A stretch of DNA of 64,000 nt from NCBI RefSeq assembly GCF_003575965.1, contig NZ_QWJJ01000019.1:1-64000 (forward strand), written 5' to 3'. The stretch is from Pseudooceanicola sediminis. Its GTDB lineage: Bacteria; Pseudomonadota; Alphaproteobacteria; Rhodobacterales; Rhodobacteraceae. The notes beneath the pieces are model-generated. The model did not search any database, was not told where the DNA came from, and saw nothing but the letters and a program-made list of their open reading frames with translations. Shown one piece after another: positions 1 to 64,000 of the stretch; positions within the stretch are counted from its first letter, which is position 1; each line of letters starts with the position of its first letter. Made by a program: the position numbers and the translations under genes.

Positions 1-296
1 GCGGCCAGGTTGAAAGCATCGAAGCCTACGCTGGCGACGCCGAAGTCACTTTCCCCAAGACCCAGATCGCCTATGCCGCATTGACCTGGGACGACCCGGA
101 GGTCGAGATGCGGGCGCTTTCGCTCGAAGATGTCGTGGAGCAACTGGCGTACGACTTGCTGTCTGACACCCACGGCGGTTGGGAAAACAACGACGGGGCC
201 TACGGTGAGTTCTGCTTCGACGCGAGCGCTCGCTCCATCCACCTCGAGTTCAACGAGCGCTTCACCTCGTCCGAACTCTATACCCACGATTTCTGA
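1..296 (+). CDS. DUF6878-like plasmid protein, 5' truncated by window edge
   Basis: The reading frame is open from base 3 to the stop at 294-296 with no stop before it, so the gene starts outside the window. The visible 97 residues are acidic, with a WENNDGAYGEF stretch and an FDASARSIHLEFNERF stretch near the C-terminus that recall the DUF6878 family common on Rhodobacteraceae plasmids. No catalytic motif or membrane segment is visible. It leads a run of same-strand small genes reaching 3.2 kb. The function is unknown and the family name is from memory of sequence style. Confidence 0.65.
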   Translation, partial: GQVESIEAYAGDAEVTFPKTQIAYAALTWDDPEVEMRALSLEDVVEQLAYDLLSDTHGGWENNDGAYGEFCFDASARSIHLEFNERFTSSELYTHDF

Positions 297-306
297 GGGG
301 GCGGTG

Positions 307-684
307 ATGGCACATCCGTATCACCACGCCCTGTCCTCGGTGAAGAAATGGGGCGGCACGGTCGAGGATTTCCTCGCCGTGCATTCCTGGTTCGACCAGA
401 GCAAGGAGATCACAGCCGATTTTCGGCACCGTGCGCTGCGCCACCATGCCGAGGGCATCTTCATGGCCGAGACCATCTTTGGTCAGACCCTCACGCTCTC
501 GACCGGGCGCGTCATCCCCACCCGGTGGGTCGGCGAGCAGCATGTTAAGGAGGACCTCGGCTTCATCCCGAGCTTCGCCGAGTGGGTGAAGGCCATTCGG
601 CCCGAGCCTTGGATGGGTCGGACCGAACGAATCGAGGCGCAGATCGATCCGCATCTCGTCTCGCCCGTGGTCGAGGTCACGTGA
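307..684 (+). CDS. DUF6915-like conserved plasmid protein
   Basis: A 125-residue cytoplasmic protein. The ATG at 307 follows a GAGGGGG purine stretch, and the gene begins 10 bases after the previous stop. The sequence has a HHALSSVKKWGG opening, a DFRHRALRHHAEGIF histidine-rich helix and a PTRWVGEQHVKEDLG segment, all typical of DUF6915 proteins of alphaproteobacterial plasmids and phages. No enzyme motif is evident. It sits in a tight row of short plasmid genes and probably shares their transcript. The function is unknown. Confidence 0.75.
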   Translation: MAHPYHHALSSVKKWGGTVEDFLAVHSWFDQSKEITADFRHRALRHHAEGIFMAETIFGQTLTLSTGRVIPTRWVGEQHVKEDLGFIPSFAEWVKAIRPEPWMGRTERIEAQIDPHLVSPVVEVT

Positions 685-685
685 C

Positions 686-883
686 ATGACCGATCCCACA
701 TATCTACGTCTTGGCGTGCCGCCGACCGCTTCGCGACTGGCAGTGGTTCGCGCGGCGGTCCGGGCGCTGCACCCCAACACACGCGCTGTTTGCGGCCTCC
801 GGACGGCGCGCAAGCGCTTCTACCGACAAATGCTCTGTGCGCATGTCGCACGACAGGCGGCAGACGACACGTCGATCGGCTGA
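686..883 (+). CDS. Small basic conserved plasmid protein
   Basis: A 65-residue arginine-rich protein whose ATG lies one base after the preceding stop (TGACATG), which points to translational coupling. It contains YLRLGVPPTASRLAVVRAAVRALHPNTR followed by a basic helix, a pattern faintly like the start of a J-domain but without the HPD tripeptide. About 70 bases separate it from the next gene. I do not recognise its function; it is supported by frame, coupling and context only. Confidence 0.55.
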   Translation: MTDPTYLRLGVPPTASRLAVVRAAVRALHPNTRAVCGLRTARKRFYRQMLCAHVARQAADDTSIG

Positions 884-954
884 TCGCTCCCGGCCGACCC
901 TTTCAATCCAGTACTCGGCCTTCTGGCCGGGTCTTCCCCATTCAGGAGGTCCCC

Positions 955-1374
955 ATGGCGGATTACTTCACCCATTTCTCATGCCTGCTCGACGTCGGCA
1001 CTCCCGAAAAGGCGGCCCGAGCACTCGCGCTGTTTCACGATCTGCGCGCTGCGGATCACGACGCCGACGACCCAGATGTCGCTGGCTTCGATCTCGTGCA
1101 CCAGGATGCCCCCGAGGGCAGCAGCCTCTGGATCCATGATGACGGGAAAGGCGATGTCGAAGCCGTCATCCGCTTCGTCCTGCGTCTTGCTGAAGAGCTC
1201 GACCTCACCGGCCTTTGGGGGTTCCAGTATTCTCTGACCTGCTCTCGGCCACGACTCGACGCCTTTGGTGGCGGCGCGCATGCCATCGATCTCGGCGCGC
1301 GCAAATCCATCGGCTGGTCCAGCACGCAGGAATGGCTGGCCGCCGCATTGAACGGGGAGGACATCGATGACTGA
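955..1374 (+). CDS. Conserved hypothetical plasmid protein, 139 aa
   Basis: The start at 955 is chosen because AGGAGG (944-949) lies five bases upstream. The product is acidic and soluble, with a DDPDVAGFDLVHQDAPEGSSLWIHDDGKGDVE centre resembling ligand- or calcium-binding acidic loops, and a tryptophan-containing C-terminal half. No known domain is recognised. Its 3' end overlaps the next gene by 8 bases, so the two are probably co-translated. The function is unknown. Confidence 0.6.
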   Translation: MADYFTHFSCLLDVGTPEKAARALALFHDLRAADHDADDPDVAGFDLVHQDAPEGSSLWIHDDGKGDVEAVIRFVLRLAEELDLTGLWGFQYSLTCSRPRLDAFGGGAHAIDLGARKSIGWSSTQEWLAAALNGEDIDD

Positions 1375-2011
1375 GATCATCTGCACCAACGTCTACCAGT
1401 TCCCCGAACTCTCGGATGCCGCCAAAGAAAATGCGCGCAGCTGGTATCGCGAACTCGGCCCGCACGACGATTGGTGGGACGCGGTCTATGAGGATTTCGA
1501 GCGGGTCTGCGAAATCCTCGGCATCCGCCTGAAGACCACGCCCGTGCGGCTGATGGGCGGCGGGACGCGGGCCAAGCCTTGCATCTGGTTTTCCGGTTTC
1601 TGGAGCCAGGGCGACGGCGCTTGCTTCGAGGGCTATTGGTTCCACGCTAAGGGCGCGGCCGCGCAGATCCGGGACTACGCGCCCACGGACGCGACGCTGC
1701 ATGGCATCGCCGACCGCCTGCAGGCCATCCAGCGGCGAAACTTCTACCAACTCGCCGCCGAGGCCAGCCACTGTGGCCGCTATTACCATGAATATACCAT
1801 GTCGATCGACGTCACGCGGGACAGCGCGACCTGGCAGCCGCCGACTGAGGACGCGGAAGAAGTCGTGACCGAGGCGCTGCGTGATCTGGCCCGCTGGCTC
1901 TACCGCCAGCTTGAAGCCGAATACGACCACCTCACCTCGGACGAGGCCATCGAGGAGGGGATCATCGCGAACGCATATACGTTTACTGAAAGAGGGCGGC
2001 GGTTCGGGTAA
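1367..2011 (+). CDS. Conserved plasmid protein (annotated elsewhere as a TA-stability antitoxin)
   Basis: A 214-residue soluble protein overlapping the upstream gene by 8 bases. It begins TEIICTNVYQFPELSDAAK and carries aromatic motifs such as WYRELGPHDDWWDAVYEDFERVC, IWFSGFWSQGDGACFEG and GRYYHEYTM. I recall close sequences in Rhodobacteraceae plasmids labelled 'antitoxin of toxin-antitoxin stability system', but nothing visible proves that role: there is no HTH or ribbon-helix-helix and no obvious toxin partner. It could be a phage- or plasmid-derived accessory factor. The gene is real; the function is unresolved. Confidence 0.65.
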   Translation: MTEIICTNVYQFPELSDAAKENARSWYRELGPHDDWWDAVYEDFERVCEILGIRLKTTPVRLMGGGTRAKPCIWFSGFWSQGDGACFEGYWFHAKGAAAQIRDYAPTDATLHGIADRLQAIQRRNFYQLAAEASHCGRYYHEYTMSIDVTRDSATWQPPTEDAEEVVTEALRDLARWLYRQLEAEYDHLTSDEAIEEGIIANAYTFTERGRRFG

Positions 2012-2041
2012 CAGAGATCAAAGCGCAAGGTTCATTTGATC

Positions 2042-2069
2042 TTTACAGTAAGTCCATATGGACTATATT
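2042..2069 (+). promoter_or_regulatory. Promoter with palindromic operator for the first Xre/RES pair
   Basis: A TTTACA -35 (2042-2047) and TATATT -10 (2064-2069) are separated by 16 bases. The spacer and the first -10 base hold a perfect 14-bp palindrome, AGTCCATATGGACT (2051-2064). The placement predicts that a bound protein blocks RNA polymerase. Xre antitoxins of RES toxins are known to autoregulate, so the antitoxin at 2089 is the natural ligand (inference). Confidence 0.65.
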
Positions 2070-2088
2070 CAAGCCAATGGAGGACGCC

Positions 2089-2478
2089 ATGTACGTTGCA
2101 GAGAAAATCCGGGAACCCGCACAGATCAACGCTGTCGCGTTGAAAGCTTATGCACGCGTGGCCGATGCTTGGGGTCTCAGTCTCAAGGAAGCGGCTGGGC
2201 TTGCCGACATGTCAGAGAGCACGTGGAAGCGCGCCAAGAAGCCGGATTTCGCCGGAGAGCTCACCAAGGACCAGCTGTTGCGGCTCAGCGCTGTAATTGG
2301 CATCTTCAAGTCGCTCGAACTCTACTTCTCGGAGCCTCTGGCAAAAAGCTGGTTCACCCGACCGAACAAGGGGCCGCTCTTTGGTGGAAGCCGACCAGTC
2401 GACACCGCCATCGACGGGGGTTTGCCGCAGATCCTCGCGGTTCGGACCTATCTTGATGCGTTGCGTGGTGGGGCATGA
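2089..2478 (+). CDS. MbcA/ParS/Xre-family antitoxin (DUF2384)
   Basis: A 129-residue antitoxin of a RES-domain toxin-antitoxin pair. The start at 2089 is preferred over an in-frame ATG at 2077 because GGAGG (2079-2083) is correctly spaced from it. The N-terminal half has a helix-turn-helix pattern (SLKEAAGLADMSESTWKRAK). The C-terminal half shows the DUF2384 toxin-binding layout ending in NKGPLFGGSRPVDTAI and RTYLDALRGG. The gene overlaps the toxin gene by 4 bases (ATGA). It should neutralise the RES toxin directly and repress its own promoter through the palindrome at 2051-2064. Confidence 0.88.
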   Translation: MYVAEKIREPAQINAVALKAYARVADAWGLSLKEAAGLADMSESTWKRAKKPDFAGELTKDQLLRLSAVIGIFKSLELYFSEPLAKSWFTRPNKGPLFGGSRPVDTAIDGGLPQILAVRTYLDALRGGA

Positions 2479-3176
2479 AGCAGACCGAGATTTCTGATCG
2501 CGGTCTCGTTCGTCTCCTGCCCGCCACCTACCACAAGCCACCATCGCTGCGCGGTCTCGTCGATACCGATGACGAGATGGAGGTCTTGGCAGAGATCGAG
2601 GGCCTGACCAGTGGGCGTCTACAGGCCGAACGCGGGCGCAACCCGCATCTGGACCCGCGCGAACTCGCTTGGCAACGCCGCAGCCGCGATCTGCGCATCT
2701 ATGGGGACAGTCACGTCAACGCAGCCTTCACTTACACCCGCGTCGGCGGAAACCGCTTCAACGCCGAGGAGCGCGGCGCGTGGTATTGCGCATGGGATGT
2801 GATGGTTTCTGTCAGCGAAGTGGCCTGGCACCGCACACGCGAACTCGGCTTTACCGGCAGCTTCCAGGACAGCGCCCGCTATGTGGAATTGCTGGCCGAC
2901 TTCATCGGCGTCTTCGATGACATGACCGGTGAGGCAGGTCATCCGGCGCTGCATCCGGATCCGGCTGTCGGGTATCCCGAGGGCCAAAGCCTGGCACAGC
3001 ATCTGCGTCGGGGCGGATCCAAGGGCCTGATTTACCCTTCGGTCCGGGCTCCTGCACCGGGCGGGAATTGCCTGGTCTGCTTCGAGCCCCGCGCAATTCA
3101 GAACGTTCGTCCGGGCGCGTCTTGGGATCTTGTGTGGGATGGGACACCGCACTACTCGATTGCGGCTGTCGGCTGA
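2475..3176 (+). CDS. RES-domain toxin
   Basis: A 233-residue toxin of the RES family; characterised members deplete NAD+. The family's conserved residues are visible: arginine in GGNRFN, tyrosine in GAWYCAW, glutamate in SVSEV, and serine in LIYPSVRAPGGNCLV. The length and the C-terminal CFEPRAIQNV segment fit a full-length RES protein with an N-terminal extension of about 80 residues. It is coupled by a 4-base overlap to the antitoxin. A second, unrelated-looking RES pair lies at 12334-13230. Confidence 0.9.
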   Translation: MKQTEISDRGLVRLLPATYHKPPSLRGLVDTDDEMEVLAEIEGLTSGRLQAERGRNPHLDPRELAWQRRSRDLRIYGDSHVNAAFTYTRVGGNRFNAEERGAWYCAWDVMVSVSEVAWHRTRELGFTGSFQDSARYVELLADFIGVFDDMTGEAGHPALHPDPAVGYPEGQSLAQHLRRGGSKGLIYPSVRAPAPGGNCLVCFEPRAIQNVRPGASWDLVWDGTPHYSIAAVG

Positions 3177-3213
3177 CAAGTTACAGCTCATGCGCCTTTG
3201 GGGGTCCGAAGAA

Positions 3214-3390
3214 ATGAAACAGGCAAACGACAACAGCGCGGACGTCACGAACTTGAAGCCATGTGACCATCAGCCGTTCTTTGAGGCGTTGGACTGTCCG
3301 CCCCCACCGACCGACGCACTACGAGCAGCGTTTCGTAGGCGGAGGGAAACTCTGGTGGATTCTTGCGCCGACAAGTCATCAGCCAGCTGA
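3214..3390 (+). CDS. Possible short protein after the RES toxin
   Basis: A 58-residue frame begins at ATG 3214 with MKQANDNSADVTNLKP, a start seen in small Rhodobacteraceae proteins. A purine-rich GGGGGTCCGAAGAA precedes it. The rest is arginine-rich with no recognisable domain. It lies between the toxin stop and a convergent gene. It could equally be non-coding. Confidence 0.25.
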   Translation: MKQANDNSADVTNLKPCDHQPFFEALDCPPPPTDALRAAFRRRRETLVDSCADKSSAS

Positions 3391-3396
3391 CACCCG

Positions 3397-3693
3397 TCAC
3401 TTATTCCCGTCGATCCACTTCGACATGAGCCCCTTGTCGCGGAAGCATTCGTCCGGAACGGCGCGCCTTTTGATCCGGGCGAGTTTCTCAGCGAAGGCCA
3501 CCTGCTTGGACGTGGGCAGCCAGTCCATGTCCGATACCGGTTTCAGCTGGGCCTGAGCCTCGATCCAGGCGCTCAAAGATCGCCGGTCTTGCTGAACCTC
3601 CCAGGGCAGGAGCGTCCGGTTGCGCAGGGCGAGCGACCGCGCATAGGCAATCTGCTTGGGCGTTACGGGCAGGGCGTGCTTGGTACTTTCCAT
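3397..3693 (-). CDS. Small protein with two copies of a ~38-residue motif
   Basis: A 98-residue protein preceded by AAAGGGGG. It contains two similar units, one around VTPKQIAYARSLALRNRTLLP...LSAWIEAQ and one around PTSKQVAFAEKLARIKRRAVP...LMSKWIDG. Each unit is a helix, a basic loop and a tryptophan helix. The pattern resembles short DUF3072-like modules on alphaproteobacterial plasmids. It is transcribed away from the methyltransferase-helicase, and a LexA-type site lies in the shared upstream region. The function is unknown. Confidence 0.6.
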   Translation of the reverse strand: MESTKHALPVTPKQIAYARSLALRNRTLLPWEVQQDRRSLSAWIEAQAQLKPVSDMDWLPTSKQVAFAEKLARIKRRAVPDECFRDKGLMSKWIDGNK

Positions 3694-3728
3694 GGTGGAA
3701 CCCCCTTTCTGACTTGGCTCTGAACATA

Positions 3729-3743
3729 GAACATAACAAGAAC
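3729..3743. promoter_or_regulatory. Candidate alphaproteobacterial LexA (SOS) box
   Basis: The sequence GAACATAACAAGAAC fits GAAC-N7-GAAC, the reverse complement of the GTTC-N7-GTTC direct repeat bound by LexA in Rhodobacter and Rhizobium. It lies 36 bases upstream of the leftward gene ending at 3397 and 128 bases upstream of the rightward helicase gene. An extra GAAC at 3722 precedes it. The match is exact but short, and binding is inferred. Confidence 0.5.
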
Positions 3744-3870
3744 AATATCAAGCCAAGCGTCGGGAACACCTTGGTGCGAGAGGGAGAGAGGGGCCGGGAA
3801 AGATCAGGTCCGAGGCTGCCCGAGAGAGGGTGTCCTGGCCTGATCCTGTCCTTCATTCCGGAGTTTCCCG

Positions 3871-6800
3871 ATGACCCATCTTGCCCCTGTTGCGCAGGCG
3901 TCCTTGCCTGCGCCCATTGTCCCGTTGGCAGCAAATCCTGCCCCTGCGATCGTTGCTGTTGCTGAAGCGCTGCAGCCCGATCTGGCGCAAGGGCTTCAGA
4001 TCGACGCGCTGCGCCTGCGCCATGAGATGGAGCGCGCCTTTGGCGGCTCCGATGCGACCGGTGCCTGGGACTGGAAGCTCGCCTATGAGGCGGGAGAGGT
4101 GGCGCTGATCCTCTTTCTGCGAAAGTTCGGTCGGGCGCTGCTTGCGCGTGCCGGCTCGCCTGCGGCGCTCTTGCCGATCCTCGCCAAGGTGGCAGGCCTC
4201 TTGCCCACGCACACCCGGCGGTCGGAAGAGATGGAGCGCTTTCAGCAATTTTCGACGCCGCTGCCCATGGGGCTCGCGGCTGTGGCGGCAGCACAGATCA
4301 CGCCCCGTGATCTTGTCCTAGAGCCGTCTGCCGGGACCGGGCTTCTGGCGATTCTCGCCGAGATCGCGGGTGGCGGCCTCGCGCTGAACGAGCTTGCTGA
4401 CAAGCGCGCCGATCTTCTGCGCCTGCTGTTCCCGGCCCGACCGGTCACCCGGTTCGATGCCGCGCAGATCGACGATCATCTCGATGCCTGCTCAAGCCCT
4501 AGCGTCATTCTGATGAACCCGCCCTTCTCGGCCCAAGCCAATGTCGATGGTCGGTCGACCGAGGCGACGGCCCGACATCTGCGCTCGGCCCTTGCGCGCT
4601 TGGTTCCCGGCGGACGGCTCGTGGCCATCACAGGGGCCGGTTTCGCGCCGGATGCGCCGGCCTGGGCCGAGACCTTCGGCCGTCTGACCGAGACGACCCA
4701 TCTCATCTTCACCGGCGCGGTGTCGGGCGCAGCTTTCGCCAAGCACGGCACCAGCTTCGAGACGCGGATTTCTGTCTTCGATAAATGCCGCGGCGGTGAG
4801 CCGGGCGGCATCACCGCTGACCTGCACCAGCCCACGTCCCCCGACGTGGCGCATCTAATGTCCAGGGTCACTGCAGAGGTTCCGCCGCGCCTCGAGATGG
4901 AACGGGCCGCAAATGCGGGTCTGAGCCACTCTTCCCTCTTCCCGGGAAATCCTGCCCCCACAACATGCAAGCCCGTCAACCGATCGCGCGCGACCTCTGC
5001 GGCTCAACCGGAGAAACCTGGAGCGCCGATCGAGGTCGAGGACCTATGCTACGAACTCCGCGACAACGCCGAGGACGCGACACGTCTGTCCGATGCGATC
5101 TACGAGACCTTCCGTTTGCAGGCGATCAACATCCCCGCAGCGATCGCACACCCGACCAAGCTTGTGCAATCGGCGGCCATGGCCTCTGTCGCACCTCCGA
5201 AACCGAGCTATCGCCCCAAGCTTCCGGCGGCTGTCCTGCGCGATGGCCTGCTGTCCGACGCGCAGCTCGAGACCGTCATCTACGCGGGGGAGGCGCATGG
5301 CGCGCGTCTCGCGGGGTCTTGGACCGTCGATGAGACCGGTGACGTGGTCTCCGCTGCACCGGACGATGCCGCTGACGCCGTCCGCTTCCGCCGCGGCTTC
5401 TTCCTCGGCGATGGCACCGGAGCGGGCAAGGGCCGCCAGTCGGCCGGGATTCTGCTCGACAACTGGGCCCGAGGAAGACGCAAGGCGCTGTGGACCTCAA
5501 AGAGCGCCAAGCTGCTGGAAGATGCGCAGCGCGACTGGTCGGCGCTCGGGCAGGAGCGCCTGCTGGTGACGCCGCTGTCGCGTTTCGCACAAGGCCGCGA
5601 CATCCCGCTGACCGAGGGAATCCTCTTCACCACCTATGCGACGCTGCGCTCGGAAGAACGGGGAGCCAAGAAATCCCGCGTCGACCAGATCGTCGATTGG
5701 CTCGGGGCAGAGTTCGATGGGGTGATCTTGTTTGACGAAAGCCATGCCATGGCGAATGCCGCCGGAGGCAAAGGCGAGCGGGGTGACACTATGGCCTCGC
5801 AGCAGGGCAGGGCGGGCCTGCGCCTTCAACACAAACTTCCGAATGCCCGCGTGGTCTATGTCTCGGCCACAGGCGCGACGACGGTCCACAACCTCGCCTA
5901 CGCGCAGCGTCTCGGGCTCTGGGGCGGGGAGGATTTCCCCTTTCAGACCCGGTCGGAATTTGTGGAAGCCATTGAGGCTGGCGGTGTCGCGGCGATGGAG
6001 GTTCTTGCCCGCGACCTCCGGGCGCTCGGTCTCTACACGGCGCGGTCGCTGTCCTATGACGGTGTCGAATACGAGATGCTCGAACATGCGCTCAGCCCCG
6101 AGCAGCGCGGCATTTACGATGCCTATGCCGGGGCCTTCGCCATCATTCACAACAACCTGATCGCGGCGTTGGATGCGGCGAACATTTCTGGCGAGAGCGG
6201 CACGTTGAACCGTCAGGCGAAATCCGCCGCGCGGTCCGCCTTCGAGACCGCCAAGCAGCGATTCTTCGGCCATTTGCTCACCTCGATGAAGACCCCCACG
6301 CTAATAGCATCCATCGATGCAGATCTGGCTGCGGGTCACGCGGCAGTCATCCAGATCGTCTCGACGGGTGAGGCGCTGATGGAACGCCGCCTGTCGGAGA
6401 TCCCAACCGACGAATGGAATGATATCCGCTGTGACATCACACCCAGGGAATACGTGCTGGACTACCTCGCCCATTCCTTCCCGGTGCAGCTCTACGAACC
6501 TTTCACCGACAGTGAAGGCAACCTCTCGTCGCGCCCCGTCATGCGCGACGGCCAACCGGTGGAGTGCCGCGAAGCCGTCCGGCGTCGTGACGCGCTGATC
6601 GAGAAACTGGCTTCGCTTCCGCCCGTGCCGGGTGCACTCGACCAGATCGTCCAGCGCTTCGGCACCGATCTCGTGGCCGAAGTCACAGGGCGCTCGCGGC
6701 GCATCGTGCGGAAGGGCGAAGGGCATTCGGCACGGCTCGTGGTGGAGAACCGGGCTGGAGCCGCGAACCTCACTGAGACCCAAGCCTTCATGGATGACGA

Positions 6801-8241
6801 CAAGCGTATCCTGATCTTCTCGGATGCCGGTGGCACCGGGCGCAGCTATCACGCCGATCTCGGGGCGAAGAACCAGTGCCTGCGGGTCCACTACCTCTTG
6901 GAACCCGGCTGGAAGGCAGACGCGGCGATTCAGGGCCTCGGACGCACCAACCGGACCAACCAGGCGCAGCCGCCGCTATTCCGACCGGTGGCCACCGATG
7001 TGAAGGCGGAGAAGCGGTTTCTGTCGACCATTGCGCGCCGCCTCGACACGCTTGGCGCGATCACGCGCGGCCAGCGCCAGACCGGCGGGCAAGGGCTGTT
7101 CCGCCCCGAGGATAACCTCGAGTCGCCCTACGCCCGCGACGCCCTGCGCCAGCTTTACCGCCGCATCTATCGCGGCGATCTGGCGGGCTGCTCGCTCGGG
7201 GCCTTCGAGGATGCCACTGGCCTCAGCCTGACCGATGACAATGGGCTGAAGGACGATCTGCCGCCGATCACGACCTTCCTCAATCGTCTGCTCGCGCTGA
7301 CGATCGACATGCAGGCTGTGCTGTTCTCGGCCTTCGAAGAACTCCTCGATCAACGGATCGAGGGCGCTATCGTTGCCGGGGTCTATGACCTCGGGCTTGA
7401 GACGCTGCGCGCCGAAAGCTTCCGCGTCACGGATGCGCGGGTGATCTACACCCATCCCGGCTCTGGCGCGGAAACCCAGCTGCTGACCATCGCGGAGAAG
7501 CGGCGGAACACGCCAACGTCCCTCGCAGATGCGCTCGACTGGCTCGATGACCCGAAGGCGCGGCTTCTGGTCAACAGCCGCTCGGGCCGGGCCGCGGTGC
7601 AGGTGCCCGCCACCAGCCTAATGCTGGATGATGGCACCATCGAGCCACGCCTCAGGCTGATCCGGCCGCTTGATGCCAGCACGGTCCCGGCCAAGCTGAT
7701 GGAGGACACCCATTGGCTCGAGGCCGACCGCGCGGCCTTCACCGCCGCATGGAATTCCGAACTGGCTGAAGTGCCCGAGTTCTCGGACTCCACGCTGCAC
7801 ATCGTGGCGGGCCTGCTGCTGCCGATCTGGAAGCAGCTTCCCCAGGACGAAACCCGCGTCTACCGGCTGCAGACCGATGACGGTCAGCGCATCATCGGCC
7901 GCCGCGTCTCGCCTGCCTGGGTCGCGACCACGCTTGCGAGTGACGCGCCGACTCTGTCGGCGGCGCAGGTCCATGCCCTCGTTCTGGAGGGCAAGACCGT
8001 GGTGCGGCTGGCCGAGGGGATGGAGCTCCATCGGTCCCGCGTTATGGGCGTGAACCGGATCGAGCTATCCGGGTTCACCGAGGCCGCCAAGGACCGGCTC
8101 AAGGCCGATGGCTTCTTCTCGGAGATCATCAGTTGGAAGCTTCGGCTGTTCTGCCCGACCGACGCCGATGGCGTCGCGATACTGGATCGTCTGCTTGCAC
8201 GTTGTTCTGTCGCAAGGCTACATGATCGCGGAGGTTGTTGA
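3871..8241 (+). CDS. DNA methyltransferase / Strawberry-notch helicase (DarB-like)
   Basis: A 1456-residue multidomain protein. Residues ~145-260 carry an N6-adenine methyltransferase fold with LEPSAGTG (SAM motif I, ~151) and catalytic NPPF (~216). Residues ~480-720 form a superfamily-2 helicase with Walker A GDGTGAGKG (~513), DESH (~622) and the motif SATGAT. The C-terminal half has the Strawberry-notch signature GLGRTNRTNQAQPP (~1023). The order matches phage P1 DarB, which protects incoming DNA from type I restriction, so an anti-restriction role in conjugal transfer is a reasonable inference. It lies 3 bases before the Toprim gene, in one operon. Confidence 0.88.
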   Translation: MTHLAPVAQASLPAPIVPLAANPAPAIVAVAEALQPDLAQGLQIDALRLRHEMERAFGGSDATGAWDWKLAYEAGEVALILFLRKFGRALLARAGSPAALLPILAKVAGLLPTHTRRSEEMERFQQFSTPLPMGLAAVAAAQITPRDLVLEPSAGTGLLAILAEIAGGGLALNELADKRADLLRLLFPARPVTRFDAAQIDDHLDACSSPSVILMNPPFSAQANVDGRSTEATARHLRSALARLVPGGRLVAITGAGFAPDAPAWAETFGRLTETTHLIFTGAVSGAAFAKHGTSFETRISVFDKCRGGEPGGITADLHQPTSPDVAHLMSRVTAEVPPRLEMERAANAGLSHSSLFPGNPAPTTCKPVNRSRATSAAQPEKPGAPIEVEDLCYELRDNAEDATRLSDAIYETFRLQAINIPAAIAHPTKLVQSAAMASVAPPKPSYRPKLPAAVLRDGLLSDAQLETVIYAGEAHGARLAGSWTVDETGDVVSAAPDDAADAVRFRRGFFLGDGTGAGKGRQSAGILLDNWARGRRKALWTSKSAKLLEDAQRDWSALGQERLLVTPLSRFAQGRDIPLTEGILFTTYATLRSEERGAKKSRVDQIVDWLGAEFDGVILFDESHAMANAAGGKGERGDTMASQQGRAGLRLQHKLPNARVVYVSATGATTVHNLAYAQRLGLWGGEDFPFQTRSEFVEAIEAGGVAAMEVLARDLRALGLYTARSLSYDGVEYEMLEHALSPEQRGIYDAYAGAFAIIHNNLIAALDAANISGESGTLNRQAKSAARSAFETAKQRFFGHLLTSMKTPTLIASIDADLAAGHAAVIQIVSTGEALMERRLSEIPTDEWNDIRCDITPREYVLDYLAHSFPVQLYEPFTDSEGNLSSRPVMRDGQPVECREAVRRRDALIEKLASLPPVPGALDQIVQRFGTDLVAEVTGRSRRIVRKGEGHSARLVVENRAGAANLTETQAFMDDDKRILIFSDAGGTGRSYHADLGAKNQCLRVHYLLEPGWKADAAIQGLGRTNRTNQAQPPLFRPVATDVKAEKRFLSTIARRLDTLGAITRGQRQTGGQGLFRPEDNLESPYARDALRQLYRRIYRGDLAGCSLGAFEDATGLSLTDDNGLKDDLPPITTFLNRLLALTIDMQAVLFSAFEELLDQRIEGAIVAGVYDLGLETLRAESFRVTDARVIYTHPGSGAETQLLTIAEKRRNTPTSLADALDWLDDPKARLLVNSRSGRAAVQVPATSLMLDDGTIEPRLRLIRPLDASTVPAKLMEDTHWLEADRAAFTAAWNSELAEVPEFSDSTLHIVAGLLLPIWKQLPQDETRVYRLQTDDGQRIIGRRVSPAWVATTLASDAPTLSAAQVHALVLEGKTVVRLAEGMELHRSRVMGVNRIELSGFTEAAKDRLKADGFFSEIISWKLRLFCPTDADGVAILDRLLARCSVARLHDRGGC

Positions 8242-8244
8242 CCC

Positions 8245-9276
8245 ATGTATTCCGAGACCGAAGACCTCGTGCGCGATCTGGCAGAAAATGCCGAAGGCGT
8301 CTGTCGTGCCTACCTTCCCGCCGGACGGCGGGAAGGATCCTACTGGATCGTCGGCGATCTGCAGAATAACCCCGGCCGGTCGCTCTTCGTGCGGTTGACG
8401 GGCCCTGCGTCGGGACCAGGGGCAGCGGGCAAGTGGCAGGACCCTGCCGTCGGCGCGCATGGCGATCTCCTCGACATCATCCGCGCCCGGACGGGGATCA
8501 CGCGCTTCCCCGACGTTCTTGCCGAGGCCCGAGCGCATCTTGGCCGTCCGCAGCCGGTCGAACCGGATAGGCAAGAGCCGAGGAAGGCCAAGGCGTCCGG
8601 TGGCACTCCTGCGGCGGCGGCGCGCTTGTTTGCTGCCTCGAACCCGATCACAGGCACGCTTGCTGAGACCTACCTCCATTCCCGAGGCATCACCCAATTC
8701 GGGGCGAACGGCGCCTTACGCTTCCACCCGAAGTGCTGGCATCGGGAAGAGGGGCAGACCCGGAGCATCCCCAGACCGGCGATGATCGCGGCGGTTACCG
8801 ATGGGGCAGGGGCCGTGCAGGGCGTGCATCGCACCTGGCTGGCGCCTGACGGACAGGGGAAGGCGGCAGTGAATCCAGAGCGTCGGGCTATGGGTCACCT
8901 CCTCGGCAATGCTGTCAGGCTCACCCCGCACGATGCCATCCTCGTCGTCGGCGAAGGCATCGAGACCATGCTGTCCCTGTCCGAGGCGATCCCCGGCCTT
9001 CCCGTCTGGGCGGCGCTCTCGTCCGGTCACCTCGGAGCGGTCCTGCTGCCGGAGGGGCTGAAGCGCCTCTACATCGCGATCGATCGCGATCCGGCCGGGC
9101 AGCGCGCGGCAGAGAAGTTGAGCGCCATAGCCACCGAGGTCGGGATTGGTTGCCATGTGCTGGAACCGCGGCTCGGGGATTTCAACGATGATCTCCGGGC
9201 GAACGGCAAGGTCGCGCTGCGCCAGCATCTGGCAGGACAGATCGGGCCAGAGGATCGGCATCGCCTGCCCAGCTGA
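8245..9276 (+). CDS. Toprim-domain primase-like protein (DUF7146)
   Basis: A 343-residue protein with GGAGGTTG upstream, 3 bases after the helicase gene. The N-terminal ~110 residues resemble the CHC2-like lead-in of plasmid primases but lack an evident zinc motif. Residues ~120-215 are the DUF7146-type linker (AETYLHSRGI, LRFHPKCWH). A Toprim domain follows, with VVGEGIETMLS (the acidic glutamate), a central AALSSGHLG and YIAIDRDPAGQRAAEKL (the DxD-like pair). It probably acts on nucleic acid with the helicase during plasmid replication or establishment. Primase activity is unproven. Confidence 0.82.
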   Translation: MYSETEDLVRDLAENAEGVCRAYLPAGRREGSYWIVGDLQNNPGRSLFVRLTGPASGPGAAGKWQDPAVGAHGDLLDIIRARTGITRFPDVLAEARAHLGRPQPVEPDRQEPRKAKASGGTPAAAARLFAASNPITGTLAETYLHSRGITQFGANGALRFHPKCWHREEGQTRSIPRPAMIAAVTDGAGAVQGVHRTWLAPDGQGKAAVNPERRAMGHLLGNAVRLTPHDAILVVGEGIETMLSLSEAIPGLPVWAALSSGHLGAVLLPEGLKRLYIAIDRDPAGQRAAEKLSAIATEVGIGCHVLEPRLGDFNDDLRANGKVALRQHLAGQIGPEDRHRLPS

Positions 9277-9638
9277 GCTGCATCGCGCAGGGGGGCTGGG
9301 AGTGCGGGGCAGTGGGCAGCATCCCAGTCGTGGCACTGGATCGTCGTCCTCACCCCATCCCGGGCCTTGCGCACCCACCCGTCACCCGAGCGGCCTTCAA
9401 GAGATGGGCAGGCCGTCAAAGCGGTTGCCCCTGCAAGGTCGGCAGGGAACCTTTTTCCGCCGGCGGCAAAGCCGCCTTTGCATCGCGATACAAATAGCTT
9501 CCCAACCGACCTCCTCCACGCTGTTCCGGCCCCGGTGAAGCCGGGGTGAAGGGGCAACCGCCCCGACGGCTCGGGTCTGCCCATGAAGGCCGCGCGGGAT
9601 GACGCGCGGACACGGCAAAACCCGGAGGCAAGAAACCG
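9277..9638. other. Intergenic stretch without a convincing gene; weak terminator
   Basis: This 362-base gap holds no frame with a start, ribosome site and credible protein. It contains a hairpin GGCGGC-AAA-GCCGCC (9462-9476) followed by TTT, which could be a weak terminator for the Toprim gene. A second C/G-rich hairpin (CCCCGG-TGAAG-CCGGGG) lies near 9531-9547. The last part is the leader of the next gene, with GGAGG shortly before its ATG. Confidence 0.4.
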
Positions 9639-10571
9639 ATGACGATCCAGACCCACGACGACGCGTATGAACCCGCCCATAGCGCATCCCAGACCGCCCA
9701 TGCGCTCGACGAGCTCCAGCTCTACGGCTATCGCCCCTTTGACGAGCCCGATCCGCGCCCGATGCCCGATGGGCAGCGCCTCGCGGTCGCCGTCGCCGAC
9801 ATCTTCGATGCCCTCGTCGCGACCCTGGAAGACACCCGCATGGAACCCGACCTCGAAGAGGTGCTCTGGGGCCAGGTCAACCTCTTCCACCGTGCCACGG
9901 CCCGGATCGAGCGGACGCTCGATGAGAACGAGCAGGCGCAGCGCCGCCTCCAGCGCGAGCAGGACGGCTCCGAAGTGAAGTCCGTCGAACTCGAGCGCCT
10001 GACGGCCGAAGGCCTGACTCTCGTTGAACGGCGCAACTGCATGGACATGATGCGCGATCACGCCGCCACCGAGTTCGTCAATCACACGGGATCGACCTGG
10101 CGCCCCCGCACCGGCTCGATGGTGAACCGCCAGCACATGACCGCAGCGCTCATCGACAGCCGCGATTTCCTCGCCGCGAAGCGCCGCGCCGAAACCGAGG
10201 TGATGTTGCCCGCAGGCCCCAAGGTCGCCCTCACCGGCGGGACCGATTTCAACGATCACCGCCTGATCTGGGGCAAGCTCGACCAGGTCCGGACCAAGTA
10301 TCCCGACATGGTCCTCCTGCACGGTGGCAGCCCGAAGGGCGCAGAGCTCATCGCCGCCAAATGGGCCGAAGCCCGGGGCGTGACGCAGGTGGCCTTCAAG
10401 CCCGACTGGACCAAGCACGCCAAGGCCGCGCCCTTCAAGCGCAACGACGCGATGCTGGATGTGCTCCCGGTCGGGGTCCTTGTCTTCCCCGGAACCGGTA
10501 TCCAGGAAAACCTCGCCGACAAGGCCAAGAAGCTTGGCATCCCGGTCATGAAGTTCGAGAAGGGGGCGTGA
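9639..10571 (+). CDS. DUF2493 (YspA/cpYpsA-related SLOG) protein
   Basis: A 310-residue protein whose C-terminal ~115 residues form the DUF2493 SLOG fold: KVALTGGTDFNDH at the first strand, LLHGGSPKGAELIAAKWAEARG, a conserved AFKPDW and VFPGTGIQENL. SLOG domains bind nucleotides or nucleotide-derived signals. The N-terminal ~190 residues are acidic and helical, as in the plasmid-borne versions. The ATG follows GGAGG. Neighbouring replication-like and WGR genes suggest a DNA-maintenance or stress role. The ligand is unknown. Confidence 0.85.
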   Translation: MTIQTHDDAYEPAHSASQTAHALDELQLYGYRPFDEPDPRPMPDGQRLAVAVADIFDALVATLEDTRMEPDLEEVLWGQVNLFHRATARIERTLDENEQAQRRLQREQDGSEVKSVELERLTAEGLTLVERRNCMDMMRDHAATEFVNHTGSTWRPRTGSMVNRQHMTAALIDSRDFLAAKRRAETEVMLPAGPKVALTGGTDFNDHRLIWGKLDQVRTKYPDMVLLHGGSPKGAELIAAKWAEARGVTQVAFKPDWTKHAKAAPFKRNDAMLDVLPVGVLVFPGTGIQENLADKAKKLGIPVMKFEKGA

Positions 10572-10577
10572 GCCCCC
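10562..10577 (+). terminator. Hairpin across the stop codon of the SLOG gene
   Basis: GGGGGC-GTGA-GCCCCC forms a perfect 6-bp stem with a 4-base loop containing the TGA stop. No T-run follows, so intrinsic termination would be weak. It may instead stabilise the mRNA 3' end or attenuate read-through to the WGR gene. Confidence 0.3.
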
Positions 10578-10655
10578 GACTTCAATCCGGGACAGAACAT
10601 TGTGGAAACGTCGAAGAGCGCTTGATATTGTGGTCTGGAGAGAGGTGCCAACAAC

Positions 10656-10940
10656 ATGTTCGACACATCGCAGCAAATGGAAGTGTTCCCGACGACGGTC
10701 GATCTCAAGCGGATCGACCCGTCTCTGAACATGCGCCGCTTCTATCGAATGAGCGTTCAGCCGGACCTGTTTGGCGGCGCATGCCTTGTGCGGGAATGGG
10801 GCCGTATGGGGTTTCGAGGGCAGATGCTGATAGAACGGCATGATGACGAGGGAAGGGCTGTCACGGCACTCATGAAGCTCGCGGCGACGAAGAAGCGGCG
10901 AGGTTATCGGTTGCTTGATAGAGTGAATGCCAAGGATTGA
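10656..10940 (+). CDS. WGR-domain protein
   Basis: A 94-residue single-domain protein. Its core, NMRRFYRMSVQPDLFGGACLVREWGRMGFRGQ, contains the defining WGR tripeptide, and a helix rich in lysine and arginine follows. WGR domains of PARP and of bacterial MolR-like proteins bind nucleic acid, usually DNA ends. A solo WGR protein of this size is common on alphaproteobacterial plasmids and may be a small DNA-binding accessory factor. GAGAGAGG lies upstream. The next gene's promoter begins inside its last codon. Confidence 0.85.
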   Translation: MFDTSQQMEVFPTTVDLKRIDPSLNMRRFYRMSVQPDLFGGACLVREWGRMGFRGQMLIERHDDEGRAVTALMKLAATKKRRGYRLLDRVNAKD

Positions 10941-10987
10941 CATTCCATATCAGTTTCACTATTTAAATTTGTGAAACTGATATGGAA
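10937..10987 (+). promoter_or_regulatory. Promoter whose spacer is one arm of a 17-bp inverted repeat
   Basis: A consensus TTGACA -35 (10937-10942) and TATTTA -10 (10960-10965) are separated by exactly 17 bases. Those 17 bases (10943-10959, TTCCATATCAGTTTCAC) are the left arm of a perfect inverted repeat; the right arm, GTGAAACTGATATGGAA, occupies 10971-10987 over the expected transcription start. A repressor bound to both arms would shut a strong promoter. The Xre protein at 12334 is the candidate repressor (inference). Confidence 0.75.
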
Positions 10988-10995
10988 CAAGCGCC

Positions 10996-12330
10996 ATGAC
11001 CAAGGTTGTCGTCCCATTTCCGAAAGGCCAGCGACTGCGTTCGCCGTTAGCGCAGTTCTTCCGTGTCGGAGACTCTCACAACAAGTTTGCCGAGATGTAC
11101 GCGTCCGGGGGGCTGCCTGCTTCTCGAGTTGTCTTTGACGCCGCACGCCTCAACCGACAGACTGCTCTAGCGAAAGAGTTAAAAGTTGAAGGTGTTGAGA
11201 TCACGATCGACACCGGAGCGGCCGAACTGTCGAGCTTGGCGCGACATAGGACGTTTGTGCGTAACTCCCCATGGTTGGTCGAGGCTCCGATGTCTCCCTT
11301 GGGGCCGGACGCATTTACTACAGAGGTCATCGAGCGCATCGCGGAAATGGTGGTTGCGGTCGGTGCGGATCGCGTGCTGGCTCCGAGTCACTTCTTGGGC
11401 GATCCGAAATTTGACGGATGGCTCAAGGTCGATGCGGCTGCGTGTTCGGCCCTCCGATTGGCGCTTGATCGTTTGGGGGGAGGCCAGGTCCGGATCGACT
11501 ACCCGGTTATACAAAGCGTTCAAGGATTGGTGGATCCCGCGTCGCGGAAGGCGCTTGCCGAGACCCTTTCGATCCTTCCCGTCGATGCGATTTGGATGCG
11601 CCTTTCCGGTCTCGGGAAGGAGCCAGGTCCGCAAAAGGTTCGGTCTTTGGTACGGATGCTCAGCGGTTTCCACAATATGGGGAAGCCTGTCATTTTGGAC
11701 TACTGTTCTGGTTTGAACGCGGAGGCTACCGAAGCATTCGGTGTGGCTTCTGGCTCCGCGAGCGGAATTCTCGAGTTGGACCAGTTCAACGCACGTGATT
11801 GGCACAAACCCCCAGAAGAGCCCGATCCCGATGCGCAGTTCGGTCGGCGTAGCATTGTTCAGGTACCGGGTCTTGGTCGGGGCTTTTATGCACACGAGTT
11901 TGAATTGCTAGCCAAGTCTCGCGGTGGCCGGAAGCTGCTTCTTCAAAGCGAGTTCGTTTCCGTTTCCAGTGTCGAGGAAATGGTAAGAACTCGAAAGCAG
12001 GTACAGGCACTTCACTTGGTGCGCTCACAAGAAGCGCTTCAGTCTGTACCGGACCTCAACCGAGCAGGGCATTTTTTGTCAAAGACGATGGCGGATGCCG
12101 AGCGCAGGGCAAAAGATGTCAGCTTCCTCAAGCCCACTGAAGCTCAAGCCCAGGCGGCGGGTGTCGACTTGCCAAGTCTGCTCAAGCGGACCAGAGGACA
12201 CGCAGAGACGATGGGCAAGGTTGCAGACGCGCTTGAAAAGCTCCATGAGGAGCGCGGAACAGAGTCACCGCGAGTTCGGGCTTGCGACTTCAATGTCGAT
12301 ATTGCCCTGCGTCGTGGCGATCAGAGGTAA
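10996..12330 (+). CDS. Unrecognised 444-aa protein leading an Xre/RES module
   Basis: I do not recognise this family. The protein is soluble with no signal peptide. Alternating strands and helices (VDAIWMRLSGLGKEPGPQKV, KPVILDYCSGLNAEA, GILELDQFNARDW) would suit a TIM-barrel-like core over residues ~60-270. A helical, basic C-terminal third follows, with a SHNKFAEMYASGG start motif near residue 27. It is the first gene after the strong palindromic promoter and ends 3 bases before the antitoxin gene, so it belongs to the toxin-antitoxin transcript. Codon use appears less GC-biased than its neighbours. It may be a third TA component or a defence sensor. Confidence 0.7.
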   Translation: MTKVVVPFPKGQRLRSPLAQFFRVGDSHNKFAEMYASGGLPASRVVFDAARLNRQTALAKELKVEGVEITIDTGAAELSSLARHRTFVRNSPWLVEAPMSPLGPDAFTTEVIERIAEMVVAVGADRVLAPSHFLGDPKFDGWLKVDAAACSALRLALDRLGGGQVRIDYPVIQSVQGLVDPASRKALAETLSILPVDAIWMRLSGLGKEPGPQKVRSLVRMLSGFHNMGKPVILDYCSGLNAEATEAFGVASGSASGILELDQFNARDWHKPPEEPDPDAQFGRRSIVQVPGLGRGFYAHEFELLAKSRGGRKLLLQSEFVSVSSVEEMVRTRKQVQALHLVRSQEALQSVPDLNRAGHFLSKTMADAERRAKDVSFLKPTEAQAQAAGVDLPSLLKRTRGHAETMGKVADALEKLHEERGTESPRVRACDFNVDIALRRGDQR

Positions 12331-12333
12331 GAA

Positions 12334-12672
12334 ATGCAAAGTGCAGTGTCACGCTACATAGGCGAACTCGCCGACATCGGGGGCCTTAAAGGAACCGATA
12401 TCGCAAATATTACGGATGTCTCCAAAGCTACGGTGTCGCGTTGGAAGGCTGGTGATATCAAACCGCAACCAAAGAACGAACTGATTCTGTCCGACCTCTA
12501 TTACGTCGTCGGCCGTCTCAATGAATACTACACGCCGGACGAGGTTCGCGCCTGGTTGTACGCGCGGCACCCGCAACTTGGCGGCGAGCGCGCCATGGAT
12601 CTTATTCATAATGATCGCTCGCTCGAGGTTCTGGCCGTTATCGACCGGCTGGACAATGATGTTTATGTGTAG
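12334..12672 (+). CDS. Xre/MbcA-type antitoxin, second pair
   Basis: A 112-residue protein with an N-terminal helix-turn-helix (LKGTDIANITDVSKATVSRWKAG) and a DUF2384-like C-terminal half (PDEVRAWLYARHPQLGGERAMDLI). It starts 3 bases after the unknown 444-residue gene with GAGG upstream, and lies 9 bases before the RES gene. It should inactivate that toxin and is the probable ligand of the inverted repeat at 10943-10987. It differs clearly in sequence from the antitoxin at 2089, so the two pairs are probably independent acquisitions. Confidence 0.85.
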   Translation: MQSAVSRYIGELADIGGLKGTDIANITDVSKATVSRWKAGDIKPQPKNELILSDLYYVVGRLNEYYTPDEVRAWLYARHPQLGGERAMDLIHNDRSLEVLAVIDRLDNDVYV

Positions 12673-12681
12673 GTTCGATGA

Positions 12682-13230
12682 ATGGTTAAAGCTCGACGCG
12701 ACAACCGGCTGATCGACGCGATTGAGGCAATCGAGCCAGTCGTTTTTGAGGGCAATGTTTGGCGCTTGGTTCGTGACGGACGAGACCCGCTGTTGTGCAG
12801 CGCGTCGGGAGGTCGGTGGGACGACGGAACCTTCGATGTGCTCTATACCTCAACGTCTCGGTCGGGCGCTCTGGAAGAGATGCGCTTTCATTTGATGCGC
12901 GGCCAACCGATTATGCCGAGTAAAGTTAAGTACCGCATGTTCGAGATCGAACTTCTACTTGAACGGGCGCTGCGATTTGTGGATCTTGACGCGCTTTCCG
13001 ACGTTGGGTTGAACACGGAGACGTTCGGTCGTCTTTCCTATGAGCAAAAGAACGACGAATATCCTCGTACTCAGGAGATTGGTGAAGTCGCACACTTCCT
13101 AGATTTCGATGGCCTGATTGTCCCATCAGCTCGATCCGACACAAACAACGCTGTTGTGTTCTGCGACAAGGTAAGATCGCTGCCCGAGTCCACTCTCAGG
13201 GATCACGGCCTCGTGGACTGGGAAAAATGA
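12682..13230 (+). CDS. RES-domain toxin, second pair
   Basis: A compact 182-residue RES toxin. The family residues are visible: arginine in SGGRWDDGTF, tyrosine in VLYTSTS, glutamate in GALEEMRFHL and serine in GLIVPSARSDTNNAVVF. It lacks the N-terminal extension of the first RES protein (2475-3176). RES toxins are NAD+-consuming. The start at 12682 is taken because it is the first ATG after the antitoxin stop in frame with the domain. It is last in the three-gene operon. Confidence 0.85.
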   Translation: MVKARRDNRLIDAIEAIEPVVFEGNVWRLVRDGRDPLLCSASGGRWDDGTFDVLYTSTSRSGALEEMRFHLMRGQPIMPSKVKYRMFEIELLLERALRFVDLDALSDVGLNTETFGRLSYEQKNDEYPRTQEIGEVAHFLDFDGLIVPSARSDTNNAVVFCDKVRSLPESTLRDHGLVDWEK

Positions 13231-13370
13231 TCCAACTCGATAAAGAGCTTAACCTTCTTGGCTGACAAATTGGGTATGAGGGTTCCGATTAGCTATCCCT
13301 GCTTGCAAAGATAGATGTTACATAAAACGAATTATCGGATTTTTGATAAGTTGTTGTTTTCGTGCAATTT

Positions 13371-14483
13371 TTATTCAATCCAGTCGAGTTTCAACCAGTA
13401 TCGCGTGTGCCGCCGCTCGCCGGTTCGAGCGAGCACGCCCTTCTCGACCAGATCCTGCAGATCGCGGGTCGCGGTCGCGCGTGAAGTTCCGGTGATCTTG
13501 AGATAGTTGTCGGCGCTGAGGCCGCCTTTGAAACCGCCAGGGCCTTCCCGAAACACGCGAGCGATGGCCTTGGCCTGGCGTTCGTTCAAGTGGTCTCTGT
13601 GACGATCGTAGAAGTGTGCCTTGCTGATGAAGAAGCCTACTCGGTCGAGTGTTGCCTGTTGGGCCTTCAAGACAACTTCTGCGAACCAGACGAGCCAATC
13701 GGTCACGTCGAGCGTTTTTTGATGCTGCTCAAGCTGATCGTAGTATCCCTTGCGCTCCTTCTCGATGGTGAAGGCGAGCGAGATGAGGGTCGGCTGGCCA
13801 ATGTTCTGCGCCAGCGACTTTTCAGCGAGGGCGCGACCCAAGCGGCCGTTGCCGTCTTCGAATGGGTGGATACTCTCGAAATAGAGGTGGCTTAGCCCCG
13901 CGCGCGTCAGCGCTGGAAGCGACTCTGCTCCCCCCGGCCCGGTCTTGTTGAACCAATCCGCGTATCGCTCCATCTCAGGCATGACCCGCTCTGAAGGCGG
14001 CGCTTCGAAATGGATCGTGGGCCGGTCAAGGCGGCCGGAAACGATTTGCATCGCCTCGGTGTGGCGTCGGTAGGCCCCGATGGTTTCCAACCGGCGGTCA
14101 TGGGATAGGAGCATCCGATGCCAGCGGTACAGTGTCTCATGGGTCAGCGGCTCTGCAAAACTGGAATAGACATCGACCATCATTTCCGCGACGCCCTGTT
14201 CGCGCGGTTTGGCAGGGTAGCTGCCCGGATCGAGGCCCAGATGGCGGCGCAGCGAAGATTGCACACTGAGCCGATCGAGGATTTCACCCTCGATGGCACT
14301 CGTCTGCATCGCTTCCTCGCTGAGCAGTTCGATGCGGAGTTGCTCGCGCTCCGGCTGGCTGACATGATGGACCGCGCCGAGGATTTCTCCGGACGACAGC
14401 AGGAACGTCTGCTCAAACGGCTCCAGCGCGGAGGCGTCATACCGGAAATCCGGCCAATCAGGCAGCGTCCAGTTCCAAGCCAT
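13371..14483 (-). CDS. Fic-family protein with self-inhibiting helix and winged HTH
   Basis: A 370-residue Fic protein, predicted to transfer AMP or another nucleotide monophosphate to a protein target. The N-terminal ~75 residues are the DUF4172-type region and contain TSAIEG (61-66), which fits the class-II inhibitory motif [S/T]xxxE[G/N]. The active site HPFEDGNGRLGR (~203-214) is complete. The C-terminal ~70 residues form a winged-helix DNA-binding domain (NYLKITGTSRATATRDLQDLVEKG). The intact inhibitory helix suggests the enzyme is normally off. An inverted repeat abuts the start codon. Confidence 0.9.
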   Translation of the reverse strand: MAWNWTLPDWPDFRYDASALEPFEQTFLLSSGEILGAVHHVSQPEREQLRIELLSEEAMQTSAIEGEILDRLSVQSSLRRHLGLDPGSYPAKPREQGVAEMMVDVYSSFAEPLTHETLYRWHRMLLSHDRRLETIGAYRRHTEAMQIVSGRLDRPTIHFEAPPSERVMPEMERYADWFNKTGPGGAESLPALTRAGLSHLYFESIHPFEDGNGRLGRALAEKSLAQNIGQPTLISLAFTIEKERKGYYDQLEQHQKTLDVTDWLVWFAEVVLKAQQATLDRVGFFISKAHFYDRHRDHLNERQAKAIARVFREGPGGFKGGLSADNYLKITGTSRATATRDLQDLVEKGVLARTGERRHTRYWLKLDWIE

Positions 14484-14510
14484 GAGTTATAGATGTCCTT
14501 TCTATAACTC
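14484..14510 (-). promoter_or_regulatory. Inverted repeat adjoining the fic start codon
   Basis: A perfect 10-bp inverted repeat with a 7-base loop ends one base before the ATG. On the coding strand it reads GAGTTATAGA, AAGGACA, TCTATAACTC. The loop contains the only plausible Shine-Dalgarno (AAGGA). The repeat could be a DNA operator for the Fic C-terminal winged helix or an mRNA hairpin presenting the ribosome site. A TTGACT element (RC of 14544-14549 region) upstream may serve as -35. Confidence 0.6.
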
Positions 14511-14603
14511 AAACATAGATCACTTTTGAGGCATAGAAGTCAACTCTATCGCTCAAAGGACCTGCGGGATGGGGTGACCCACAAACCGACGCGAGGTCTT
14601 GAG

Positions 14604-14843
14604 CTAGGCCTTTTCAAGGTGCGTCAGATCTTGCTGACGCGATCTGGGGATCTTCGGATCGGCGGGGTTTTGTTCCGGCGCTCGAATGAATGGTTCATAG
14701 CGAACGTCCGCCATGGCGCCGTCGAACCAGGCAGGCTGCACGTCACCATTATTCCATTGGTAAAGGTAGCCAACCAGATTTTCAGATGTCTTGCAGAGGA
14801 TGCGCATAATCGGTTCGCCAGTCAGGCGGGGCTTCGTGTTCAT
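14604..14843 (-). CDS. Small conserved hypothetical, 79 aa
   Basis: The start is set by AGGAGG seven bases upstream. The protein contains ILCKTSENLVGYLYQWNNGDVQPAWFDGA and YEPFIRAPEQNPADPKIP, a recognisable short protein of Rhodobacteraceae plasmids with no assigned function. No membrane segment or cysteine motif is seen. It stands alone between the fic gene and the VirC-like operon. Confidence 0.6.
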   Translation of the reverse strand: MNTKPRLTGEPIMRILCKTSENLVGYLYQWNNGDVQPAWFDGAMADVRYEPFIRAPEQNPADPKIPRSRQQDLTHLEKA

Positions 14844-15004
14844 AATGCGTTCCTCCTAAATGGACCTCGTAACTCGTCACCACTGAGGTCTGAAATTCCC
14901 TATGACGCTCATTAGCGCCACGCTTTCCGCAACCGCAAGGCGAGCTTCCGCCGGTGGGCGAAAATCCACCGGCGAAATGCAAGTTATCTTTTCAGATAGG
15001 TCTC

Positions 15005-15667
15005 TTACGGTGTGTGCTGCTCATGCGGCGATGCAGCACGAGCAGAAATTTCTTCCAAGATTTTGTCGATCTCGCCCCATATGCGTGGTTCCACCTGACC
15101 GCGGATCAGGGCCCATTTACTCAACACGTCGAGGGGGTCGTGGTCCCGGAGGAGGACATTCAGGCTGTCCGCATCGACTGCCAGAGATGTCCGGGCCTGC
15201 CACTGCGTGTTGCGAGTGCCCCGCTCCTCCGCGACTGGGGCGAAGACCGGCGAAAGTTGCCAGCCTTTGACTGCACGGCGCAGGGCGGCACGCACCACAT
15301 GTGCTGGCTCAACACCACAAGTCTGCAGCGCCGCTTCCTGTCGTTCAAGTGCGTTGACCCTGATGTCGATCTTCCGGGTCGGGCTCAATGCGCGCGCCGA
15401 TACGGGAGCTCTCAGGCTGGTATGCGGGTCAGAGCTTTCCGCGGTGACTTGGTGCGGCGCCACGGCACCTTCTGGCAGACGCTCTGACTCGTGCCGATCA
15501 GCGTCAACGTCAGCGGCTGGGGTGCCTGTCTTTGTTGCTGTGACCTGTGCCTCATCTTCTTTCCCGGGAACCTCGCGGTCACCCTGTTGCAGGGTCGCGG
15601 CGTAGGCTGGGTCGGGCCTGGTGATGGTCGGGATTTTCTTGCGCAATCGCCTGTCCTCACGCAGCAA
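15005..15667 (-). CDS. virC2: VirC2-like transfer accessory protein
   Basis: A ~220-residue protein downstream of, and overlapping, the VirC1-like gene; a TTG at 15667 is the likely start. The N-terminal third is basic and proline/acid-rich (RKKIPTITRPDPAYAATLQQG). The C-terminal half has a ribbon-helix-helix-like segment (SPTRKIDIRVNALERQEAALQTCGVEPAHVVRAALRRA) and ends with DPLDVLSKWALIRGQVEPRIW, which resembles the end of Agrobacterium VirC2. VirC2 binds the overdrive sequence next to the T-DNA border. The gene order virC1-virC2 is the same. Homology is judged by eye. Confidence 0.55.
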   Translation of the reverse strand: MLREDRRLRKKIPTITRPDPAYAATLQQGDREVPGKEDEAQVTATKTGTPAADVDADRHESERLPEGAVAPHQVTAESSDPHTSLRAPVSARALSPTRKIDIRVNALERQEAALQTCGVEPAHVVRAALRRAVKGWQLSPVFAPVAEERGTRNTQWQARTSLAVDADSLNVLLRDHDPLDVLSKWALIRGQVEPRIWGEIDKILEEISARAASPHEQHTP

Positions 15668-16376
15668 GAATGTTGTTGAGGATGTCCGTCGCCTCCTCGA
15701 GCGCCTCGACGACATGACGTACATGTGGACGCATCAGAGGGTTTGGATCAGATTGCTTTTCCAACGCCAAGGCGTGGAGAAGCCCCTTCTGGTCCATCTC
15801 CTTGTAAGTGTTCCGTCGCATCATGACGGTCTCAATCACGGGAAAACGGGTGAGCGCTTCTTCAATCAGGGCGGCGTCAGCACGGGTCGTTTTCGGGTCG
15901 ACCATGTTGAGGACGACGTGGTGGCGCGGAAGGCTGGAGGGGTCATCAACACGGGATTTCAGTTTCTCAAACCAATCAGCTGTCTGCGCTCCGACATCGA
16001 AATCAGACGTTGACAGCATGACGGGCGTCACAATGTGGTCCGCAAGCACCGCGATGCCGTCTGACCATTCGGCACCGACCCCTGCGGTATCGATGAAGAT
16101 GAAGTCTGCCGTGCCTGCCATGTAGACCTGATCGATCTGATCCTCGACACCCGCCACGCTTTCGACGGTGGCCGAGCAGAGAAGCGGCGAACTTAGCCCA
16201 CCGGCTTCCGCCCGAGCATGCCAGGCACCGAGTACTCTCGTGCTGTCCGTGTCGATCAACATCACTCTGCGTCCGGCGGCGATCGCGGCGCTGATCAAGG
16301 CGCGCGAAAGCGTCGTTTTTCCACTGCCCCCTTTCCGGGCCATCGCTGCGATCACCACAAGATTTTCGTTCGGCAT
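15657..16376 (-). CDS. virC1: VirC1-like ParA/MinD ATPase
   Basis: A 239-residue ParA-type ATPase. The deviant Walker A ARKGGSGKTT lies at ~12-21, Walker A' in LIDTDSTR and Walker B in FIFIDTAG. The C-terminal part (RRNTYKEMDQKGLLHALALE...DPNPLMRP) parallels Agrobacterium VirC1, where the residues around MKERGMLH and DPTMRL are alike. VirC1 recruits the relaxosome to the coupling protein at the pole. The start at 16376 has GGAGGGTC upstream. It diverges from the relaxase operon across the probable oriT. A plain plasmid-partition ParA is the alternative. Confidence 0.7.
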   Translation of the reverse strand: MPNENLVVIAAMARKGGSGKTTLSRALISAAIAAGRRVMLIDTDSTRVLGAWHARAEAGGLSSPLLCSATVESVAGVEDQIDQVYMAGTADFIFIDTAGVGAEWSDGIAVLADHIVTPVMLSTSDFDVGAQTADWFEKLKSRVDDPSSLPRHHVVLNMVDPKTTRADAALIEEALTRFPVIETVMMRRNTYKEMDQKGLLHALALEKQSDPNPLMRPHVRHVVEALEEATDILNNILAA

Positions 16377-16766
16377 TCTGACCCTCCGCAAAAATAGTGA
16401 ATCGCAACGAAAATGCTAAAGTGTCGCTAAACGCATGAGGCGGAGGGGTCAAGCAGAAGTCGGGATGCGACCCGCGCCTGGCATGCTGCGGGCGGCGTTT
16501 TGCGATGACCGTGCGACGTCTGCCGTGGTGCCTTCAGCATTCGTCGCGGGGCACCACACACCCTCCAAATGTCGGGATGCGCTCGGCGATGTACTGCGGA
16601 CGGAATGCAGGTGACGGATAGCGCGCTCCAGACAACGGGAGGCAGCCTCGCGTATGGCGTTCTGCAGGTGACGCGAGACGGTCAGCACGCAGCAAAACCC
16701 GTCTTGCGGGGTGCAAGAGACGGGGTGCAATGAGCGCGAAGCGCGATCCACTTGACTAAGGACGGG

Positions 16767-16789
16767 AAATCGCCCCTGCAGGGCGATTT
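16767..16789. repeat. Inverted repeat AAATCGCCC / GGGCGATTT
   Basis: A perfect 9-bp inverted repeat with a 5-base loop CTGCA. A T follows the right arm (TTTT in total), so in the + direction it could terminate transcription, but no + strand gene ends near it. In an oriT setting it may be a relaxase or accessory-protein site. Confidence 0.55.
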
Positions 16790-16799
16790 TCTACATTGA

Positions 16800-16852
16800 G
16801 TACAAGCCCTTATGGCCGACTCCACTTGCGTTGGGAGTCGGCGGGCTTGTAC
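16800..16852. repeat. Compound hairpin upstream of mobC
   Basis: The outer arms GTACAAGCCC (16800-16809) and GGGCTTGTAC (16843-16852) are perfect. After a 5-base bulge (16810-16814) the inner arms GCCGACTCC (16815-16823) and GGAGTCGGC (16834-16842) are also perfect, leaving a 10-base loop. The 53-base structure lies 35 bases before the mobC start and is the best single candidate for the oriT recognition hairpin. Confidence 0.6.
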
Positions 16853-16886
16853 GAAGTTGGCAAGAAATAGGAATGTTAACTTCAAA

Positions 16887-17474
16887 ATGCCCCGCCGTCG
16901 CAGACTGTCAGAGATCGAACGATCGACCATCGCCCAGGAGCGCCGGAACGGCGTCTCCGCGGCGTCATTGGCCGCGCGCTACGATGTCAGCCTGAAGACG
17001 ATCTACAACGTGGTGAACCACCGGGATGAGCGTCAGACAGCGAACGGCAGCCGATCGCGGGTTGTGGGGATCCGGGTCTCGGACGACGACCTGCGCCGGT
17101 TCGACGCGGCGCTGTCGCGGCGCGGGATTACGCACCGCTCGGATGCCATGCGCCGACTGATGCTGGCGGCCGAAGGTGTCTTCCTGCCCGACGACGAGAT
17201 GTGTGAAGAGTTGCGCAACCTCGGCGCCGCACTCAACCGGGTCGGCAACAATGTTAACCAGATCGCGCGACGTCTGAACGAGGCCAAGGTGCGGGGCGAG
17301 AGACTGTCCTACCCGGCCTCAAGTCACCGTGACGTCCGCGCCCTTGCAGGTCTGGTCTTCGATCTGGCCGACCAGGTCCAGGAGATGTCGCGTGCGCGGC
17401 GCAGCGTGCTGGACCTTGAGATCAGCTCCGCCCTGGCGGGCCTCGCCGAGAGGGATGAGAATGGCGCGGAGTGA
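16887..17474 (+). CDS. mobC: MobC-type relaxosome accessory protein
   Basis: A 195-residue DNA-binding protein. Residues ~8-50 form a helix-turn-helix (ERSTIAQERRNGVSAASLAARYDVSLKTIYNVV). The centre is a ribbon-helix-helix-like segment (VVGIRVSDDDLRRFDAALSRRGI). The C-terminal part holds the MobC signature LNRVGNNVNQIARRLNEAKVRG. MobC proteins open oriT for the relaxase, as VirD1 does for T-DNA. I take ATG 16887 because the reading frame upstream of it lies in the hairpin. It overlaps the relaxase gene. Confidence 0.85.
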   Translation: MPRRRRLSEIERSTIAQERRNGVSAASLAARYDVSLKTIYNVVNHRDERQTANGSRSRVVGIRVSDDDLRRFDAALSRRGITHRSDAMRRLMLAAEGVFLPDDEMCEELRNLGAALNRVGNNVNQIARRLNEAKVRGERLSYPASSHRDVRALAGLVFDLADQVQEMSRARRSVLDLEISSALAGLAERDENGAE

Positions 17475-19809
17475 CCGGGTCCGTGGCATCGACCCGGCGC
17501 TCTTTGACCGCGGCTGGAGCCGAGTTTCGGGATCCTGGCAAGGGCTTTCCAAGGGCGCGCAGATGGTTCGGGCCGCGCGCGGCTATTCGCCAGCGATTTT
17601 CAAGGCTATCTCGAAAGGGGGCTGCCACACCGGGGCGCAGCTACGGGCGCAGCTCACATATCTCACAACAAAGGCGACCCATATCCTCGACAGTCGCGGC
17701 ACCCATGACGGGAAGAAGCAGCTCTCGGAAGCCGAGATCAACCGATTGGCGCGGCGGTTCGAGAACCAGTGGAACGAGCGCTACAGCCCCAGGCTTGGCC
17801 ATACGTCGCATCTGCTGATGGCATTCCCGGTTGGGACCAGGGGTGAAGAGGTGCGCGATATCACCCAGGCGGTATGCGAGAAGTTCTTTCAAGGCGAGGG
17901 GTCGCAATTCGACTATATTGCTGCAATACACCAAGATCGCGCGCATCCACATGCGCATATCGTTCTGAACCGCCGCAGCAAGGATGGCGAAATGTTCTTT
18001 CTCGGGAAGGATCATCACTTCAACTACGGCGCCTTTCGCGAGGCGATGGTCGAGGCGGCCCAAGTTCATGGGATCCGCCTTGAGGCGACGCGCCGTCTGG
18101 ATCGCGGCGTCACGACCTACCGCGCCGAGATCGATGAAATCTACAAGGCTCGCGACGAAGGTCGTCCCCCAGTCGAGCGCCAGAGAACCGGTGCTGACCT
18201 GGCGGCCGCTCTGGAAACCGTCAGGCACAACGCGTTGATCTACCGCGGGCTCGCGGCGGAGGCGTCACGCTCGAATTTCGAAGACGTGGCCGAAGCGCTC
18301 GAGAGTGCCAGCACCATCCTTGCCAGTGGCGGTCAGATTCAATCTGACGGAGCCATCTACATGTCCCAAGACGAAGCAGCGTTCGACACGCTGATCACCG
18401 AGTTTTCTCAGAACATTCGCCAGATCGAGGCGGCGATCGACAGGGCGCCGGCGGCCGGGCGGCCGGTGATCGAGCGCAAGCTGACCGACGTTCTGGCCTC
18501 GGTCGCGCATTTGAACCCGCTCGGGGATCGCTCCGCCGCCCTGATCGATGCCCCGTCCCGGGACGGCATCTATGCAAGGCCGAACTTAAGTGAAGAACAC
18601 CTCGCGCGTCTTGACGATGGAGAGGTGGCATCAAAGCTGACCGAGGCGTTGCAAGGCACGGGCATCGATGCCGAGGCTGTGGCCGCGCGCCTGCGGGAGG
18701 GGGCAGGCAATGCCGCATTGGAGCGCCAGTGGCTGGCACAGGATCTGCAGGGGATTGCCAAAGCAAGCGACCTCGATCTGGAGAAATCTGCGGACCGGGA
18801 AGAAGCGCTCGACCGGCTGGAAGCCGTGCATGTTCGGTTGGGCGATGTCCTGACCGACGTACGCGTCCTTCGCGCGCCAACCGAGATCGACGAGGTGGAC
18901 AACGCTGAGCCAGAGCTCGGCGAGCGGTTGGCGGCACCCGGGGGTGATCTCGAGAAGGACGGGCCCGACATTTTTGCCCCATCGGAGCGGCAGGCGTTCA
19001 GGGCGCTGGTGGCGCAGTTCCGTCGGACGGATTTCGATCATCCGTTCTCCGACGACCCGTCCGTCCGGCGGGCGGGCGCCGTGGAGGTTGAAGAGGCCCG
19101 CGTCGCGTTCGACGCCTATGCGCAGAGATCTCCGCAACATGCCGAATTGGCCTCGATGGCTTGGGAACAGATGACTGACAGTCGAATGCCGCCGCAATAT
19201 GCGGTATCGGAGCAGGACCGCACGCTTCATGCTGGCGACATGGACCTCGCCTTGCGGGATCCTTCGGATCATCTCGGTCCGATTACCGAAGAGCTCCGCA
19301 CCCTCGCCCGCTATCGCACGGAGATGCCGGATGACGAGTTCGAGCAGGCCGTCCAGGACGAAATCAATCACCTTCGTTCGCTCGGCGCGTCGCGTGCCTA
19401 TATCAGCGAGCGCAGTTTCGAGATCGAGGACCAGGCGCGACAAGATTACGCCGAGCGCCGGTATCTGGAAGAGACAGCGCCAACCGTTATGGCCTTTGTG
19501 CGAAACGCCGACGTCGGGACCTCGGCCTCCGAGGCAGAGCAGCAGGACATCGTCCGGCAGATAAACGAGCGACTAAGCCCCGACGCAATCGACGCGCTGC
19601 GGGCCGGTAACGCGGACGTCCTGGACACATTCACCGAGGATCCGGTGCGCCAGCTTGAACTCGCCAAGACCTACCTCCAGAGCAGCGAGGTCACCGCGCA
19701 TGGCCCGGCCATGGAGCGCGTTCTCGATGCATTGGCGGAAGAACAGATAGAGGCGCAGCGCGCACGCCACGCTTCGGCAGATGGCGAGAAGGGGATCACC
19801 CATGGATAA
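17461..19809 (+). CDS. virD2: VirD2-type relaxase (MobA/VirD2 family)
   Basis: A 782-residue relaxase. The N-terminal ~250 residues form the nicking domain, with a candidate nucleophile tyrosine in AQLTYLTTKA and metal-binding motif III HPHAHIVLNRR (~163). The acidic, helical C-terminal ~500 residues are much longer than in Agrobacterium VirD2 and would bind the coupling protein. The gene begins within mobC (an ATG at 17455 is an alternative) and overlaps virD4 by 8 bases, so the three are co-translated. It nicks oriT and pilots the strand. Confidence 0.9.
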   Translation: MARSDRVRGIDPALFDRGWSRVSGSWQGLSKGAQMVRAARGYSPAIFKAISKGGCHTGAQLRAQLTYLTTKATHILDSRGTHDGKKQLSEAEINRLARRFENQWNERYSPRLGHTSHLLMAFPVGTRGEEVRDITQAVCEKFFQGEGSQFDYIAAIHQDRAHPHAHIVLNRRSKDGEMFFLGKDHHFNYGAFREAMVEAAQVHGIRLEATRRLDRGVTTYRAEIDEIYKARDEGRPPVERQRTGADLAAALETVRHNALIYRGLAAEASRSNFEDVAEALESASTILASGGQIQSDGAIYMSQDEAAFDTLITEFSQNIRQIEAAIDRAPAAGRPVIERKLTDVLASVAHLNPLGDRSAALIDAPSRDGIYARPNLSEEHLARLDDGEVASKLTEALQGTGIDAEAVAARLREGAGNAALERQWLAQDLQGIAKASDLDLEKSADREEALDRLEAVHVRLGDVLTDVRVLRAPTEIDEVDNAEPELGERLAAPGGDLEKDGPDIFAPSERQAFRALVAQFRRTDFDHPFSDDPSVRRAGAVEVEEARVAFDAYAQRSPQHAELASMAWEQMTDSRMPPQYAVSEQDRTLHAGDMDLALRDPSDHLGPITEELRTLARYRTEMPDDEFEQAVQDEINHLRSLGASRAYISERSFEIEDQARQDYAERRYLEETAPTVMAFVRNADVGTSASEAEQQDIVRQINERLSPDAIDALRAGNADVLDTFTEDPVRQLELAKTYLQSSEVTAHGPAMERVLDALAEEQIEAQRARHASADGEKGITHG

Positions 19810-21769
19810 AGGCAAGATTGCCCTCGGAGTGTTGAGCCTCGTGCTGGTCGGTCTCGCCATGGGCTATGTCGTGGCGACCGGCTTTGTCATGTTCCGCTAT
19901 GGGCTTTCTCCCACGCGTTTCGACGTCACCCTGCTTGCCCGCGAATATCGGGGTCTGTCTGAGTCTGCACGAAAAGACTTCCTCTGGGTGAACCTCATCC
20001 TGGGCGGCTTCGCCCTCACATCGCTGATGCTGAGCGTCACGCTTCTGGGGGATGCATTGACCCGCTTCGGGACGACGCATTGGCAGACGCGCAGCGAGAT
20101 GAAGAGGAACGGTTTCTTTGCCAAGCCCGGCGGCGGCTTCCTTCTGGGCAAGCTCGGCTCCCCGAAATCCAAGCGCCCGTTCCTTGTCTCAAAAACCTTC
20201 CCCCACGCGCTGATCGTGGCGCCTACAGGCCGGGGCAAGGGCGTGGGGTTCGTGATCCCGAACCTTCTGACCTTCAAGGGCTCGGCCGTGGTGCTCGACG
20301 TGAAAGGCGAGAACTTCCGCGAGACCTCGCGCTTCCGCGCCAGCATGGGGGACAAGGTTTTCCGCTTCGCGCCGACCGACTGGGACCGACCGACACATCG
20401 CTATAATCCGCTGGCGCGCATTGCTGCCATGACCAACCCCGACCGGCAGCAGATGGAGCTGAAACTCACCGCGAAGCTCTTTCTGCAGACCGACAATGAA
20501 AAGCTGAGCGGGCTTTTGGCCGGGGGTATCGACCTCTTCGTGGCGGCCGGTCTTCTGGCCTTCGAGCGCGGTGTGCCGACCATCGGCGAGATCTATCGCA
20601 TCACAGCCTCGGGGGGCGACAAGCAGAAGGAATACCTGAAGCGTTCACAGGAGGTGAAGAACACGTCGGCCAAACTGATCTTCGAGCGTATGGCATCGAC
20701 CAACAACGACACGCTCACTTCCTACCTCTCCCTCCTGATGACATCGGGTCTCGACACTTGGGACAACCGCGCGATTGACGCGGCCACCGCGACCTCTGAC
20801 TTCTCATTCCGGGATATCCGCCGCCGCCCACATGCGATCTATCTTGTGGTCGAATCCGAGATGATCCGACCGCTTGCCCCGCTGATCCGCCTCTTCTTTT
20901 CGGATCTGATTGCCTCGCTGCAGGCACAGGAACCCGGCGATGACGAGCCTTGGCCCGTGATGATCATGCTCGACGAGTTTGACCGGCTCGGGAAAATGCC
21001 AATCGTCGCCGAAAGCATAAAGACGCTGCGCTCCTTCGGCGGCAACCTCGCCATCGTGACCCAGACGATCCCGGCGCTGGACGAGATCTATGGTGAGAAC
21101 ACCCGCAGGTCGCTGCAGGGCGGCGCCGGCGTGAAGCTCTACCTCACCCCGTCCGAGCAGAAGACCATCGAGGAATTGAGCCAGGCTGTCGGCAAGACCA
21201 CCAAGCGTGTGGTGACCCGCTCCCGTGCTGTTGGACGCAATCCATTCGAAGGGCGCAGCGTCTCTGAGAGGACAGAAGATACCCCGCTGCTGACCGAGGA
21301 TGAGGCCCGACGCATGGACCTCGACGAGGTCATTCTAGTGATAGACGCGCAAATGCCGATCCGGGCAAGAAGGGTGAAGTATTTCGAGGACCCGGTGTTG
21401 AAGGTTCTGCACGCCGGTCAATCGGGAAGCCTCCCATATCCGGACGAGGACGGCGTGCGGCGGGATCGGCAGATGTCAGAAACCCGCGATACCGTGGAGA
21501 AACTGAGGCAGGAGTTGCAGGAGGTGCGGGCAGCAAATGTAGCTCAGGGATCCGGTCCAAATGCGCCGAAGTCGGGGACTGACGCATCGAAGTCCGAACC
21601 TGTCAGCTCAGCAAAGGCACGAGGCCGCGCGGCGCGCGCTGCCGCGAGTGGCGGTGGCCAAGGCCAACTGGCGCTTGATATCGAAGGGCTAGGGATTGAG
21701 GGTGCAGACAAGACAATGTTGGCCTCGGCCGTTCAAACAACGAGAGCAATCATTGCCGAACATGGGTGA
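19802..21769 (+). CDS. virD4: VirD4/TraG type IV coupling protein
   Basis: A 655-residue inner-membrane ATPase linking the relaxosome to a type IV secretion channel. Two membrane segments occupy ~7-32 and ~62-85. Walker A is APTGRGKGVGF (~140), Walker B MIMLDEFDRLGK (~390), and the coupling-protein signatures DVKGENFRETS and VTQTIPALDEIYGENT are present. The C-terminal ~110 residues are low-complexity. ATG 19802 lies inside the relaxase stop region. No virB genes are in the window, so the channel must be encoded elsewhere on the replicon or by a helper. Confidence 0.93.
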   Translation: MDKGKIALGVLSLVLVGLAMGYVVATGFVMFRYGLSPTRFDVTLLAREYRGLSESARKDFLWVNLILGGFALTSLMLSVTLLGDALTRFGTTHWQTRSEMKRNGFFAKPGGGFLLGKLGSPKSKRPFLVSKTFPHALIVAPTGRGKGVGFVIPNLLTFKGSAVVLDVKGENFRETSRFRASMGDKVFRFAPTDWDRPTHRYNPLARIAAMTNPDRQQMELKLTAKLFLQTDNEKLSGLLAGGIDLFVAAGLLAFERGVPTIGEIYRITASGGDKQKEYLKRSQEVKNTSAKLIFERMASTNNDTLTSYLSLLMTSGLDTWDNRAIDAATATSDFSFRDIRRRPHAIYLVVESEMIRPLAPLIRLFFSDLIASLQAQEPGDDEPWPVMIMLDEFDRLGKMPIVAESIKTLRSFGGNLAIVTQTIPALDEIYGENTRRSLQGGAGVKLYLTPSEQKTIEELSQAVGKTTKRVVTRSRAVGRNPFEGRSVSERTEDTPLLTEDEARRMDLDEVILVIDAQMPIRARRVKYFEDPVLKVLHAGQSGSLPYPDEDGVRRDRQMSETRDTVEKLRQELQEVRAANVAQGSGPNAPKSGTDASKSEPVSSAKARGRAARAAASGGGQGQLALDIEGLGIEGADKTMLASAVQTTRAIIAEHG

Positions 21770-22048
21770 GCGATGGCCGTCACAAGCTGGGCGTTGCTGT
21801 CGTGTTGCTTGCCAAATTGACCGCAATCTGCACACGGGAGCGGTCTACTGCTTGGGATCTATCTGAAATTTGGCCCAATCCTCCAGCACTGGAACAATGG
21901 GCTGACCAAGATCGCATCCTGCTCTCGATACAGACATCGGAGAGAGCGACCGCGAGGTCGAATCGCCTCCGTCACTCAAAGCAATGCTCCTGCTCCTTTC
22001 TCAGTTGCAGACCTCCGAAAGCCACGATTCATCGCTACGTTCAGCGCG
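21770..22048. other. Boundary region between transfer module and metal island
   Basis: No gene is convincing here. A frame from GTG 21766 overlapping the virD4 stop to 22077 runs through, but its protein is cysteine/arginine-rich without a domain and it runs into the convergent gene. The stretch separates two functionally distinct blocks and may mark an insertion junction. No transposon ends were recognised. Confidence 0.35.
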
Positions 22049-22609
22049 TCAATGTGTTGTTTCACCTCGCGCGATAGCAATGTGGTGAGCGCGATGATGG
22101 TCGCCCGTTGCCATCAGACCAAAGAAACCGAGGGCCTGGATTTGGCTAGCGTATTTGCCGACAGGATCCGTAACTGTCCATAAAAGGGCTTCCACGCCGA
22201 ATTCCACATCTGATGTCCACCCGGTCTCGGCCGCGAGAACCGGTCCGTGAGCCGGGACCATGCGCCTGGCGGCATCTCCGGCAGGTCCTGTCAGCGACAC
22301 GCGCATCGCCAGCCCATTGGGTCGTTGCTCCGTCTCGACCGCGCCACTCAGGACAAGTGCGTTCATATCGACAAGGTGCGCGCGCAGGGCGTCGATGTTC
22401 ACATTGCCCCAATCGGTAACCGGGTCTGCTCTGAGGATTTCGACGATCTCGGCGATGGCGGCAAACGCATCCTGGCCCGGCTCGCGCGGAATGTTGTCGC
22501 TTTCGGGAGATGGCATATGGGCGCTGTGATCCATCTGCTGGGCCGGGGCCGGGTCAAAAGACAACATCGCGATAGCCAACGCGGTGATTGTTGCTTTGGT
22601 GATGCTCAT
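22049..22609 (-). CDS. Periplasmic protein of unknown function next to copper genes
   Basis: A 186-residue exported protein. It has a signal peptide (SITKATITALAIAMLSFDPAPAQ) and then a Met/His start to the mature part (QQMDHSAHM) typical of periplasmic copper handlers. The remainder contains ADPVTDWGNVNIDALRAHLVDMNALVL and a histidine-rich end (TGDHHRAHHIAIARG). I do not recognise a named family. It diverges from the Crp/Fnr gene, sharing the upstream region that holds a TGATnnnnATCA site. It may bind copper or heme. Confidence 0.6.
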   Translation of the reverse strand: MSITKATITALAIAMLSFDPAPAQQMDHSAHMPSPESDNIPREPGQDAFAAIAEIVEILRADPVTDWGNVNIDALRAHLVDMNALVLSGAVETEQRPNGLAMRVSLTGPAGDAARRMVPAHGPVLAAETGWTSDVEFGVEALLWTVTDPVGKYASQIQALGFFGLMATGDHHRAHHIAIARGETTH

Positions 22610-22663
22610 CGTGCTCAGCTCCGTGCCGGTTGCCGAAATAATACGTAGCAAGCAGCGTACTGC

Positions 22664-23284
22664 ATGAATATGATCACGATCATGTCAAAGCCGGATTTCT
22701 TCAGGGCCATTGAAGCGGTATGTCCCGCGACAGCTACGAACACGATCTTGCTTGAGGTCGGAGAACCACTGTTTCATCAGGGTGATGCATCTCCTGGTCT
22801 CTCGGTCGTTCTGGAAGGCTGTGTCGAACTCGTCCGGTGGACGTTATCGGGGCGGGCCGTCAGAATCCACGCAGCAGAGGCTGGCGAAACCTTCGCCGAA
22901 GCGTCGCTCTTCGCCCCGGCTTGCCATTGCGACGCGATTGCTATTGCCCAGACCCGACTTACGACGATCAGGAAAGAAGACGTGCTTTCGGCCGTCGCCG
23001 ACAATCCCGACCTGGCGACGGGGCTCCTTCATCATCTTGCGGGGAACCTGATGCAAGCGCGGCGTCTTCTGGAGCTTCGAGCGACATCGCCACTGACCGA
23101 TGCCGTGCTGGCGAGGCTGTCCGAACTGGTCGACGCGGCGGGGTGGTTGCCCGAAGACGTGCCGCTGCAGTCGCTCGCCGCGGATGCGGGCGTCACTGCG
23201 CCCGCGCTCTATCGTACGCTTGCGGCGCTGGAACGAGATGGCTTGATCGAGAGACCGGCACGCGGGCGCGTTCGATTGGTGTGA
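22664..23284 (+). CDS. Crp/Fnr-family transcription regulator
   Basis: A ~206-residue regulator with an N-terminal cyclic-nucleotide-binding-like barrel (VGEPLFHQGDASPGLSVVLEG) and a C-terminal winged helix (LPLQSLAADAGVTAPALYRTLAALERDGLIE). Several cysteines (VCPA, EGCVE, PACHC) could bind metal or a cluster, but the spacing is not that of Fnr. The start is uncertain: ATG 22664 lacks a ribosome site, and ATG 22682 is in frame. An Fnr-type box covers both. It lies 82 bases before the multicopper oxidase, a plausible target. Confidence 0.85.
   Translation: MNMITIMSKPDFFRAIEAVCPATATNTILLEVGEPLFHQGDASPGLSVVLEGCVELVRWTLSGRAVRIHAAEAGETFAEASLFAPACHCDAIAIAQTRLTTIRKEDVLSAVADNPDLATGLLHHLAGNLMQARRLLELRATSPLTDAVLARLSELVDAAGWLPEDVPLQSLAADAGVTAPALYRTLAALERDGLIERPARGRVRLV
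22670..22683. promoter_or_regulatory. Fnr-type dyad ATGATCACGATCAT at the regulator's own start
   Basis: The core TGAT-CACG-ATCA fits the Fnr/Dnr pattern TGATnnnnATCA, and the outer A/T also pair. It lies at the start codon of the Crp/Fnr gene and 61 bases from the divergent exported-protein gene, so it could repress the former and control the latter. Confidence 0.5.
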
Positions 23285-23304
23285 AGTATTTGTTTTCGTC
23301 GTCA

Positions 23305-23335
23305 TTGACCTTCCAGTACGGGGAGCACCAGCTTC
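23305..23335 (+). promoter_or_regulatory. Candidate CueR-type promoter of the multicopper oxidase
   Basis: A TTGACC -35 (23305-23310) is followed by TTCCAGTACGGGGAGCACC, a 19-base spacer of MerR-family length with an imperfect dyad. The first 14 bases are identical to the clear CueR-type promoter at 38166-38196. The expected -10 (AGCTTC, 23330-23335) is poor, so this may be a degenerate site. Confidence 0.45.
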
Positions 23336-23365
23336 CTCCCAATAGATTGTTTGGAGTTCGAAGAG

Positions 23366-24913
23366 ATGCCGTCACGTCGTCAATTTCTTTCGTTCGCGGG
23401 CGGCGCTGTGCTGAGAGCCGGGTCTTTCGTTCCGCGGCGCCTCTTCGCTGAGACCCCGGGGGCACCGAGGACGCTATCTCTCGGCACGCGAACGATCGAC
23501 GTGCATGGAAGAGCGGCGACGGTCTTCGGTATTCTGGACGGCGCCGGCCAGAACGGCCTTGATCTCTACCAGTCCGAGGGATTCGATGTTCGGCTTGCCA
23601 ACGGAACAGATGCGTCGACCGTGATCCACTGGCATGGACTCACACCGCCCTTCGAATATGACGGGACCGAGGTGGCGCAAGCCCTCGTGGCCCCTGGAAC
23701 AACCCATGACTATCGCTTTGATCTCAGTCGGAGCGGCACGTTCTGGATGCATTCACATCACGGCCTGACCGAACAAAGTCTGCTCGCCGCGCCCCTGATC
23801 GTGCGCGCCGACAGCGAACGCGCGATCGATCGCCAGGACGTGACGATCATGCTGCACGACTTCAGCTTCACGCCCCCAGAGGAACTCCTCGCGCGGCTGA
23901 CCGGGCAGGACGCGACAGTCATCGGCTCGGGGACGGCTGCCATGAACATGGGAATGATGCGGACGGGACCGGGAAGCATGGCCGGCATGGATCACTCCGG
24001 AACGGCTGGCATGGACAACGGTTCGATGCCGGGGACGGGTGCCGCGCCCGCCATGGGCGAAATGGCTGGCATGGATCACGCCGCGATGGGCCATGGCAAC
24101 ATGCAGATGGACTTGAACGATATTGCCTTCGACGCCTACCTTGCCAATGATCGCGACCTTTCCGACCCCTTGGTAGTCCCGGTCGACCGGGGCGGCCGGG
24201 TGCGGTTGCGGATCATCAATGGCGCCGCCTCGACCAATTTCTGGATCGATCTCGGCGGGCTGAACGGAACGCTCGTCGCCGTCGATGGGATGGACGTGTC
24301 TCCCGTGTTCGGCGGCCATTTCGAGATCGCCATGGCACAACGCCTCGATATCGAAGTCGTGGTTCCGGGCGATGGCGGGGTCTTCCCGATCCTGGCGCAG
24401 CGCGAAGGTGACCGGACCCGCACCGGGATCGTTCTGGCCACGGCCGGTGCACAGATCGCCAAGGTGCCTTCCGAGGCAGAGAGAATTGCGCCCCCTGTCC
24501 TGCTCGATCTCGAGCGCCAGCTTGTGGCGGCGGCACCACTCGCCGCCCGAACCCCGGATCGGCGGATCGCGCTCGATCTGACCGGCGATATGATGAGCTA
24601 TGTCTGGGGACTGAACGGGTTGACCTATGAGGAACGCAGCCCCCTTGAGGTAACGAGTGGCGATCGTGTGGAAATAACACTGCGCAACCAGACGATGATG
24701 TCGCATCCGATGCACCTGCACGGGCACCATTTCCAGGTTGTAGGTCTTGGAGCCGCGCGATTGAATGGCGCGCTGCGTGACACCGTGATCGTGCCGCCGA
24801 TGGAAAGCGTGACAATCGCGTTCGACGCCGACAATCCCGGCGAGTGGCCGCTGCACTGCCACAACCTCTATCACATGGCAGCAGGCATGATGACGACTGT
24901 TGAGTATGTCTGA
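23366..24913 (+). CDS. Multicopper oxidase (CueO/CopA-like), Tat-exported
   Basis: A 515-residue periplasmic multicopper oxidase, probably oxidising Cu+. ATG 23366 gives a twin-arginine signal, SRRQFLSF (3-10). The copper ligands are complete: HWHG (~88), HSHHG, HPMHLHGHHF and the C-terminal HCHNLYHMAAGM. Between cupredoxin domains 1 and 2 is an insert of ~60 residues of repeated MAGMDH/MGHGNMQM units, a Met/His-rich copper-binding segment. It is preceded by the Crp/Fnr gene and a CueR-like promoter. Confidence 0.92.
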   Translation: MPSRRQFLSFAGGAVLRAGSFVPRRLFAETPGAPRTLSLGTRTIDVHGRAATVFGILDGAGQNGLDLYQSEGFDVRLANGTDASTVIHWHGLTPPFEYDGTEVAQALVAPGTTHDYRFDLSRSGTFWMHSHHGLTEQSLLAAPLIVRADSERAIDRQDVTIMLHDFSFTPPEELLARLTGQDATVIGSGTAAMNMGMMRTGPGSMAGMDHSGTAGMDNGSMPGTGAAPAMGEMAGMDHAAMGHGNMQMDLNDIAFDAYLANDRDLSDPLVVPVDRGGRVRLRIINGAASTNFWIDLGGLNGTLVAVDGMDVSPVFGGHFEIAMAQRLDIEVVVPGDGGVFPILAQREGDRTRTGIVLATAGAQIAKVPSEAERIAPPVLLDLERQLVAAAPLAARTPDRRIALDLTGDMMSYVWGLNGLTYEERSPLEVTSGDRVEITLRNQTMMSHPMHLHGHHFQVVGLGAARLNGALRDTVIVPPMESVTIAFDADNPGEWPLHCHNLYHMAAGMMTTVEYV

Positions 24914-25162
24914 AGCTTGCTCTCCCGAAGAGATCGAGGCGATGGGATCGTCTGATCATCAATCGCTGAAGCCATGACCGCGCAACTAACGCCAATCAGT
25001 CTCCGGTAAACCCGGCGCGGTTCAAGCGAACGCCCTGTAAGCAAGCCGAAATTGCGCGCCGCGCAGGGCGAGATCAAGTTTGAATGCTCCGATCCCCAAA
25101 AACGCCAAATATTTCTCTTGCCGCAGCACGTGCCATCGACGACCAGGCTTCAAGCGTGAAAG

Positions 25163-25804
25163 ATGGTAGTCATGCAGAAATATTTCGCCATTGAGATGTC
25201 CGCCGTCCGTTTCGTGCGAAACACACTGTTCTTCAGCCTGCTCGCCCTGGTGCCGCCGCTGATGGCTTTCGTCGCGATGACGCCGGGTTTCGGTGCTATG
25301 TTGGCCAGCGGTGGGCCTCCGCTTGGCAGGTTCATGCGGCAGGTCATTACCAACGGTCTGCCGGTCGTCTTTGTCGTAAACTACGTGAGTTTCTTCTTGT
25401 TTGCGTGGATCGTCGCCAAGCCGGGCCAGCGTTACGGGATAAAGCTTGTGCTACTCGTCGATATGCCGGTCCGCGTCATCGGCTTCATCGCACTGCATGT
25501 CGTGATTTATGTCCTATCGGCCGACTTGTACGGATCCTTTGGAGGAAGCCGCGCGACCGCGCTTCGGGTCGTGGCGCCGACACTGGCCCGTTCTTTCCTC
25601 TTCGAGAATATTTCTGGCGTCTATCTTTATGCGACTATGGTGAGCGCGTTACCGCTCTATGTCACAGCCATCGAGAATTCGGACAGGCTCGGCGGACTGG
25701 CACGGAGATTTCCAAGACGGCTGGGATTCGTGCTTTTCGCGATTTTACTGTTTGGTTTCTCTGTTCTGGCGCTGACTGCATTCGCTGCCTTGCTCGTCTG
25801 GTAG
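25163..25804 (+). CDS. Hypothetical inner-membrane protein, ~6 TM
   Basis: A 213-residue hydrophobic protein with about five to six membrane helices (FFSLLALVPPLMAFVAM, GLPVVFVVNYVSFFLFAWIVA, LVDMPVRVIGFIALHVVIYVL, LGFVLFAILLFGFSVLALTAFAALLVW). No transporter motif is recognised. It stands alone on its strand, 250 bases after the oxidase gene and without a good ribosome site, which makes the exact start (25163 or 25172) uncertain. Confidence 0.6.
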   Translation: MVVMQKYFAIEMSAVRFVRNTLFFSLLALVPPLMAFVAMTPGFGAMLASGGPPLGRFMRQVITNGLPVVFVVNYVSFFLFAWIVAKPGQRYGIKLVLLVDMPVRVIGFIALHVVIYVLSADLYGSFGGSRATALRVVAPTLARSFLFENISGVYLYATMVSALPLYVTAIENSDRLGGLARRFPRRLGFVLFAILLFGFSVLALTAFAALLVW

Positions 25805-25888
25805 CAGGCGTCTTGAAAGGCGCTTCCGGCGGCCGCAACTCATCGAATTGCACCAGAGATTTCCATATAGTGTCCCGATGAATAGCGC

Positions 25889-25904
25889 CAATTGAATTCA
25901 ATTG
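25889..25904. repeat. 16-bp perfect palindrome CAATTGAATTCAATTG
   Basis: A perfect self-complementary sequence about 100 bases before the lipoprotein gene. AATTGCACC follows at 25900-25908 and is also present at 25846-25854, giving a direct repeat 54 bases apart. It could be an operator or the scar of a mobile element. Nothing identifies the binder. Confidence 0.35.
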
Positions 25905-26005
25905 CACCCGCGCGTATCCGACTAAAAGGGCTTGTTCACCAAGCCGGTGTCTTCGACACTCATTGACAGTTCAAAACTGCTTTGTTGAGGAAGGTTGCGC
26001 CCGGG

Positions 26006-26293
26006 ATGACGAATATGAGAACTCGACTGTTTGGCTTTGCGTCAGCGATCCTGTTGTTCGCGGGATGCGCCGTTCCGACTACCTCGAACAACAAAGGGGA
26101 AACGGGGTTCATCCAAAAGCTGCCCGACGGTGTGGTCGCAATTGCAGCACCGTACCAGAACCTCAGCACGGTACGCGTCTTGCCGGAAGACGGCTGCTAC
26201 TGGTATCTGCACGTCGGGCCGGTCGAAAATACCTTGCTGCCGCTTCGGACGACCGATGGACGCCCGATCTGCACTGCATCCTCGTCAGGTTAA
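26006..26293 (+). CDS. Small outer-membrane-type lipoprotein
   Basis: A 95-residue protein with a lipoprotein signal, MRTRLFGFASAILLFAGCAVP, with lipobox LFAGC. The mature domain is ~75 residues (ETGFIQKLPDGVVAIAAPYQNLSTVRVLPEDGCYWYLHVGPVENTLLPLRTTDGRPIC) with two further cysteines that could form a disulfide. This resembles short domains found in cell-envelope lipoproteins of Rhodobacteraceae. The start at 26006 follows a weak GGG; 26015 is an alternative. It converges with the L,D-transpeptidase gene. Confidence 0.65.
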   Translation: MTNMRTRLFGFASAILLFAGCAVPTTSNNKGETGFIQKLPDGVVAIAAPYQNLSTVRVLPEDGCYWYLHVGPVENTLLPLRTTDGRPICTASSSG

Positions 26294-26380
26294 GACGCGA
26301 CCTTCCACGCGGCTCGGTTTCGTTTGTTGGCAACTCAGGAATGAATCGCGGGTGGCTGATAAGCAGCCGCTGTTCTTGGT

Positions 26381-27046
26381 TCAACTCTGCGCGGTCGTGG
26401 ATTCCTCAGGCGGGTAGAGAAACGCCGTCGAACCGGGTGCGACCTGATCATAGAGGCCGATGATATGGGGCATGACCATCCGAACGCAGCCTGAACTTGC
26501 CCGCCCGCCGATCGAACGCGGATATGGCGTGCCATGTATCCGCAGATACGTGTCTCGGTTGCCGAAAAACAGATAAAATGCCCGTGCGCCCAAGGGGTTC
26601 GTCGGTCCGCCCTCCTGTCCATCCGCGTACTGTGCGTAGACTTCCGGTTCTCGTCGGATCATGTCGTCGGTCGGCGTCCATCTCGGCCATTTGGCCTTTC
26701 TGCGGATTGTATATGTCCCTGGCTCGTAGAGGTCGCCGCGGGCGATGGCCACACCGAACCGCATCGCGGTTCCGTCGCTCCGGATATGATAGAGGTAGCG
26801 GGCGATAGCATCCACGTGGATGTCACCTGGCCGCAATCCGTCATTGGCCTCGACCCGCACGGGCAGAAAGCGCGGATGCAGGCCCCAGGGGTTCGAGGTC
26901 GCCGGATCGAAATTCGGTGGCGTTACCTGCGCATCCCAGGCTGCCCATTGGTCCGGCCCGGGTGCGGGGTCTGCGAGCAGTGGGTTCGAGATCGCCGGCG
27001 AAAACAACGCCGCAGTGGTCACGACGAAATGGCGTCTGGTCAACAT
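26381..27046 (-). CDS. L,D-transpeptidase (YkuD family)
   Basis: A 221-residue exported transpeptidase acting on peptidoglycan or attaching proteins to it. The N-terminus has a twin-arginine-like signal, LTRRHFVVTTAALF. The YkuD catalytic motif HGTPYPRSIGGRASSGCVRM is complete, with histidine and catalytic cysteine. The ATG at 27046 follows GAAGGAAA. It is a single-gene unit; the adjacent small lipoprotein suggests a shared envelope role. Confidence 0.9.
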   Translation of the reverse strand: MLTRRHFVVTTAALFSPAISNPLLADPAPGPDQWAAWDAQVTPPNFDPATSNPWGLHPRFLPVRVEANDGLRPGDIHVDAIARYLYHIRSDGTAMRFGVAIARGDLYEPGTYTIRRKAKWPRWTPTDDMIRREPEVYAQYADGQEGGPTNPLGARAFYLFFGNRDTYLRIHGTPYPRSIGGRASSGCVRMVMPHIIGLYDQVAPGSTAFLYPPEESTTAQS

Positions 27047-27246
27047 TGGATTTCCTTCGTTCGGCAACCGATAATGAAAAACTCGTGCGGCTAACTTTCT
27101 CTACCGCATTGAAACGCGTGGTCTTCGCACAGTCCAATAAAGGATCTGTGTGATCCCGGTGGTTTGCAGGCGGTCTTGGTCCTGACACTGGCTGTTTTGG
27201 TCTTCTCTCCGCGGTTCCATCCGCTCGGCTGTTTTGTCGCCCGATA

Positions 27247-28575
27247 TCAGTGATCATGTGCAACTTCCTGCGGCGCCAGCCACCGAGACAAGTAAATCCG
27301 CTCGAATATGAAAACAGCAGTGATGCCGCCAAGGGCATAGAGCACGATGAGCGGATCGCTCCGAAGTTTCATCATGGTGAAGGCCACCAACACTACGGAA
27401 TCGAACGCCAGAGCCAAAAGCAGCACGAAGCCAGAGGCCCCGATCTCCTCGCGCCTGTAGCGGAAAACGCCCCAGTGCACGGCCATGTCCATGACAAGAT
27501 AGAAAAAGGCGCCGAGCGATGCGATCCGGCCGAGGTCGAAGAACACCGCCAGTGTCGAAGCGATGACAACGGTGTAAACGAGCGTGTGCCGTTGGATCGG
27601 TCCCGACATGCCGAAATGCCGATGCGGAATCATCTTCATATCCGTCAACATCGCCAGCATCCGCGATACGGCGAACACACTGGCCAGCACGCCCGAAGCC
27701 GTGGCCACCGCCGCCAGGATTACGGTCAGAAAGAAACCGGTCTGCCCGAGGGCGGGTTCGGCGGCCTCGGCGAGCGAATAGTCCCGCGCGGCGACGATCT
27801 CGTCGATGGTCAGGCTCGACCCGACACCGAAGGCAACCAACAGATAGACAGCCACGCAGATTGCGATGGATATCACGATCGCCCGGCCCACGTTGCGGTT
27901 CGGTTCGGTGATTTCGGAACCGCTGTTCGTGATTGTGGTGAAGCCCTTGAAGGCCAATATCGCGAACGCCACGGATGCGATGAAGCCCGTCACACCATAG
28001 GACTGCGTGTCGCTCGTCGCAGCGGAGATCTGGAAGCCGCTGGACCAGATCGCGGCGATGCCGAATAATCCAATGCCGCCGATCTTGATCGCCGCCATGA
28101 TCAGCGAGAACACCCCGACCGACCGGTTGCCGGCGATGTTCACCAGGAAGGCGAAGACAATGACGCCCACGGCGAGGGTCGGCACCAGCGGCCCACCCTC
28201 GATGTCAAAGGCGCGCAGGACGTAGGTTGCGAAGGTCCGGGCCACGAGGCTTTCGGCAATCACCATGCTCAAAGCCATCAGCAGGGCGGCTCCCGCCGCG
28301 ACTGCGCCAGGGCCATAGCATTTCTGCAGGATCATCGCGATCCCGCCCGAGGACGGCCATTTGTTGGACATCCTGATGTAGCTATAGGCGCTGAAGCCAG
28401 TCACGATTGCGCCCGCGATGAAGGCAAGCGGGAAGAGCGGTCCGGCAAGCTGCGCAATCTGCCCGGTCAGCGCAAAGATGCCAGCGCCGATCATCACGCC
28501 CGTTCCCATTGCGACGGCGCCGCCCAGAGTGATCGACCCTTCGCGGTAGGTGTCGCTTCTATCTTCGTGTTGCAT
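27247..28575 (-). CDS. APC-family amino-acid/polyamine permease
   Basis: A 442-residue permease with about twelve membrane helices. The first helix carries the APC signature GAVAMGTGVMIGAGIFALTGQIAQLAG. A second conserved block, FAILAFKGFTTITNSGSEITEPNRNVGRAI, marks the substrate-site region of helix 6. It is last in a six-gene leftward operon and overlaps the UbiB-like gene by 17 bases. The substrate cannot be told from sequence. The context with redox and lipid genes is unusual for an amino-acid carrier. Confidence 0.88.
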   Translation of the reverse strand: MQHEDRSDTYREGSITLGGAVAMGTGVMIGAGIFALTGQIAQLAGPLFPLAFIAGAIVTGFSAYSYIRMSNKWPSSGGIAMILQKCYGPGAVAAGAALLMALSMVIAESLVARTFATYVLRAFDIEGGPLVPTLAVGVIVFAFLVNIAGNRSVGVFSLIMAAIKIGGIGLFGIAAIWSSGFQISAATSDTQSYGVTGFIASVAFAILAFKGFTTITNSGSEITEPNRNVGRAIVISIAICVAVYLLVAFGVGSSLTIDEIVAARDYSLAEAAEPALGQTGFFLTVILAAVATASGVLASVFAVSRMLAMLTDMKMIPHRHFGMSGPIQRHTLVYTVVIASTLAVFFDLGRIASLGAFFYLVMDMAVHWGVFRYRREEIGASGFVLLLALAFDSVVLVAFTMMKLRSDPLIVLYALGGITAVFIFERIYLSRWLAPQEVAHDH

Positions 28576-30628
28576 TCTTGCCTGCCTCTACTCTTTCGTC
28601 TTCGTCCAACCCTGGGCCGGCATGCCACCTGAAATCGCAGTGGTCGTTGCCGCCGGCAATTGTCTTCGGCCGTAACAGCCGCCCGCCCCATTTCTCGGCC
28701 ACCGGGAAATCGAGTGCGCACCACGTTGCCGTACATAGTGCCGAGGAATCATGGCCCGCAAAGAACTCGGCTACCGGGCATTTCGTACAGTCAAAGGCGA
28801 CGACGTTCTCGCCCGCTTCGACGTCGCGCCAACCATACCCCGGCGGTCCAAAGGGGAAACGGCGAAACAGGCTCGTCGCGATCTGCAGTCGCTTGGCCGG
28901 ATCGGCGGTGATGGCGCGGGCGAACTCGAACGGTGGATCGGCCATCCGATTGTAGATGTCCCAGCCAATCGCATGGATGATCCTATGACTCTGCGCCTCT
29001 GACCGCCCTCGCGCGATCAGGGTTCGGTTCAACGCAAGCGTCAGGGCGGCAAGATGCGTGGTCAGGATCGCGCCGGCGTTCGGCTCCAGCGGAAGGTCGC
29101 GTTCAAGCAGATAGTAGGCCGCCCAGGTTTCCGAGAGGATTGCGTCGGTCTCCTCGCCCAGGTGTCGCAAGGCGAAATGACTGAAAAGCATCGTCAGCGC
29201 GGCGCGGCCAATACTCTCACCGGATGGGATGACAGCCTCAAGAATTCCGCGCCCCATCCCGCGGGTCGCGGAATGGTCCCAGGTCTCGTCAATCGCCTCG
29301 GCGGGTGGCATGGCACCCGTCAGCAGAAGCTCGGGAAGCACCTGCGTGACACGCCCCAGTGGATCGCTGTCCGCCAGACGCGCGGCGACCTCGCGCGCGA
29401 TGACGGGCCGCGACAAATCGTCAAACCGCGCGTCGGGCGCCAGCACGAAAAGCAACGCCTCGGCGGTCGTCAGCGCCTTGGCATGGAGCATGAGGGAGGC
29501 GGGAAAGACGAACCCGGCGTGGTAGCCTGCCCGCATCATCGCAAGATAGGTTCGCGCCAGGCTGGCCTGGCGCGAGGGGGCCGAGTAGAATTCCGCCGCA
29601 AGCTCCTCGAACCTATGCCGGAACAGCGCGTGATCGGCGCCCGCTAGGGCCTCGGTCTGCGCGCTGAAATGGTAATAGGCGCGCCGGGTCTGCCGCTGTG
29701 CTACAGCCATCCAGTACAGCACAAAGCGGTCGCGCTGCGCCGCATCCAACTCGCCATACATGCCGAAATCGAGCAATGTGACACTGCCGTCGGAATGAAA
29801 GACGATATTGCCGGGATGCAGGTCGGCGTGAAACAGCCCGTCCGACACGAACATCTCCAGCAGCATCGACACCAGCGCCTCGACCAGTGCGGATCGGGTT
29901 TGTTCAGGAAGGGTGGCCGAGGCCTCGGACAGGCGCATGCCGTCGACCCAATCCATGGTCAGCACGCGGGCCGCCGTATGGTCGGGATACGTCTTTGGAA
30001 TTCGGACGCGATCCTGTCCCGCGAGATTCTCGCGAAAACGATCCATGACAGCCGCTTCGGCGCAAAAGTCAAGTTCGGCTAAGGAGTAGCGCCGAAACTC
30101 CGAGAGGAACGCCGGCAAATTCGTGCGCCGAAGGCGGCGCGGCAGCACCATACGCGCGATCCTCAGCCCGAGGTCGAGCGCGTCGAGATCGCGGTGGAAC
30201 AGCGGCCCCAGCCCCGGTCGCTGCACCTTGACCGCGACCGCCCGACCGTTCGCCAGACTTGCCTTGTGCACCTGGGCAAGGGACGCGGCGGCGACGGGTC
30301 GGGCCTCAAAGCTGGCAAAGGCCGTTTCCACCGGCGCCGCGAGTTCATCCTCGACGATGCGCCGCACCGTGGCGAAGTCAACATCGGGCGCGTGCTCCTG
30401 CAATTCCGCAAGCCGCGCGACGTAGCTTTCGGGCAGAATGTCGGGGCGGGTGCTGAGGATCTGGCCCAGCTTGACGAAGACCGGCCCCAAAGCGAGCAGG
30501 TTTCGGGCGAACCGATCCGGCGCACCAGTGTCGCCGCTGGCCGGTTCATATCGCCGGAGGGTCCAAATGTCTTTCGACAAGACGACGACAATTCGGACCA
30601 GCCGCAGGAAGTTATTCGTGCGGTTCAC
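28559..30628 (-). CDS. UbiB/ABC1 kinase-like protein fused to an ATC-hydrolase-like domain
   Basis: A 689-residue fusion. Residues ~45-330 are an ABC1/ADCK atypical kinase domain: KLGQILSTRPD (KxGQ motif), AVKVQRPG lysine, HADLHPGN catalytic loop and LLDFGMYG metal loop. The C-terminal ~130 residues resemble the L-2-amino-thiazoline-4-carboxylate hydrolase family, with FDCTKCPVAEFFAGH, CTATWCALDFPVAEKWG and GGNDHCDFRWH cysteine motifs. ABC1 proteins support quinone or lipid metabolism, and the tail may bind a metal or thiol ligand. It overlaps the upstream dehydrogenase gene by 4 bases. Confidence 0.82.
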   Translation of the reverse strand: MNRTNNFLRLVRIVVVLSKDIWTLRRYEPASGDTGAPDRFARNLLALGPVFVKLGQILSTRPDILPESYVARLAELQEHAPDVDFATVRRIVEDELAAPVETAFASFEARPVAAASLAQVHKASLANGRAVAVKVQRPGLGPLFHRDLDALDLGLRIARMVLPRRLRRTNLPAFLSEFRRYSLAELDFCAEAAVMDRFRENLAGQDRVRIPKTYPDHTAARVLTMDWVDGMRLSEASATLPEQTRSALVEALVSMLLEMFVSDGLFHADLHPGNIVFHSDGSVTLLDFGMYGELDAAQRDRFVLYWMAVAQRQTRRAYYHFSAQTEALAGADHALFRHRFEELAAEFYSAPSRQASLARTYLAMMRAGYHAGFVFPASLMLHAKALTTAEALLFVLAPDARFDDLSRPVIAREVAARLADSDPLGRVTQVLPELLLTGAMPPAEAIDETWDHSATRGMGRGILEAVIPSGESIGRAALTMLFSHFALRHLGEETDAILSETWAAYYLLERDLPLEPNAGAILTTHLAALTLALNRTLIARGRSEAQSHRIIHAIGWDIYNRMADPPFEFARAITADPAKRLQIATSLFRRFPFGPPGYGWRDVEAGENVVAFDCTKCPVAEFFAGHDSSALCTATWCALDFPVAEKWGGRLLRPKTIAGGNDHCDFRWHAGPGLDEDERVEAGKNATRR

Positions 30629-31722
30629 GGTCTTCCTCCATTGACCCCGGTCGACCAGGTCTCGACTGCCATGCTCGGCAGGAGACGGCGAAGATCGTCC
30701 AGCGCCTCGGAGTATGTCAGGTGGTCGACGATGGTTGACACGCCGGGCATCGGGCGCTCCGACGCTGGCAATGCGCGGATCGTGGCGAGGATCATCGCCG
30801 TCGTCACCTCGGCCTGATCGCCGGCTGCGACATGGCGCGAGGCAGCAACGCTGCCGTCGGGGTTCTGCACCTCAACGGCGATGCGGGTGCGGGCTTGACC
30901 CAGTTCCGGCAGCCTCCTCAAGAGCCGCGTCACGCCGCGTTTGCGCCGCGACAGCACCGGACCGAGACCGAGCCGCAAGAGCAGACCGACAGCGCGCGTC
31001 ACGAAAGGAGGATCGATCGACACGAAAGTGCGGACAAGGACCGGGGCCCCGCTGCCCGAGCAATCCGCGACGCCATCCATAGGGAAGCCGATCCCAAGCG
31101 CGGGACGCGCCCGACTGCCCCGCTCGAAGGCAAACGAGCGACGGAGGTCTCCGGGCCGGACCATATGGTTTTTGGGACCGGAAAGCCGGTACGGGCGGCC
31201 GAGGGCGCCGATGGACCATTCCGTCGCGGCCCTTCCATAGTGGCGGCCCATGCCGAGTTCCAACCCGATGTCTACAGTGGCAGCCTCATATTCGCGGACG
31301 AGTTCGGCTGCCATCAAAGTGCTCAAGCCGGGCGCGGTCCCGACGCAGAGGACAGCAGTGCCCGGGCCGCCGACGACCGCCACTTCACGCCTCAGTGCTT
31401 GCACAAAATCCGGCGACGCCGAGGTCTCGAGGAAGCTTCCCCCATTGCGGACAACTTCGACTGCGACCGATGGCGGCGTCGCTTCGGTTAGGTTTATCAC
31501 CGTCGCGCCAAGCGGCAGCTTTCCGGCGGCGTCCTTCCCGGCGATATCGAGCCGGAGCGCCTCGACACGATCACCTGACCCAACTCCGTTGCGCGAAACC
31601 AGCAATATTCGGGCCGCCGTATGATCGAGCAGCAACCGGACCAGTCGACCGCCGACATCGCCCGTGCCTCCGATCAGCACGACGGTTCCTTGCATCGGCG
31701 GCGGGTCGAGCCGGCTTTCCAT
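30625..31722 (-). CDS. Saccharopine-dehydrogenase-like NAD(P)-binding protein
   Basis: A 365-residue protein starting with a Rossmann motif, VVLIGGTGDVGGRLVRLLLDH, then VINLTEATPPSVAVEVVRNGGSFLETSASPDF, the layout of saccharopine dehydrogenase-like and trans-acting enoyl reductase proteins. The start at 31722 overlaps the cytochrome stop by one base (TGATG). It is followed by the kinase fusion with an ATGA overlap. The substrate is unknown; the operon suggests quinone or lipid modification at the membrane. Confidence 0.8.
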   Translation of the reverse strand: MESRLDPPPMQGTVVLIGGTGDVGGRLVRLLLDHTAARILLVSRNGVGSGDRVEALRLDIAGKDAAGKLPLGATVINLTEATPPSVAVEVVRNGGSFLETSASPDFVQALRREVAVVGGPGTAVLCVGTAPGLSTLMAAELVREYEAATVDIGLELGMGRHYGRAATEWSIGALGRPYRLSGPKNHMVRPGDLRRSFAFERGSRARPALGIGFPMDGVADCSGSGAPVLVRTFVSIDPPFVTRAVGLLLRLGLGPVLSRRKRGVTRLLRRLPELGQARTRIAVEVQNPDGSVAASRHVAAGDQAEVTTAMILATIRALPASERPMPGVSTIVDHLTYSEALDDLRRLLPSMAVETWSTGVNGGRP

Positions 31723-32183
31723 CACTCGATTCCATTGGCGCGCTGCAATTCGCGAATGTAGCTGACGATCAGTCCAACCGTTTCCTCCGTGACCCCTTTC
31801 ACAGGAGGCATATCGCCGAAATTCCAGTGATGTGATTGCACGCCCGCCGTCGCGGCCCGCAGGAACGCCCCGTCCGGGTGATGACCCGGCTCGTAGATGG
31901 GATGGACCAACGGCGGACCATTCCCAGTTCCACCTGCCCCGTTTTTTCCGTGGCACGACGCGCAGCTATTCTCGAACGCGAGCTGGCCGAAATATGAAGG
32001 CGCGCTCAGGGTCTCCGGCACGATGATGGTATCTGGATCGGGTGCGGGCGCCCCGGCGGCGTCGCCATGCATCTGGGTGTTGACCCGTGGTCGGTCGGCT
32101 CCGACCTCATCGGACTGGGCCAACAGGCCAGTTGCCAATCCGAATGCGAGCAGGGAGGCAATCGCCATTGTCTTTCGGGACAT
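31722..32183 (-). CDS. Periplasmic c-type cytochrome
   Basis: A ~153-residue mono-heme cytochrome c. The signal peptide SRKTMAIASLLAFGLATGLLA precedes a proline-rich linker. The heme motif CASCH sits in ENSCASCHGKNGAGGTGNGPPLV, and MPPVKG later supplies a possible methionine ligand. I prefer the ATG at 32183 because it puts the signal at the N-terminus; 32219 is in frame. Within the operon it could pass electrons to or from a membrane quinone enzyme. Confidence 0.88.
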   Translation of the reverse strand: MSRKTMAIASLLAFGLATGLLAQSDEVGADRPRVNTQMHGDAAGAPAPDPDTIIVPETLSAPSYFGQLAFENSCASCHGKNGAGGTGNGPPLVHPIYEPGHHPDGAFLRAATAGVQSHHWNFGDMPPVKGVTEETVGLIVSYIRELQRANGIE

Positions 32184-32230
32184 TGTTGCGGGGTTTCCGC
32201 TTTTCTTGGCTTTGGGCATATTACTGTCCG

Positions 32231-32887
32231 TTACCTGTTAGCACCGACCAGGCTCGACCACCGTTGCGGAATGAACGCGGGAACATCTGCGGCGTAGCGA
32301 TCCCAGGCATCCCCGAAGCGCGACCGGCTATCGGCCTCCTCGGCGCGGGCGAGTCGTGCGTACATCCAGACCAGCACCGGGAACATCGCGAGTGTCAGAA
32401 GTGTCGGCCACTGCACGAGAAAGCCCGCCATGATCAGCACGAAGCCAACATATTGCGGGTGGCGAATGCGTGAATAAGGCCCGGTCGTTGCCAGCACGCC
32501 GCGTCGCTGCGCGGACCAGAGATGGTGCCAGGCCACTGAGATCAGCCAGAACCCGCCGCCGATCAGCGCGAAGCTCAGGAAATGGAACGGACCGAAATGC
32601 GGATTCGCGCGCCAGCCGAACATCATCTCGGGCAGATGCCCGCTGTCATGCGCAAACCAGTCGACATCGGGCCAGGTTGACTGCAGCCAGCCGGACAGAA
32701 AGAAGATGGTCAGGGGAAACCCGTACATCTCGGTAAAAAGGGCCACGATGAAGGCGCTGAACGCCCCGAAACTCCGCCAGTCCCGCGACGTCTGCGGCTT
32801 GAAGAAGCTGAAGGCGAAGATGATGAAGACGGCCGAGTTGATGAAGACCAACAGCCAAAGGCCATAGGCAGTTCCGGGATCGGTCAT
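32231..32887 (-). CDS. Isoprenylcysteine-methyltransferase-like membrane protein
   Basis: A 218-residue integral membrane protein with five to six helices. The C-terminal motif TGPYSRIRHPQYVGFVLIMAGF is the phospholipid/isoprenylcysteine methyltransferase (ICMT/NnrU) signature for SAM binding, and it ends with EEADSRSRFGDAWDRYAADVPAFIP. It starts with GGAGGAGA upstream and overlaps the DUF2933 gene by 4 bases. It probably methylates a lipid or small membrane substrate. Similar genes occur beside heavy-metal ATPases. Confidence 0.82.
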   Translation of the reverse strand: MTDPGTAYGLWLLVFINSAVFIIFAFSFFKPQTSRDWRSFGAFSAFIVALFTEMYGFPLTIFFLSGWLQSTWPDVDWFAHDSGHLPEMMFGWRANPHFGPFHFLSFALIGGGFWLISVAWHHLWSAQRRGVLATTGPYSRIRHPQYVGFVLIMAGFLVQWPTLLTLAMFPVLVWMYARLARAEEADSRSRFGDAWDRYAADVPAFIPQRWSSLVGANR

Positions 32888-33147
32888 TTCTTGTCTCCTC
32901 CTCCACCATGTCCGCCGTGGCCCCCATGCATGAAGAAGTGCATGCCCACGCAGAGCAGTAGCGGCAGCCAAAGGAGCCAGTTGCTGCCGAGGATGTGGAC
33001 CCGGTGCTCGTAGCCCAACAGGAGACCGCCGACGACCAGCGCAACGATCAGATAAATGCCGGCGCGCGACCGCCAGAAGGAAGGCGTCGGGGAAGGTTCT
33101 TCCGACTGGTCGCCGCGACCTCGATGGTGTTCGCTGGGATCATGCAT
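32884..33147 (-). CDS. DUF2933 membrane protein, His/Gly-rich tail
   Basis: An 87-residue protein with two membrane helices (GIYLIVALVVGGLLLGYEH and NWLLWLPLLLCVGMHFFMH) and a GGHGGHGGGG tail that could bind metal. DUF2933 proteins accompany copper and heavy-metal export genes. ATG 33147 has TTGGAGGTG upstream and is the first gene of a six-gene operon. A shorter relative with the same NWLL...MH..GH ending lies at 53036-53218. Confidence 0.82.
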   Translation of the reverse strand: MHDPSEHHRGRGDQSEEPSPTPSFWRSRAGIYLIVALVVGGLLLGYEHRVHILGSNWLLWLPLLLCVGMHFFMHGGHGGHGGGGDKK

Positions 33148-33248
33148 GTTGCACCTCCAATATGACCGTTTTGTCAGGTGACCCGTCGTCACTGTCCGGG
33201 CCGATTACGCGGTTAGGATGTCCGCTTAAGGCGCGGGAGAGAGGTTGC

Positions 33249-33262
33249 ATGATCGGAATCAT
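33249..33262. promoter_or_regulatory. Fnr-type dyad upstream of the DUF2933 operon
   Basis: ATGATCGGAATCAT contains TGAT-CGGA-ATCA, with the same TGATnnnnATCA core as the site at 22670-22683. It lies about 100 bases before the DUF2933 start and overlaps the end of the phosphoketolase-like gene. The spacing suits an activator site for the leftward operon. Confidence 0.5.
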
Positions 33263-35790
33263 GGGGCATTCTCCTCAAATAGAATGTCCTTCGGCGCGCG
33301 ATCACCATTTACTGCGTCGAGTTCGGCACTCGTCAGGAAGTCTTCAGCTTGCCGCCCCAGAACATCTGCGGCGGCCACGACGACGTGCGCCCAAGTCGAC
33401 CGATTGGCGAAGAGCATGCCGTTCGTATCGAGTGTGCCACCGCGCCCGCAGAACCCGAGGAATCTGGAGGTCCGGGCACCGGTATCGAGGGGGCGGACGA
33501 CACCGCAGAACGGCTCTGGCCTCGTATGGGAAATGAAGACTCGCGCCTTTACGGAAGGTGGAAACAGCTTGTCGACAACGGCCTTCGAGGCTGTGTATTC
33601 CTCTTCGCGGCCGTCGCGCGGCAGGCGGAACCGCCCCGGCTCGAGCAACAGGATAACGCGGTGCCTCACGCCACGTTCAGCGAGACGAACGGAGGCTCCG
33701 AGGGCCTCTCCAAGCTGGTAGGCGCCCACCGCGACAAGAAGCAGTTCGGGCGCCTCCTCACCGAGATCACGAAGACAGACCGCACCGTCGTTCAGCGCCA
33801 TTCTCGCCAGTTCGGGAGAAAGCCGGGCCGCCACCTCGCGCTTGGGAATGACCATCGTCCAGATTGCACCTCGGGAACGGAAGACCGCGTCGAGGCAGGC
33901 TATTGCACTGTTCCAATCGACAGGGAAGACGACGCGGGAAAGATCGGACATCTCGCCCCACATCGTTTCAGCCACCGTCGTATCCTGGTGCGACAACTCG
34001 TTTTTTCCGTTCTCCCAGGCGTGGGACGTCGCGATCAGGGGCACGCCCAACCAATAGGGCTTGCGCCCCGCATCGATCATGTGCCGCGTGAAGATCAAGT
34101 CCTGGCGGAGCGCTCCAAGCATCTTTGTCGCGAATGCTTCGTAGGACACCGCGACGTTCAGACCACCCTTGTTCGCGAGGACAGAGCAAATTACCGCTTC
34201 CTCGTTGAGAGCGGTGACGACGGAGCCGCTGAGCGACTCCGCCAGTCCCGGCTCGGGCTCGGTCACGCGGTGCTTGAGTTGGTCGAGAGTCGCGTTCATC
34301 CGGTTGCTCCGCATCTCGTCGGGGTTGCCAACACGGACGCGAAGACGCGGATTTGCCATGACGATGGAATGAAAGTGCTGGTCAATCCCAGCCATCGGAG
34401 ATGCCCGTTCGTCTTCCTCAGAAGCTGTCCAGGGTGGTTCCGGCAAGTCGGCTGCAACCGGTTGGCGCGAGATCAGTGGATGATCGCGCTCCTTCGTGCG
34501 TCCGGCCGCCGAATGATTGTTCAGTTGCCGAGCAGCGGTCGCCAGTTCGTCCGCGGGCACCCAGAGTTTCCTTGCGCCATCGTTGAATGATCGACGTGCG
34601 GCAGCATCGTTCCGCGGGTTCCCATCAAGGGGCAGATTGTGCGCTCGGTTCGTGCCGGCGCCAGGAAAGCCGAAGCCTTTGATCGTCTCGGCGATGCCGT
34701 AGTGCAGTGGGACAGGATAAGTTTGCTCGCCCTGCAGGGCCGCCGCAGCGCAGGCGCCGAGTCGCTCTTCCATCTCCAGGATCGCCCAGGCAAAGGCGGC
34801 AGGATCCCGGCCATCCAAGTCAATTGGGTCAAAGCCGTTCAGGCGAAGATGGCGACGGAACCATTCGACTCCCCCGACCTGAGCCATGGTGGTACGCTGG
34901 TCGATCCGCCGTCCATTCGCGATCATGATCGGGGTGACCAGTCCTGTGTCGTCCGCTCTCCACCAGCGCGGCACCCAGTCGCTGCCACGCTGTTCCTCGA
35001 ACGCGCCATCGCTCAAGAATGCGACCAGGCGCTCGCCGGGCTCTGGCATGTGCCCATAGAGAAGCCCGGCAAAACCGAGATATCCACCCTCGATGAGCCC
35101 GCCCGCTGTATGTGGATTGACATGGCTTCCCAACGGCGACGACGGTCGCCCTCCGGCGTCGATCTCATAGGAGTAGAAATCCCGAACAAATCCGGTCAGC
35201 CCCTGGTCGGAGAAGGCGTACCGCTCCGACTGCGCTGGCGACATGTTATCGACGATAAGGTTCACCGCATCGATCGCAGCGACGCAATGCCCCTGACCCA
35301 TCAACCAAGACCGCGTCGTGCCACTGAGCGCATTGGCTGCGAGATAGCCAACATAAGCGGGGACCATATTGAGTGATCCCCCGGTGTGACCGTCGGGGTT
35401 CGGCTTGAAATCCTCGGACCGGAGGGCCTGTCCGTCGGTGCGGACGGTGCACGCATAGGTCATGTGCACAACAAGCCACATCGCGGCGTTTGTGACCTGA
35501 TCCGCTGCCCTGAGAATGGCGTAGCCCGCAGCCTTGTCGGGGATGGCCCCACGCTGGTGAAGCGCATCCACCATATCGTGAACGCGCACCTGAGTCAGGT
35601 CGTCGTGGGCCAGCGCCCCGGCACCGCCCGCCCAATCGGCGAAACTGCGATCATGGTCGCGGTAAAGTGCTGCCCGGTTGCGCTGTCGGTGTCGTTCAGG
35701 ACTCGGCAAGGTTATGCCGCTATTGGCCGGTGGCGGCATGTCGGCACCCATTTCGCGTCGGTCGCGCGATGACCCAACTGGGCTCGTCAT
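33259..35790 (-). CDS. Divergent phosphoketolase-superfamily enzyme
   Basis: An 843-residue thiamine-diphosphate enzyme of the xylulose-5-P/fructose-6-P phosphoketolase superfamily. Features line up in order: [14 protein letters not shown] (canonical GPGHGG), [19 protein letters not shown], the cofactor region [13 protein letters not shown] with following [13 protein letters not shown], and the active-site histidine segment NELSHQD. Several positions differ from classical phosphoketolases, so the substrate may differ. Homologues are sometimes misnamed xylulose-5-phosphate 3-epimerase. The likely product is acetyl phosphate, matching the ack/pta genes at 50.8-53.0 kb. It overlaps the Cu-ATPase by 4 bases. 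Confidence 0.82.
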
Positions 35791-38135
35791 ATTTTCACCC
35801 CGCGCAATCGCAGCGAATTGAGCACCACCGAGATCGACGAGGCGCTCATGGCGAAAGCGGCAAACATCGGGCTGATCAGGATGCCGAAGAAGGGAAACAG
35901 AACCCCCGCCGCGACCGGTACGCCGGAGGCGTTGTAGATCAGGGCGAAGAAGAGATTCTGGCGAATGTTGCGCATGGTCGCGCGCGCGAGCCGCCGCGCG
36001 CGCACGATGCCGTCCAGGTTTCCCTTCACCAGAGTGATGCCGGCGCTTTCGATGGCGACATCGGCGCCGGTGCCCATCGCGATCCCGACATCCGCCTGTG
36101 CCAACGCCGGCGCGTCGTTCACGCCGTCCCCGGCCATCGCGACCTTGCGGCCTGCCTCTTGCAGCTCCCTGATGATGCGGGCCTTGTCCTCGGGTAGAAC
36201 GTCGGCCCGGATCTCGTCGATGCCGAGCCGCGATCCGATCGCCTTTGCCGTGCGTTCATTGTCGCCTGTGGCCATGATGACGCGGAAACCAAGCTCGTGC
36301 AGGTCCTTGATCGCCGCAGGGGTGGTCTCCTTGACCGGGTCTGCGACGCTGACCAGGCCGGCGATCTCGCCTTCGACCACCACGAACATGACCGTCTCGC
36401 CTTCGTCGCGGCGGGCATTTGCCTTGGTGGTCAGGTCGCCCGCCTCGAGCCCCAGATCGCGGATCATCGCGAGGTTGCCAAGTGCGACCGCCTGTCCGTC
36501 AACGGTTCCCTTGACCCCCTTGCCAGTGACGGCCTCGAATTCTTTCGCATCGGCCATCTTCACCCCGCGCTCTTCCGCACCCCGAACGATGGCTTCGGCA
36601 AGCGGATGCTCGGACCCGCGTTCTAGCGAGGCGGCAAGGCGCAGGACTTCCGGCTCGGCATGGCCCGTCTCGGGCAGGACGGCGACAAGCTTCGGTTTGC
36701 CCTCGGTCAAGGTACCGGTCTTGTCGACAATGAGGGTGTCGATCTTCTCGAACCGCTCCAGCGCCTCGGCGTTCTTGATGAGTACCCCGGCCTGTGCGCC
36801 GCGGCCTGTGGCTGTCATGATCGACATGGGCGTGGCCAGGCCCAATGCACAAGGGCAGGCGATGATCAACACCGCGACGGCGGCAATCAACGCATAGGAC
36901 AAGGCCGGTGCCGGTCCCCAGACGGCCCAGGCAATGAAGGACAGAATGGCGATACCGATCACCGCCGGGACGAAAAATCCGGCGACCTGGTCGGCGTATT
37001 TCTGGATCGGCGCGCGGCTGCGTTGTGCGTTCGCCACCATTTCGACGATCTGCGACAGCATCGTGTCGGCGCCAACGCGGGTCGCTTCCATCATCAGACT
37101 GCCGGTTCCGTTGATCGTGGCCCCGGTCACGGGATCGCCTTCGGTCTTCTCGACCGGAACGGGCTCTCCCGAGATCATGCTTTCATCGACCGAGGACCGG
37201 CCATCGACCACGATGCCGTCCACCGGCACCTTGTCACCTGGCCGCACGCGCAACCGGTCGCCCACCTGAACCTCTTCGAGCGCGATTTCCTCTTCCGTCC
37301 CGTCGGGCCGGATCACGCGGGCGGTCTTGGCCGCCATGTCAAGAAGCGCGCGGATCGCCTTGCCCGTGCCCTCGCGAGCGCGGAGCTCCATCACCTGGCC
37401 GAGCAGCACAAGCGTCACGATCACGGCGGCCGCCTCGAAATAGACGCCGACATGCCCCTCGGGGTCGCGGAAACCGTCCGGAAAGATGCCTGGCGCGAAC
37501 ACGGCGACGACGCTGAAAAGCCAGGCCGCCATCACGCCCATGCCAATCAGCGAGAACATGTTGAGGTTCAACGTGCGGAACGAATTCCAACCGCGGACGA
37601 GGAACGGCCATCCGCACCAGAGGACGACGGGCGTGCCGAGCACCAGTTCGATCCATAGCGTCGTGCGTTCGCCGAAGATGTCCCGCACTCCAGGGAAACC
37701 CAGATAGGGGCCCATGGTCAGAACGAGAAGCGGGATCGTTAGTACAGTGCCAACCCAGAAGCGCCGCGTGAAATCGACCAGCTCCGGATTCGGGCCTTCC
37801 GCAGCCATCGCGGCCGATTCCAGTTCAAGCCCCATGCCGCAGATCGGGCACGAGCCGGGATGCGTCTGACGGACCTGTGGGTGCATCGGGCAGGTATAGA
37901 CGGCGCCATCATATCCTGCCGGAATCTCATCGTATTTGGCATCAGTGATGGTCGGATGTCCGTGCGCGCCATGGGCGTGGTGATCGTGCCCGGAATGGGT
38001 GCCGAGTTCCGACTCGGGAACCAGATGCATCCCGCATTTTGGGCAATCGCCGGGACTGTCCTGCCGCACCTCGGGGTGCATCGGGCAGACATAGGTGGTG
38101 CAGTCGAGTGCGGACTGGTGAGCGTGGTCGTTCAT
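35787..38135 (-). CDS. copA: Cu+-exporting P-type ATPase (CopA type)
   Basis: A 782-residue P1B-1 ATPase. Instead of a classical MxCxxC domain the N-terminus has two CPMHP...CPxCGM metal-binding modules (~15-45 and ~80-105) with a His-rich linker. The core is complete: CPCALG transport motif (~425), phosphorylated DKTGT (~470), hinge [10 protein letters not shown], and the last helices with YN and MSASS residues typical of Cu+. It overlaps the prs gene upstream and the phosphoketolase gene downstream by 4 bases each. It also has its own CueR-type promoter inside prs, so it can be induced by copper independently. Confidence 0.95.
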
Positions 38136-39079
38136 TTGGAATTCCTCTCGGAGCGAGTCGGGGTCAACCTAGTCCTTCCACTTACTGGAAGGTCAAGGCC
38201 TGACACAGCTGACCGAACCGCCTTGGCAAGCACACCGGCGGTTCCGATCACATTGGAGGGGTGCGGTATGGTATCGGTGGTGACAATCCGTGCGGCACCG
38301 GCGGACATGATGACATCATGTGCCCCTTCCGCAAAGACCGCGTGGATAGCCAGACAGACCGGCGATCCGGTTCCGGCTGCAAGCAATCGCTCGACGGCGC
38401 GCGCCATCGTCCTGCCGGAAGACGCAATGTCATCGAGTATCACCGGGGTGCCCTGGTGAAGCGTGGCGCTCTCTGGCACGCTGACATCAACCTGGAGATC
38501 GCCAGTCCTGATCTTTCGCAAGACCTCGTACGGTCGTGCGGCGAGCCGGGCCACTTCGGCAACCCATTGCTGGCTTTCGCTGTCAGGTCCCAGCAATACG
38601 GCATCCGGCAGATTTGTTCGAATCCAGTCGGCGAGAAGCGGGGCGGAAGCGACACGCACGGCCGGGATCGTGAAAACATCCTCCAGCCGCTCGATGCGGT
38701 GCAGATGGGGATCGACCGTCACCAGCCAGTCAAAACTCTCGGCGAGAAATCCGGCGAACAGCTTGGCGCTGACGGCCTGTCCGTCGCGAAAACGCCGGTC
38801 CTGCCGCATGTATCCCAGATAAGGCGCGATCAGCCCGACATTCCGGGCCCCCAGCTCTCGGGCCGTCTCCGCGGCAAAGCGCAGCGGCAGTGCTAGCCGA
38901 TCGGGATCGCGAAGCGTCGCGAGAACCGCGACATCGGCACCTTCCATATCGCCCGGCAAGGTAATCAGGCTTTCACCGTCGGGGAAGCGATGCCAGTCGA
39001 GCGCACGGAGATTGGCATCCAGCTCTGGCGCGAGGGATCGCGCGAGTGGCGTCATTTCTGGGAACGGGACAAGGATCAT
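38132..39079 (-). CDS. prs: Ribose-phosphate pyrophosphokinase (PRPP synthetase)
   Basis: A 315-residue PRPP synthetase homologue. [22 protein letters not shown] is the family's ATP/allosteric segment, DPHLHR the Mg/catalytic motif, and [13 protein letters not shown] the PRPP-binding loop, with SSGRT in place of the usual TGGT. The short divergent form resembles archaeal-type enzymes. The last ~30 residues are encoded over the CueR-type promoter of copA. ATGA overlaps on both sides place it between the AMP-phosphorylase-like gene and copA. It could run in reverse to make ATP from PRPP and AMP. Confidence 0.88.
38166..38196 (-). promoter_or_regulatory. CueR-type promoter of copA inside prs
   Basis: On the minus strand, TTGACC (38191-38196) and TAGGTT (38166-38171) are separated by exactly 19 bases, the distorted spacing used by MerR-family activators. 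The spacer region contains the dyad CCTTCCA-N5-TGGAAGG (38174-38192), the classic CueR half-sites. The promoter lies 31 bases before the copA start, within the 3' end of prs. No CueR gene is in the window. Confidence 0.85.
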
Positions 39080-40584
39080 GCCGTGTCCTCCGACAGTGTC
39101 AGCGCGCCAATATGGGCTTCGGCATAGACTCGTGCATAGGCGAGCTCGCCGGTCGTCTCGGCGTGGATCTCATAGAGCGGCTGTCCTTTTTCCACACCTT
39201 CCCCGACCCGCACCAGCAGACGAACTCCCGCCCGCTGCTGGCGCGGCGCGCCGGCAAGCTTTGCAATGCGGGCAATCAAACGGTTGTCGATGGCAGTGAG
39301 ATAACCGGACACACCGGCAGTCATCGCAATGCGCTGCGGCGCTTCCCCGGGTTCGTGGAACCCACCCTGCGCGGCGCAGATCGCCAAAAATTTAGCCTCT
39401 GCAGCGCCAGTGTCGAGCAAAGTCTCTGCCTGCGCCCTGCCCTCTCCACTCTCTGCACCCGGTGCTAGGTCGAGCAGCCGACCCGCGAGGTCCAGAGCAC
39501 GTTCGCGCAAATCCGTCGGCGCACCCGGCGCACGCCGCAGCACCGCCAACACATCCGCCGCCTCGAGTGCAGGGCCGATACCCCGCCCGACCGGTGCCGT
39601 TCCATCGCTTTCGTGAATCGCGACGCGAAGCCCAATGGCTTGACCCACCGAACTCAGGCGGGAACCTAGGGACGCCGCTGCCTGCGCCGACCGTACCTTG
39701 GCTGTCGGCCCGACCGGCATATCGATCAACACGTCGGTTGCACCGACCGCCGCCTTCTTTGACAGGACGCTGGCCACCAACTGTCCGGTGCTGTCAAAAT
39801 CCAGCGGCCGCTCAATGCGGATGAAGTGATCGTCGGCCGGGCTGAGGTTCAGTCCGCCGCCCCAGACCACGCATCCGCCTTCGGCTTCGACCACCTTGCG
39901 CAGCGCTGCAGCGTCCAGAGCCACCGGTGCCATGACTTCCATCGTATCAGCGGTCCCAGCAGGGGAAGTGATCGCCCGGCTCGACGTCTTGGGGATCAGA
40001 TGCCCGGCTGCGGCAACGATGGCTACGACAATCGGGGTTGTCCGGTTTCCCGGAAGGCCACCGACACAATGCTTGTCCAGGACGGCCTCGCTACCCCAGT
40101 CAAGCGTTTCGCCCGCAGCCTGCATTTCGCGGGTCAGCGCCACCGTCTCGCCCTCGTCAAGACGGTTTCCAGCGCTGGCAGTGATGAAGGCGGCGAGGTC
40201 GAGATCCGAGAGACGGTTGTCGAGCGTGTCGCGGATGATCGCGGCAAAATCCTCCCGTTTCAGCCGCCCGCCATAGGCCTTGGCCCGAATTGCGGACGAA
40301 GACACAGGCGGCTCGGGATGCGAGAAACGTGCCCGATCTCCGGCTTGCGCCTTGAGCGCCTCCCAAGCGGAGACCGACAGCGCGGCCTTTTCCACCGCGA
40401 GCCACTGGCCGCGCGCGACCACGTTCAGCGTTGCGATGATCCAGCGGTCGCGCAGGTCGACGCGAATTCGGGTCTCGGCGGCAAACCCTTCGGAACGACA
40501 GATGTGGCAATCTTCGTGCATGTAGACGACCGGCTGGCGGTAGGTGTCTATTCCGGAGGGGAGCATTGCGAGCGTATCGGTCAT
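39076..40584 (-). CDS. AMP-phosphorylase-like thymidine phosphorylase family enzyme
   Basis: A 502-residue enzyme with the length and N-terminal ~85-residue extra domain of archaeal AMP phosphorylase rather than the shorter bacterial DeoA. The phosphate/nucleoside-binding segment DKHCVGGLPGNRTT (~170-183) and the next block IPKTSSRAITSPAGTADTMEV match that family closely. AMP phosphorylase converts a nucleoside monophosphate plus phosphate to ribose 1,5-bisphosphate and base. It lies between a beta-CASP nuclease and PRPP synthetase in 4-base overlaps. The R15P isomerase of the archaeal pathway is absent here. Confidence 0.87.
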   Translation of the reverse strand: MTDTLAMLPSGIDTYRQPVVYMHEDCHICRSEGFAAETRIRVDLRDRWIIATLNVVARGQWLAVEKAALSVSAWEALKAQAGDRARFSHPEPPVSSSAIRAKAYGGRLKREDFAAIIRDTLDNRLSDLDLAAFITASAGNRLDEGETVALTREMQAAGETLDWGSEAVLDKHCVGGLPGNRTTPIVVAIVAAAGHLIPKTSSRAITSPAGTADTMEVMAPVALDAAALRKVVEAEGGCVVWGGGLNLSPADDHFIRIERPLDFDSTGQLVASVLSKKAAVGATDVLIDMPVGPTAKVRSAQAAASLGSRLSSVGQAIGLRVAIHESDGTAPVGRGIGPALEAADVLAVLRRAPGAPTDLRERALDLAGRLLDLAPGAESGEGRAQAETLLDTGAAEAKFLAICAAQGGFHEPGEAPQRIAMTAGVSGYLTAIDNRLIARIAKLAGAPRQQRAGVRLLVRVGEGVEKGQPLYEIHAETTGELAYARVYAEAHIGALTLSEDTA

Positions 40585-41963
40585 CGCGGGCGGTCCAGAT
40601 ACACGGTTTCCAGATGCTCGGGCGCGCGGGCCGGTCGTCCGAGTTCATGGTCGATGCGGAAGCGCAGGGTGTCGGATGCCGAAGGCTCGCCATGGGTCAC
40701 GTAAGTCATGCGCGGCACCGGACCGGCTGACATCCAGCGCAGGATCTCTTCGGCGTCGGCATGGCCCGAAAAAGACTGAAGCTGCACGACCTCGGCCTCG
40801 ATGGGAAAATCCCGCCCGAACATGCGCAACTTCCGCGCGCCTTCCGCCAAAGCGGCGCCGCGCGTGCCGCCCGCCTGAAAGCCTGACAGGAGGATCGCAT
40901 TGCGCCGGTCGCCTCCGAAACTGGCCAGATGATGCAGGATGCGTCCGCCGGTCAGCATGCCACTTGCCGAGATGATGATCATCGGCCCGGCTCTGGTGTT
41001 GAGCTCTTTCGACTGCGCTACCGTGTTCACCCGCTTGGCCAGTTGGAACATCGCCACGCATTCCTCGCGGCTGACATGATGCTCGTCATGATGCCGGTGG
41101 TAGATCTCGGTGGCGTCGACCGACATTGGGCTGTTGAGAAAGACCGGGACATATGGAATCTCGCCCCTCTCGATCAGCCGCGAGATATGCAGCATCAACC
41201 CCTGGGCACGGCCGACAGCGAAAGACGGGATCAATACCGTTCCGCCCCTGGCGAAGACCCGTTTCAGGACCGGCGCCAGTTCCGCCTCCGGGTCGATGCC
41301 GGGATGGACGCGGTTGCCGTAGGTGGATTCGCAGACAAGAACGTCGGCACCGGCAAAGGGCTTTGGCGGACGCATCAACGGGTCCGGGTCGTGCCCCAGA
41401 TCGCCGCTGAAATGGATGACCTTTCCGCCGAACTCAATCCGGATCTGTGCCGCGCCCAGAAGGTGCCCCGCCGGAATGAAGGTCGCGGTGATATCGTCGC
41501 CCAGATCGACCCTTTGCCCGAAATCCACGGTTTCGAACCGATCGAGCGCCGCCTCGGCGTCCTTCAGCGTGTAGAGTGGTTTCGGGTTCTTGTGTTTGGA
41601 GAACCCCCGGCGCGCGGCATAGCGCGCTTCCTCTTCCTGGATGTGGCCGCTGTCCGGCAGGATCAGTCCGCAAAGCTCGGCCGTGGCACTGGTGCAGATG
41701 ACGCGGCCACGATAGCCCGCCCGGATCAGCGCAGGAAGATAGCCGGAATGATCCAGATGCGCATGCGTAAGCAACACGGTGTCGATGGTGGACGGCCGAA
41801 CCGGGAACGGTTTCCGGTTTCGCGCGCGCAGTTGCTTGAAGCCCTGGAACAGGCCGCAGTCGACCAGAATGCGCCGCCGACCGATTTCCAAAAGGTAGCG
41901 CGATCCGGTGACAGTTCCGGCGGCTCCGAGAAACCGCAGCGAGGGACGGTTGGAGCGTGTCAT
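40581..41963 (-). CDS. Metallo-beta-lactamase/beta-CASP RNase-like protein
   Basis: A 460-residue hydrolase. ATG 41963 has GGGAGGG upstream. The metal motif HAHLDH is at 67-72, followed by the beta-CASP domain (FAVGRAQGLMLHI, then NSPMSVDATEIY) and the RNA-specificity C-terminal motif SFSGHADAEEILRW with final THGEP. Related proteins are RNA exo/endonucleases of the CPSF/YSH1 type. As first enzyme of the operon it may supply nucleotides to the AMP-phosphorylase-like enzyme whose gene it overlaps by 4 bases. Confidence 0.9.
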   Translation of the reverse strand: MTRSNRPSLRFLGAAGTVTGSRYLLEIGRRRILVDCGLFQGFKQLRARNRKPFPVRPSTIDTVLLTHAHLDHSGYLPALIRAGYRGRVICTSATAELCGLILPDSGHIQEEEARYAARRGFSKHKNPKPLYTLKDAEAALDRFETVDFGQRVDLGDDITATFIPAGHLLGAAQIRIEFGGKVIHFSGDLGHDPDPLMRPPKPFAGADVLVCESTYGNRVHPGIDPEAELAPVLKRVFARGGTVLIPSFAVGRAQGLMLHISRLIERGEIPYVPVFLNSPMSVDATEIYHRHHDEHHVSREECVAMFQLAKRVNTVAQSKELNTRAGPMIIISASGMLTGGRILHHLASFGGDRRNAILLSGFQAGGTRGAALAEGARKLRMFGRDFPIEAEVVQLQSFSGHADAEEILRWMSAGPVPRMTYVTHGEPSASDTLRFRIDHELGRPARAPEHLETVYLDRPR

Positions 41964-42009
41964 GCTACCCTCCCGCGGTTGGCGATGGCGTTGAACAGGC
42001 CACCGAAGA

Positions 42010-42324
42010 TCAGGGCACATACCAGCCGTAGAGGAAGGTCTCGATAAGGCCGATGACGAACCCTGCGGGCGTCAGCCAGACGAACCCGGGCAGCAGACCT
42101 GCCCAGGTCTCATACATTGCATAGCCGGGAAATATCAGGTCGAACGCTACGCAGATCAGGAAGGTCAGGGCCAGGAACAGGCTCAGCGCCCAGCCGAAGG
42201 CCATCAGCGGGATGCGTACCGCCCCTTCTGGACCGGACTTCCCCATCACGCAGTCCCCACAGGTGAAACGAAGCGCCACGAATAGAATCGCTGCGAGGAC
42301 GGCAAAATAGATGATTGCGGTCAT
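42010..42324 (-). CDS. DUF5676 small membrane protein, first copy
   Basis: A 104-residue protein with three to four membrane helices. The C-terminal half (FGWALSLFLALTFLICVAFDLIFPGYAMYETWAGLLPGFVWLTPAGFVIGLIETFLYGWYV) matches DUF5676 and the paralogue at 54988-55257. The start at 42324 has AAGGAGAA. A GDC cysteine pair (RFTCGDCVMG) in a loop may bind metal. It lies 47 bases before the RNase gene and likely heads that operon. A degenerate sigma site, TGTCAGG-N15-GCGTC, lies at 42358-42384. Confidence 0.8.
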   Translation of the reverse strand: MTAIIYFAVLAAILFVALRFTCGDCVMGKSGPEGAVRIPLMAFGWALSLFLALTFLICVAFDLIFPGYAMYETWAGLLPGFVWLTPAGFVIGLIETFLYGWYVP

Positions 42325-42595
42325 GACAATTCTCCTTGATGTGTTCCATGGCCTTTCGACGCCTCCCGATCTGATGTCCTGACAATTCGCCAGCAAAGGC
42401 CGTGCGACCGCCCTGCCCCAACCATTCGTTCGGTTCCCCGGCAAGCCCTATCAGGCTTGGTCTCAAACGGCGTCGAGGATTGCTTGTAGCCGACCTATGG
42501 CGGGCATTTGATCCGCCATGGCTTCGAATTCCTTGGCTGCCGGCGCCCGTTTTCTGATGTTGCCAAACTGGGGAAGTGTCCGGGAAGCATCGCGC

Positions 42596-42766
42596 TTAAC
42601 TCCGCCCGCAGCAGCAACCGCCCGCTCTTCGCTGCTTCTGCGGGGTCGGCTGATTGTCTGGCGACTCATAGGGTGTCGCTTCCACCGCCTCCCGATCGCT
42701 TCCGCAGCAACCGACACCTCCTGCTTGGGCTTCAAGGTCGGTTCGGGTGTGTTTCTCAGGTTCCAT
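42596..42766 (-). CDS. Small CC(C)G cysteine peptide, first copy
   Basis: A 56-residue soluble peptide with TTGGAGGC upstream. It has two cysteine clusters, GVGCCGSDRE near residue 19 and GGCCCGRS at the C-terminus, joined by a polar linker rich in Glu, Pro and Gln. The same layout recurs at 46805-46990. Clustered CC(C)G motifs would suit binding of soft metals such as Cu+, so a metallothionein-like or delivery role is inferred. An ECF-type promoter lies 34 bases upstream. Confidence 0.65.
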   Translation of the reverse strand: MEPEKHTRTDLEAQAGGVGCCGSDREAVEATPYESPDNQPTPQKQRRAGGCCCGRS

Positions 42767-42799
42767 CCTTGCCTCCAATGCTTTGGGTTTCAATCAGTA

Positions 42800-42825
42800 G
42801 ACGCCGGCCGAGAAAAAGCATTACA
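42800..42825 (-). promoter_or_regulatory. ECF-type promoter for the first CCG peptide
   Basis: The minus strand reads TGTAATG (RC of 42819-42825), 14 bases, then GCGTC (RC of 42800-42804), followed by TACTGATTGAAACC. It lies 34 bases from the peptide's ATG. The arrangement is identical in spacing to five other sites in this region. Confidence 0.7.
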
Positions 42826-42924
42826 GGACAAGGAACCGTCGGCGCGACGGACGGCGGGGACTGCCCGGACAAAGCGCGACATCGGATCCTGCTTGACCTG
42901 TCTTTTTTTGTCGCGGACACGTCA

Positions 42925-43542
42925 TTACCCAATCACCAGCTGCAGATCGACGCCCAACTCAAATGGCGGGATGTCAAGATTGCGTGGCGCCGGCCCTCGT
43001 CGGATTCTTCCCGAAGTGTCGTAATGAGACCCGTGGCAAGGGCAGAACCAGCCGCCGAAATCGCCTACCGCCGCACCGTCCTGACCCAGAGGTATGCATC
43101 CGAGATGCGTGCAGACGCCGATCACCACAAGCCATTCACCGGTTGCGTCCGCGGCCCGGTTCTCATCCAGTGCGGACTCTTGGGCTTCGTGGTTCGGGTT
43201 CTCGCGGCTGGTATCGACCGGATCGACAAGATCGTCGAGAGAAACGGTCTGCGCCGCAGCGATCGCTTGGGGCGAGCGGCGCCAGATGAAAACCGGACGT
43301 CCCTGCCATTTGACGGTAATGCGTTGACCCTCTTCCACCCCGGTGAGATCGACCCGGACCGTGGACGCACCGACGATATCGGCCGAGGGATTCATGGAGT
43401 TGATCAGTGGCCAGACCGCGGCGCCGGTTGCAACGGCTCCGGCGCTCGCGGTCGCATAGTAGAGGAAGTCGCGTCGTGCCGATGGGGCATAGGCTTGATG
43501 AAGTAAGACATCGGCGCTCGAAGGAGCATTTTGCTCTGTCAT
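42925..43542 (-). CDS. Rieske [2Fe-2S] protein (PetA-like)
   Basis: A 205-residue Rieske iron-sulfur protein. An N-terminal membrane anchor with a twin-arginine-like [23 protein letters not shown] precedes the cluster-binding motifs CTHLGC and CPCHGS, both complete. This is the layout of the cytochrome bc1 Rieske subunit, but no cytochrome b or c1 gene is nearby. It follows the CBS-BON gene by 40 bases and probably shares its ECF-type promoter, so it may be a stress-specific replacement subunit for bc1 (inference). Confidence 0.92.
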
Positions 43543-43582
43543 ATCACGCTCCTGACCCTGAATTGCCGATCAATGGCCCGCA

Positions 43583-44275
43583 TCAGATGCCCCAGGCGTA
43601 GTCGGGAATACGGCCCAGGTGCACCGATATCTCGCCAAGACCGTCAATCGCTTCCAGCGCGACCTTGGCCGCGTCTTCCTCGTCGTTGGAATTGACGATA
43701 CCCCAGACGTCGACGCGATTATCAGCGACGACGACGTTCAGGTGAACGGGGTTCAGTCCCGGCACCTGCGCAAGCGCACCCAGGACTATGTCGCGCCTTT
43801 CGTCCTCGCCGGCCTCCGGCCGGACATGCACGATCGGTTGCGCCGCAAGTGCCTGCAACAGATTTGCACGGCTCACGATCCCGACGAGCTTGCCGTCTTC
43901 GACCACGGGCACCCGCTTGATGTGTTTTTTTTCAAGCAGCCGGGCGATCTCCCCAGCGGGCGTGTCAGGTCCCACGGTCGTCAGTTGCGTGGTCATGATA
44001 TCCCTGAGCAGCTGGCCGTGGTCCTTGACGAAATTCCTCGCGTCTGTTTGGGTTTCGGAGAAAAGAGATAACCACCAAGATCGGGTCTCGTCTTTTGCGC
44101 CCTCAACGCGGCGCATCAGATCGCCCTCGCTCACGATGCCCACGAGGCCGTCGGCATCGTCCAGAACCGGAATGGCGCTGATACGGTGTTGCGACATCAG
44201 TTCCGCTGCCTTCTTTACGGTCATGCCTGGCGTTCCGGTAACAACGGTTTTCGTCATGATATCCGATGCATTCAT
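43583..44275 (-). CDS. CBS-pair and BON-domain protein
   Basis: A 230-residue protein with two CBS motifs (~1-60, DIMTKTVVTGTPGMTVKKAAELMSQHRISAIPV; ~90-145, IMTTQLTTVGPDTPAGEIARLLEKKHIKRVPVV) and a C-terminal BON domain (~155-225, ending EISVHLGRIPDYAWG). CBS pairs bind AMP, ADP or ATP, so it may sense energy charge. ATG 44275 is chosen at the first CBS strand. An ECF-type promoter lies at 44352-44377. It heads a two-gene operon with the Rieske gene. Confidence 0.88.
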   Translation of the reverse strand: MNASDIMTKTVVTGTPGMTVKKAAELMSQHRISAIPVLDDADGLVGIVSEGDLMRRVEGAKDETRSWWLSLFSETQTDARNFVKDHGQLLRDIMTTQLTTVGPDTPAGEIARLLEKKHIKRVPVVEDGKLVGIVSRANLLQALAAQPIVHVRPEAGEDERRDIVLGALAQVPGLNPVHLNVVVADNRVDVWGIVNSNDEEDAAKVALEAIDGLGEISVHLGRIPDYAWGI

Positions 44276-44351
44276 GTCTGGTTCGCCTTCCGTGCGCTGC
44301 TTCGCGGCCTCAACACAGGCAAGCGCCTGCATCGGCGGCCACTGATTAAGA

Positions 44352-44377
44352 GACGCGCCAGGCTTCGAAACATTACA
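44352..44377 (-). promoter_or_regulatory. ECF-type promoter for CBS-BON/Rieske
   Basis: On the minus strand TGTAATG (RC of 44371-44377) is followed by 14 bases and GCGTC (RC of 44352-44356), then TCTTAATC. It lies 77 bases upstream of the CBS start. It matches the other sites in both boxes and spacing. Confidence 0.7.
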
Positions 44378-44468
44378 GGTGAGAGCGTCTCCAGGAGCGC
44401 AACGGTCCGCCGACGCGTGCCCAAGACCGCGCGAACCTAGTCTCCTCGGCTCGGTTCCAAGCGAAGCA

Positions 44469-44951
44469 TCAACCGGGATTGCGCCCCTGATCAGCAATCC
44501 GGCACGCCAAACGGCGCATGTAGAAAAGCACGAGCATGGGAACAAACACCCATTGCAGGATCGGGGAAAGACCGGTGCCGAGGACCGGAAGCGTCGGCAT
44601 GTCGGCATCATAGGCCCAGCGGCCCGTCACCTCGGTGTGCAGGTATTCGAGACCTATGGTCGCCATAAGTCCAACCGCAAAAAACACAGCCGGGGCAGCC
44701 ACCTTTTTGTTTGCAATCCAATTGCGGCCTTCGCCCACAAGGGCGGCACACCAGAAAGCCGCCAACGCGATGGCAATATCACCCAGTGTCGCCTTCAGGC
44801 AGATGAGAGTACCGGTGAAGTGTTCGGTCTGGCCGAGGCTCGCAAATAACGGTGCCTGCAAGAGTTCCCACGCGAAATGTCCAAGGAACGACAGGAACAC
44901 AAGATCGACCTCTGGCGGCGGGCGACAGGAACGCGCAACGGTTATGGGCAT
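44469..44951 (-). CDS. Hypothetical membrane protein, ~4 TM
   Basis: A 160-residue integral membrane protein (FLSFLGHFAWELLQAPLF, ATLGDIAIALAAFWCAALV, APAVFFAVGLMATIGLEYL, GLSPILQWVFVPMLVLFYMRR). The HFAWELLQ and GLEYLHTEVTGRWAY motifs are conserved-looking, but I do not recognise the family. Histidines in the helices might bind metal or heme. It diverges from the exported-protein/sigma-factor genes, and an Fnr-like box lies between them. Confidence 0.65.
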   Translation of the reverse strand: MPITVARSCRPPPEVDLVFLSFLGHFAWELLQAPLFASLGQTEHFTGTLICLKATLGDIAIALAAFWCAALVGEGRNWIANKKVAAPAVFFAVGLMATIGLEYLHTEVTGRWAYDADMPTLPVLGTGLSPILQWVFVPMLVLFYMRRLACRIADQGRNPG

Positions 44952-45083
44952 CTGAAACCTGATATCTTCGTGGGAGAACGGGGGCTATGACCCTCCGGCT
45001 AATACCCTGAAACCGATACTGTGAACAGCAAACCAGAAATGGTCACGAGCGGCGTGCTGCCCCAGATTGCTGGTAGTTCAGGA

Positions 45084-45097
45084 TTGACTCAAATCAA
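45084..45097. promoter_or_regulatory. Fnr-type box TTGACTCAAATCAA
   Basis: This matches TTGATnnnnATCAA at nine of ten specified positions (C for T at position 5). It lies in the divergent gap, about 60-70 bases before the exported-protein gene that precedes a sigma factor and ~130 bases before the leftward membrane gene. It could tie the sigma-factor operon to oxygen or nitrosative signals. Confidence 0.5.
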
Positions 45098-45156
45098 AGT
45101 CACGCTTTGGCAATATGTCAAAATCTGACTGCGGGAATCGCGAAGGGCATGGACGC

Positions 45157-45525
45157 ATGTTCAGTACTATGCAGAGAACCTGGGGCGTGAGGATTCGAGC
45201 GGTGACAGCCGCCGTAGCCGTCATGGCGCTTCTCGCCTCTGCATTTGCAGCGCCGCTGGAAATCGATCACCGTGTCCGGTCCACGCAAGCTGCCGCTGTT
45301 TCCGTCGCCAACGTCGGCAGTGACGATGGCGGTCGCGTTCAGCTTGCTTCGAGCACAGAATGCCATGCCGGCCACAGTTGCATGCCCGTGATCATGCCCA
45401 GACTCGAAGTACAGGGTTTGGAGCATTTCGATAGTCCGCTGGGACTTCCCCGCGTGCGGGACTACCTCGCATTAGGGGTTCGGTACCGGCTCTTCCACCC
45501 GCCCCGAATCCTTTCACAGGTCTGA
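45157..45525 (+). CDS. Small exported Cys/His/Met protein before the sigma factor
   Basis: A ~122-residue protein with a signal or anchor helix, IRAVTAAVAVMALLASAFAAP, and a mature part containing TECHAGHSCMPVIMPR, a Cys-His-Cys-Met cluster that could bind copper. I do not recognise the family. ATG 45157 is preferred because GAAGGGC precedes it and the signal is then near the N-terminus; 45115 is in frame. It ends 53 bases before the sigma gene, so a periplasmic sensor or anti-sigma-like partner is possible. Confidence 0.5.
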   Translation: MFSTMQRTWGVRIRAVTAAVAVMALLASAFAAPLEIDHRVRSTQAAAVSVANVGSDDGGRVQLASSTECHAGHSCMPVIMPRLEVQGLEHFDSPLGLPRVRDYLALGVRYRLFHPPRILSQV

Positions 45526-45578
45526 TCGTCGGCACCGGCTCTTCGGTGCTGCTCAACGCCATGTGAAAGGAGCAAGCC

Positions 45579-46199
45579 ATGTACGCTGAACGAATACACA
45601 CATCAACCGAGGTCTCTCGCCACGAAGCCGAGGCCAGACTCATCGAGTGCCGCAACAAGTTTTTGGGATTTCTTCGGAAACGACTGAGAAATCCCCAAGA
45701 TGCCGAGGATATTTTTCAGGAATTCTGCGTCAAGGTGCTGCGCAATCACGCCACCATCAAGAATGGCGAACGACTGGACGCCTGGTTGGCGATCACACTG
45801 AGGCATACCCTGACCGATCACTACCGGCGCCAGGCCACGCGAAGTCAGGCGACCGAAGCCTTTGCGAGCGAGGCAAAGATACTGAGTCCGGAGACCGAGC
45901 CATCGTCCGGGGATGTCGATGAGCCGGCGTGCAGTTGCATTCACGCGGCAATGCAGGACCTGCAACCTGCTCATGCAGAGTTGCTGACGCGCCTCGATCT
46001 GCGCGAAGAATCACGCGACAGGGTCGCAACCGACCTTGCAGTCACTCAGAATGCCTTGCGGGTGCGTGTCCATCGCGCGAGGCTCGCGTTGAAGAAGCGC
46101 ATAGCCGAGATCTGCCCGACTTGCGGTGAAGGTCGGTTCATGCAGTGCGACTGCGATCATTCCCAAGAAATCCACAATCGGACGGAAATGGCGTTCTGA
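45579..46199 (+). CDS. ECF sigma factor with CorE-like cysteine domain, first copy
   Basis: A 206-residue ECF sigma factor. Region 2 is at ~20-85 (FLRKRLRNPQDAEDIFQEFCVKVL, DAWLAITLRHTLTDHYRR) and region 4 at ~125-175 (DRVATDLAVTQNALRVRVHRARLALKKRI). It has a CxC in the linker (C118-S-C120) and a cysteine-rich tail (CPTCGEGRFMQCDCDH). This is the layout of ECF44/CorE factors, in which copper bound to those cysteines switches activity without an anti-sigma factor. GAAAGGAG precedes the ATG. It is followed without gap by a 73-residue frame and a mini-sigma gene. Confidence 0.87.
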   Translation: MYAERIHTSTEVSRHEAEARLIECRNKFLGFLRKRLRNPQDAEDIFQEFCVKVLRNHATIKNGERLDAWLAITLRHTLTDHYRRQATRSQATEAFASEAKILSPETEPSSGDVDEPACSCIHAAMQDLQPAHAELLTRLDLREESRDRVATDLAVTQNALRVRVHRARLALKKRIAEICPTCGEGRFMQCDCDHSQEIHNRTEMAF

Positions 46200-46421
46200 A
46201 TGTCGGGAATTTCCAAAATGCGCTTCTTCCAATTGACGATCGCCTCTATTGCGAAGGCTCCGACGATTGGGCGAAGCGAGGTCAGTCAAGAGCTTGATCC
46301 GTTTAGTCGTATCATCAGGCGGCGCGGGACCCCCGGTCGGAATCCGCAGGTACGTGTCGCGCGTTCGATGGCCGCGCAGGAACGGCTCGGTCGGGATTCG
46401 ATCCGGGGAGTGATCCGATGA
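46200..46421 (+). CDS. Possible coupled 73-aa basic protein between sigma genes
   Basis: The ATG directly follows the sigma stop (TGAATG), and the stop overlaps the next start as ATGA, so position argues for coupled translation. The product is basic (SRIIRRRGTPGRNPQVRVARS) with no recognisable domain, and its codon pattern is not strongly coding. It could be a spacer through which ribosomes pass to reach the mini-sigma gene. Confidence 0.35.
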   Translation: MSGISKMRFFQLTIASIAKAPTIGRSEVSQELDPFSRIIRRRGTPGRNPQVRVARSMAAQERLGRDSIRGVIR

Positions 46422-46720
46422 AATCAGTCGGCAATCCCGATCCGATTGGCGATGATGAGCTAGAAGCGCTGATCTGCGACTGCATTGAAATACTGTTTCA
46501 GACACTTCCCGCGGATCAGGCAAGCATTGTTCGTGCTATCGATCTGGAGGGCGCGTCACCCCAGTCTGTTGCCGACACTCTGGGGCTGGGCCTGGGCGAT
46601 GTCGCCACGGTTCTTGCGTTAGGGCGGCAGGGCCTGAAGGCCACGTTTGGCGAGATGTCCAGGATCTGCCCCGTGCACGGCCTGGCTGGCTGCGAGTGCC
46701 ATCGCATAGGCGACGACTGA
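46418..46720 (+). CDS. Mini-sigma: ECF44-like region 4 without region 2, first copy
   Basis: A 100-residue protein that resembles the C-terminal half of the adjacent CorE-like sigma factor. A CDC pair (C20, C22) is followed by a region-4-like helix-turn-helix (PADQASIVRAIDLEGASPQSVADTLGLGLGDVATVLALGRQGLKATF) and a cysteine tail, CPVHGLAGCEC. Region 2, which binds core polymerase and the -10 element, is absent. It could bind the -35 element or the metal and modulate the full sigma factor. GGGGAG precedes its ATG. Confidence 0.7.
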   Translation: MKSVGNPDPIGDDELEALICDCIEILFQTLPADQASIVRAIDLEGASPQSVADTLGLGLGDVATVLALGRQGLKATFGEMSRICPVHGLAGCECHRIGDD

Positions 46721-46738
46721 ATCTGGTCCCCTGTTGGC

Positions 46739-46764
46739 TGTAACGCCGGGGCGCCGAATGCGTC
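46739..46764 (+). promoter_or_regulatory. ECF-type promoter for the second CCG peptide operon
   Basis: TGTAACG (46739-46745), 14 bases, then GCGTC (46760-46764). The site lies 41 bases upstream of the CCG-peptide ATG. It heads the rightward run of CCG peptide, small membrane protein, patatin, cytochrome c, small membrane protein and DUF6629. Confidence 0.72.
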
Positions 46765-46804
46765 CTTACAATACAAGGATAAGTCACTGACGAAGGGTTT
46801 TACT

Positions 46805-46990
46805 ATGAGCAAGACAGATGCGCCATCCAAGACGCAAGGCAGCTGCTGCTGCGGGTCGTCAACCGACAGCTCGAAAAACACCGCTTCCGAGACCAGGGAG
46901 GCGGCGGCGGCAGGTAGGCTGAGCAACGAGGCAAGAGAAACCGCAACCGAGCGGTCCAACGTCTGCTGCGGCGGTCACGGGTCGCAATGA
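46805..46990 (+). CDS. Small CC(C)G cysteine peptide, second copy
   Basis: A 61-residue peptide with SCCCGSS near residue 13 and CCGGHG at the C-terminus, the same two-cluster design as the peptide at 42596-42766, though the linkers (here Thr/Glu/Ala-rich) are unrelated. Both lie ~35-40 bases after an ECF-type promoter. A metal-binding or buffering role is inferred from the cysteines and from the CorE-like regulator nearby. Confidence 0.65.
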   Translation: MSKTDAPSKTQGSCCCGSSTDSSKNTASETREAAAAGRLSNEARETATERSNVCCGGHGSQ

Positions 46991-47033
46991 ATTCGCCACT
47001 TCCACGGGTTCAAAAAATCAAAGGAGACCAACC

Positions 47034-47180
47034 ATGCCATTCATCATGTTCCTTTTCGCGAGCGGCCTGACCGTCGTTCTGATGCTCTACGGCTTTCGGA
47101 ATCGCGGTGAAATTCTGGCTTTGGCAAGCGTCAGATACGCCTTCGGAAAACCCGCTGCGCGGTTGCGGAAGCAATTCTGA
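47034..47180 (+). CDS. 48-aa single-helix membrane protein
   Basis: AAGGAG lies seven bases before the ATG. The peptide starts PFIMFLFASGLTVVLMLYGF, a single membrane helix, and ends with a basic cytoplasmic tail (KPAARLRKQF). It lies 43 bases after the CCG-peptide gene on the same transcript. I do not recognise it. The ribosome site and clean membrane helix support a real gene. Confidence 0.55.
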   Translation: MPFIMFLFASGLTVVLMLYGFRNRGEILALASVRYAFGKPAARLRKQF

Positions 47181-47341
47181 TGCGCCGGGGACTGCCACCG
47201 CTCTTGCGGCATTTCCGATGACACCGGGGATGCTAAGGGCGCGGAGCATCCGCCCCACGCCTGGGTGGACAGGGCGAATTGCGGGCAGGCCTATCTGGCA
47301 GGGATTTACCCATCGCCTTGAGCGCTGTGGAGCGAACCGCG

Positions 47342-48268
47342 ATGCGCGCTGAAACGCGCCGTGCGCCCCACCTCGGGCTGGTTCTGTCCGGGGGAGGCGC
47401 GCGTGGATACGCGCACGCGGGCGCGCTGCGGGCTCTCAACCACCTTGGTATTTTTCCCGGTGTTCTTGTTGGCGTGTCGATGGGGGCCGTCGTCGGGGCG
47501 ACATATGCGCTGAACGACGATTGGTACGGCGCACTGGTTGACATGGACATATCCGGGTTTCCTCCGTGGCCGAATTTTTCAGAACCCGGAGTATTCAATT
47601 ACGTCAAGAACCTGCGGGTCGCTCAAAAGGCAATCACGGGGATGTATTTTGGCTGGGGCGTCGGGCAGCCGACCGTTGAATGGGGCAGGACCATGTTTTC
47701 GAACCTGACCCTGGGTAAGCCGCTCGAAGCCGGGCGCATACCCGTCCTCGCGACGGCGACCGACATCGTGAGCGGTGAGCGCGTCGTTCTGGAAACCGGG
47801 CCGACGGCGGACGCGCTTTACGCGAGCGCAGCCTTGGCAGGCATCCTGCCACCCGCCGAGATGGACGGACGCATTCTGGTCGATGGCGGCTACTGCGACC
47901 TTGCGCCTGTCGATGTGGCGCGGGCGGCCGGGGCAGAAATTGTGATTGTGGTGGATGCCGCGACAAATTTCGAGGCGAAGAAGCCAGCCAATGGCTTGCA
48001 GGCGATGTTTCGAGCCATCGAGATCTGCCAGAACGAACATACACATCTTCGGTTCATGCCAGCGGACATGATCATTCGCCCGGTAATTGACCCGCCTGTT
48101 GGAGTGCTCGAGTTCGAAAACAAGCGCCGATGCACAGCAGCGGGTGCACGCGCTGTCTTGCGCTCTCGCGCCGAAATCCGGCGGCTGACCCAAAGGGTTG
48201 AGCCAGAGGTGTTCGCTCCAACCACCCCCGAAGCGCAATGCAACACCGAAGAAAGGAACAGACCATGA
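47342..48268 (+). CDS. Patatin-like phospholipase (RssA type)
   Basis: A 308-residue patatin-family hydrolase. The oxyanion motif LVLSGGGARGYAHAG, the nucleophile elbow GVSMG and the catalytic VDGGY are all present. There is no signal peptide, so it is cytoplasmic or membrane-associated. ATG 47342 is chosen with GGAG upstream; the frame extends upstream to a TTG at 47279. It overlaps the cytochrome gene by 4 bases. It could release fatty acids from phospholipid, a partner activity for cfa and FabI in the same island. Confidence 0.9.
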   Translation: MRAETRRAPHLGLVLSGGGARGYAHAGALRALNHLGIFPGVLVGVSMGAVVGATYALNDDWYGALVDMDISGFPPWPNFSEPGVFNYVKNLRVAQKAITGMYFGWGVGQPTVEWGRTMFSNLTLGKPLEAGRIPVLATATDIVSGERVVLETGPTADALYASAALAGILPPAEMDGRILVDGGYCDLAPVDVARAAGAEIVIVVDAATNFEAKKPANGLQAMFRAIEICQNEHTHLRFMPADMIIRPVIDPPVGVLEFENKRRCTAAGARAVLRSRAEIRRLTQRVEPEVFAPTTPEAQCNTEERNRP

Positions 48269-48753
48269 CAATCATCAAGACATGCCTTGCTGCGACCTTT
48301 GTGGCCGCATTTGCGTTGCCGTCCTTGGCGGACAGCCACAATGCTTCCGGGACGATGATGGGGGCAGGACTGCTCTTGCCAGAGATGAATGCACAGGAAG
48401 GTCGCCGGCTGTTCGCGGCGAAGGGGTGTGTTGTCTGCCACTCGATCAACGGAGTCGGCGGGACCGACGCGCCGATGCTGGACGCGGAATTCATGGACTC
48501 TCCGATGAATCCGTTCGAGTTTGCTGCGCGCATGTGGCAAGGCGCCGAGGCGATGGTCGCGTTGCAGCGCGACGAGCTTGGCGATGTGATCGAACTGAAT
48601 GGCGAGGAACTGGCCGAGATCATTGCCTTTGTTCACGACCCCGACGAACAGGCAAAGTTCTCGAACGCGGACATCCCCGAAAACATCGAGGCGATGATGG
48701 GCCATATGGAGGGCGATGCGGCGCATGCGGATACCGAAGAGCAACATGACTAG
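48265..48753 (+). CDS. Periplasmic c-type cytochrome with acidic His tail
   Basis: A 162-residue mono-heme cytochrome c. The signal peptide (IIKTCLAATFVAAFALPSLAD) is followed by the heme motif GCVVCHSINGVGG. The second half is acidic and Met/His-rich (AMMGHMEGDAAHADTEEQHD). The ATG overlaps the patatin stop (ATGA). It may carry electrons between periplasmic copper or quinone enzymes and an oxidase. A frame of 28 codons (48746-48832) bridges it to the next small gene. Confidence 0.88.
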   Translation: MTIIKTCLAATFVAAFALPSLADSHNASGTMMGAGLLLPEMNAQEGRRLFAAKGCVVCHSINGVGGTDAPMLDAEFMDSPMNPFEFAARMWQGAEAMVALQRDELGDVIELNGEELAEIIAFVHDPDEQAKFSNADIPENIEAMMGHMEGDAAHADTEEQHD

Positions 48754-48832
48754 TCCGGAGCGTGTGCCGACCGTCTCCGAAGCCGCGCGTGCGCCGGTCG
48801 TCCTCAATGCGATTTCGGAACGCGGAGGGTGA

Positions 48833-49003
48833 ATGTCAGGTCGCGGGACGGATTTTGGCAGCACGTTCCCACCGCCGCGGTTCAATGGCAAAGGGCTTGA
48901 TCAGCCCGGGCGTGATGTCGGTACGGGTCCCGGCGCGATGATCGCGCTCTTTGCGGCCTTCGGCATCGCGGCTGTTTTTGTTTGCGAGCGGATGTATCTT
49001 TAA
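48833..49003 (+). CDS. 56-aa single-helix membrane protein
   Basis: GGAGGGTGA leads directly into the ATG. A polar Gly/Pro-rich N-terminus (GTDFGSTFPPPRFNGKG) precedes one membrane helix, MIALFAAFGIAAVFVCERMYL. The layout resembles small subunits attached to respiratory or cytochrome complexes, but no family is recognised. It follows the cytochrome c gene on the same strand. Confidence 0.5.
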   Translation: MSGRGTDFGSTFPPPRFNGKGLDQPGRDVGTGPGAMIALFAAFGIAAVFVCERMYL

Positions 49004-49080
49004 CTCTGGACCGCACCACTGGGCCAAGCCTGTCCCTGCCGCAACGGCACGGTCCAACTGCAAAGGCGAGGATTTTCAGG

Positions 49081-49767
49081 ATGTGTCTTTCCCAGACCGT
49101 CAGTTTCGCGGCAAGCGTCTTTCTTGTTGGTGGCGGTGCTTTTGCGGTTACAAAGGCGTGGCAAATCAACAGGCGCTACCTGCCGGTTGCCCTCATGCCG
49201 CTATTTGCGGGCCTGCAACAGTTCATGGAAGGCAACGTATGGTGGGGCGTCAATACCGGCAATCCCGGCGCAACGCTGATGGGCGCTTTGGGATTCATCT
49301 TTTTCACCTGGTTCATGTGGCCGTTCTGGATTCCGCTTTCCAGCTACGTGCTGGAGCCGAACGGCAGCCGTCGGCGCCCCTATATGCTGGCGATGACTTT
49401 GGCGGGGCTGGCCTTCGGATTGGCTCTCTATGTCCCGCATCTGACCAATCCGGAGTGGATTCAGGTAACTGTCAATCAGGATTCACTGGCCTATGAGGGC
49501 ACCATGATCCTGGACTATCTGATGCCACGCGAATTGACTTATGTGATCTACCTGATCCTGATCATTGTGCCGCCGCTGATTTCGACCTATCTGCACATGC
49601 GCTGGTTCGCCCTGACCATCGTGGCGGTGGTCGTCGTCGATATCCTGTTTCTTCGCTACGCCTATATCTCGTTCTTCTGTCTGCTTGCGGGGCTTGGCAC
49701 GCTACACCTCATCTACATCATCGCCCGCAACAAGTGCGCGCGAGAATGTCCTATGTTGTTTGCCTAG
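49081..49767 (+). CDS. DUF6629-type membrane protein, 7 TM
   Basis: A 228-residue protein with about seven membrane helices. It starts CLSQTVSFAASVFLVGGGAFA and then has PVALMPLFAGLQQFMEGNVWW, the conserved core of DUF6629. Later helices contain VIYLILIIVPPLISTYLHMRWFAL. ATG 49081 is chosen as the start of the conserved segment. It ends the rightward operon, before a 220-base gap holding only a short CGCCGTCAG tandem. The function is unknown. Confidence 0.75.
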   Translation: MCLSQTVSFAASVFLVGGGAFAVTKAWQINRRYLPVALMPLFAGLQQFMEGNVWWGVNTGNPGATLMGALGFIFFTWFMWPFWIPLSSYVLEPNGSRRRPYMLAMTLAGLAFGLALYVPHLTNPEWIQVTVNQDSLAYEGTMILDYLMPRELTYVIYLILIIVPPLISTYLHMRWFALTIVAVVVVDILFLRYAYISFFCLLAGLGTLHLIYIIARNKCARECPMLFA

Positions 49768-49990
49768 ATGCGGTCCGGGTTTGTGGCGCCGTCAGCGCCG
49801 TCAGCGCCGGCTTGCGCCTATCTCGAGTAGTCAATGCCTCGAAGCCGACGATAACGTCCAGAAGTTCGGCGGTGATTTCTGACTGACGGACCGATCTCGC
49901 ATCAGCGAGCAATTCCGAATTTGCCTTTGGTGACGTTCTTTTCGTCTTCCTTCTAGTCTTTGCCCGGGCGCGTGGCGCGCGGAGCCGTGA

Positions 49991-50803
49991 TCAGTGAAAG
50001 ATCATGCCATCGACGTGAAACCCGGCATCGACATGCAGGATCTCGCCGGTGATGGCGGTTGTATGGTCGCTGACCAGCAGCAGGGCGGCGCGTCCCACTT
50101 CGTCGGCGGTCACGGTGCGTCGCAGCGGTGATTTGGCCTCGGTCTCGCGGATCAGTTCGTCGAAATGCTCGATGCCGGATGCCGCGCGGGTCTTGATCGC
50201 CCCGGCGGAGATCGCATTGACGCGAATACCCTTTGGCCCCAGTTCATGCGCCAGATAACGCACGGAAGCCTCGAGCGCGGCCTTGACCGGACCCATCAAG
50301 TTGTAGTGATCCACGACCTTCTCGGCCCCGAGAAAACTTAACGTGGTGAGGCTGCCGCCCCGCGCCATGAGGGGCTCAGCCAACTTGGCCATGCGGATGA
50401 AGGAATGGCAGGATATTTGCATTGCTTGCGCAAAGCCGGTCGCCGAACTGTCCACCAGCCGTCCGTGCAGGTCCGCGGCCGGGGCCCAGGCGATGGCATG
50501 CACCAGAAAATCGAGTCTCCCCCAAGTAGAGGTGATGCGCTCGAAGACCGCCTCGAGCTGGCCGTCGCGGGAGACATCGCAAGGCGCCAGGATTGGGGCG
50601 TCGATCGACTGTGCCAATGGCTCCACATGCGGGCGTGCCTTGTCGTTGAGATAGGTCACGGCGAGCTCCGCGCCCGCGGCGTGGCAATTGCGCGCCGCCG
50701 CCCAAGCCAGACTGTGTTCGTTGGCAATACCGATCACGAGGCCCTTCTTGCCGTTCATGTCGAGTGACCAGTTGGTGCCGGGGGCATGGGTTGCATTTGT
50801 CAT
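49991..50803 (-). CDS. fabI: Enoyl-[acyl-carrier-protein] reductase FabI
   Basis: A 270-residue short-chain dehydrogenase of the FabI type. NAD-binding GLVIGIANEHSLAWAAA, LVHAIAWAP in place of the typical SxA, and the catalytic pair in HYNLMGPVKAALE (Tyr-x6-Lys) are visible. ATG 50803 has GGAGG and overlaps the phosphotransacetylase stop by 4 bases. It is the last gene of the DUF5676-DUF3141-DUF2933-ack-pta-fabI operon and is probably an accessory copy linking acetyl-CoA to fatty-acid synthesis. Confidence 0.92.
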   Translation of the reverse strand: MTNATHAPGTNWSLDMNGKKGLVIGIANEHSLAWAAARNCHAAGAELAVTYLNDKARPHVEPLAQSIDAPILAPCDVSRDGQLEAVFERITSTWGRLDFLVHAIAWAPAADLHGRLVDSSATGFAQAMQISCHSFIRMAKLAEPLMARGGSLTTLSFLGAEKVVDHYNLMGPVKAALEASVRYLAHELGPKGIRVNAISAGAIKTRAASGIEHFDELIRETEAKSPLRRTVTADEVGRAALLLVSDHTTAITGEILHVDAGFHVDGMIFH

Positions 50804-51831
50804 GCCGCCGCCTCCTCGGGGGGCGCTGTCACGCCAAGCGCGCAGCAAGCGTGTTCGGGTTGCGGGGCCGCCGCTGCGCTGCTCTCTACCGGTGAGGTTG
50901 GTGCTTGCTGCAATATGCCCTGGCGAAACATCAGCGCCGCCACCGCCAGCGAGGCCATCCGCGCCGGGGCCGAATCGGCACGCGAGGTCAGAACGACGGG
51001 GGCCGACAGACCCACAACAACGCCCGCAGCGACCGCTCCAGCAAGATATTCCAGCGCCTTGGCGAGGATGTTGCCAGACACAAGATCGGGGACCAGCAGG
51101 ATATCCGCCCGACCCGCCACATCCGACAGGATGCCTTTCACATTGGCGGCGCTTTTGGAGATAGCGTTGTCAAACGCCAGCGGCCCGTCGATCTGCGCGC
51201 CGGTAATCTGACCGCGCCGCGCCATCAGCGTCAAACAAGCAGCGTCGAGGGTCGAGGGAATGCCGCCCGTCACCGTCTCTACCGCCGACAGGACCGCAAC
51301 GCGCGGCTCGGCCGCGCCGAGCGTGTGAAACAGATCAACGGCATTCTGACAAATCTCACCTTTCGCCGCGAGATCGGGCGCGATGTTGATGGCCGCATCG
51401 GTGATGCCGATCAACCGGTCATGTCCAGGAATGTCGACCAGAAAGGTGTGGCTGCACCGTCGCCCCGCGAGGCGCAGGCCGGCGGCACTGTCCAGAACGG
51501 CGCGCATCAGGATATCGGTATGAACATTGCCTTTCATGACGAGATCGGCGTCGCCGCTGTGCACCATCAGAACCGCAATGGCTGCGGCTTCGGCATCGGA
51601 TCCCGCCTCGATGATCCAGTCGGAATGCGGGGTCCAATCCATTGCCGTGCAAATCCGCAGCGTCGCCGCCCGGTCGCCGATCAGTCGCGGTTCGGCGAGA
51701 CCTGCAAGGGCGGCATCGCGCAGGGTTTCCAGAACCACCGGCTGCGCGGCATCGACCACGGCGACTCGCACCGCGCCCTGGCCGCTGGCTCTGTCGATCA
51801 GATGTTGCAGGCTTTCCGGCTGTGCACTCAT
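50800..51831 (-). CDS. pta: Phosphate acetyl/butyryltransferase family protein
   Basis: A 343-residue phosphotransacetylase of the short PTA/PTB type. Family segments include DADLVMKGNVHTDILMRAVL, IGITDAAINIAPDL, GPLAFDNAISKSAANVKGI and ILLVPDLVSGNILAKALEYL. It interconverts acetyl phosphate and acetyl-CoA. The last ~40 residues are Ala/Pro-rich with a CC pair and may be disordered. It starts 3 bases after ack and overlaps fabI. With the phosphoketolase-like enzyme it would connect acetyl-P to CoA metabolism. Confidence 0.9.
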   Translation of the reverse strand: MSAQPESLQHLIDRASGQGAVRVAVVDAAQPVVLETLRDAALAGLAEPRLIGDRAATLRICTAMDWTPHSDWIIEAGSDAEAAAIAVLMVHSGDADLVMKGNVHTDILMRAVLDSAAGLRLAGRRCSHTFLVDIPGHDRLIGITDAAINIAPDLAAKGEICQNAVDLFHTLGAAEPRVAVLSAVETVTGGIPSTLDAACLTLMARRGQITGAQIDGPLAFDNAISKSAANVKGILSDVAGRADILLVPDLVSGNILAKALEYLAGAVAAGVVVGLSAPVVLTSRADSAPARMASLAVAALMFRQGILQQAPTSPVESSAAAAPQPEHACCALGVTAPPEEAAA

Positions 51832-51834
51832 GTC

Positions 51835-53043
51835 CTAGCCCTCGGTTCCGGTTCGTTTGAACGCGCGATGGGTGGAGAGTTGCGCGGCGACATGCCGGGC
51901 AATCATCTTTTCTTCGTCCGTCGCGCGGACCTCGACGATGGCCCGCGCTCCCGGCTTTGAGATCACGGTGTGGCCGGACTTGTTGGCACCGTGTTCCACG
52001 TCGATCCCCAGATAGCCAAGCCCGGAACAGATGCGCCCGCGTATCTCGGCCGAATTCTCACCGATGCCGCCGGTAAACACGACACGGGTCACGCCGCCGA
52101 GTGCACCGGTCAGACGCGCAAGGTGCAGCCGGGCCTGATAGCAGAAATAGTCGACCGCCAACTGCGCTTGCGGCACGGAGCTTTCCAGAAGATCGCGCAT
52201 GTTCCGGCTGCAACCGGAAATCCCCAGAAGCCCGCTCTGGGTGTAGAGCAGGGTTGCGACCTCGTCGGCACCCAGGCCCCTTTCCTGCATCAGGAAGAGA
52301 ACGATACCCGGATCCAGATCACCACTGCGCGTGCCCATGGGCAGGCCGGCGATTGTGGAGAAACCCATGCTGGTTTCTACCGGTTTCCCGTCCCGGATCG
52401 CGACCATCGACGCACCGTTGCCCAGATGGGCGATGACGATGCGTTCGGCACCGATTTCGACGCCGTCGCGGTGAAGTGCGTCCATGATGTATTCGTAGGA
52501 GAGGCCGTGAAAGCCATAGCGCCGGATGCCCTTTTCAGCCCAGGCGCGGGGCAGCGCGGTCATGCGAGCCAGAGGGGGCAGATCGTGATGAAACGCGGTG
52601 TCGAAACAGGCCACCTGCGGCAGGTCCGGCCGGGTGGCCAGAACCGCGTCGATTCCGGCCAGATTGGGCGGGATGTGCAGCGGCGCAAGCGCCTTCAGTC
52701 GGCGCAAACGCGCGACAATGGCGGGTGTGACGCGCTTAGGGCAGTCGCAGTCCGGTCCGCCATGCACGACGCGGTGGCCGACGGCCACCAGGTCCAGTGC
52801 GCCAGGCAGGCCGGCGACAGCACGGAGCAGCCGGCTTAGCGCTGCGTCATGGCTGACGAATTGACCCGGTTCGTCGATCACCACGGTCCGGCGCGCATCG
52901 CTAAGCTGGAAATGCGCATTGGGAAGCCCGATCCGGTCGATCGCCCCCGACCACAACCGCCTGGGCTGGCCGGACGCGGTGAACAGGGCGAATTTCAGCG
53001 AGGAAGACCCCGAATTGAGGGTCAGAATGACCTGTTCAGGCAT
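51835..53043 (-). CDS. ackA: Acetate/propionate kinase
   Basis: A 402-residue acetate kinase. The N-terminus VILTLNSGSSSLKFALF is the ATPase-fold signature, followed by HRVVHGG, CFDTAFHHDLP, RRYGFHGLSYEYI, IAHLGNGASMVAI and VFTGGIGENSAEIR. ATG 53043 lies within the small DUF2933 gene's end (8-base overlap). It makes ATP from acetyl phosphate. Placement next to pta, and the phosphoketolase-like enzyme in the sister operon, supports substrate-level phosphorylation as the module's output. Confidence 0.94.
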   Translation of the reverse strand: MPEQVILTLNSGSSSLKFALFTASGQPRRLWSGAIDRIGLPNAHFQLSDARRTVVIDEPGQFVSHDAALSRLLRAVAGLPGALDLVAVGHRVVHGGPDCDCPKRVTPAIVARLRRLKALAPLHIPPNLAGIDAVLATRPDLPQVACFDTAFHHDLPPLARMTALPRAWAEKGIRRYGFHGLSYEYIMDALHRDGVEIGAERIVIAHLGNGASMVAIRDGKPVETSMGFSTIAGLPMGTRSGDLDPGIVLFLMQERGLGADEVATLLYTQSGLLGISGCSRNMRDLLESSVPQAQLAVDYFCYQARLHLARLTGALGGVTRVVFTGGIGENSAEIRGRICSGLGYLGIDVEHGANKSGHTVISKPGARAIVEVRATDEEKMIARHVAAQLSTHRAFKRTGTEG

Positions 53044-53218
53044 CGGTGTGGCCCTTTGACGGCTGGTTGTTCTTTGGACTGGCCAGTCCGTCCCTTTTCG
53101 TGGCGTGATCACTGGTGTGATTCTGTCCGCCCTTCTTGCCGTGGCTGTGTCCAAAAAGGTGCATGGCAACCATTCCGCCGCCCAGAAGCAGCAGCCAGTT
53201 TTCTGCTATCCATTGCAT
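53036..53218 (-). CDS. Short DUF2933-like membrane peptide
   Basis: A 60-residue peptide with one membrane helix (AENWLLLLGGGMVAMHLFGHSH) and a long hydrophilic His/Lys tail. The NWLL...MHxFxH pattern matches the DUF2933 protein at 32884-33147. It lies between DUF3141 and ackA, and its stop overlaps the ackA start. It may anchor or supply a metal to the operon's enzymes. The role is inferred only. Confidence 0.65.
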   Translation of the reverse strand: MQWIAENWLLLLGGGMVAMHLFGHSHGKKGGQNHTSDHATKRDGLASPKNNQPSKGHTDA

Positions 53219-53236
53219 TTGTCGTCTCCTCTCCGG

Positions 53237-54991
53237 TCACACCGGCAAATGGGCGTCGTTCTCGGGGTCGGATGTATCGCCGCCGTAGAGCGTTCTGAAC
53301 GCGCGCTCGGAACTGGCGTCCCGGGCAATGCGGGCGCGCTCGATGGCATCGCCGATGGCCGCGATGGCCGCCCTCTCACGCCCGATCATCGGATCGTCCG
53401 AACCGAGCGGTTCGCGTGTTGCGGCGATAGCGTCTGCCGTCTGCCGGACCAGACGCATCCAGGGATTGAACCGTTCGGAAAACACAAGGCGGCTGGTGCG
53501 CATCGGATGCATCCATTTCAGCATCTCGGCACTGGCTGGGGTCGTCATCAGCCGCACCCAGGGACTCACGAATGTGGCATAGAATGCCTCGTTGATTTCC
53601 GAAACGCGCTCGACAGTCTCGAAGGTCTTCTCAGGAACATGCGGATCAAGGTCGCTCACCTTGCGCGGCTCGAACCGCACCTTGTACTCCGGCGCGTGGC
53701 AATCAGGATCGCCCGATGGGTTGTCGATCTTCATCTCGTAGAGACCGGGTTTGAGCTTTTCGATCTTGCCCAGGCTTTCCAAAATGGCGCGATGCTCAAG
53801 GCGCGCCACCGACGCCGAAACGAAGATGCCGAGGTGCCCGACATGATCATTGGTCATGTAGACGATCCGCTGCTCCGCTGCCTTGAGATCCGCTGTGTCC
53901 TTGTAGACCGCCGGGATCCACCCCAGGGCCTGCGCGGGCGGCGTGATATTGTCGCCGTAGGAGGCGAAAACGATCATCGGGCTCTTGATCTTGCGCAGAT
54001 CGGCCACACAGTGGTCTCCGATCGGCATCTCGCCGCTTTCCAGCTTGTTTCCGATGAACAGGTTCCGGGTGATTTCCATGATTTCCGCGCCGCTGAGGGT
54101 ATAGAATCCGTTCCACCACCGCTCGAACTCCAGAAAGCGGTCGCGTTCGGTATCCACGTTGGTCAGCAGGTTGGCGTATTTCTCCCAGATCGCCTTTTCA
54201 GGTTTCAGGGTTTCGAAATTCTGCGCCAGCCAGGCACCGTCAAAGCGTCCGTCGCCCAGATCGGCCGTCAAGTGCGCCAGCCAGGCACCGCCCAGCAAGC
54301 CGCCGGTGACCCGCATCGGGTTCACGCCTTCCTCTCCGGCCCAGTAGGACAGCGGCGAGCCGTTCAGCACGACCGGCCCGGCCAGTCCTTCGCAATGCGC
54401 CGCGAGCAGCGTGACCGCCCAACCGGCCTGACAATTGCCATAGAGGACCGGGGCGCCGCCATCGTGGCGCCATGCGACCTCTTCGACGAAGCGACGCAAC
54501 GCGAGCAGCACATCCTCAAGCGTCTGGTCGGGGGCGGGTTCGGGGAAGAAGATGACGAAATAGACCGGGTGCCCCTCGGCCATGGCCATGCCGACCTCGC
54601 TATCGCGCTTGAACCCGCCGATGCCGGGACCGTGTCCTGCACGGGGGTCCACCACGATGACAGGCGGTTTATTGGCATCGACGCAATCGTCCCAGCAATT
54701 TCCATCGACTTCAGTGATCTTGAGCAATGCATAATTGGCCGGGCGCTCAAACTGGCGCGCATCCAGGAGCGTTTCGTACTTGAAATTCAGCAGCGGCGGC
54801 ATCCCCGCGCGGTCGTGCGCGATCATGTTGTCAGCGCGTTCGCGCAGTGTATCCAGAAACAGCACCGTGCGTTCCCAGAGATCGCGGCCGTAGGCGACGG
54901 GATCGGAGGGCGGAACATTGTTGGCAACTGGATGGGTGGGAGCTTCCGTGTTCGCGGCGACGAGAGGCTCAATCGAGGTTACAGTGTTCAT
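53237..54991 (-). CDS. DUF3141 protein (PHA-synthase-like alpha/beta hydrolase)
   Basis: A 584-residue protein of the DUF3141 family. Its core is an alpha/beta-hydrolase with PPVIVVDPRAGHGPGIGGFK, a cysteine nucleophile elbow YGNCQAGWAV (GxCxG as in PhaC synthases), ASYGDNITPPAQALGWI (the aspartate loop) and NDHVGHLG (the histidine). The triad thus looks complete. ATG 54991 overlaps the DUF5676 stop by 4 bases. In this operon it could polymerise or hydrolyse hydroxyacyl-CoA as a carbon/electron sink. The substrate is unproven. Confidence 0.87.
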   Translation of the reverse strand: MNTVTSIEPLVAANTEAPTHPVANNVPPSDPVAYGRDLWERTVLFLDTLRERADNMIAHDRAGMPPLLNFKYETLLDARQFERPANYALLKITEVDGNCWDDCVDANKPPVIVVDPRAGHGPGIGGFKRDSEVGMAMAEGHPVYFVIFFPEPAPDQTLEDVLLALRRFVEEVAWRHDGGAPVLYGNCQAGWAVTLLAAHCEGLAGPVVLNGSPLSYWAGEEGVNPMRVTGGLLGGAWLAHLTADLGDGRFDGAWLAQNFETLKPEKAIWEKYANLLTNVDTERDRFLEFERWWNGFYTLSGAEIMEITRNLFIGNKLESGEMPIGDHCVADLRKIKSPMIVFASYGDNITPPAQALGWIPAVYKDTADLKAAEQRIVYMTNDHVGHLGIFVSASVARLEHRAILESLGKIEKLKPGLYEMKIDNPSGDPDCHAPEYKVRFEPRKVSDLDPHVPEKTFETVERVSEINEAFYATFVSPWVRLMTTPASAEMLKWMHPMRTSRLVFSERFNPWMRLVRQTADAIAATREPLGSDDPMIGRERAAIAAIGDAIERARIARDASSERAFRTLYGGDTSDPENDAHLPV

Positions 54992-55257
54992 GCCGGGGCA
55001 CTCCGTGCGAAAAAGTTCCATGCGGGGACAAAGATCACGGCGACGTACCAGCCGTAGGCAAAGCTTTCGATGAGACCGAGAAGGGCGCTTGACCAACTGA
55101 TCCAGCTCACACCGGGCAGCAATGGCAGCCACGCCTGATACATGGTGGCTCCGAGAAACAGCAGTCCGAACAGAACGCAGAGCGCGAAGCTCACCGCCAA
55201 CAGGACGCCAAGCGCCATGGCAACAGGATAGATGCGGATAGGTCTTGTTTCTGACAT
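54988..55257 (-). CDS. DUF5676 small membrane protein, second copy
   Basis: An 89-residue protein with two to three membrane helices (VAMALGVLLAVSFALCVLFGLLFLG and WSSALLGLIESFAYGWYVAVIFVPAWNFF). LLPGVSWISW and LIESFAYGWYV match the first DUF5676 at 42010-42324. Both copies head metabolic operons. The start at 55257 is 72 bases downstream of a clear ECF-type promoter. It overlaps DUF3141 by 4 bases. Confidence 0.85.
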   Translation of the reverse strand: MSETRPIRIYPVAMALGVLLAVSFALCVLFGLLFLGATMYQAWLPLLPGVSWISWSSALLGLIESFAYGWYVAVIFVPAWNFFARSAPA

Positions 55258-55328
55258 GCAGATTACTCCTGAGATCGCAATGTCGCGCAAGCACGACAGG
55301 CCCCGCGTTTCCACGGGTTCGATATCAA

Positions 55329-55354
55329 GACGTCGCCAGTGGGCATCCGTTACA
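55329..55354 (-). promoter_or_regulatory. ECF-type promoter for the DUF5676-DUF3141-ack-pta-fabI operon
   Basis: On the minus strand TGTAACG (RC of 55348-55354), 14 bases, then ACGTC (RC of 55329-55333), followed by TTGATATCGAACCCG. The downstream TGATATCGAA is almost identical to that of the cfa promoter at 58024-58049. The site is 72 bases from the DUF5676 start. Confidence 0.78.
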
Positions 55355-55428
55355 GGATCAGTACAAGAAACTGTTGACGGAACTGTCGATGCAGACCATT
55401 TTCGGCTGCCTGAGAACAAGGTGTGCAG

Positions 55429-56583
55429 TTATTGGCCTTGCCTTGCGCGCGCCAGAACCAAGAGACCCGCAATTGCCGAGAGGCTGGACCCGGCCAGGAT
55501 TGACAGCCGCGCGCTAGCGGCCAGCGCCGGCGCCTCGAACGCAAGCGCAGTGACGAACAGTCCCATTGTGAACCCGACGCCTGCGAGCAGAGCGGCCCCA
55601 TAGATGTGCCTGAAGCTTACTTTTGGCGGCAGTACGCCGATATTCAGTCTGACGGCTACCCAGGTTGCGCCGAGCACGCCTATCTGCTTGCCTAGGAACA
55701 GGCCAAGAAAGACGCCAAGCGACACGCCACCCGTTACGTTCCGAAGTGTCTCTGCCTCGACCGACACACCGGCGTTGAAGAAGCCGAATGCCGGCACGAT
55801 CAGCAGACCTGCCCAAGGATGCAACAACCGCTTTGTGATGCGCAGGGGGGAATGTCTATGGCTGCCTTTTGCGCCTTTGGGGATCACCGCTGCGATAAGG
55901 ACCCCAGCAAGGGCGGCTTCGAGGCCGGATTGGAACAGGGCTAACCAAAGCAATACGCTCAGGACAGTCAGCGGCAGCGGACGAGCCAGTTCAAGCCGGT
56001 TCAGGCAGATCATGACCCCGAATGTGCCAATGGCCAGGATCATCGGGAAGAACTGGATTTCCTCACTGTAGAAGACGGCGATGATCGCGACCGCCCCGAG
56101 GTCGTCGAAGATCGCCAGTGCCATCAGGAATGCCCTGAGTCCGACGGGGACGCGATGCCCGAGCAAGGACAGCAACGCCAGGGCAAGGGCAATGTCGGTG
56201 GCCATGGGGATCGCCCAACCACGCAGCGCTTCGCCATCGGGTGCCGCAAGCGCGACGTAGATCAGTGCCGGAACGGCCATGCCGCCAAAAGCGGCAATCG
56301 CGGGCACCGCGGCCCGCTGAAGGCTCGACAGATGCCCCTCGAGAAGCTCATGCTTGATTTCGACCCCGACAAGAACGAAGAAAATCGTCATCAGGCCCTG
56401 GTTGATCCAGACGATCAGCGGTTCCCTCATCTGGAAAGGCAGAAGGCCAACCCGGATCGGCGCATGGTGAATCGCCGCGTACAAATCCGCCAACGGAGAA
56501 TTTGCCGCGATCAAAGCAGAAATGATGGCGCTCAGGATAAGGACTCCCGAAATCCTGTCTTGGATCAGCGGCTTAATGGTCAC
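55429..56583 (-). CDS. nhaA: Na+/H+ antiporter NhaA
   Basis: A 384-residue NhaA antiporter with about twelve helices. The family motifs are FFVLVGVEIKHELLEG, the substrate-site ATDIALALALLSLLG, and the essential double aspartate in IFDDLGAVAII. It lies 108 bases downstream of cfa on the same strand and may be read through from the cfa promoter. It would control pH and sodium under energy stress. The C-terminus (VLARARQGQ) is intact. Confidence 0.93.
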   Translation of the reverse strand: MTIKPLIQDRISGVLILSAIISALIAANSPLADLYAAIHHAPIRVGLLPFQMREPLIVWINQGLMTIFFVLVGVEIKHELLEGHLSSLQRAAVPAIAAFGGMAVPALIYVALAAPDGEALRGWAIPMATDIALALALLSLLGHRVPVGLRAFLMALAIFDDLGAVAIIAVFYSEEIQFFPMILAIGTFGVMICLNRLELARPLPLTVLSVLLWLALFQSGLEAALAGVLIAAVIPKGAKGSHRHSPLRITKRLLHPWAGLLIVPAFGFFNAGVSVEAETLRNVTGGVSLGVFLGLFLGKQIGVLGATWVAVRLNIGVLPPKVSFRHIYGAALLAGVGFTMGLFVTALAFEAPALAASARLSILAGSSLSAIAGLLVLARARQGQ

Positions 56584-56691
56584 TTCGTATGCAATCTGTC
56601 CGTGAATGTTTCGAACGGCGTCCGTTGCAACATCTCGTGAACCAAAATGCAGCTTTGGCCAAAGGTCGCCAGTGTCGGCCGTTTCTGCTTG

Positions 56692-57987
56692 TCACAGTCG
56701 GCCTTCAGCTTTGGCGATGTAGTCGCGGGTCAATGGGACCGTGGTCTGGCGCTTCGCCAACTGGAACTGGAACACCACCAAACCGGTATGGCGGAACGCG
56801 GCTTCGCAGACCGCAAGATAGAACTCCCACATCCGGCAGAACCTGTCGTCATGAAGCGCGGCGAGCCTCGCACGATTGGCCAGAAACCGGCGCCGCCAGG
56901 CGCGCAGGGTTTCGGCGTAGTGCAGGCGCAAAACCTCGACATCCGTGACAATCAGGCCGCTCTTTTCGATGGCCGGAAGCACTTCGGACATGGCCGGGAC
57001 GTAGCCGCCCGGAAATATGTACCTATTGATCCATGCCCCCGGCGCGCCGGGCGGACCGCTGGTGCCGATCGTATGAATCAGCGCGACCCCGTCGTCGCTC
57101 AACCGGCGTGCGACGCAGTCGAAATAGGTCTGGTAGTGCGGCGTACCGACATGCTCGAACATGCCGACCGACACGATCCGATCATATTTCCGATTTTCAT
57201 TCCGGTAATCCCGCAGAAGAAATCGCACCTTGTCCGCCAGGCCGGCGGTCAGGGTTTCCTTTTGCGCGAATTTCAACTGTTCTGCGGACAGCGTGAGACC
57301 CGCGACCGAAACGTCATGTTTGCGCGCCAGAAACCGGGCCAGCCCGCCCCAGCCCGAGCCGATATCGAGAACCTGTTGACCCGGCTGCAACAGCAGCTTG
57401 GCCGCAATGTGCCGTTTCTTTCGGAGCTGCGCCTGTTCCAGCGTATCGTCCGCCGCTGCGAAATAGGCGCAGGAATACTGCCGGTCCGCATCCAGAAACG
57501 AGGTATACAACTCATCCGTCAGATCGTAATGATGCGCCGCGTTGCGCGCGGCCCGTCCCTTTGGGTTGAACAAGGTAAACGGCCGGGTGTTTCGGCGGAT
57601 CGCCAGCCATATCCGGCGCACAGGCGAGCTCTTCGCATCGCCAAGGTTGCGCAGCACCAGCTCCAGAAATGTGTAGATGTCGCCGTCATCGATGCGAAGA
57701 CTGCCGTTCATATAGGCCTCTCCGACCGCCAGATCGGGGTGAAATGCAATCCGGCGCACGGTGCTTGGTCTGGTGATCGTGGCGGCAATTTGCGGGTTGC
57801 CCTTGCCGAACCGACGTACGGTTCCGTCGGGAAAGCTCAGCGTCAGCGAGCCGTTCTTGATCGACCGGTTCAGAAAGCGACTTACCAAGTGCGTCCAGAG
57901 ATTGAACCGACCCCGCATTGACATTGCCGGAGGTGCAGGATGAACCCTTGTCGCGGTGAGCCGCTCGATATCAGTGAAGTCGTTCAC
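56692..57987 (-). CDS. cfa: Cyclopropane-fatty-acyl-phospholipid synthase family protein
   Basis: A 431-residue SAM-dependent synthase that modifies unsaturated acyl chains of membrane lipids. SAM motif I is VLDIGSGWGGLARFLA; the family signature YSCAYF with DDTLEQAQLRK, VGMFEHVG and IHTIGT follow. It starts with GTG at 57987 behind AAGGAGG. An ECF-type promoter lies 37 bases upstream. Cyclopropanation would harden membranes against metal, acid or oxidative stress, consistent with the regulon. Confidence 0.92.
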   Translation of the reverse strand: MNDFTDIERLTATRVHPAPPAMSMRGRFNLWTHLVSRFLNRSIKNGSLTLSFPDGTVRRFGKGNPQIAATITRPSTVRRIAFHPDLAVGEAYMNGSLRIDDGDIYTFLELVLRNLGDAKSSPVRRIWLAIRRNTRPFTLFNPKGRAARNAAHHYDLTDELYTSFLDADRQYSCAYFAAADDTLEQAQLRKKRHIAAKLLLQPGQQVLDIGSGWGGLARFLARKHDVSVAGLTLSAEQLKFAQKETLTAGLADKVRFLLRDYRNENRKYDRIVSVGMFEHVGTPHYQTYFDCVARRLSDDGVALIHTIGTSGPPGAPGAWINRYIFPGGYVPAMSEVLPAIEKSGLIVTDVEVLRLHYAETLRAWRRRFLANRARLAALHDDRFCRMWEFYLAVCEAAFRHTGLVVFQFQLAKRQTTVPLTRDYIAKAEGRL

Positions 57988-58023
57988 GAATGGGCCTCCT
58001 TCGCTTAGCGGTTTCGATATCAG

Positions 58024-58049
58024 GACGTTGACCGTTGAAGATCGTTACA
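58024..58049 (-). promoter_or_regulatory. ECF-type promoter for cfa
   Basis: On the minus strand TGTAACG (RC of 58043-58049), 14 bases, then ACGTC (RC of 58024-58028), followed by CTGATATCGAAACCG. It lies 37 bases before the GTG start. Beyond the two boxes it shares TGATATCGAA with the promoter at 55329-55354. Confidence 0.78.
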
Positions 58050-58315
58050 CATTCGAGACAGCCGGTCCGGGCCGGCAATCGGCGCAACTTCATTCGCATG
58101 TGAGCGAGTCTGACCATCCCAAAGGCCGTCAGAGGGGCCTGCGGCCGCAGTCGAGGCCTTCGCTCAGAAACTCGGTGTCGCACTTGAAATGTGAATCCAG
58201 CATCTCCCGTATGGCCAATAGACTAGAAAGAATCCGGAACAGCTTTCCGTGCTGCGGAGTGACAGAGCGGAAGGGCCCGACCGTATAGTCAAAAATGTCG
58301 ACAGCATGAAGAACG

Positions 58316-58341
58316 TGTAACGGAACGCCGAGGCGGACGTC
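58316..58341 (+). promoter_or_regulatory. ECF-type promoter for the second mini-sigma gene
   Basis: TGTAACG (58316-58322), 14 bases, then ACGTC (58337-58341), 41 bases before the ATG at 58382. With the leftward cfa promoter it forms a divergent pair 267 bases apart. The ~390-base gap between cfa and this gene otherwise shows no gene. Confidence 0.75.
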
Positions 58342-58381
58342 AGTTCCATTGAATGCAGGATGCAAACAGGAGTTGTCCAGG

Positions 58382-58702
58382 ATGAGACAGAGCGCTTTCG
58401 ATTTCGTGACGCCGATAGACCGCGGCAGCCCGCCTTGTCGATGCAGCCATCTCGACGGGAGTTCAGCGGACGAGGCCGAACTCGTGCAGCTGTTCCGAGA
58501 CTTGGAGCAAACGCTTTTCAGAGTCATGGACCACAACCACGCCGACATTTTCGAACGTTGCGAGGTGCAGGGCCAGACGCTTTCCAGGATCGCCTGCGAA
58601 ACCGGATGCAGTCGGTCTGAGGCAACCCGCCGTCTCGCGCATGCGCGCCGCTGTATTTGCCATCTTGTGGTCTTGACACTCGCGCCGGCAAAATCCGAAT
58701 GA
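58382..58702 (+). CDS. Mini-sigma: ECF44-like region 4 without region 2, second copy
   Basis: A 106-residue protein with a CRC pair (C19, C21) and a region-4-like helix-turn-helix (HADIFERCEVQGQTLSRIACETGCSRSEATRRLAHARR), then CIC (C91, C93). The arrangement matches the mini-sigma at 46418, although identity is low. Extra cysteines (C60, C72, C76) lie in the helices. CAGGAG precedes ATG 58382. It is itself behind an ECF-type promoter, so feedback on the sigma factors is a natural hypothesis. Confidence 0.65.
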   Translation: MRQSAFDFVTPIDRGSPPCRCSHLDGSSADEAELVQLFRDLEQTLFRVMDHNHADIFERCEVQGQTLSRIACETGCSRSEATRRLAHARRCICHLVVLTLAPAKSE

Positions 58703-58754
58703 TGTCTGCCAAGAGCTTGCAGGCGTTGGCTCATGTTGCAGAATTCGTTTTCAC

Positions 58755-59666
58755 ATGAGTATCGTATCCTTGTTCAAGATCGTGGCTGCGATGCTGCTTT
58801 GGGCCGCCTGTTATCCATTGATCACTGTCGGCATCAAGCTGGCACCACACCTCAGTTTTGCAACACTGCGCGCAGTGATCGCCGGTTTGGCTCTGGTCGG
58901 TCTGGCATACCTATTGCGCCGCCCGTTGCCACGTGGCGCAGGCGTGTGGGCAGCGTTGTGCATGATGGGGATCGGTGCAACCACCCTCGGGTTTCTTGGC
59001 ATGTTTCACGCGGCCGAGTTTGTCTCGCCGGGGATTGCGACTGTCATCGCGAACACACAACCATTGCTTGCGGCCGGTCTGGCGGGCATCGTACTAGGCG
59101 AGCGATTGCAATCGGTCGGCAAGGCCGGTCTGTTCATCGGGTTTTTAGGCATCATTGTGATCGCTGCCCCGCAGTTGTTTTCGGGCGGTCAGGACAGCTA
59201 TATCCTTGGTATAGCCTATATCGTACTCGCCGCCCTGGGCGTCACGGTCAGCAATGTGATGATAAAGAAGATCGCTGGAAAAACTGACCCGCTCATGGCA
59301 ATGGGGTTGCAGCTGTTGATTGGCAGCGTTCCCCTAGCCATCATCGCTGGCATGACAGAGGACCCATTCGCGATCCAGTGGTGCTTCACCTTCATTTTTG
59401 TCTTGCTTGCGCTGGCGTTGTTCGGATCGGCGCTAGTCTATGTGCTCTGGATGTCTGTCCTCACCGTTGTGCCGCTCAATCAGGCCAACGCCTTCAGCTT
59501 TCTGGTGCCGATTTTCGGACTGACAATGGGGGTGTTGTTCTATGGTGAAGCCATCGGCTGGCTGAAAATGACAGGCATTTTTCTGGCAATCATCGGTGTG
59601 GTGCTTGTAACGCGGAATGGAGCCACGCGGGATTCGGGCGAAAAGCCGCTATCAGGTTCGATCTAG
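58755..59666 (+). CDS. EamA/DMT-family transporter
   Basis: A 303-residue drug/metabolite transporter with ten membrane helices in two EamA repeats (FKIVAAMLLWAACYPLITVGIKLAP...; ILGIAYIVLAALGVTVSNVMIKKIAG...). The typical ANTQPLLAAGLAGIVLGE motif ends repeat 1, and NAFSFLVPIFGLTMGVLFYGE is its equivalent in repeat 2. The substrate is unknown. It follows the mini-sigma by 52 bases and may share its promoter. It converges with the second ECF sigma gene. Confidence 0.88.
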   Translation: MSIVSLFKIVAAMLLWAACYPLITVGIKLAPHLSFATLRAVIAGLALVGLAYLLRRPLPRGAGVWAALCMMGIGATTLGFLGMFHAAEFVSPGIATVIANTQPLLAAGLAGIVLGERLQSVGKAGLFIGFLGIIVIAAPQLFSGGQDSYILGIAYIVLAALGVTVSNVMIKKIAGKTDPLMAMGLQLLIGSVPLAIIAGMTEDPFAIQWCFTFIFVLLALALFGSALVYVLWMSVLTVVPLNQANAFSFLVPIFGLTMGVLFYGEAIGWLKMTGIFLAIIGVVLVTRNGATRDSGEKPLSGSI

Positions 59667-59737
59667 AATTGACCGCGAGCGGGGGTAAATCGTAGACGCC
59701 GAGTTTTCCGGAGAATTAAAAGAAAGGTCCTGTGGGC

Positions 59738-60358
59738 TCATGTCACCGCGGCGTCCTCCCTGCAATTCGAATGCACCGCGGGATTTCCGCATCCCGCAGG
59801 CGGGCAGTAGCAGTCATCGCGATCCGTCTCGCAACAAATCCCGCAATGGCTTAGCAAGCTATCCTTCAGGGCACTGCGCGCGCGATGCAATCGCACCGCC
59901 AAAGTGCCGCGCGTCAGTCCCAGATCAGCGGCGACAGAGGCACGGTCGTCGTCGTTCAGGTCTATCCGCCGGATCAGATCGGCATCGGCCGGCCGCAATT
60001 CGGGGAGCAGACCCGCAGAACAGCTGCATGACCGCGACAACTGACCGGTTGCATCCTCCGCCCAGCCTTGGGGCTCGGCCGCCACGGCCTCTGCAAGATG
60101 CCGTCGCCGCGCGGCTTTGCGATAGTGATCGTTTAGTACCGAGCGCAGTATGGCATAAAGCCAGGCGTCCATCCGTTTGACATCGCGAAGCTGGTCCTTG
60201 CTGGCCAGAACCCGAATGCAGAATTCCTGCAACACATCCTCGGCTTCGGCCCGGTTGCCGAGGCGTTTCGCAAGAAAGCCAAGGAACGCTTTGCGTCCCT
60301 CAATCAATGCGGTCTCGGTCGATGGTCCGCGGTCAGTTCCTTTCATATCGTTGCACAT
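59738..60358 (-). CDS. ECF sigma factor with CorE-like cysteine domain, second copy
   Basis: A 206-residue ECF sigma factor, the same length as that at 45579. Region 2 has FLAKRLGNRAEAEDVLQEFCIRVL and MDAWLYAILRSVLNDHYRK; region 4 has DRASVAADLGLTRGTLAVRLHRARSALK. The linker CSC (C111, C113) and a longer tail with CGICC, CYC and later cysteines follow the ECF44/CorE plan. AGGAGG precedes its ATG. It lies 32 bases after lgt. Tail differences suggest a different metal or redox state from the first copy. Confidence 0.87.
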   Translation of the reverse strand: MCNDMKGTDRGPSTETALIEGRKAFLGFLAKRLGNRAEAEDVLQEFCIRVLASKDQLRDVKRMDAWLYAILRSVLNDHYRKAARRRHLAEAVAAEPQGWAEDATGQLSRSCSCSAGLLPELRPADADLIRRIDLNDDDRASVAADLGLTRGTLAVRLHRARSALKDSLLSHCGICCETDRDDCYCPPAGCGNPAVHSNCREDAAVT

Positions 60359-60390
60359 TTCAATTCCTCCTTTTCAGTGACGACGATGGG

Positions 60391-61314
60391 TCACGCGACA
60401 AAGCTGGCTTCCTGCTTGGTTGCGGTTCTCGATCGTCTCAACGCATACAGTACCAGGGCAAGCCCGATCAGGATCATTGGCGCGGAGAGCACCTGCCCCA
60501 TCGTCAGTCCCCAATCGCCAAAATGGATCGCATGGCCGACCGGATTTCCGGGGGCTACGAATTGCGTATCCGGCTGTCGAAACAATTCTACGAGACTTCT
60601 GGCAGCGCCGTATCCGACCAGGAATGTCCCGGCGAGTGCTCCCGGCATCTTTAGCCAACCGCGCCGCCAAGCGAGGTAGATCAGAACGGTGCCAAGTAGC
60701 AGGCCCTCGAGCAGCGCCTCGTAAATCTGCGAGGGATGGCGGGCGCAAAGGGAAACGACGCCGAGGCAATCCTGCGCGGCCTCACCCGGAAAGATCACTG
60801 CCCAGGGAACGTCGGTGGGGCGACCCCAGAGCTCATTGTTGATGAAGTTCGCGAGCCGCCCGAAAAGCAACCCAGGTGGGGTCGCCAGCGCGAGCAGGTC
60901 GGCGACGCTAAGCAGCGACGCCTTCTGGCGAAGACAGAAGACCAGCCCGGCGATGGCAACGCCCAGGATACCGCCATGAAAGGACATGCCTCCCTGCCAG
61001 ACTTTCGGTATCTCCAGCGGATTGGCCATGTAGTATTCCGGCTGGTAGAAGAACACGAAACCGAGGCGTCCACCGACGATCACCCCGAGGATGATCCAGG
61101 TGACAAGATCCTCGATCTGATTGCGGTCGAGTGGCGGACCGGCCCTGGACCACAGCACCGGTCGGGACACCGCCGCCACGCAGATGCGCCAGCCGATCAG
61201 CAGGCCGACGATATAGGCGAGCGCGTACCAGCGAAGCGCAAACTTGAAGCCGCCGATCTCGATCGAGAACAGCTCGGGTCCGATATCCGGAAATGGTAGG
61301 GCGGCGGTCAGCAT
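60391..61314 (-). CDS. lgt: Prolipoprotein diacylglyceryl transferase, accessory copy
   Basis: A 307-residue Lgt with seven helices. Landmarks are [16 protein letters not shown], the [14 protein letters not shown] motif, and [22 protein letters not shown] with the signature arginine region. It transfers diacylglyceryl to lipoprotein cysteines in the inner membrane. A chromosome-encoded essential lgt is expected elsewhere, so this is probably a second copy. Its position just upstream of an ECF sigma gene is unusual. Confidence 0.92.
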
Positions 61315-61434
61315 CGGCGAGTCCCCTTAAGCATGGGTTTGACTTGGAAACCGTCAGCAATCCCCGGCCGGCCTTTGATCTCGTAGGCTTTGCGGCGCTT
61401 GAAAGACCCGCAGGGGGCACCACCAGAGCGGCGA

Positions 61435-62133
61435 TCAATCATGGCGCACCCGATGTCTTTGCCAGTCCCTCACGGCCACGAACAGAAGGGGCGTCAGCGT
61501 CAGCGCACCCAGCCCTATGGCGGCCCAGGCAGCTCGGGATGAACTCCCGCTGACCGCCTCGTTTCCGAAATGGGCAAGAACGAAGCTCGCCGGGATGATT
61601 CCGGCGAGGGTTGCGACCGCGAACCGCCAGAAGTGCAGTCGGCTTAGCCCTGCCGCGTAGCTGACGATGTCGAAGGAAATGAATGGCAGCAACCGGCTGA
61701 CGAAGACCGTGAATGTCAGCGCGTTCTGCGACCCCAGCCAGCCCGCGTCCACCTTGTCGCCGAGCCAGCGAACGAGAACGTCGCGGCCGAGAAATCGCGC
61801 CAGCCCGAATGCGACAAGTGCGCCCAGTTCGGCTCCAGCTACGATGTAGGCGGTTCCCAACGTATGTCCGTAGGCGGCCCCGGCCGCCAGTGCGATCGGT
61901 GCGCTCGGAATTGGTGTGGCGACGATGGCGGCCGTCATGAAGGCGATGACAAGCATCGGACCCCAAGGCCCCGCAGCCTGCACCCATCCGGAGATGCGCT
62001 CACCATCAATACTTTCGATTGCATCTGCAATTGGACCGAAAAACAGGATCACAAGTACCACGACCAGGAGCGCTGCGATGGCTGCCTTGGCAGCCGGGCG
62101 GGATATCGACGAGTCTGCCATTCGCGCGCTCAT
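61435..62133 (-). CDS. TVP38/TMEM64 (DedA-like) membrane protein
   Basis: A ~232-residue membrane protein with five to six helices. The VTT-domain motif FMTAAIVATPIPSAPIALAAGAAYG is followed by GAELGALVAFGLARFLGRDVL and FVSRLLPFISFDIVSYAAGLSRLHFWRF. Family members are proposed lipid scramblases or envelope-homeostasis proteins. I take ATG 62133 (62121 is in frame). It is 31 bases after DUF302. An upstream TTGACCTTCCAG resembles the CueR boxes but lacks a -10. Confidence 0.88.
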   Translation of the reverse strand: MSARMADSSISRPAAKAAIAALLVVVLVILFFGPIADAIESIDGERISGWVQAAGPWGPMLVIAFMTAAIVATPIPSAPIALAAGAAYGHTLGTAYIVAGAELGALVAFGLARFLGRDVLVRWLGDKVDAGWLGSQNALTFTVFVSRLLPFISFDIVSYAAGLSRLHFWRFAVATLAGIIPASFVLAHFGNEAVSGSSSRAAWAAIGLGALTLTPLLFVAVRDWQRHRVRHD

Positions 62134-62164
62134 TCCTGCGGCTGGAAGGTCAAGGCATTGGCGA

Positions 62165-62551
62165 TCAAGCAGCATCAACCGCTTTACGAAGCATGTCGCG
62201 AACCTCGCCCGCGACGTCGTGCAGCTGCTGGTTGTCGATGGCCTTCATCGATTCGACCGGGTCGATGGCGCTGATCTCGGTGCCGCCACTCACCTCGCGC
62301 AGGATCACGTTGCAGGGCAGCATCGCGCCCACGCGTGGCTCGATCCCGATGGCCTTGTGCGCCATGCCGGGATTGCAGGCCCCCAAGATGCGGTAGGGCG
62401 GCATGTCGATGTCGATCTTCTTTTTCATCGTCGCCTTGACGTCGATCTCGGTAAGGACGCCGAAGCCCTTTTCGGCAAGCGCTTCGCGAATGCGCGTTTC
62501 CGCGTCGTCGATGCCGGTGCCATTCAGAATGCGGTCATAGGTGTAGGCCAT
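62165..62551 (-). CDS. DUF302 protein
   Basis: A 128-residue single-domain DUF302 protein (ETRIREALAEKGFGVLTEIDVKATMKKKIDIDMPPYRILGACNPGMAHKAI). The family is often found next to heavy-metal and copper genes, and members may bind heme or metal. AAAGGAGAT upstream fixes the start at 62551, rather than an in-frame ATG at 62572 that overlaps the tiny upstream gene. It lies in one operon with that gene and probably with TVP38. Confidence 0.9.
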   Translation of the reverse strand: MAYTYDRILNGTGIDDAETRIREALAEKGFGVLTEIDVKATMKKKIDIDMPPYRILGACNPGMAHKAIGIEPRVGAMLPCNVILREVSGGTEISAIDPVESMKAIDNQQLHDVAGEVRDMLRKAVDAA

Positions 62552-62568
62552 TCCAGATCTCCTTTCGT

Positions 62569-62664
62569 TCATTTGGACAGATATTTGACGAATGCGAGAA
62601 TCCCCAACACCACGAAGACGAGAACGAGCAGCATCCAGACACCGCCCATGCCGAAACCCATCAT
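62569..62664 (-). CDS. 31-aa single-helix membrane peptide
   Basis: GGAGG sits five bases before the first ATG. The peptide MGFGMGGVWMLLVLVFVVLGIL begins with a Met/Gly segment and continues as one membrane helix with a basic end (FVKYLSK). It lies 17 bases upstream of DUF302. Similar tiny Met/Gly-rich peptides accompany copper genes. Support is from the ribosome site, frame and context. Confidence 0.5.
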   Translation of the reverse strand: MMGFGMGGVWMLLVLVFVVLGILAFVKYLSK

Positions 62665-62693
62665 CAGAACCTCCATAAATGCGGGAAATCTGC

Positions 62694-62716
62694 GGCGCCG
62701 GCGTAACGCCGGCGCC
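62694..62716. terminator. Strong GC hairpin after the EF-hand gene
   Basis: A perfect 10-bp stem (GGCGCCGGCG / CGCCGGCGCC) with a 3-base loop lies 7 bases beyond the stop of the leftward EF-hand gene. The minus strand continues GCAGATTT, giving only a short T-run. It probably terminates or separates EF-hand transcription from the tiny peptide and DUF302. Confidence 0.55.
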
Positions 62717-62722
62717 GACCGC

Positions 62723-63298
62723 TCAGTTGTCGTCCATCATGGTACCGTTGCCCATGCGCGCGCCATCACCGGGTTGGGTCTGCATCATGCGCTCGCGCAT
62801 CGATTGCATGCGCTCCATCATGTCGGCCGGAGCCGTCATCTCCTCGGCCGTGACCGACCCGTCGCCATCGGCGTCCAGGTACTGGAACCGATCCACCATC
62901 ATCTCGCGGATCATGGCGCTGTGAAGGGTTTCGAATTCGGCAATCGAGAGCGCGCCGTCGCCGTCGCTGTCGTATTCAGTCAGTTTCGCCTGCAACTGGG
63001 CACGCATTTCCTCGGGCGTCACAGTGCCGTCGCCATCGGCATCGAACATCTGCATCATGCCACCGCCCATTGGGCCCATTCCGCCCATCATGCCACCATG
63101 CATGCGTTGCATCATGTCCATCATCCCGGTCATGCCACCCATGTCTCCCATCATGCCAGGGGCGCCCTGCAACATCATCCCGGCGCGGTCACCCGGGCCG
63201 TCTTTGGCACCGTGGCCATGATGTGAATCGGCGAATGCGGCTCCTCCGAGAGCTGTTGCGGCCAGCACAGCCGTCGCGAACAGTGTCTTGCGTGTCAT
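62723..63298 (-). CDS. Exported EF-hand protein with Met-rich segment
   Basis: A 191-residue periplasmic protein. It has a signal peptide (TRKTLFATAVLAATALGGAAFAD) and a HHGHG start to the mature part. A ~55-residue Met/Gly-rich segment (MMGDMGGMTGMMDMMQ, MMGGMGPMGGG) is suited to Cu+ binding. Three EF-hands follow: DADGDGTVTPEE, DSDGDGALSIAEF and DADGDGSVTAEE. GAGGAG precedes its ATG at 63298. It diverges from the response-regulator gene, which may control it. It could be a Ca/Cu sensor or copper scavenger. Confidence 0.85.
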   Translation of the reverse strand: MTRKTLFATAVLAATALGGAAFADSHHGHGAKDGPGDRAGMMLQGAPGMMGDMGGMTGMMDMMQRMHGGMMGGMGPMGGGMMQMFDADGDGTVTPEEMRAQLQAKLTEYDSDGDGALSIAEFETLHSAMIREMMVDRFQYLDADGDGSVTAEEMTAPADMMERMQSMRERMMQTQPGDGARMGNGTMMDDN

Positions 63299-63467
63299 GA
63301 TGATCTCCTCGTGTTTGGTTTCGACAAACGTCATATGGCAGCGATAAGTCGCGACGGAATGTGGGGAAACAATGGTTTTGTATCGCCCCGTCGCAAGCGT
63401 CGTCCTTGTTACATTTCGTGACAATTCTCTTCGGGAATCCAATGCGGTAATCGCTAAAAGGAAGAAC

Positions 63468-64000
63468 ATGACCGATCAGCCTCATATCCTTGTCGTGGAC
63501 GACCACCGCGAAATCCGGGAGTCCGTTACTCGGTATCTGGAGAAGAACGGCCTGCGGGCGACCTCCGCGCGCGATGCGGTCGACATGGACGCCAAACTCG
63601 CCAAAGGGCAGTTCGACCTGATCGTGCTGGACGTCATGATGCCCGGCGAGGACGGTTTGTCAGTCTGCCGCCGCCTTTCGGCGAAGGGTGGTGTGCCGAT
63701 CCTGATGCTGACGGCGCTCGGCGAAGAGACGGATCGGATCGTTGGGCTGGAAATCGGTGCGGACGATTACCTCGCCAAACCGTTCAATCCCAGAGAGCTG
63801 CTTGCGCGGATAAAGGCCATCCTGCGGCGCTCGTCCACGCCGGAGATCTACGCCGGCAAACTGTCCGGGCACCGCATCGGATTCGCAGAGTGGGTCCTCG
63901 ATACCGACAGCCGGGTGCTGACGAACGAAAGCGGCGCGCAGGTCGATCTCACGGGATCCGAACTGAAGCTTCTCGTCGCATTTCTTGAGCGGCCCCGTTT
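63468..64000 (+). CDS. OmpR-family response regulator, 3' truncated by window edge
   Basis: The receiver domain is complete: ILVVDDHREIRE (acidic pocket), phosphoacceptor in IVLDVMMPGEDG, conserved threonine in MLTALG and lysine in YLAKPFNP. Residues from ~135 begin an OmpR-type winged helix (LDTDSRVLTNESGAQVDLTGSELKLLVAFLE), and the frame is open at base 64000. A sensor kinase presumably follows outside. Divergence from a Met-rich exported protein suggests metal or envelope stress control. Confidence 0.92.
   Translation, partial: MTDQPHILVVDDHREIRESVTRYLEKNGLRATSARDAVDMDAKLAKGQFDLIVLDVMMPGEDGLSVCRRLSAKGGVPILMLTALGEETDRIVGLEIGADDYLAKPFNPRELLARIKAILRRSSTPEIYAGKLSGHRIGFAEWVLDTDSRVLTNESGAQVDLTGSELKLLVAFLERPR

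Follow-up and report, generated by a model that had tools for sequence, protein, structure and literature searches.

Our analysis indicates that the six copies of the motif TGTAAYG-N14-RCGTC in the window, i.e., the whole 64,000-nt stretch of DNA analysed, are very probably (we put it at roughly 0.87) promoters of a conserved CorE-type regulon, which would be read by two adjoining CorE-like sigma factors, switched by metal, and comprise peptide, membrane, and mini-sigma targets. We favour this reading because the motif is scarce elsewhere, is specific to N14, tracks the sigma factor across genomes, and is kept in related operons. The original prediction of a local ECF regulon was supported by each of its proposed tests that was run. 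Sequence alone yields a sharp promoter rule and a multi-operon regulon common to many alphaproteobacterial loci, which bears on how the CorE-like response is limited and on what CorE-like sigma factors control outside Myxococcus.

Clustering of the motif in the window

The 6 copies compare with 0.02 expected in the window, the mean of 100 dinucleotide shuffles (maximum 1), and all were found again at the predicted coordinates and strands (Table 1). Each site is directed at a gene, with 33-76 bases between the end of CGTC and the start codon, which matches the predicted 34-77 when these are counted to the first base. The letters of the spacer vary between sites; its length is constant. The motif is not evenly spread, since the whole genome (4.44 Mb) has 7 matches and 6 of them lie in this window; the seventh (C28:307649) falls within an ORF of 760 aa that is encoded on the opposite strand, and the backwards pattern, used as a control, has 2 matches genome-wide. 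Two elements of the earlier description hold in part. The -35 was said to be of AAC type, which is so in 4 of the 6 sites, whereas the other 2 have AAT; and the two ECF sigma genes said to share the same 16 kb are both nearby, but the one at 59738-60358 falls 1.4 kb outside that interval.

Table 1. Features of the window, with start codons and their distances in bases from the end of CGTC.
Feature	Position	Strand	Start codon, distance	Basis
Putative promoter of Cys peptide A and the co-directional genes that follow, TGTAATG-N14-GCGTC	42800..42825	-		motif; order motif-Cys peptide-DUF5676-MBL in relatives, e.g., L050, L065, L070, L074
Cys peptide A, 56 aa	42596..42766	-	ATG 42766, 33	no Pfam/NCBIfam match
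DUF5676 membrane protein, following Cys peptide A	42010..42324	-		PF18926, 27.9 bits (cut-off 27.6)
Putative promoter of CBS-BON/Rieske	44352..44377	-		motif; strict site before CBS orthologue in L029
CBS-CBS-BON protein	43583..44275	-	ATG 44275, 76	Pfam, BON under its cut-off; one extra leading codon in query
Rieske protein	42925..43542	-		TIGR01416 above cut-off
136-aa ORF, exported-looking	45115-45525			no Pfam match
CorE-like ECF sigma factor 1	45579..46199	+		CSC linker, CPTCGEGRFMQCDC tail
Mini-sigma 1: CxC, sigma4, and cysteine tail, no sigma2	46418..46720	+		hhalign, structure model
Putative promoter of Cys peptide B	46739..46764	+		motif
Cys peptide B, 61 aa	46805..46990	+	ATG 46805, 40	no Pfam/NCBIfam match
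Putative promoter of DUF5676-DUF3141-ackA-pta-fabI	55329..55354	-		motif; strict site before DUF5676-DUF3141-ackA-pta in L062, L076, L097
DUF5676 membrane protein	54988..55257	-	ATG 55257, 71 (manual count)	PF18926, 27.8 bits (cut-off 27.6); one extra leading codon in query
DUF3141 protein, start uncertain	53237..54994	-		Pfam
Presumed ackA, start uncertain	51835-53112	-		reading frame
Presumed pta	50800-51831	-		reading frame
Presumed fabI-like	49991-50803	-		reading frame
Putative promoter of cfa	58024..58049	-		motif; cfa preceded by a strict site in L022, L054 as well
Presumed cfa, cyclopropane-fatty-acid synthase type	56692..57987	-	GTG 57987, 36	orthologues in related loci
Putative promoter of mini-sigma 2	58316..58341	+		motif
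Mini-sigma 2, 106 aa, free-standing sigma4	58382..58702	+	ATG 58382, 40	Pfam below cut-off, hhalign, structure model
CorE-like ECF sigma factor 2	59738..60358	-		CSC linker, CGICCETDRDDCYC tail

The motif around related sigma factors

The scan returned 144 relatives of the sigma factors, of which the best 80 were kept; they lie in 79 distinct loci, which are not independent events, because several cover overlapping parts of one contig or are closely related to each other. Within these loci of the best 80 of 144, the strict motif at N14 has 117 distinct sites (deduplicated by sequence alone), the 13 other spacers (8-13 and 15-21) have 0-3 sites each, the backwards pattern has 2, and 60 permuted motifs have a mean of 0.28 and a maximum of 4. 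N14 is kept near related sigma factors: 64 of the 79 loci have a strict and 75 a loose site in plain counts (59 and 70 after deduplication). The loose form TGTAAY-N16-CGTC reaches 153 sites in the same loci, and any single change in CGTC leaves at most 5. Nor is the motif equally frequent inside genes, the pattern expected of random occurrence, for 45 of the 117 sites lie in ORFs covering 84% of the 79 loci (best 80 of 144), as called by a crude ORF caller that makes too many calls in G+C-rich DNA.

The association holds across genomes. In a set of 244 genomes from the order, sites average 3.5 in the 11 that carry the sigma factor and 0.47 in the 233 that lack it, and at least 3 sites occur in 8 of the 11 as against 3 of the 233. 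There are exceptions, which count against our reading: one of the 11 sigma-bearing genomes (G241) has 0 sites, 5 in a group of 11 short loci are without a site (L120, L122, L123, L124, L127), the loose site is absent from one of five plasmid regions (Dinoroseobacter shibae), and it is absent from 4 of the 79 loci (L025, L030, L034, and L049, best 80 of 144). One-mismatch forms occur in L025, L030, and L049 and none in L034; the sigma factor of L025 is the closest relative found (70% identity), although its locus has no loose site. The Roseobacter litoralis Och 149 plasmid pRLO149_83 carries one mini-sigma site and one Cys-peptide site.

CorE-like sigma factors and the probable metal signal

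By their domains and cysteines, both nearby ECF factors are CorE-like (former ECF44, now ECF238). They consist of sigma2 and sigma4 only, Sigma70_r2 scoring 46.0 and 42.6 bits (Pfam cut-off 24) and Sigma70_r4_2 being detected below its cut-off (17.8 and 19.3 vs 25.7 bits). The CxC of the sigma2-sigma4 linker is found in both, in 7 of 7 sequences of a small alignment, and in 92 of 92 full-length sigma factors of the 79 loci (best 80 of 144), 87 of which also have the CxxC-x7-CxC tail of the window pair. SigZ (TIGR02959) was rejected, at 73.0 and 80.6 bits for a curated cut-off of 168.65. To our knowledge, CorE-like sigma factors are thought to act without anti-sigma factors; no anti-sigma gene was recognised among the neighbours scanned. 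Autoregulation was also discarded, the strict and the loose motif being absent upstream of all 73 type A (lead) sigma factors of the 79 loci (best 80 of 144) and of both sigma genes of the window. The latter genes are thus not driven by the motif, and their proteins would be present at a basal level. Type B sigma factors have it upstream in 9 of 14 cases (8 strict, 1 loose) in the same loci.

Myxococcus xanthus CorE shares with the window pair the domain composition, the CxC linker, and a Cys-rich tail with the spacing of Cys181, Cys184, Cys192, and Cys194; copper genes lie nearby, and its authors sought an AAC-containing -35. It differs at Cys189, the main residue behind copper activation in CorE: neither window sigma factor nor any of 87 readable tails (79 loci, best 80 of 144) has a cysteine at that position. 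It also differs in that the regulon here includes a mini-sigma and Cys peptides. The CorE paper states that, of the sigma factors in its set, only 11 have Cys189. OrbS of Burkholderia cenocepacia also senses metal on board by C-terminal cysteines; it is inhibited by Fe(II) and its cysteine spacing is unlike that of the window pair.

Metal sensing by the sigma factors probably relies on cysteines of their own: in the mechanism that we envisage, metal, most likely copper, would bind the linker CxC and the tail CxxC-x7-CxC and activate the sigma factor without a dedicated anti-sigma. That copper is the signal is likely from the neighbouring genes, copper-named genes being present in 4 of 5 annotated plasmid regions and in none of the other. 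Against copper count the missing Cys189 and the CC pair at the tail start of sigma 2 (Cys174 of CorE2), absent from sigma 1; this extra cysteine sets the Cd/Zn response in M. xanthus CorE2 (PMC9023288; CorE2 also in PMC8999054). Sigma 1 might then answer copper and sigma 2 cadmium or zinc, from promoters common to both. We find this doubtful, though with a real chance of being right, as CxxCC occurs in 57 of 73 type A sigma factors despite the predominance of copper neighbourhoods, and the third cysteine of both CorE and CorE2 is absent from the window pair.

Probable target operons

Under the CorE-type reading, active holoenzyme would drive 1) small Cys-rich peptides, probable metal binders; 2) DUF5676 membrane proteins, Rieske, CBS, DUF3141-ack-pta-fabI, and cfa, a set that plausibly serves to protect the envelope and respiration; and 3) the mini-sigma, a free sigma4 with probable feedback on sigma factor or polymerase. 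The names ackA, pta, fabI-like, and cfa are presumed, following the original prediction. The site was expected upstream of orthologues, which is true of related operons: it is retained before Cys-peptide-DUF5676-MBL, mini-sigma-DUF3141-fabI-Rieske-CBS, copper ATPases, and a second CorE-like sigma factor, and in L042 and L097 the motif is again followed by the gene order of the ackA-pta-fabI cluster (49991..53112). It is not true of every orthologue. Within 400 bases upstream, a strict site precedes 1 of 27 CBS, 4 of 28 Rieske, 0 of 24 fabI, and 2 of 22 cfa orthologues (loose, 10 of 22); the two DUF5676 paralogues share part of their counts, since either of them, used as query, retrieves the other, and 0 of 3 mini-sigma 2 relatives found by tblastn have the site.

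The Cys peptides are a recurring family and members of the regulon. Neither window peptide matches a known Cys peptide family or bacterial metallothionein in NCBIfam (E up to 0.001) or Pfam (E up to 1), and the orthologue search of related loci returned no relative of peptide A. Control of the ack-pta-fabI cluster by FNR was rejected: the FNR box consensus has 0 perfect and 4 one-mismatch matches (1.3 expected), none before the cluster.

Candidate sigma4 regulators

Within open-licence papers, the regular presence of a free-standing sigma4 behind CorE-type sigma factors is new here. Counted with profiles built from mini-sigmas located behind sigma factors, it occurs behind 46 of 73 type A sigma factors (loci from the best 80 of 144) and behind 0 of 14 of type B. 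In 33 of the 46 cases, the DNA downstream of the sigma factor also has the motif. By profile and predicted structure, the mini-sigmas are sigma4 domains related to ECF sigma4. Against sigma, hhalign gives E 7.9e-21 for mini-sigma 1 and 4.8e-5 for mini-sigma 2, and mini-sigma 2 matches Pfam Sigma70_r4_2 at E 2.9e-4, under the cut-off. Both models are nearest to ECF sigma4 structures (top Foldseek rows 6dv9, 3hug, 2h27, 5fgm) at weak E-values of 3.0e-3 and 1.8e-3, with 9a50 and 9a7s, and for mini-sigma 2 also KorA and ArdK, among the few other entries in the 50 matches listed. No motif lies between 46199 and 46418 for mini-sigma 1, whose counterpart in L031-L033 has one.

Residues expected to read the -35 are lost in the aligned mini-sigmas. 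V162, R163, H165, R166, and R168 are invariant in 7 aligned sigma sequences; in the sigma residue comparison, 3 of 101 sigma factors were missed by the pattern and left out, and the counts lean high because that pattern accepts only R at position 163 and only R, K, or Q at positions 166 and 168.

Mini-sigmas could be functionless, decaying fragments of duplicated sigma genes, as might be expected from the lack of sigma2 and of most presumed -35 readers, the 16-28% identity of mini-sigma 2 proteins to the window copy, and the 13 of 46 cases in which the motif is missing. We consider this unlikely given their regular place behind type A sigma factors, the CxC retained in 43 of 48, a single arginine in 33 of 33, and their position as first gene of long recurring operons. 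We propose instead that they are sigma-derived feedback regulators. More tentatively, as a possibility we would not wager on, they may be a new kind of regulator: a Cys-bearing sigma4, blind to the -35, that would still bind polymerase or its parent sigma factor and, being made by the latter, act as a built-in decoy that ends the metal response or determines its threshold. In Bacillus subtilis, SigO-RsoA is a split sigma factor, and a sigma-like domain apart from the full sigma factor takes part in control. The EcfG partner switch likewise uses sigma mimicry by a sigma-like domain outside the full sigma factor. Both differ from the present case, in which the sigma4 has CxC and lies directly behind a full sigma factor of the same family, often under its promoter motif. 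A recurring Cys peptide family and a candidate feedback device emerge from inspection of the sequences; these, and the CorE-like family, are additions to the original prediction.

Nature of the motif

In the CorE-type reading, TGTAAY would be the -35, followed by 16 bases to CGTC and by a start about 11 bases beyond it. Among 126 strict sites, 57% have AAT in the -35, and outside the searched positions a T follows CGTC in 81% and an A stands at the 11th base beyond in 71%. The motif is bipartite and clustered in one region, as an ordinary transcription factor binding site or a repeat could also be. This is very improbable, because the spacer has a fixed length and variable sequence, every window site faces a gene, the T and A are promoter-like, and the motif tracks a sigma factor across genomes. 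The ECF15 and ECF41 motifs have 18 and 0 sites, against 153 for the loose motif, in the 79 loci (best 80 of 144). A reading by an ECF16 sigma factor of the SigF/BcrS kind is hardly credible: the TGTAAC -35 of Brucella BcrS and S. meliloti RpoE7 is shared (consensus (T/C)GTAAC-N17-CGAA in PMC8315932; RpoE7 sites tabulated in PMC6180224), but ECF16 has an anti-sigma partner, its promoter identity is largely refuted by the -10 (CGTC in the window) and the spacer (one base shorter here), and its form has 2 sites against the 153 in those loci of the best 80 of 144. A further hint of the regulon comes from a Nitrospirota plasmid that encodes a related sigma factor, where two tandem TGTAAC-N16-CGTC sites precede a copper ATPase operon.

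A conserved promoter rule

The original prediction, that six ECF promoters of the form TGTAAYG-N14-RCGTC make up a local regulon, was borne out: the window matches this strict motif six times and no more, each time at a predicted place, against a mean of 0.02 in dinucleotide shuffles, and the analysis recovers a real regulon. A plausible start codon lies 33-76 bases after each site (the 71-base distance of the DUF5676 site was counted by hand). The 4.44 Mb genome holds one further strict match, within a 760-aa ORF on the opposite strand, and two matches to the backwards pattern. Allowing up to two mismatches from TGTAACG gave 13 matches in the window versus 7.1 expected, and the seven extra relaxed matches are therefore at chance level. 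Judged from sequence, the regulon appears to be that of a widespread branch of CorE-kind sigma factors, with a sharp promoter rule and a peptide family; it likely includes a sigma-derived feedback part, and its motif may be shared with the promoters of the founding member, CorE.

An alignment of the sigma factors was scanned against one genome per species, and the best 79 distinct loci of 144 relatives were analysed (1.37 Mb; mostly Rhodobacterales and Hyphomicrobiales, judged by titles). They contain 117 distinct strict sites, whereas the same boxes with control spacers of 8-13 or 15-21 bases gave 0-3 matches each, the backwards motif 2, and 60 permuted motifs a mean of 0.28 and a maximum of 4. 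A strict site occurs in 64/79 loci and a loose one (TGTAAY-N16-CGTC) in 75/79; of the four loci lacking the latter, three have one-mismatch forms (L030, L049 and L025, the last being the closest relative) and L034 has none. There are 153 loose sites in these loci, versus at most 5 after any single-base change in CGTC. Outside the searched letters, T directly follows CGTC in 81% of 126 sites and A occupies the 11th base in 71%, as would be expected of a start region. Beyond these loci the picture is mixed: loose sites occur in 6/11 short loci and in 4/5 plasmid regions, chosen from 38 matching plasmid records, the exception being that of Dinoroseobacter shibae.

Across 244 genomes of the order, 38 strict sites fall in the 11 with the sigma factor (7, 2, 4, 0, 7, 3, 3, 2, 3, 4 and 3 per genome) and 109 in the 233 without it (rank test p = 2e-8; 1e-7 without the window's genome). 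The sigma factor is an accessory trait, present, with the window's genome always included, in 11/244 genomes of the order, 4/190 of the class and, at a stricter cut-off, 9/398 of the phylum. A survey of marine bacteria reports CorE-family matches in every species examined (PMC10141476), evidently with a wider CorE model.

Features of the window discussed in the text
Feature	Position	Strand	Remarks
Crp/Fnr-type regulator adjoining multicopper oxidase	22664-24913		second copper-related group; regulon ~17 kb away
Co-directional genes starting with Cys peptide A	33259-42766	-	DUF5676, MBL/beta-CASP, pyrimidine-nucleoside-phosphorylase-like, PRPP-synthase-like (presumed identity), heavy-metal P-type ATPase, phosphoketolase
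Cys peptide A	42596-42766	-
FNR-like box	45084-45097		one mismatch; ahead of the 136-aa protein gene
136-aa exported-looking protein	45115-45525	+	CHAGHSC stretch; just before sigma 1; no Pfam match
Sigma 1	45579-46199	+	CorE-like
Mini-sigma 1	46418-46720	+
Cys peptide B	46805-46990	+
Mini-sigma 2	58382-58702	+
Sigma 2	59738-60358	-	CorE-like

Sigma factors and their probable metal

Both sigma factors have 206 residues, with sigma2 above the Pfam cut-off and a weak sigma4 below it. They share with five aligned relatives a linker CxC and a Cys tail (CxxC-x7-CxC in the window's pair), the signature of CorE and CorE2, which act as their own metal sensors (PMC8999054, PMC3107203, PMC9023288). Among full-length sigmas of the 79 loci, the linker CxC is kept in 92/92 and the Cys tail in 87/92. 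CorE differs in its Cys189, its main copper-activation residue (PMC3107203): none of the 87 tails has a Cys at that position. The CC pair of CorE2, which sets its Cd/Zn response (PMC9023288), is found in sigma 2 and in 57/73 sigmas of the window's kind (type A). The family placement is thus clear, unlike the metal.

Gene neighbours favour copper as the signal. The window encodes a P-type ATPase with a heavy-metal-binding domain as well as a multicopper oxidase, and copper-named genes adjoin the sigma on plasmids of Hoeflea, D. shibae, Roseobacter litoralis and Ca. Manganitrophus; none were seen in the Phenylobacterium plasmid region. On the Ca. Manganitrophus (Nitrospirota) plasmid, tandem TGTAAC-N16-CGTC sites 56 bases apart (L113:5423 and 5479, +) separate the sigma gene from a copper ATPase operon.

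Operons and Cys peptides behind the motif

We read 5.2 kb downstream of 162 loose sites (126 strict) from the window, further stretches and the 79 loci. Three orders recur behind the motif: Cys peptide, DUF5676 and MBL protein (e.g. L050, L065, L067, L070, L074, L085, L086, L094, L100, L102); mini-sigma, DUF3141, fabI, Rieske and CBS (e.g. L050, L064, L067, L070); and DUF5676, DUF3141, ackA and pta (L062, L076, L097). Also recurrent are cfa, a copper-type ATPase and a second CorE-like sigma. Within the 400 bases upstream, a strict site was found for 17/38 DUF5676a and 25/39 DUF5676b orthologue matches (overlapping sets), 4/28 Rieske, 1/27 CBS and 0/24 fabI orthologues, the last three being frequent at later positions of motif-led operons, and for 2/22 cfa orthologues (loose, 10/22). 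For comparison, window genes not directly behind a site gave 1/15 (MBL), 0/11 (deoA), 0/6 (prs), 5/33 (copper ATPase), 1/2 (nhaA), 2/14 (rssA), 1/25 (EamA), 0/11 (lgt), 0/3 (cytochrome c) and 0/9 (DUF6629). In two Sulfitobacter loci (L026:2407 and L027:2422, -), a strict motif precedes a 41-aa ORF and, ~306 bases on, an NhaA antiporter gene; in the window nhaA sits behind cfa.

A single transcript from the promoter at 42800 may cover the whole run that starts with Cys peptide A, and would then tie nucleotide and phosphoketolase-acetate metabolism to metal stress. Neither window Cys peptide matches a Pfam or NCBIfam family, and 27 such peptides (52-76 aa, CC-rich ends) form a cluster, 23 of them with the start codon 31-40 bases past CGTC. 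Where the R. litoralis peptide lies, the record's gene table, itself incomplete, lists nothing. Strict sites show two -35 forms, TGTAATG at 21/27 Cys-peptide and TGTAACG at 17/27 mini-sigma sites, a split that may reflect sigma preference or strength.

Circuit and mini-sigmas

In the 79 loci, the motif lies upstream of 0/73 type A sigmas, at most ~260 bases downstream of 43/73, and upstream of 9/14 type B sigmas (CxxCPxHG tail), a type with no gene in the window. From these positions, type A would serve as the standing sensor, with type B as an amplifier in the loci that have it. A short mini-sigma-like gene follows within 450 bases in 46/73 type A sigmas, 33 of which also have the motif downstream, and in 0/14 type B; the mini-sigma profiles were built from such genes, and the counts are a description, not an independent test.

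In profile comparisons, both mini-sigmas come out as CxC-sigma4 proteins, mini-sigma 1 with a tail in addition (E 7.9e-21 for mini-sigma 1, 4.8e-5 for mini-sigma 2). Their structure models have modest mean pLDDT (76.5 and 74.1, with 76-98 over most of the helical core), and the top structural matches are ECF sigma and sigma4, at E of only 3.0e-3 and 1.8e-3 and with a few unrelated structures among the 50 matches listed. The recognition helix V-R-x-H-R-x-R is invariant in 7/7 aligned sigmas. In the aligned mini-sigmas 1 and 2, respectively, H165 is kept in 0/9 and 0/24, R166 in 0/9 and 1/24, and R163 in 3/9 and 1/24; R168 is kept in 33/33. Positions 165 and 166 presumably face the -35 element, as in the structure of E. 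coli sigmaE region 4 on DNA. We read the mini-sigmas as putative regulators that would bind polymerase or sigma, not DNA. The window's mini-sigma 2 is divergent and retains R163 and R168; it alone of the two has the motif upstream, mini-sigma 1 being flanked by sigma 1 and the promoter of Cys peptide B.
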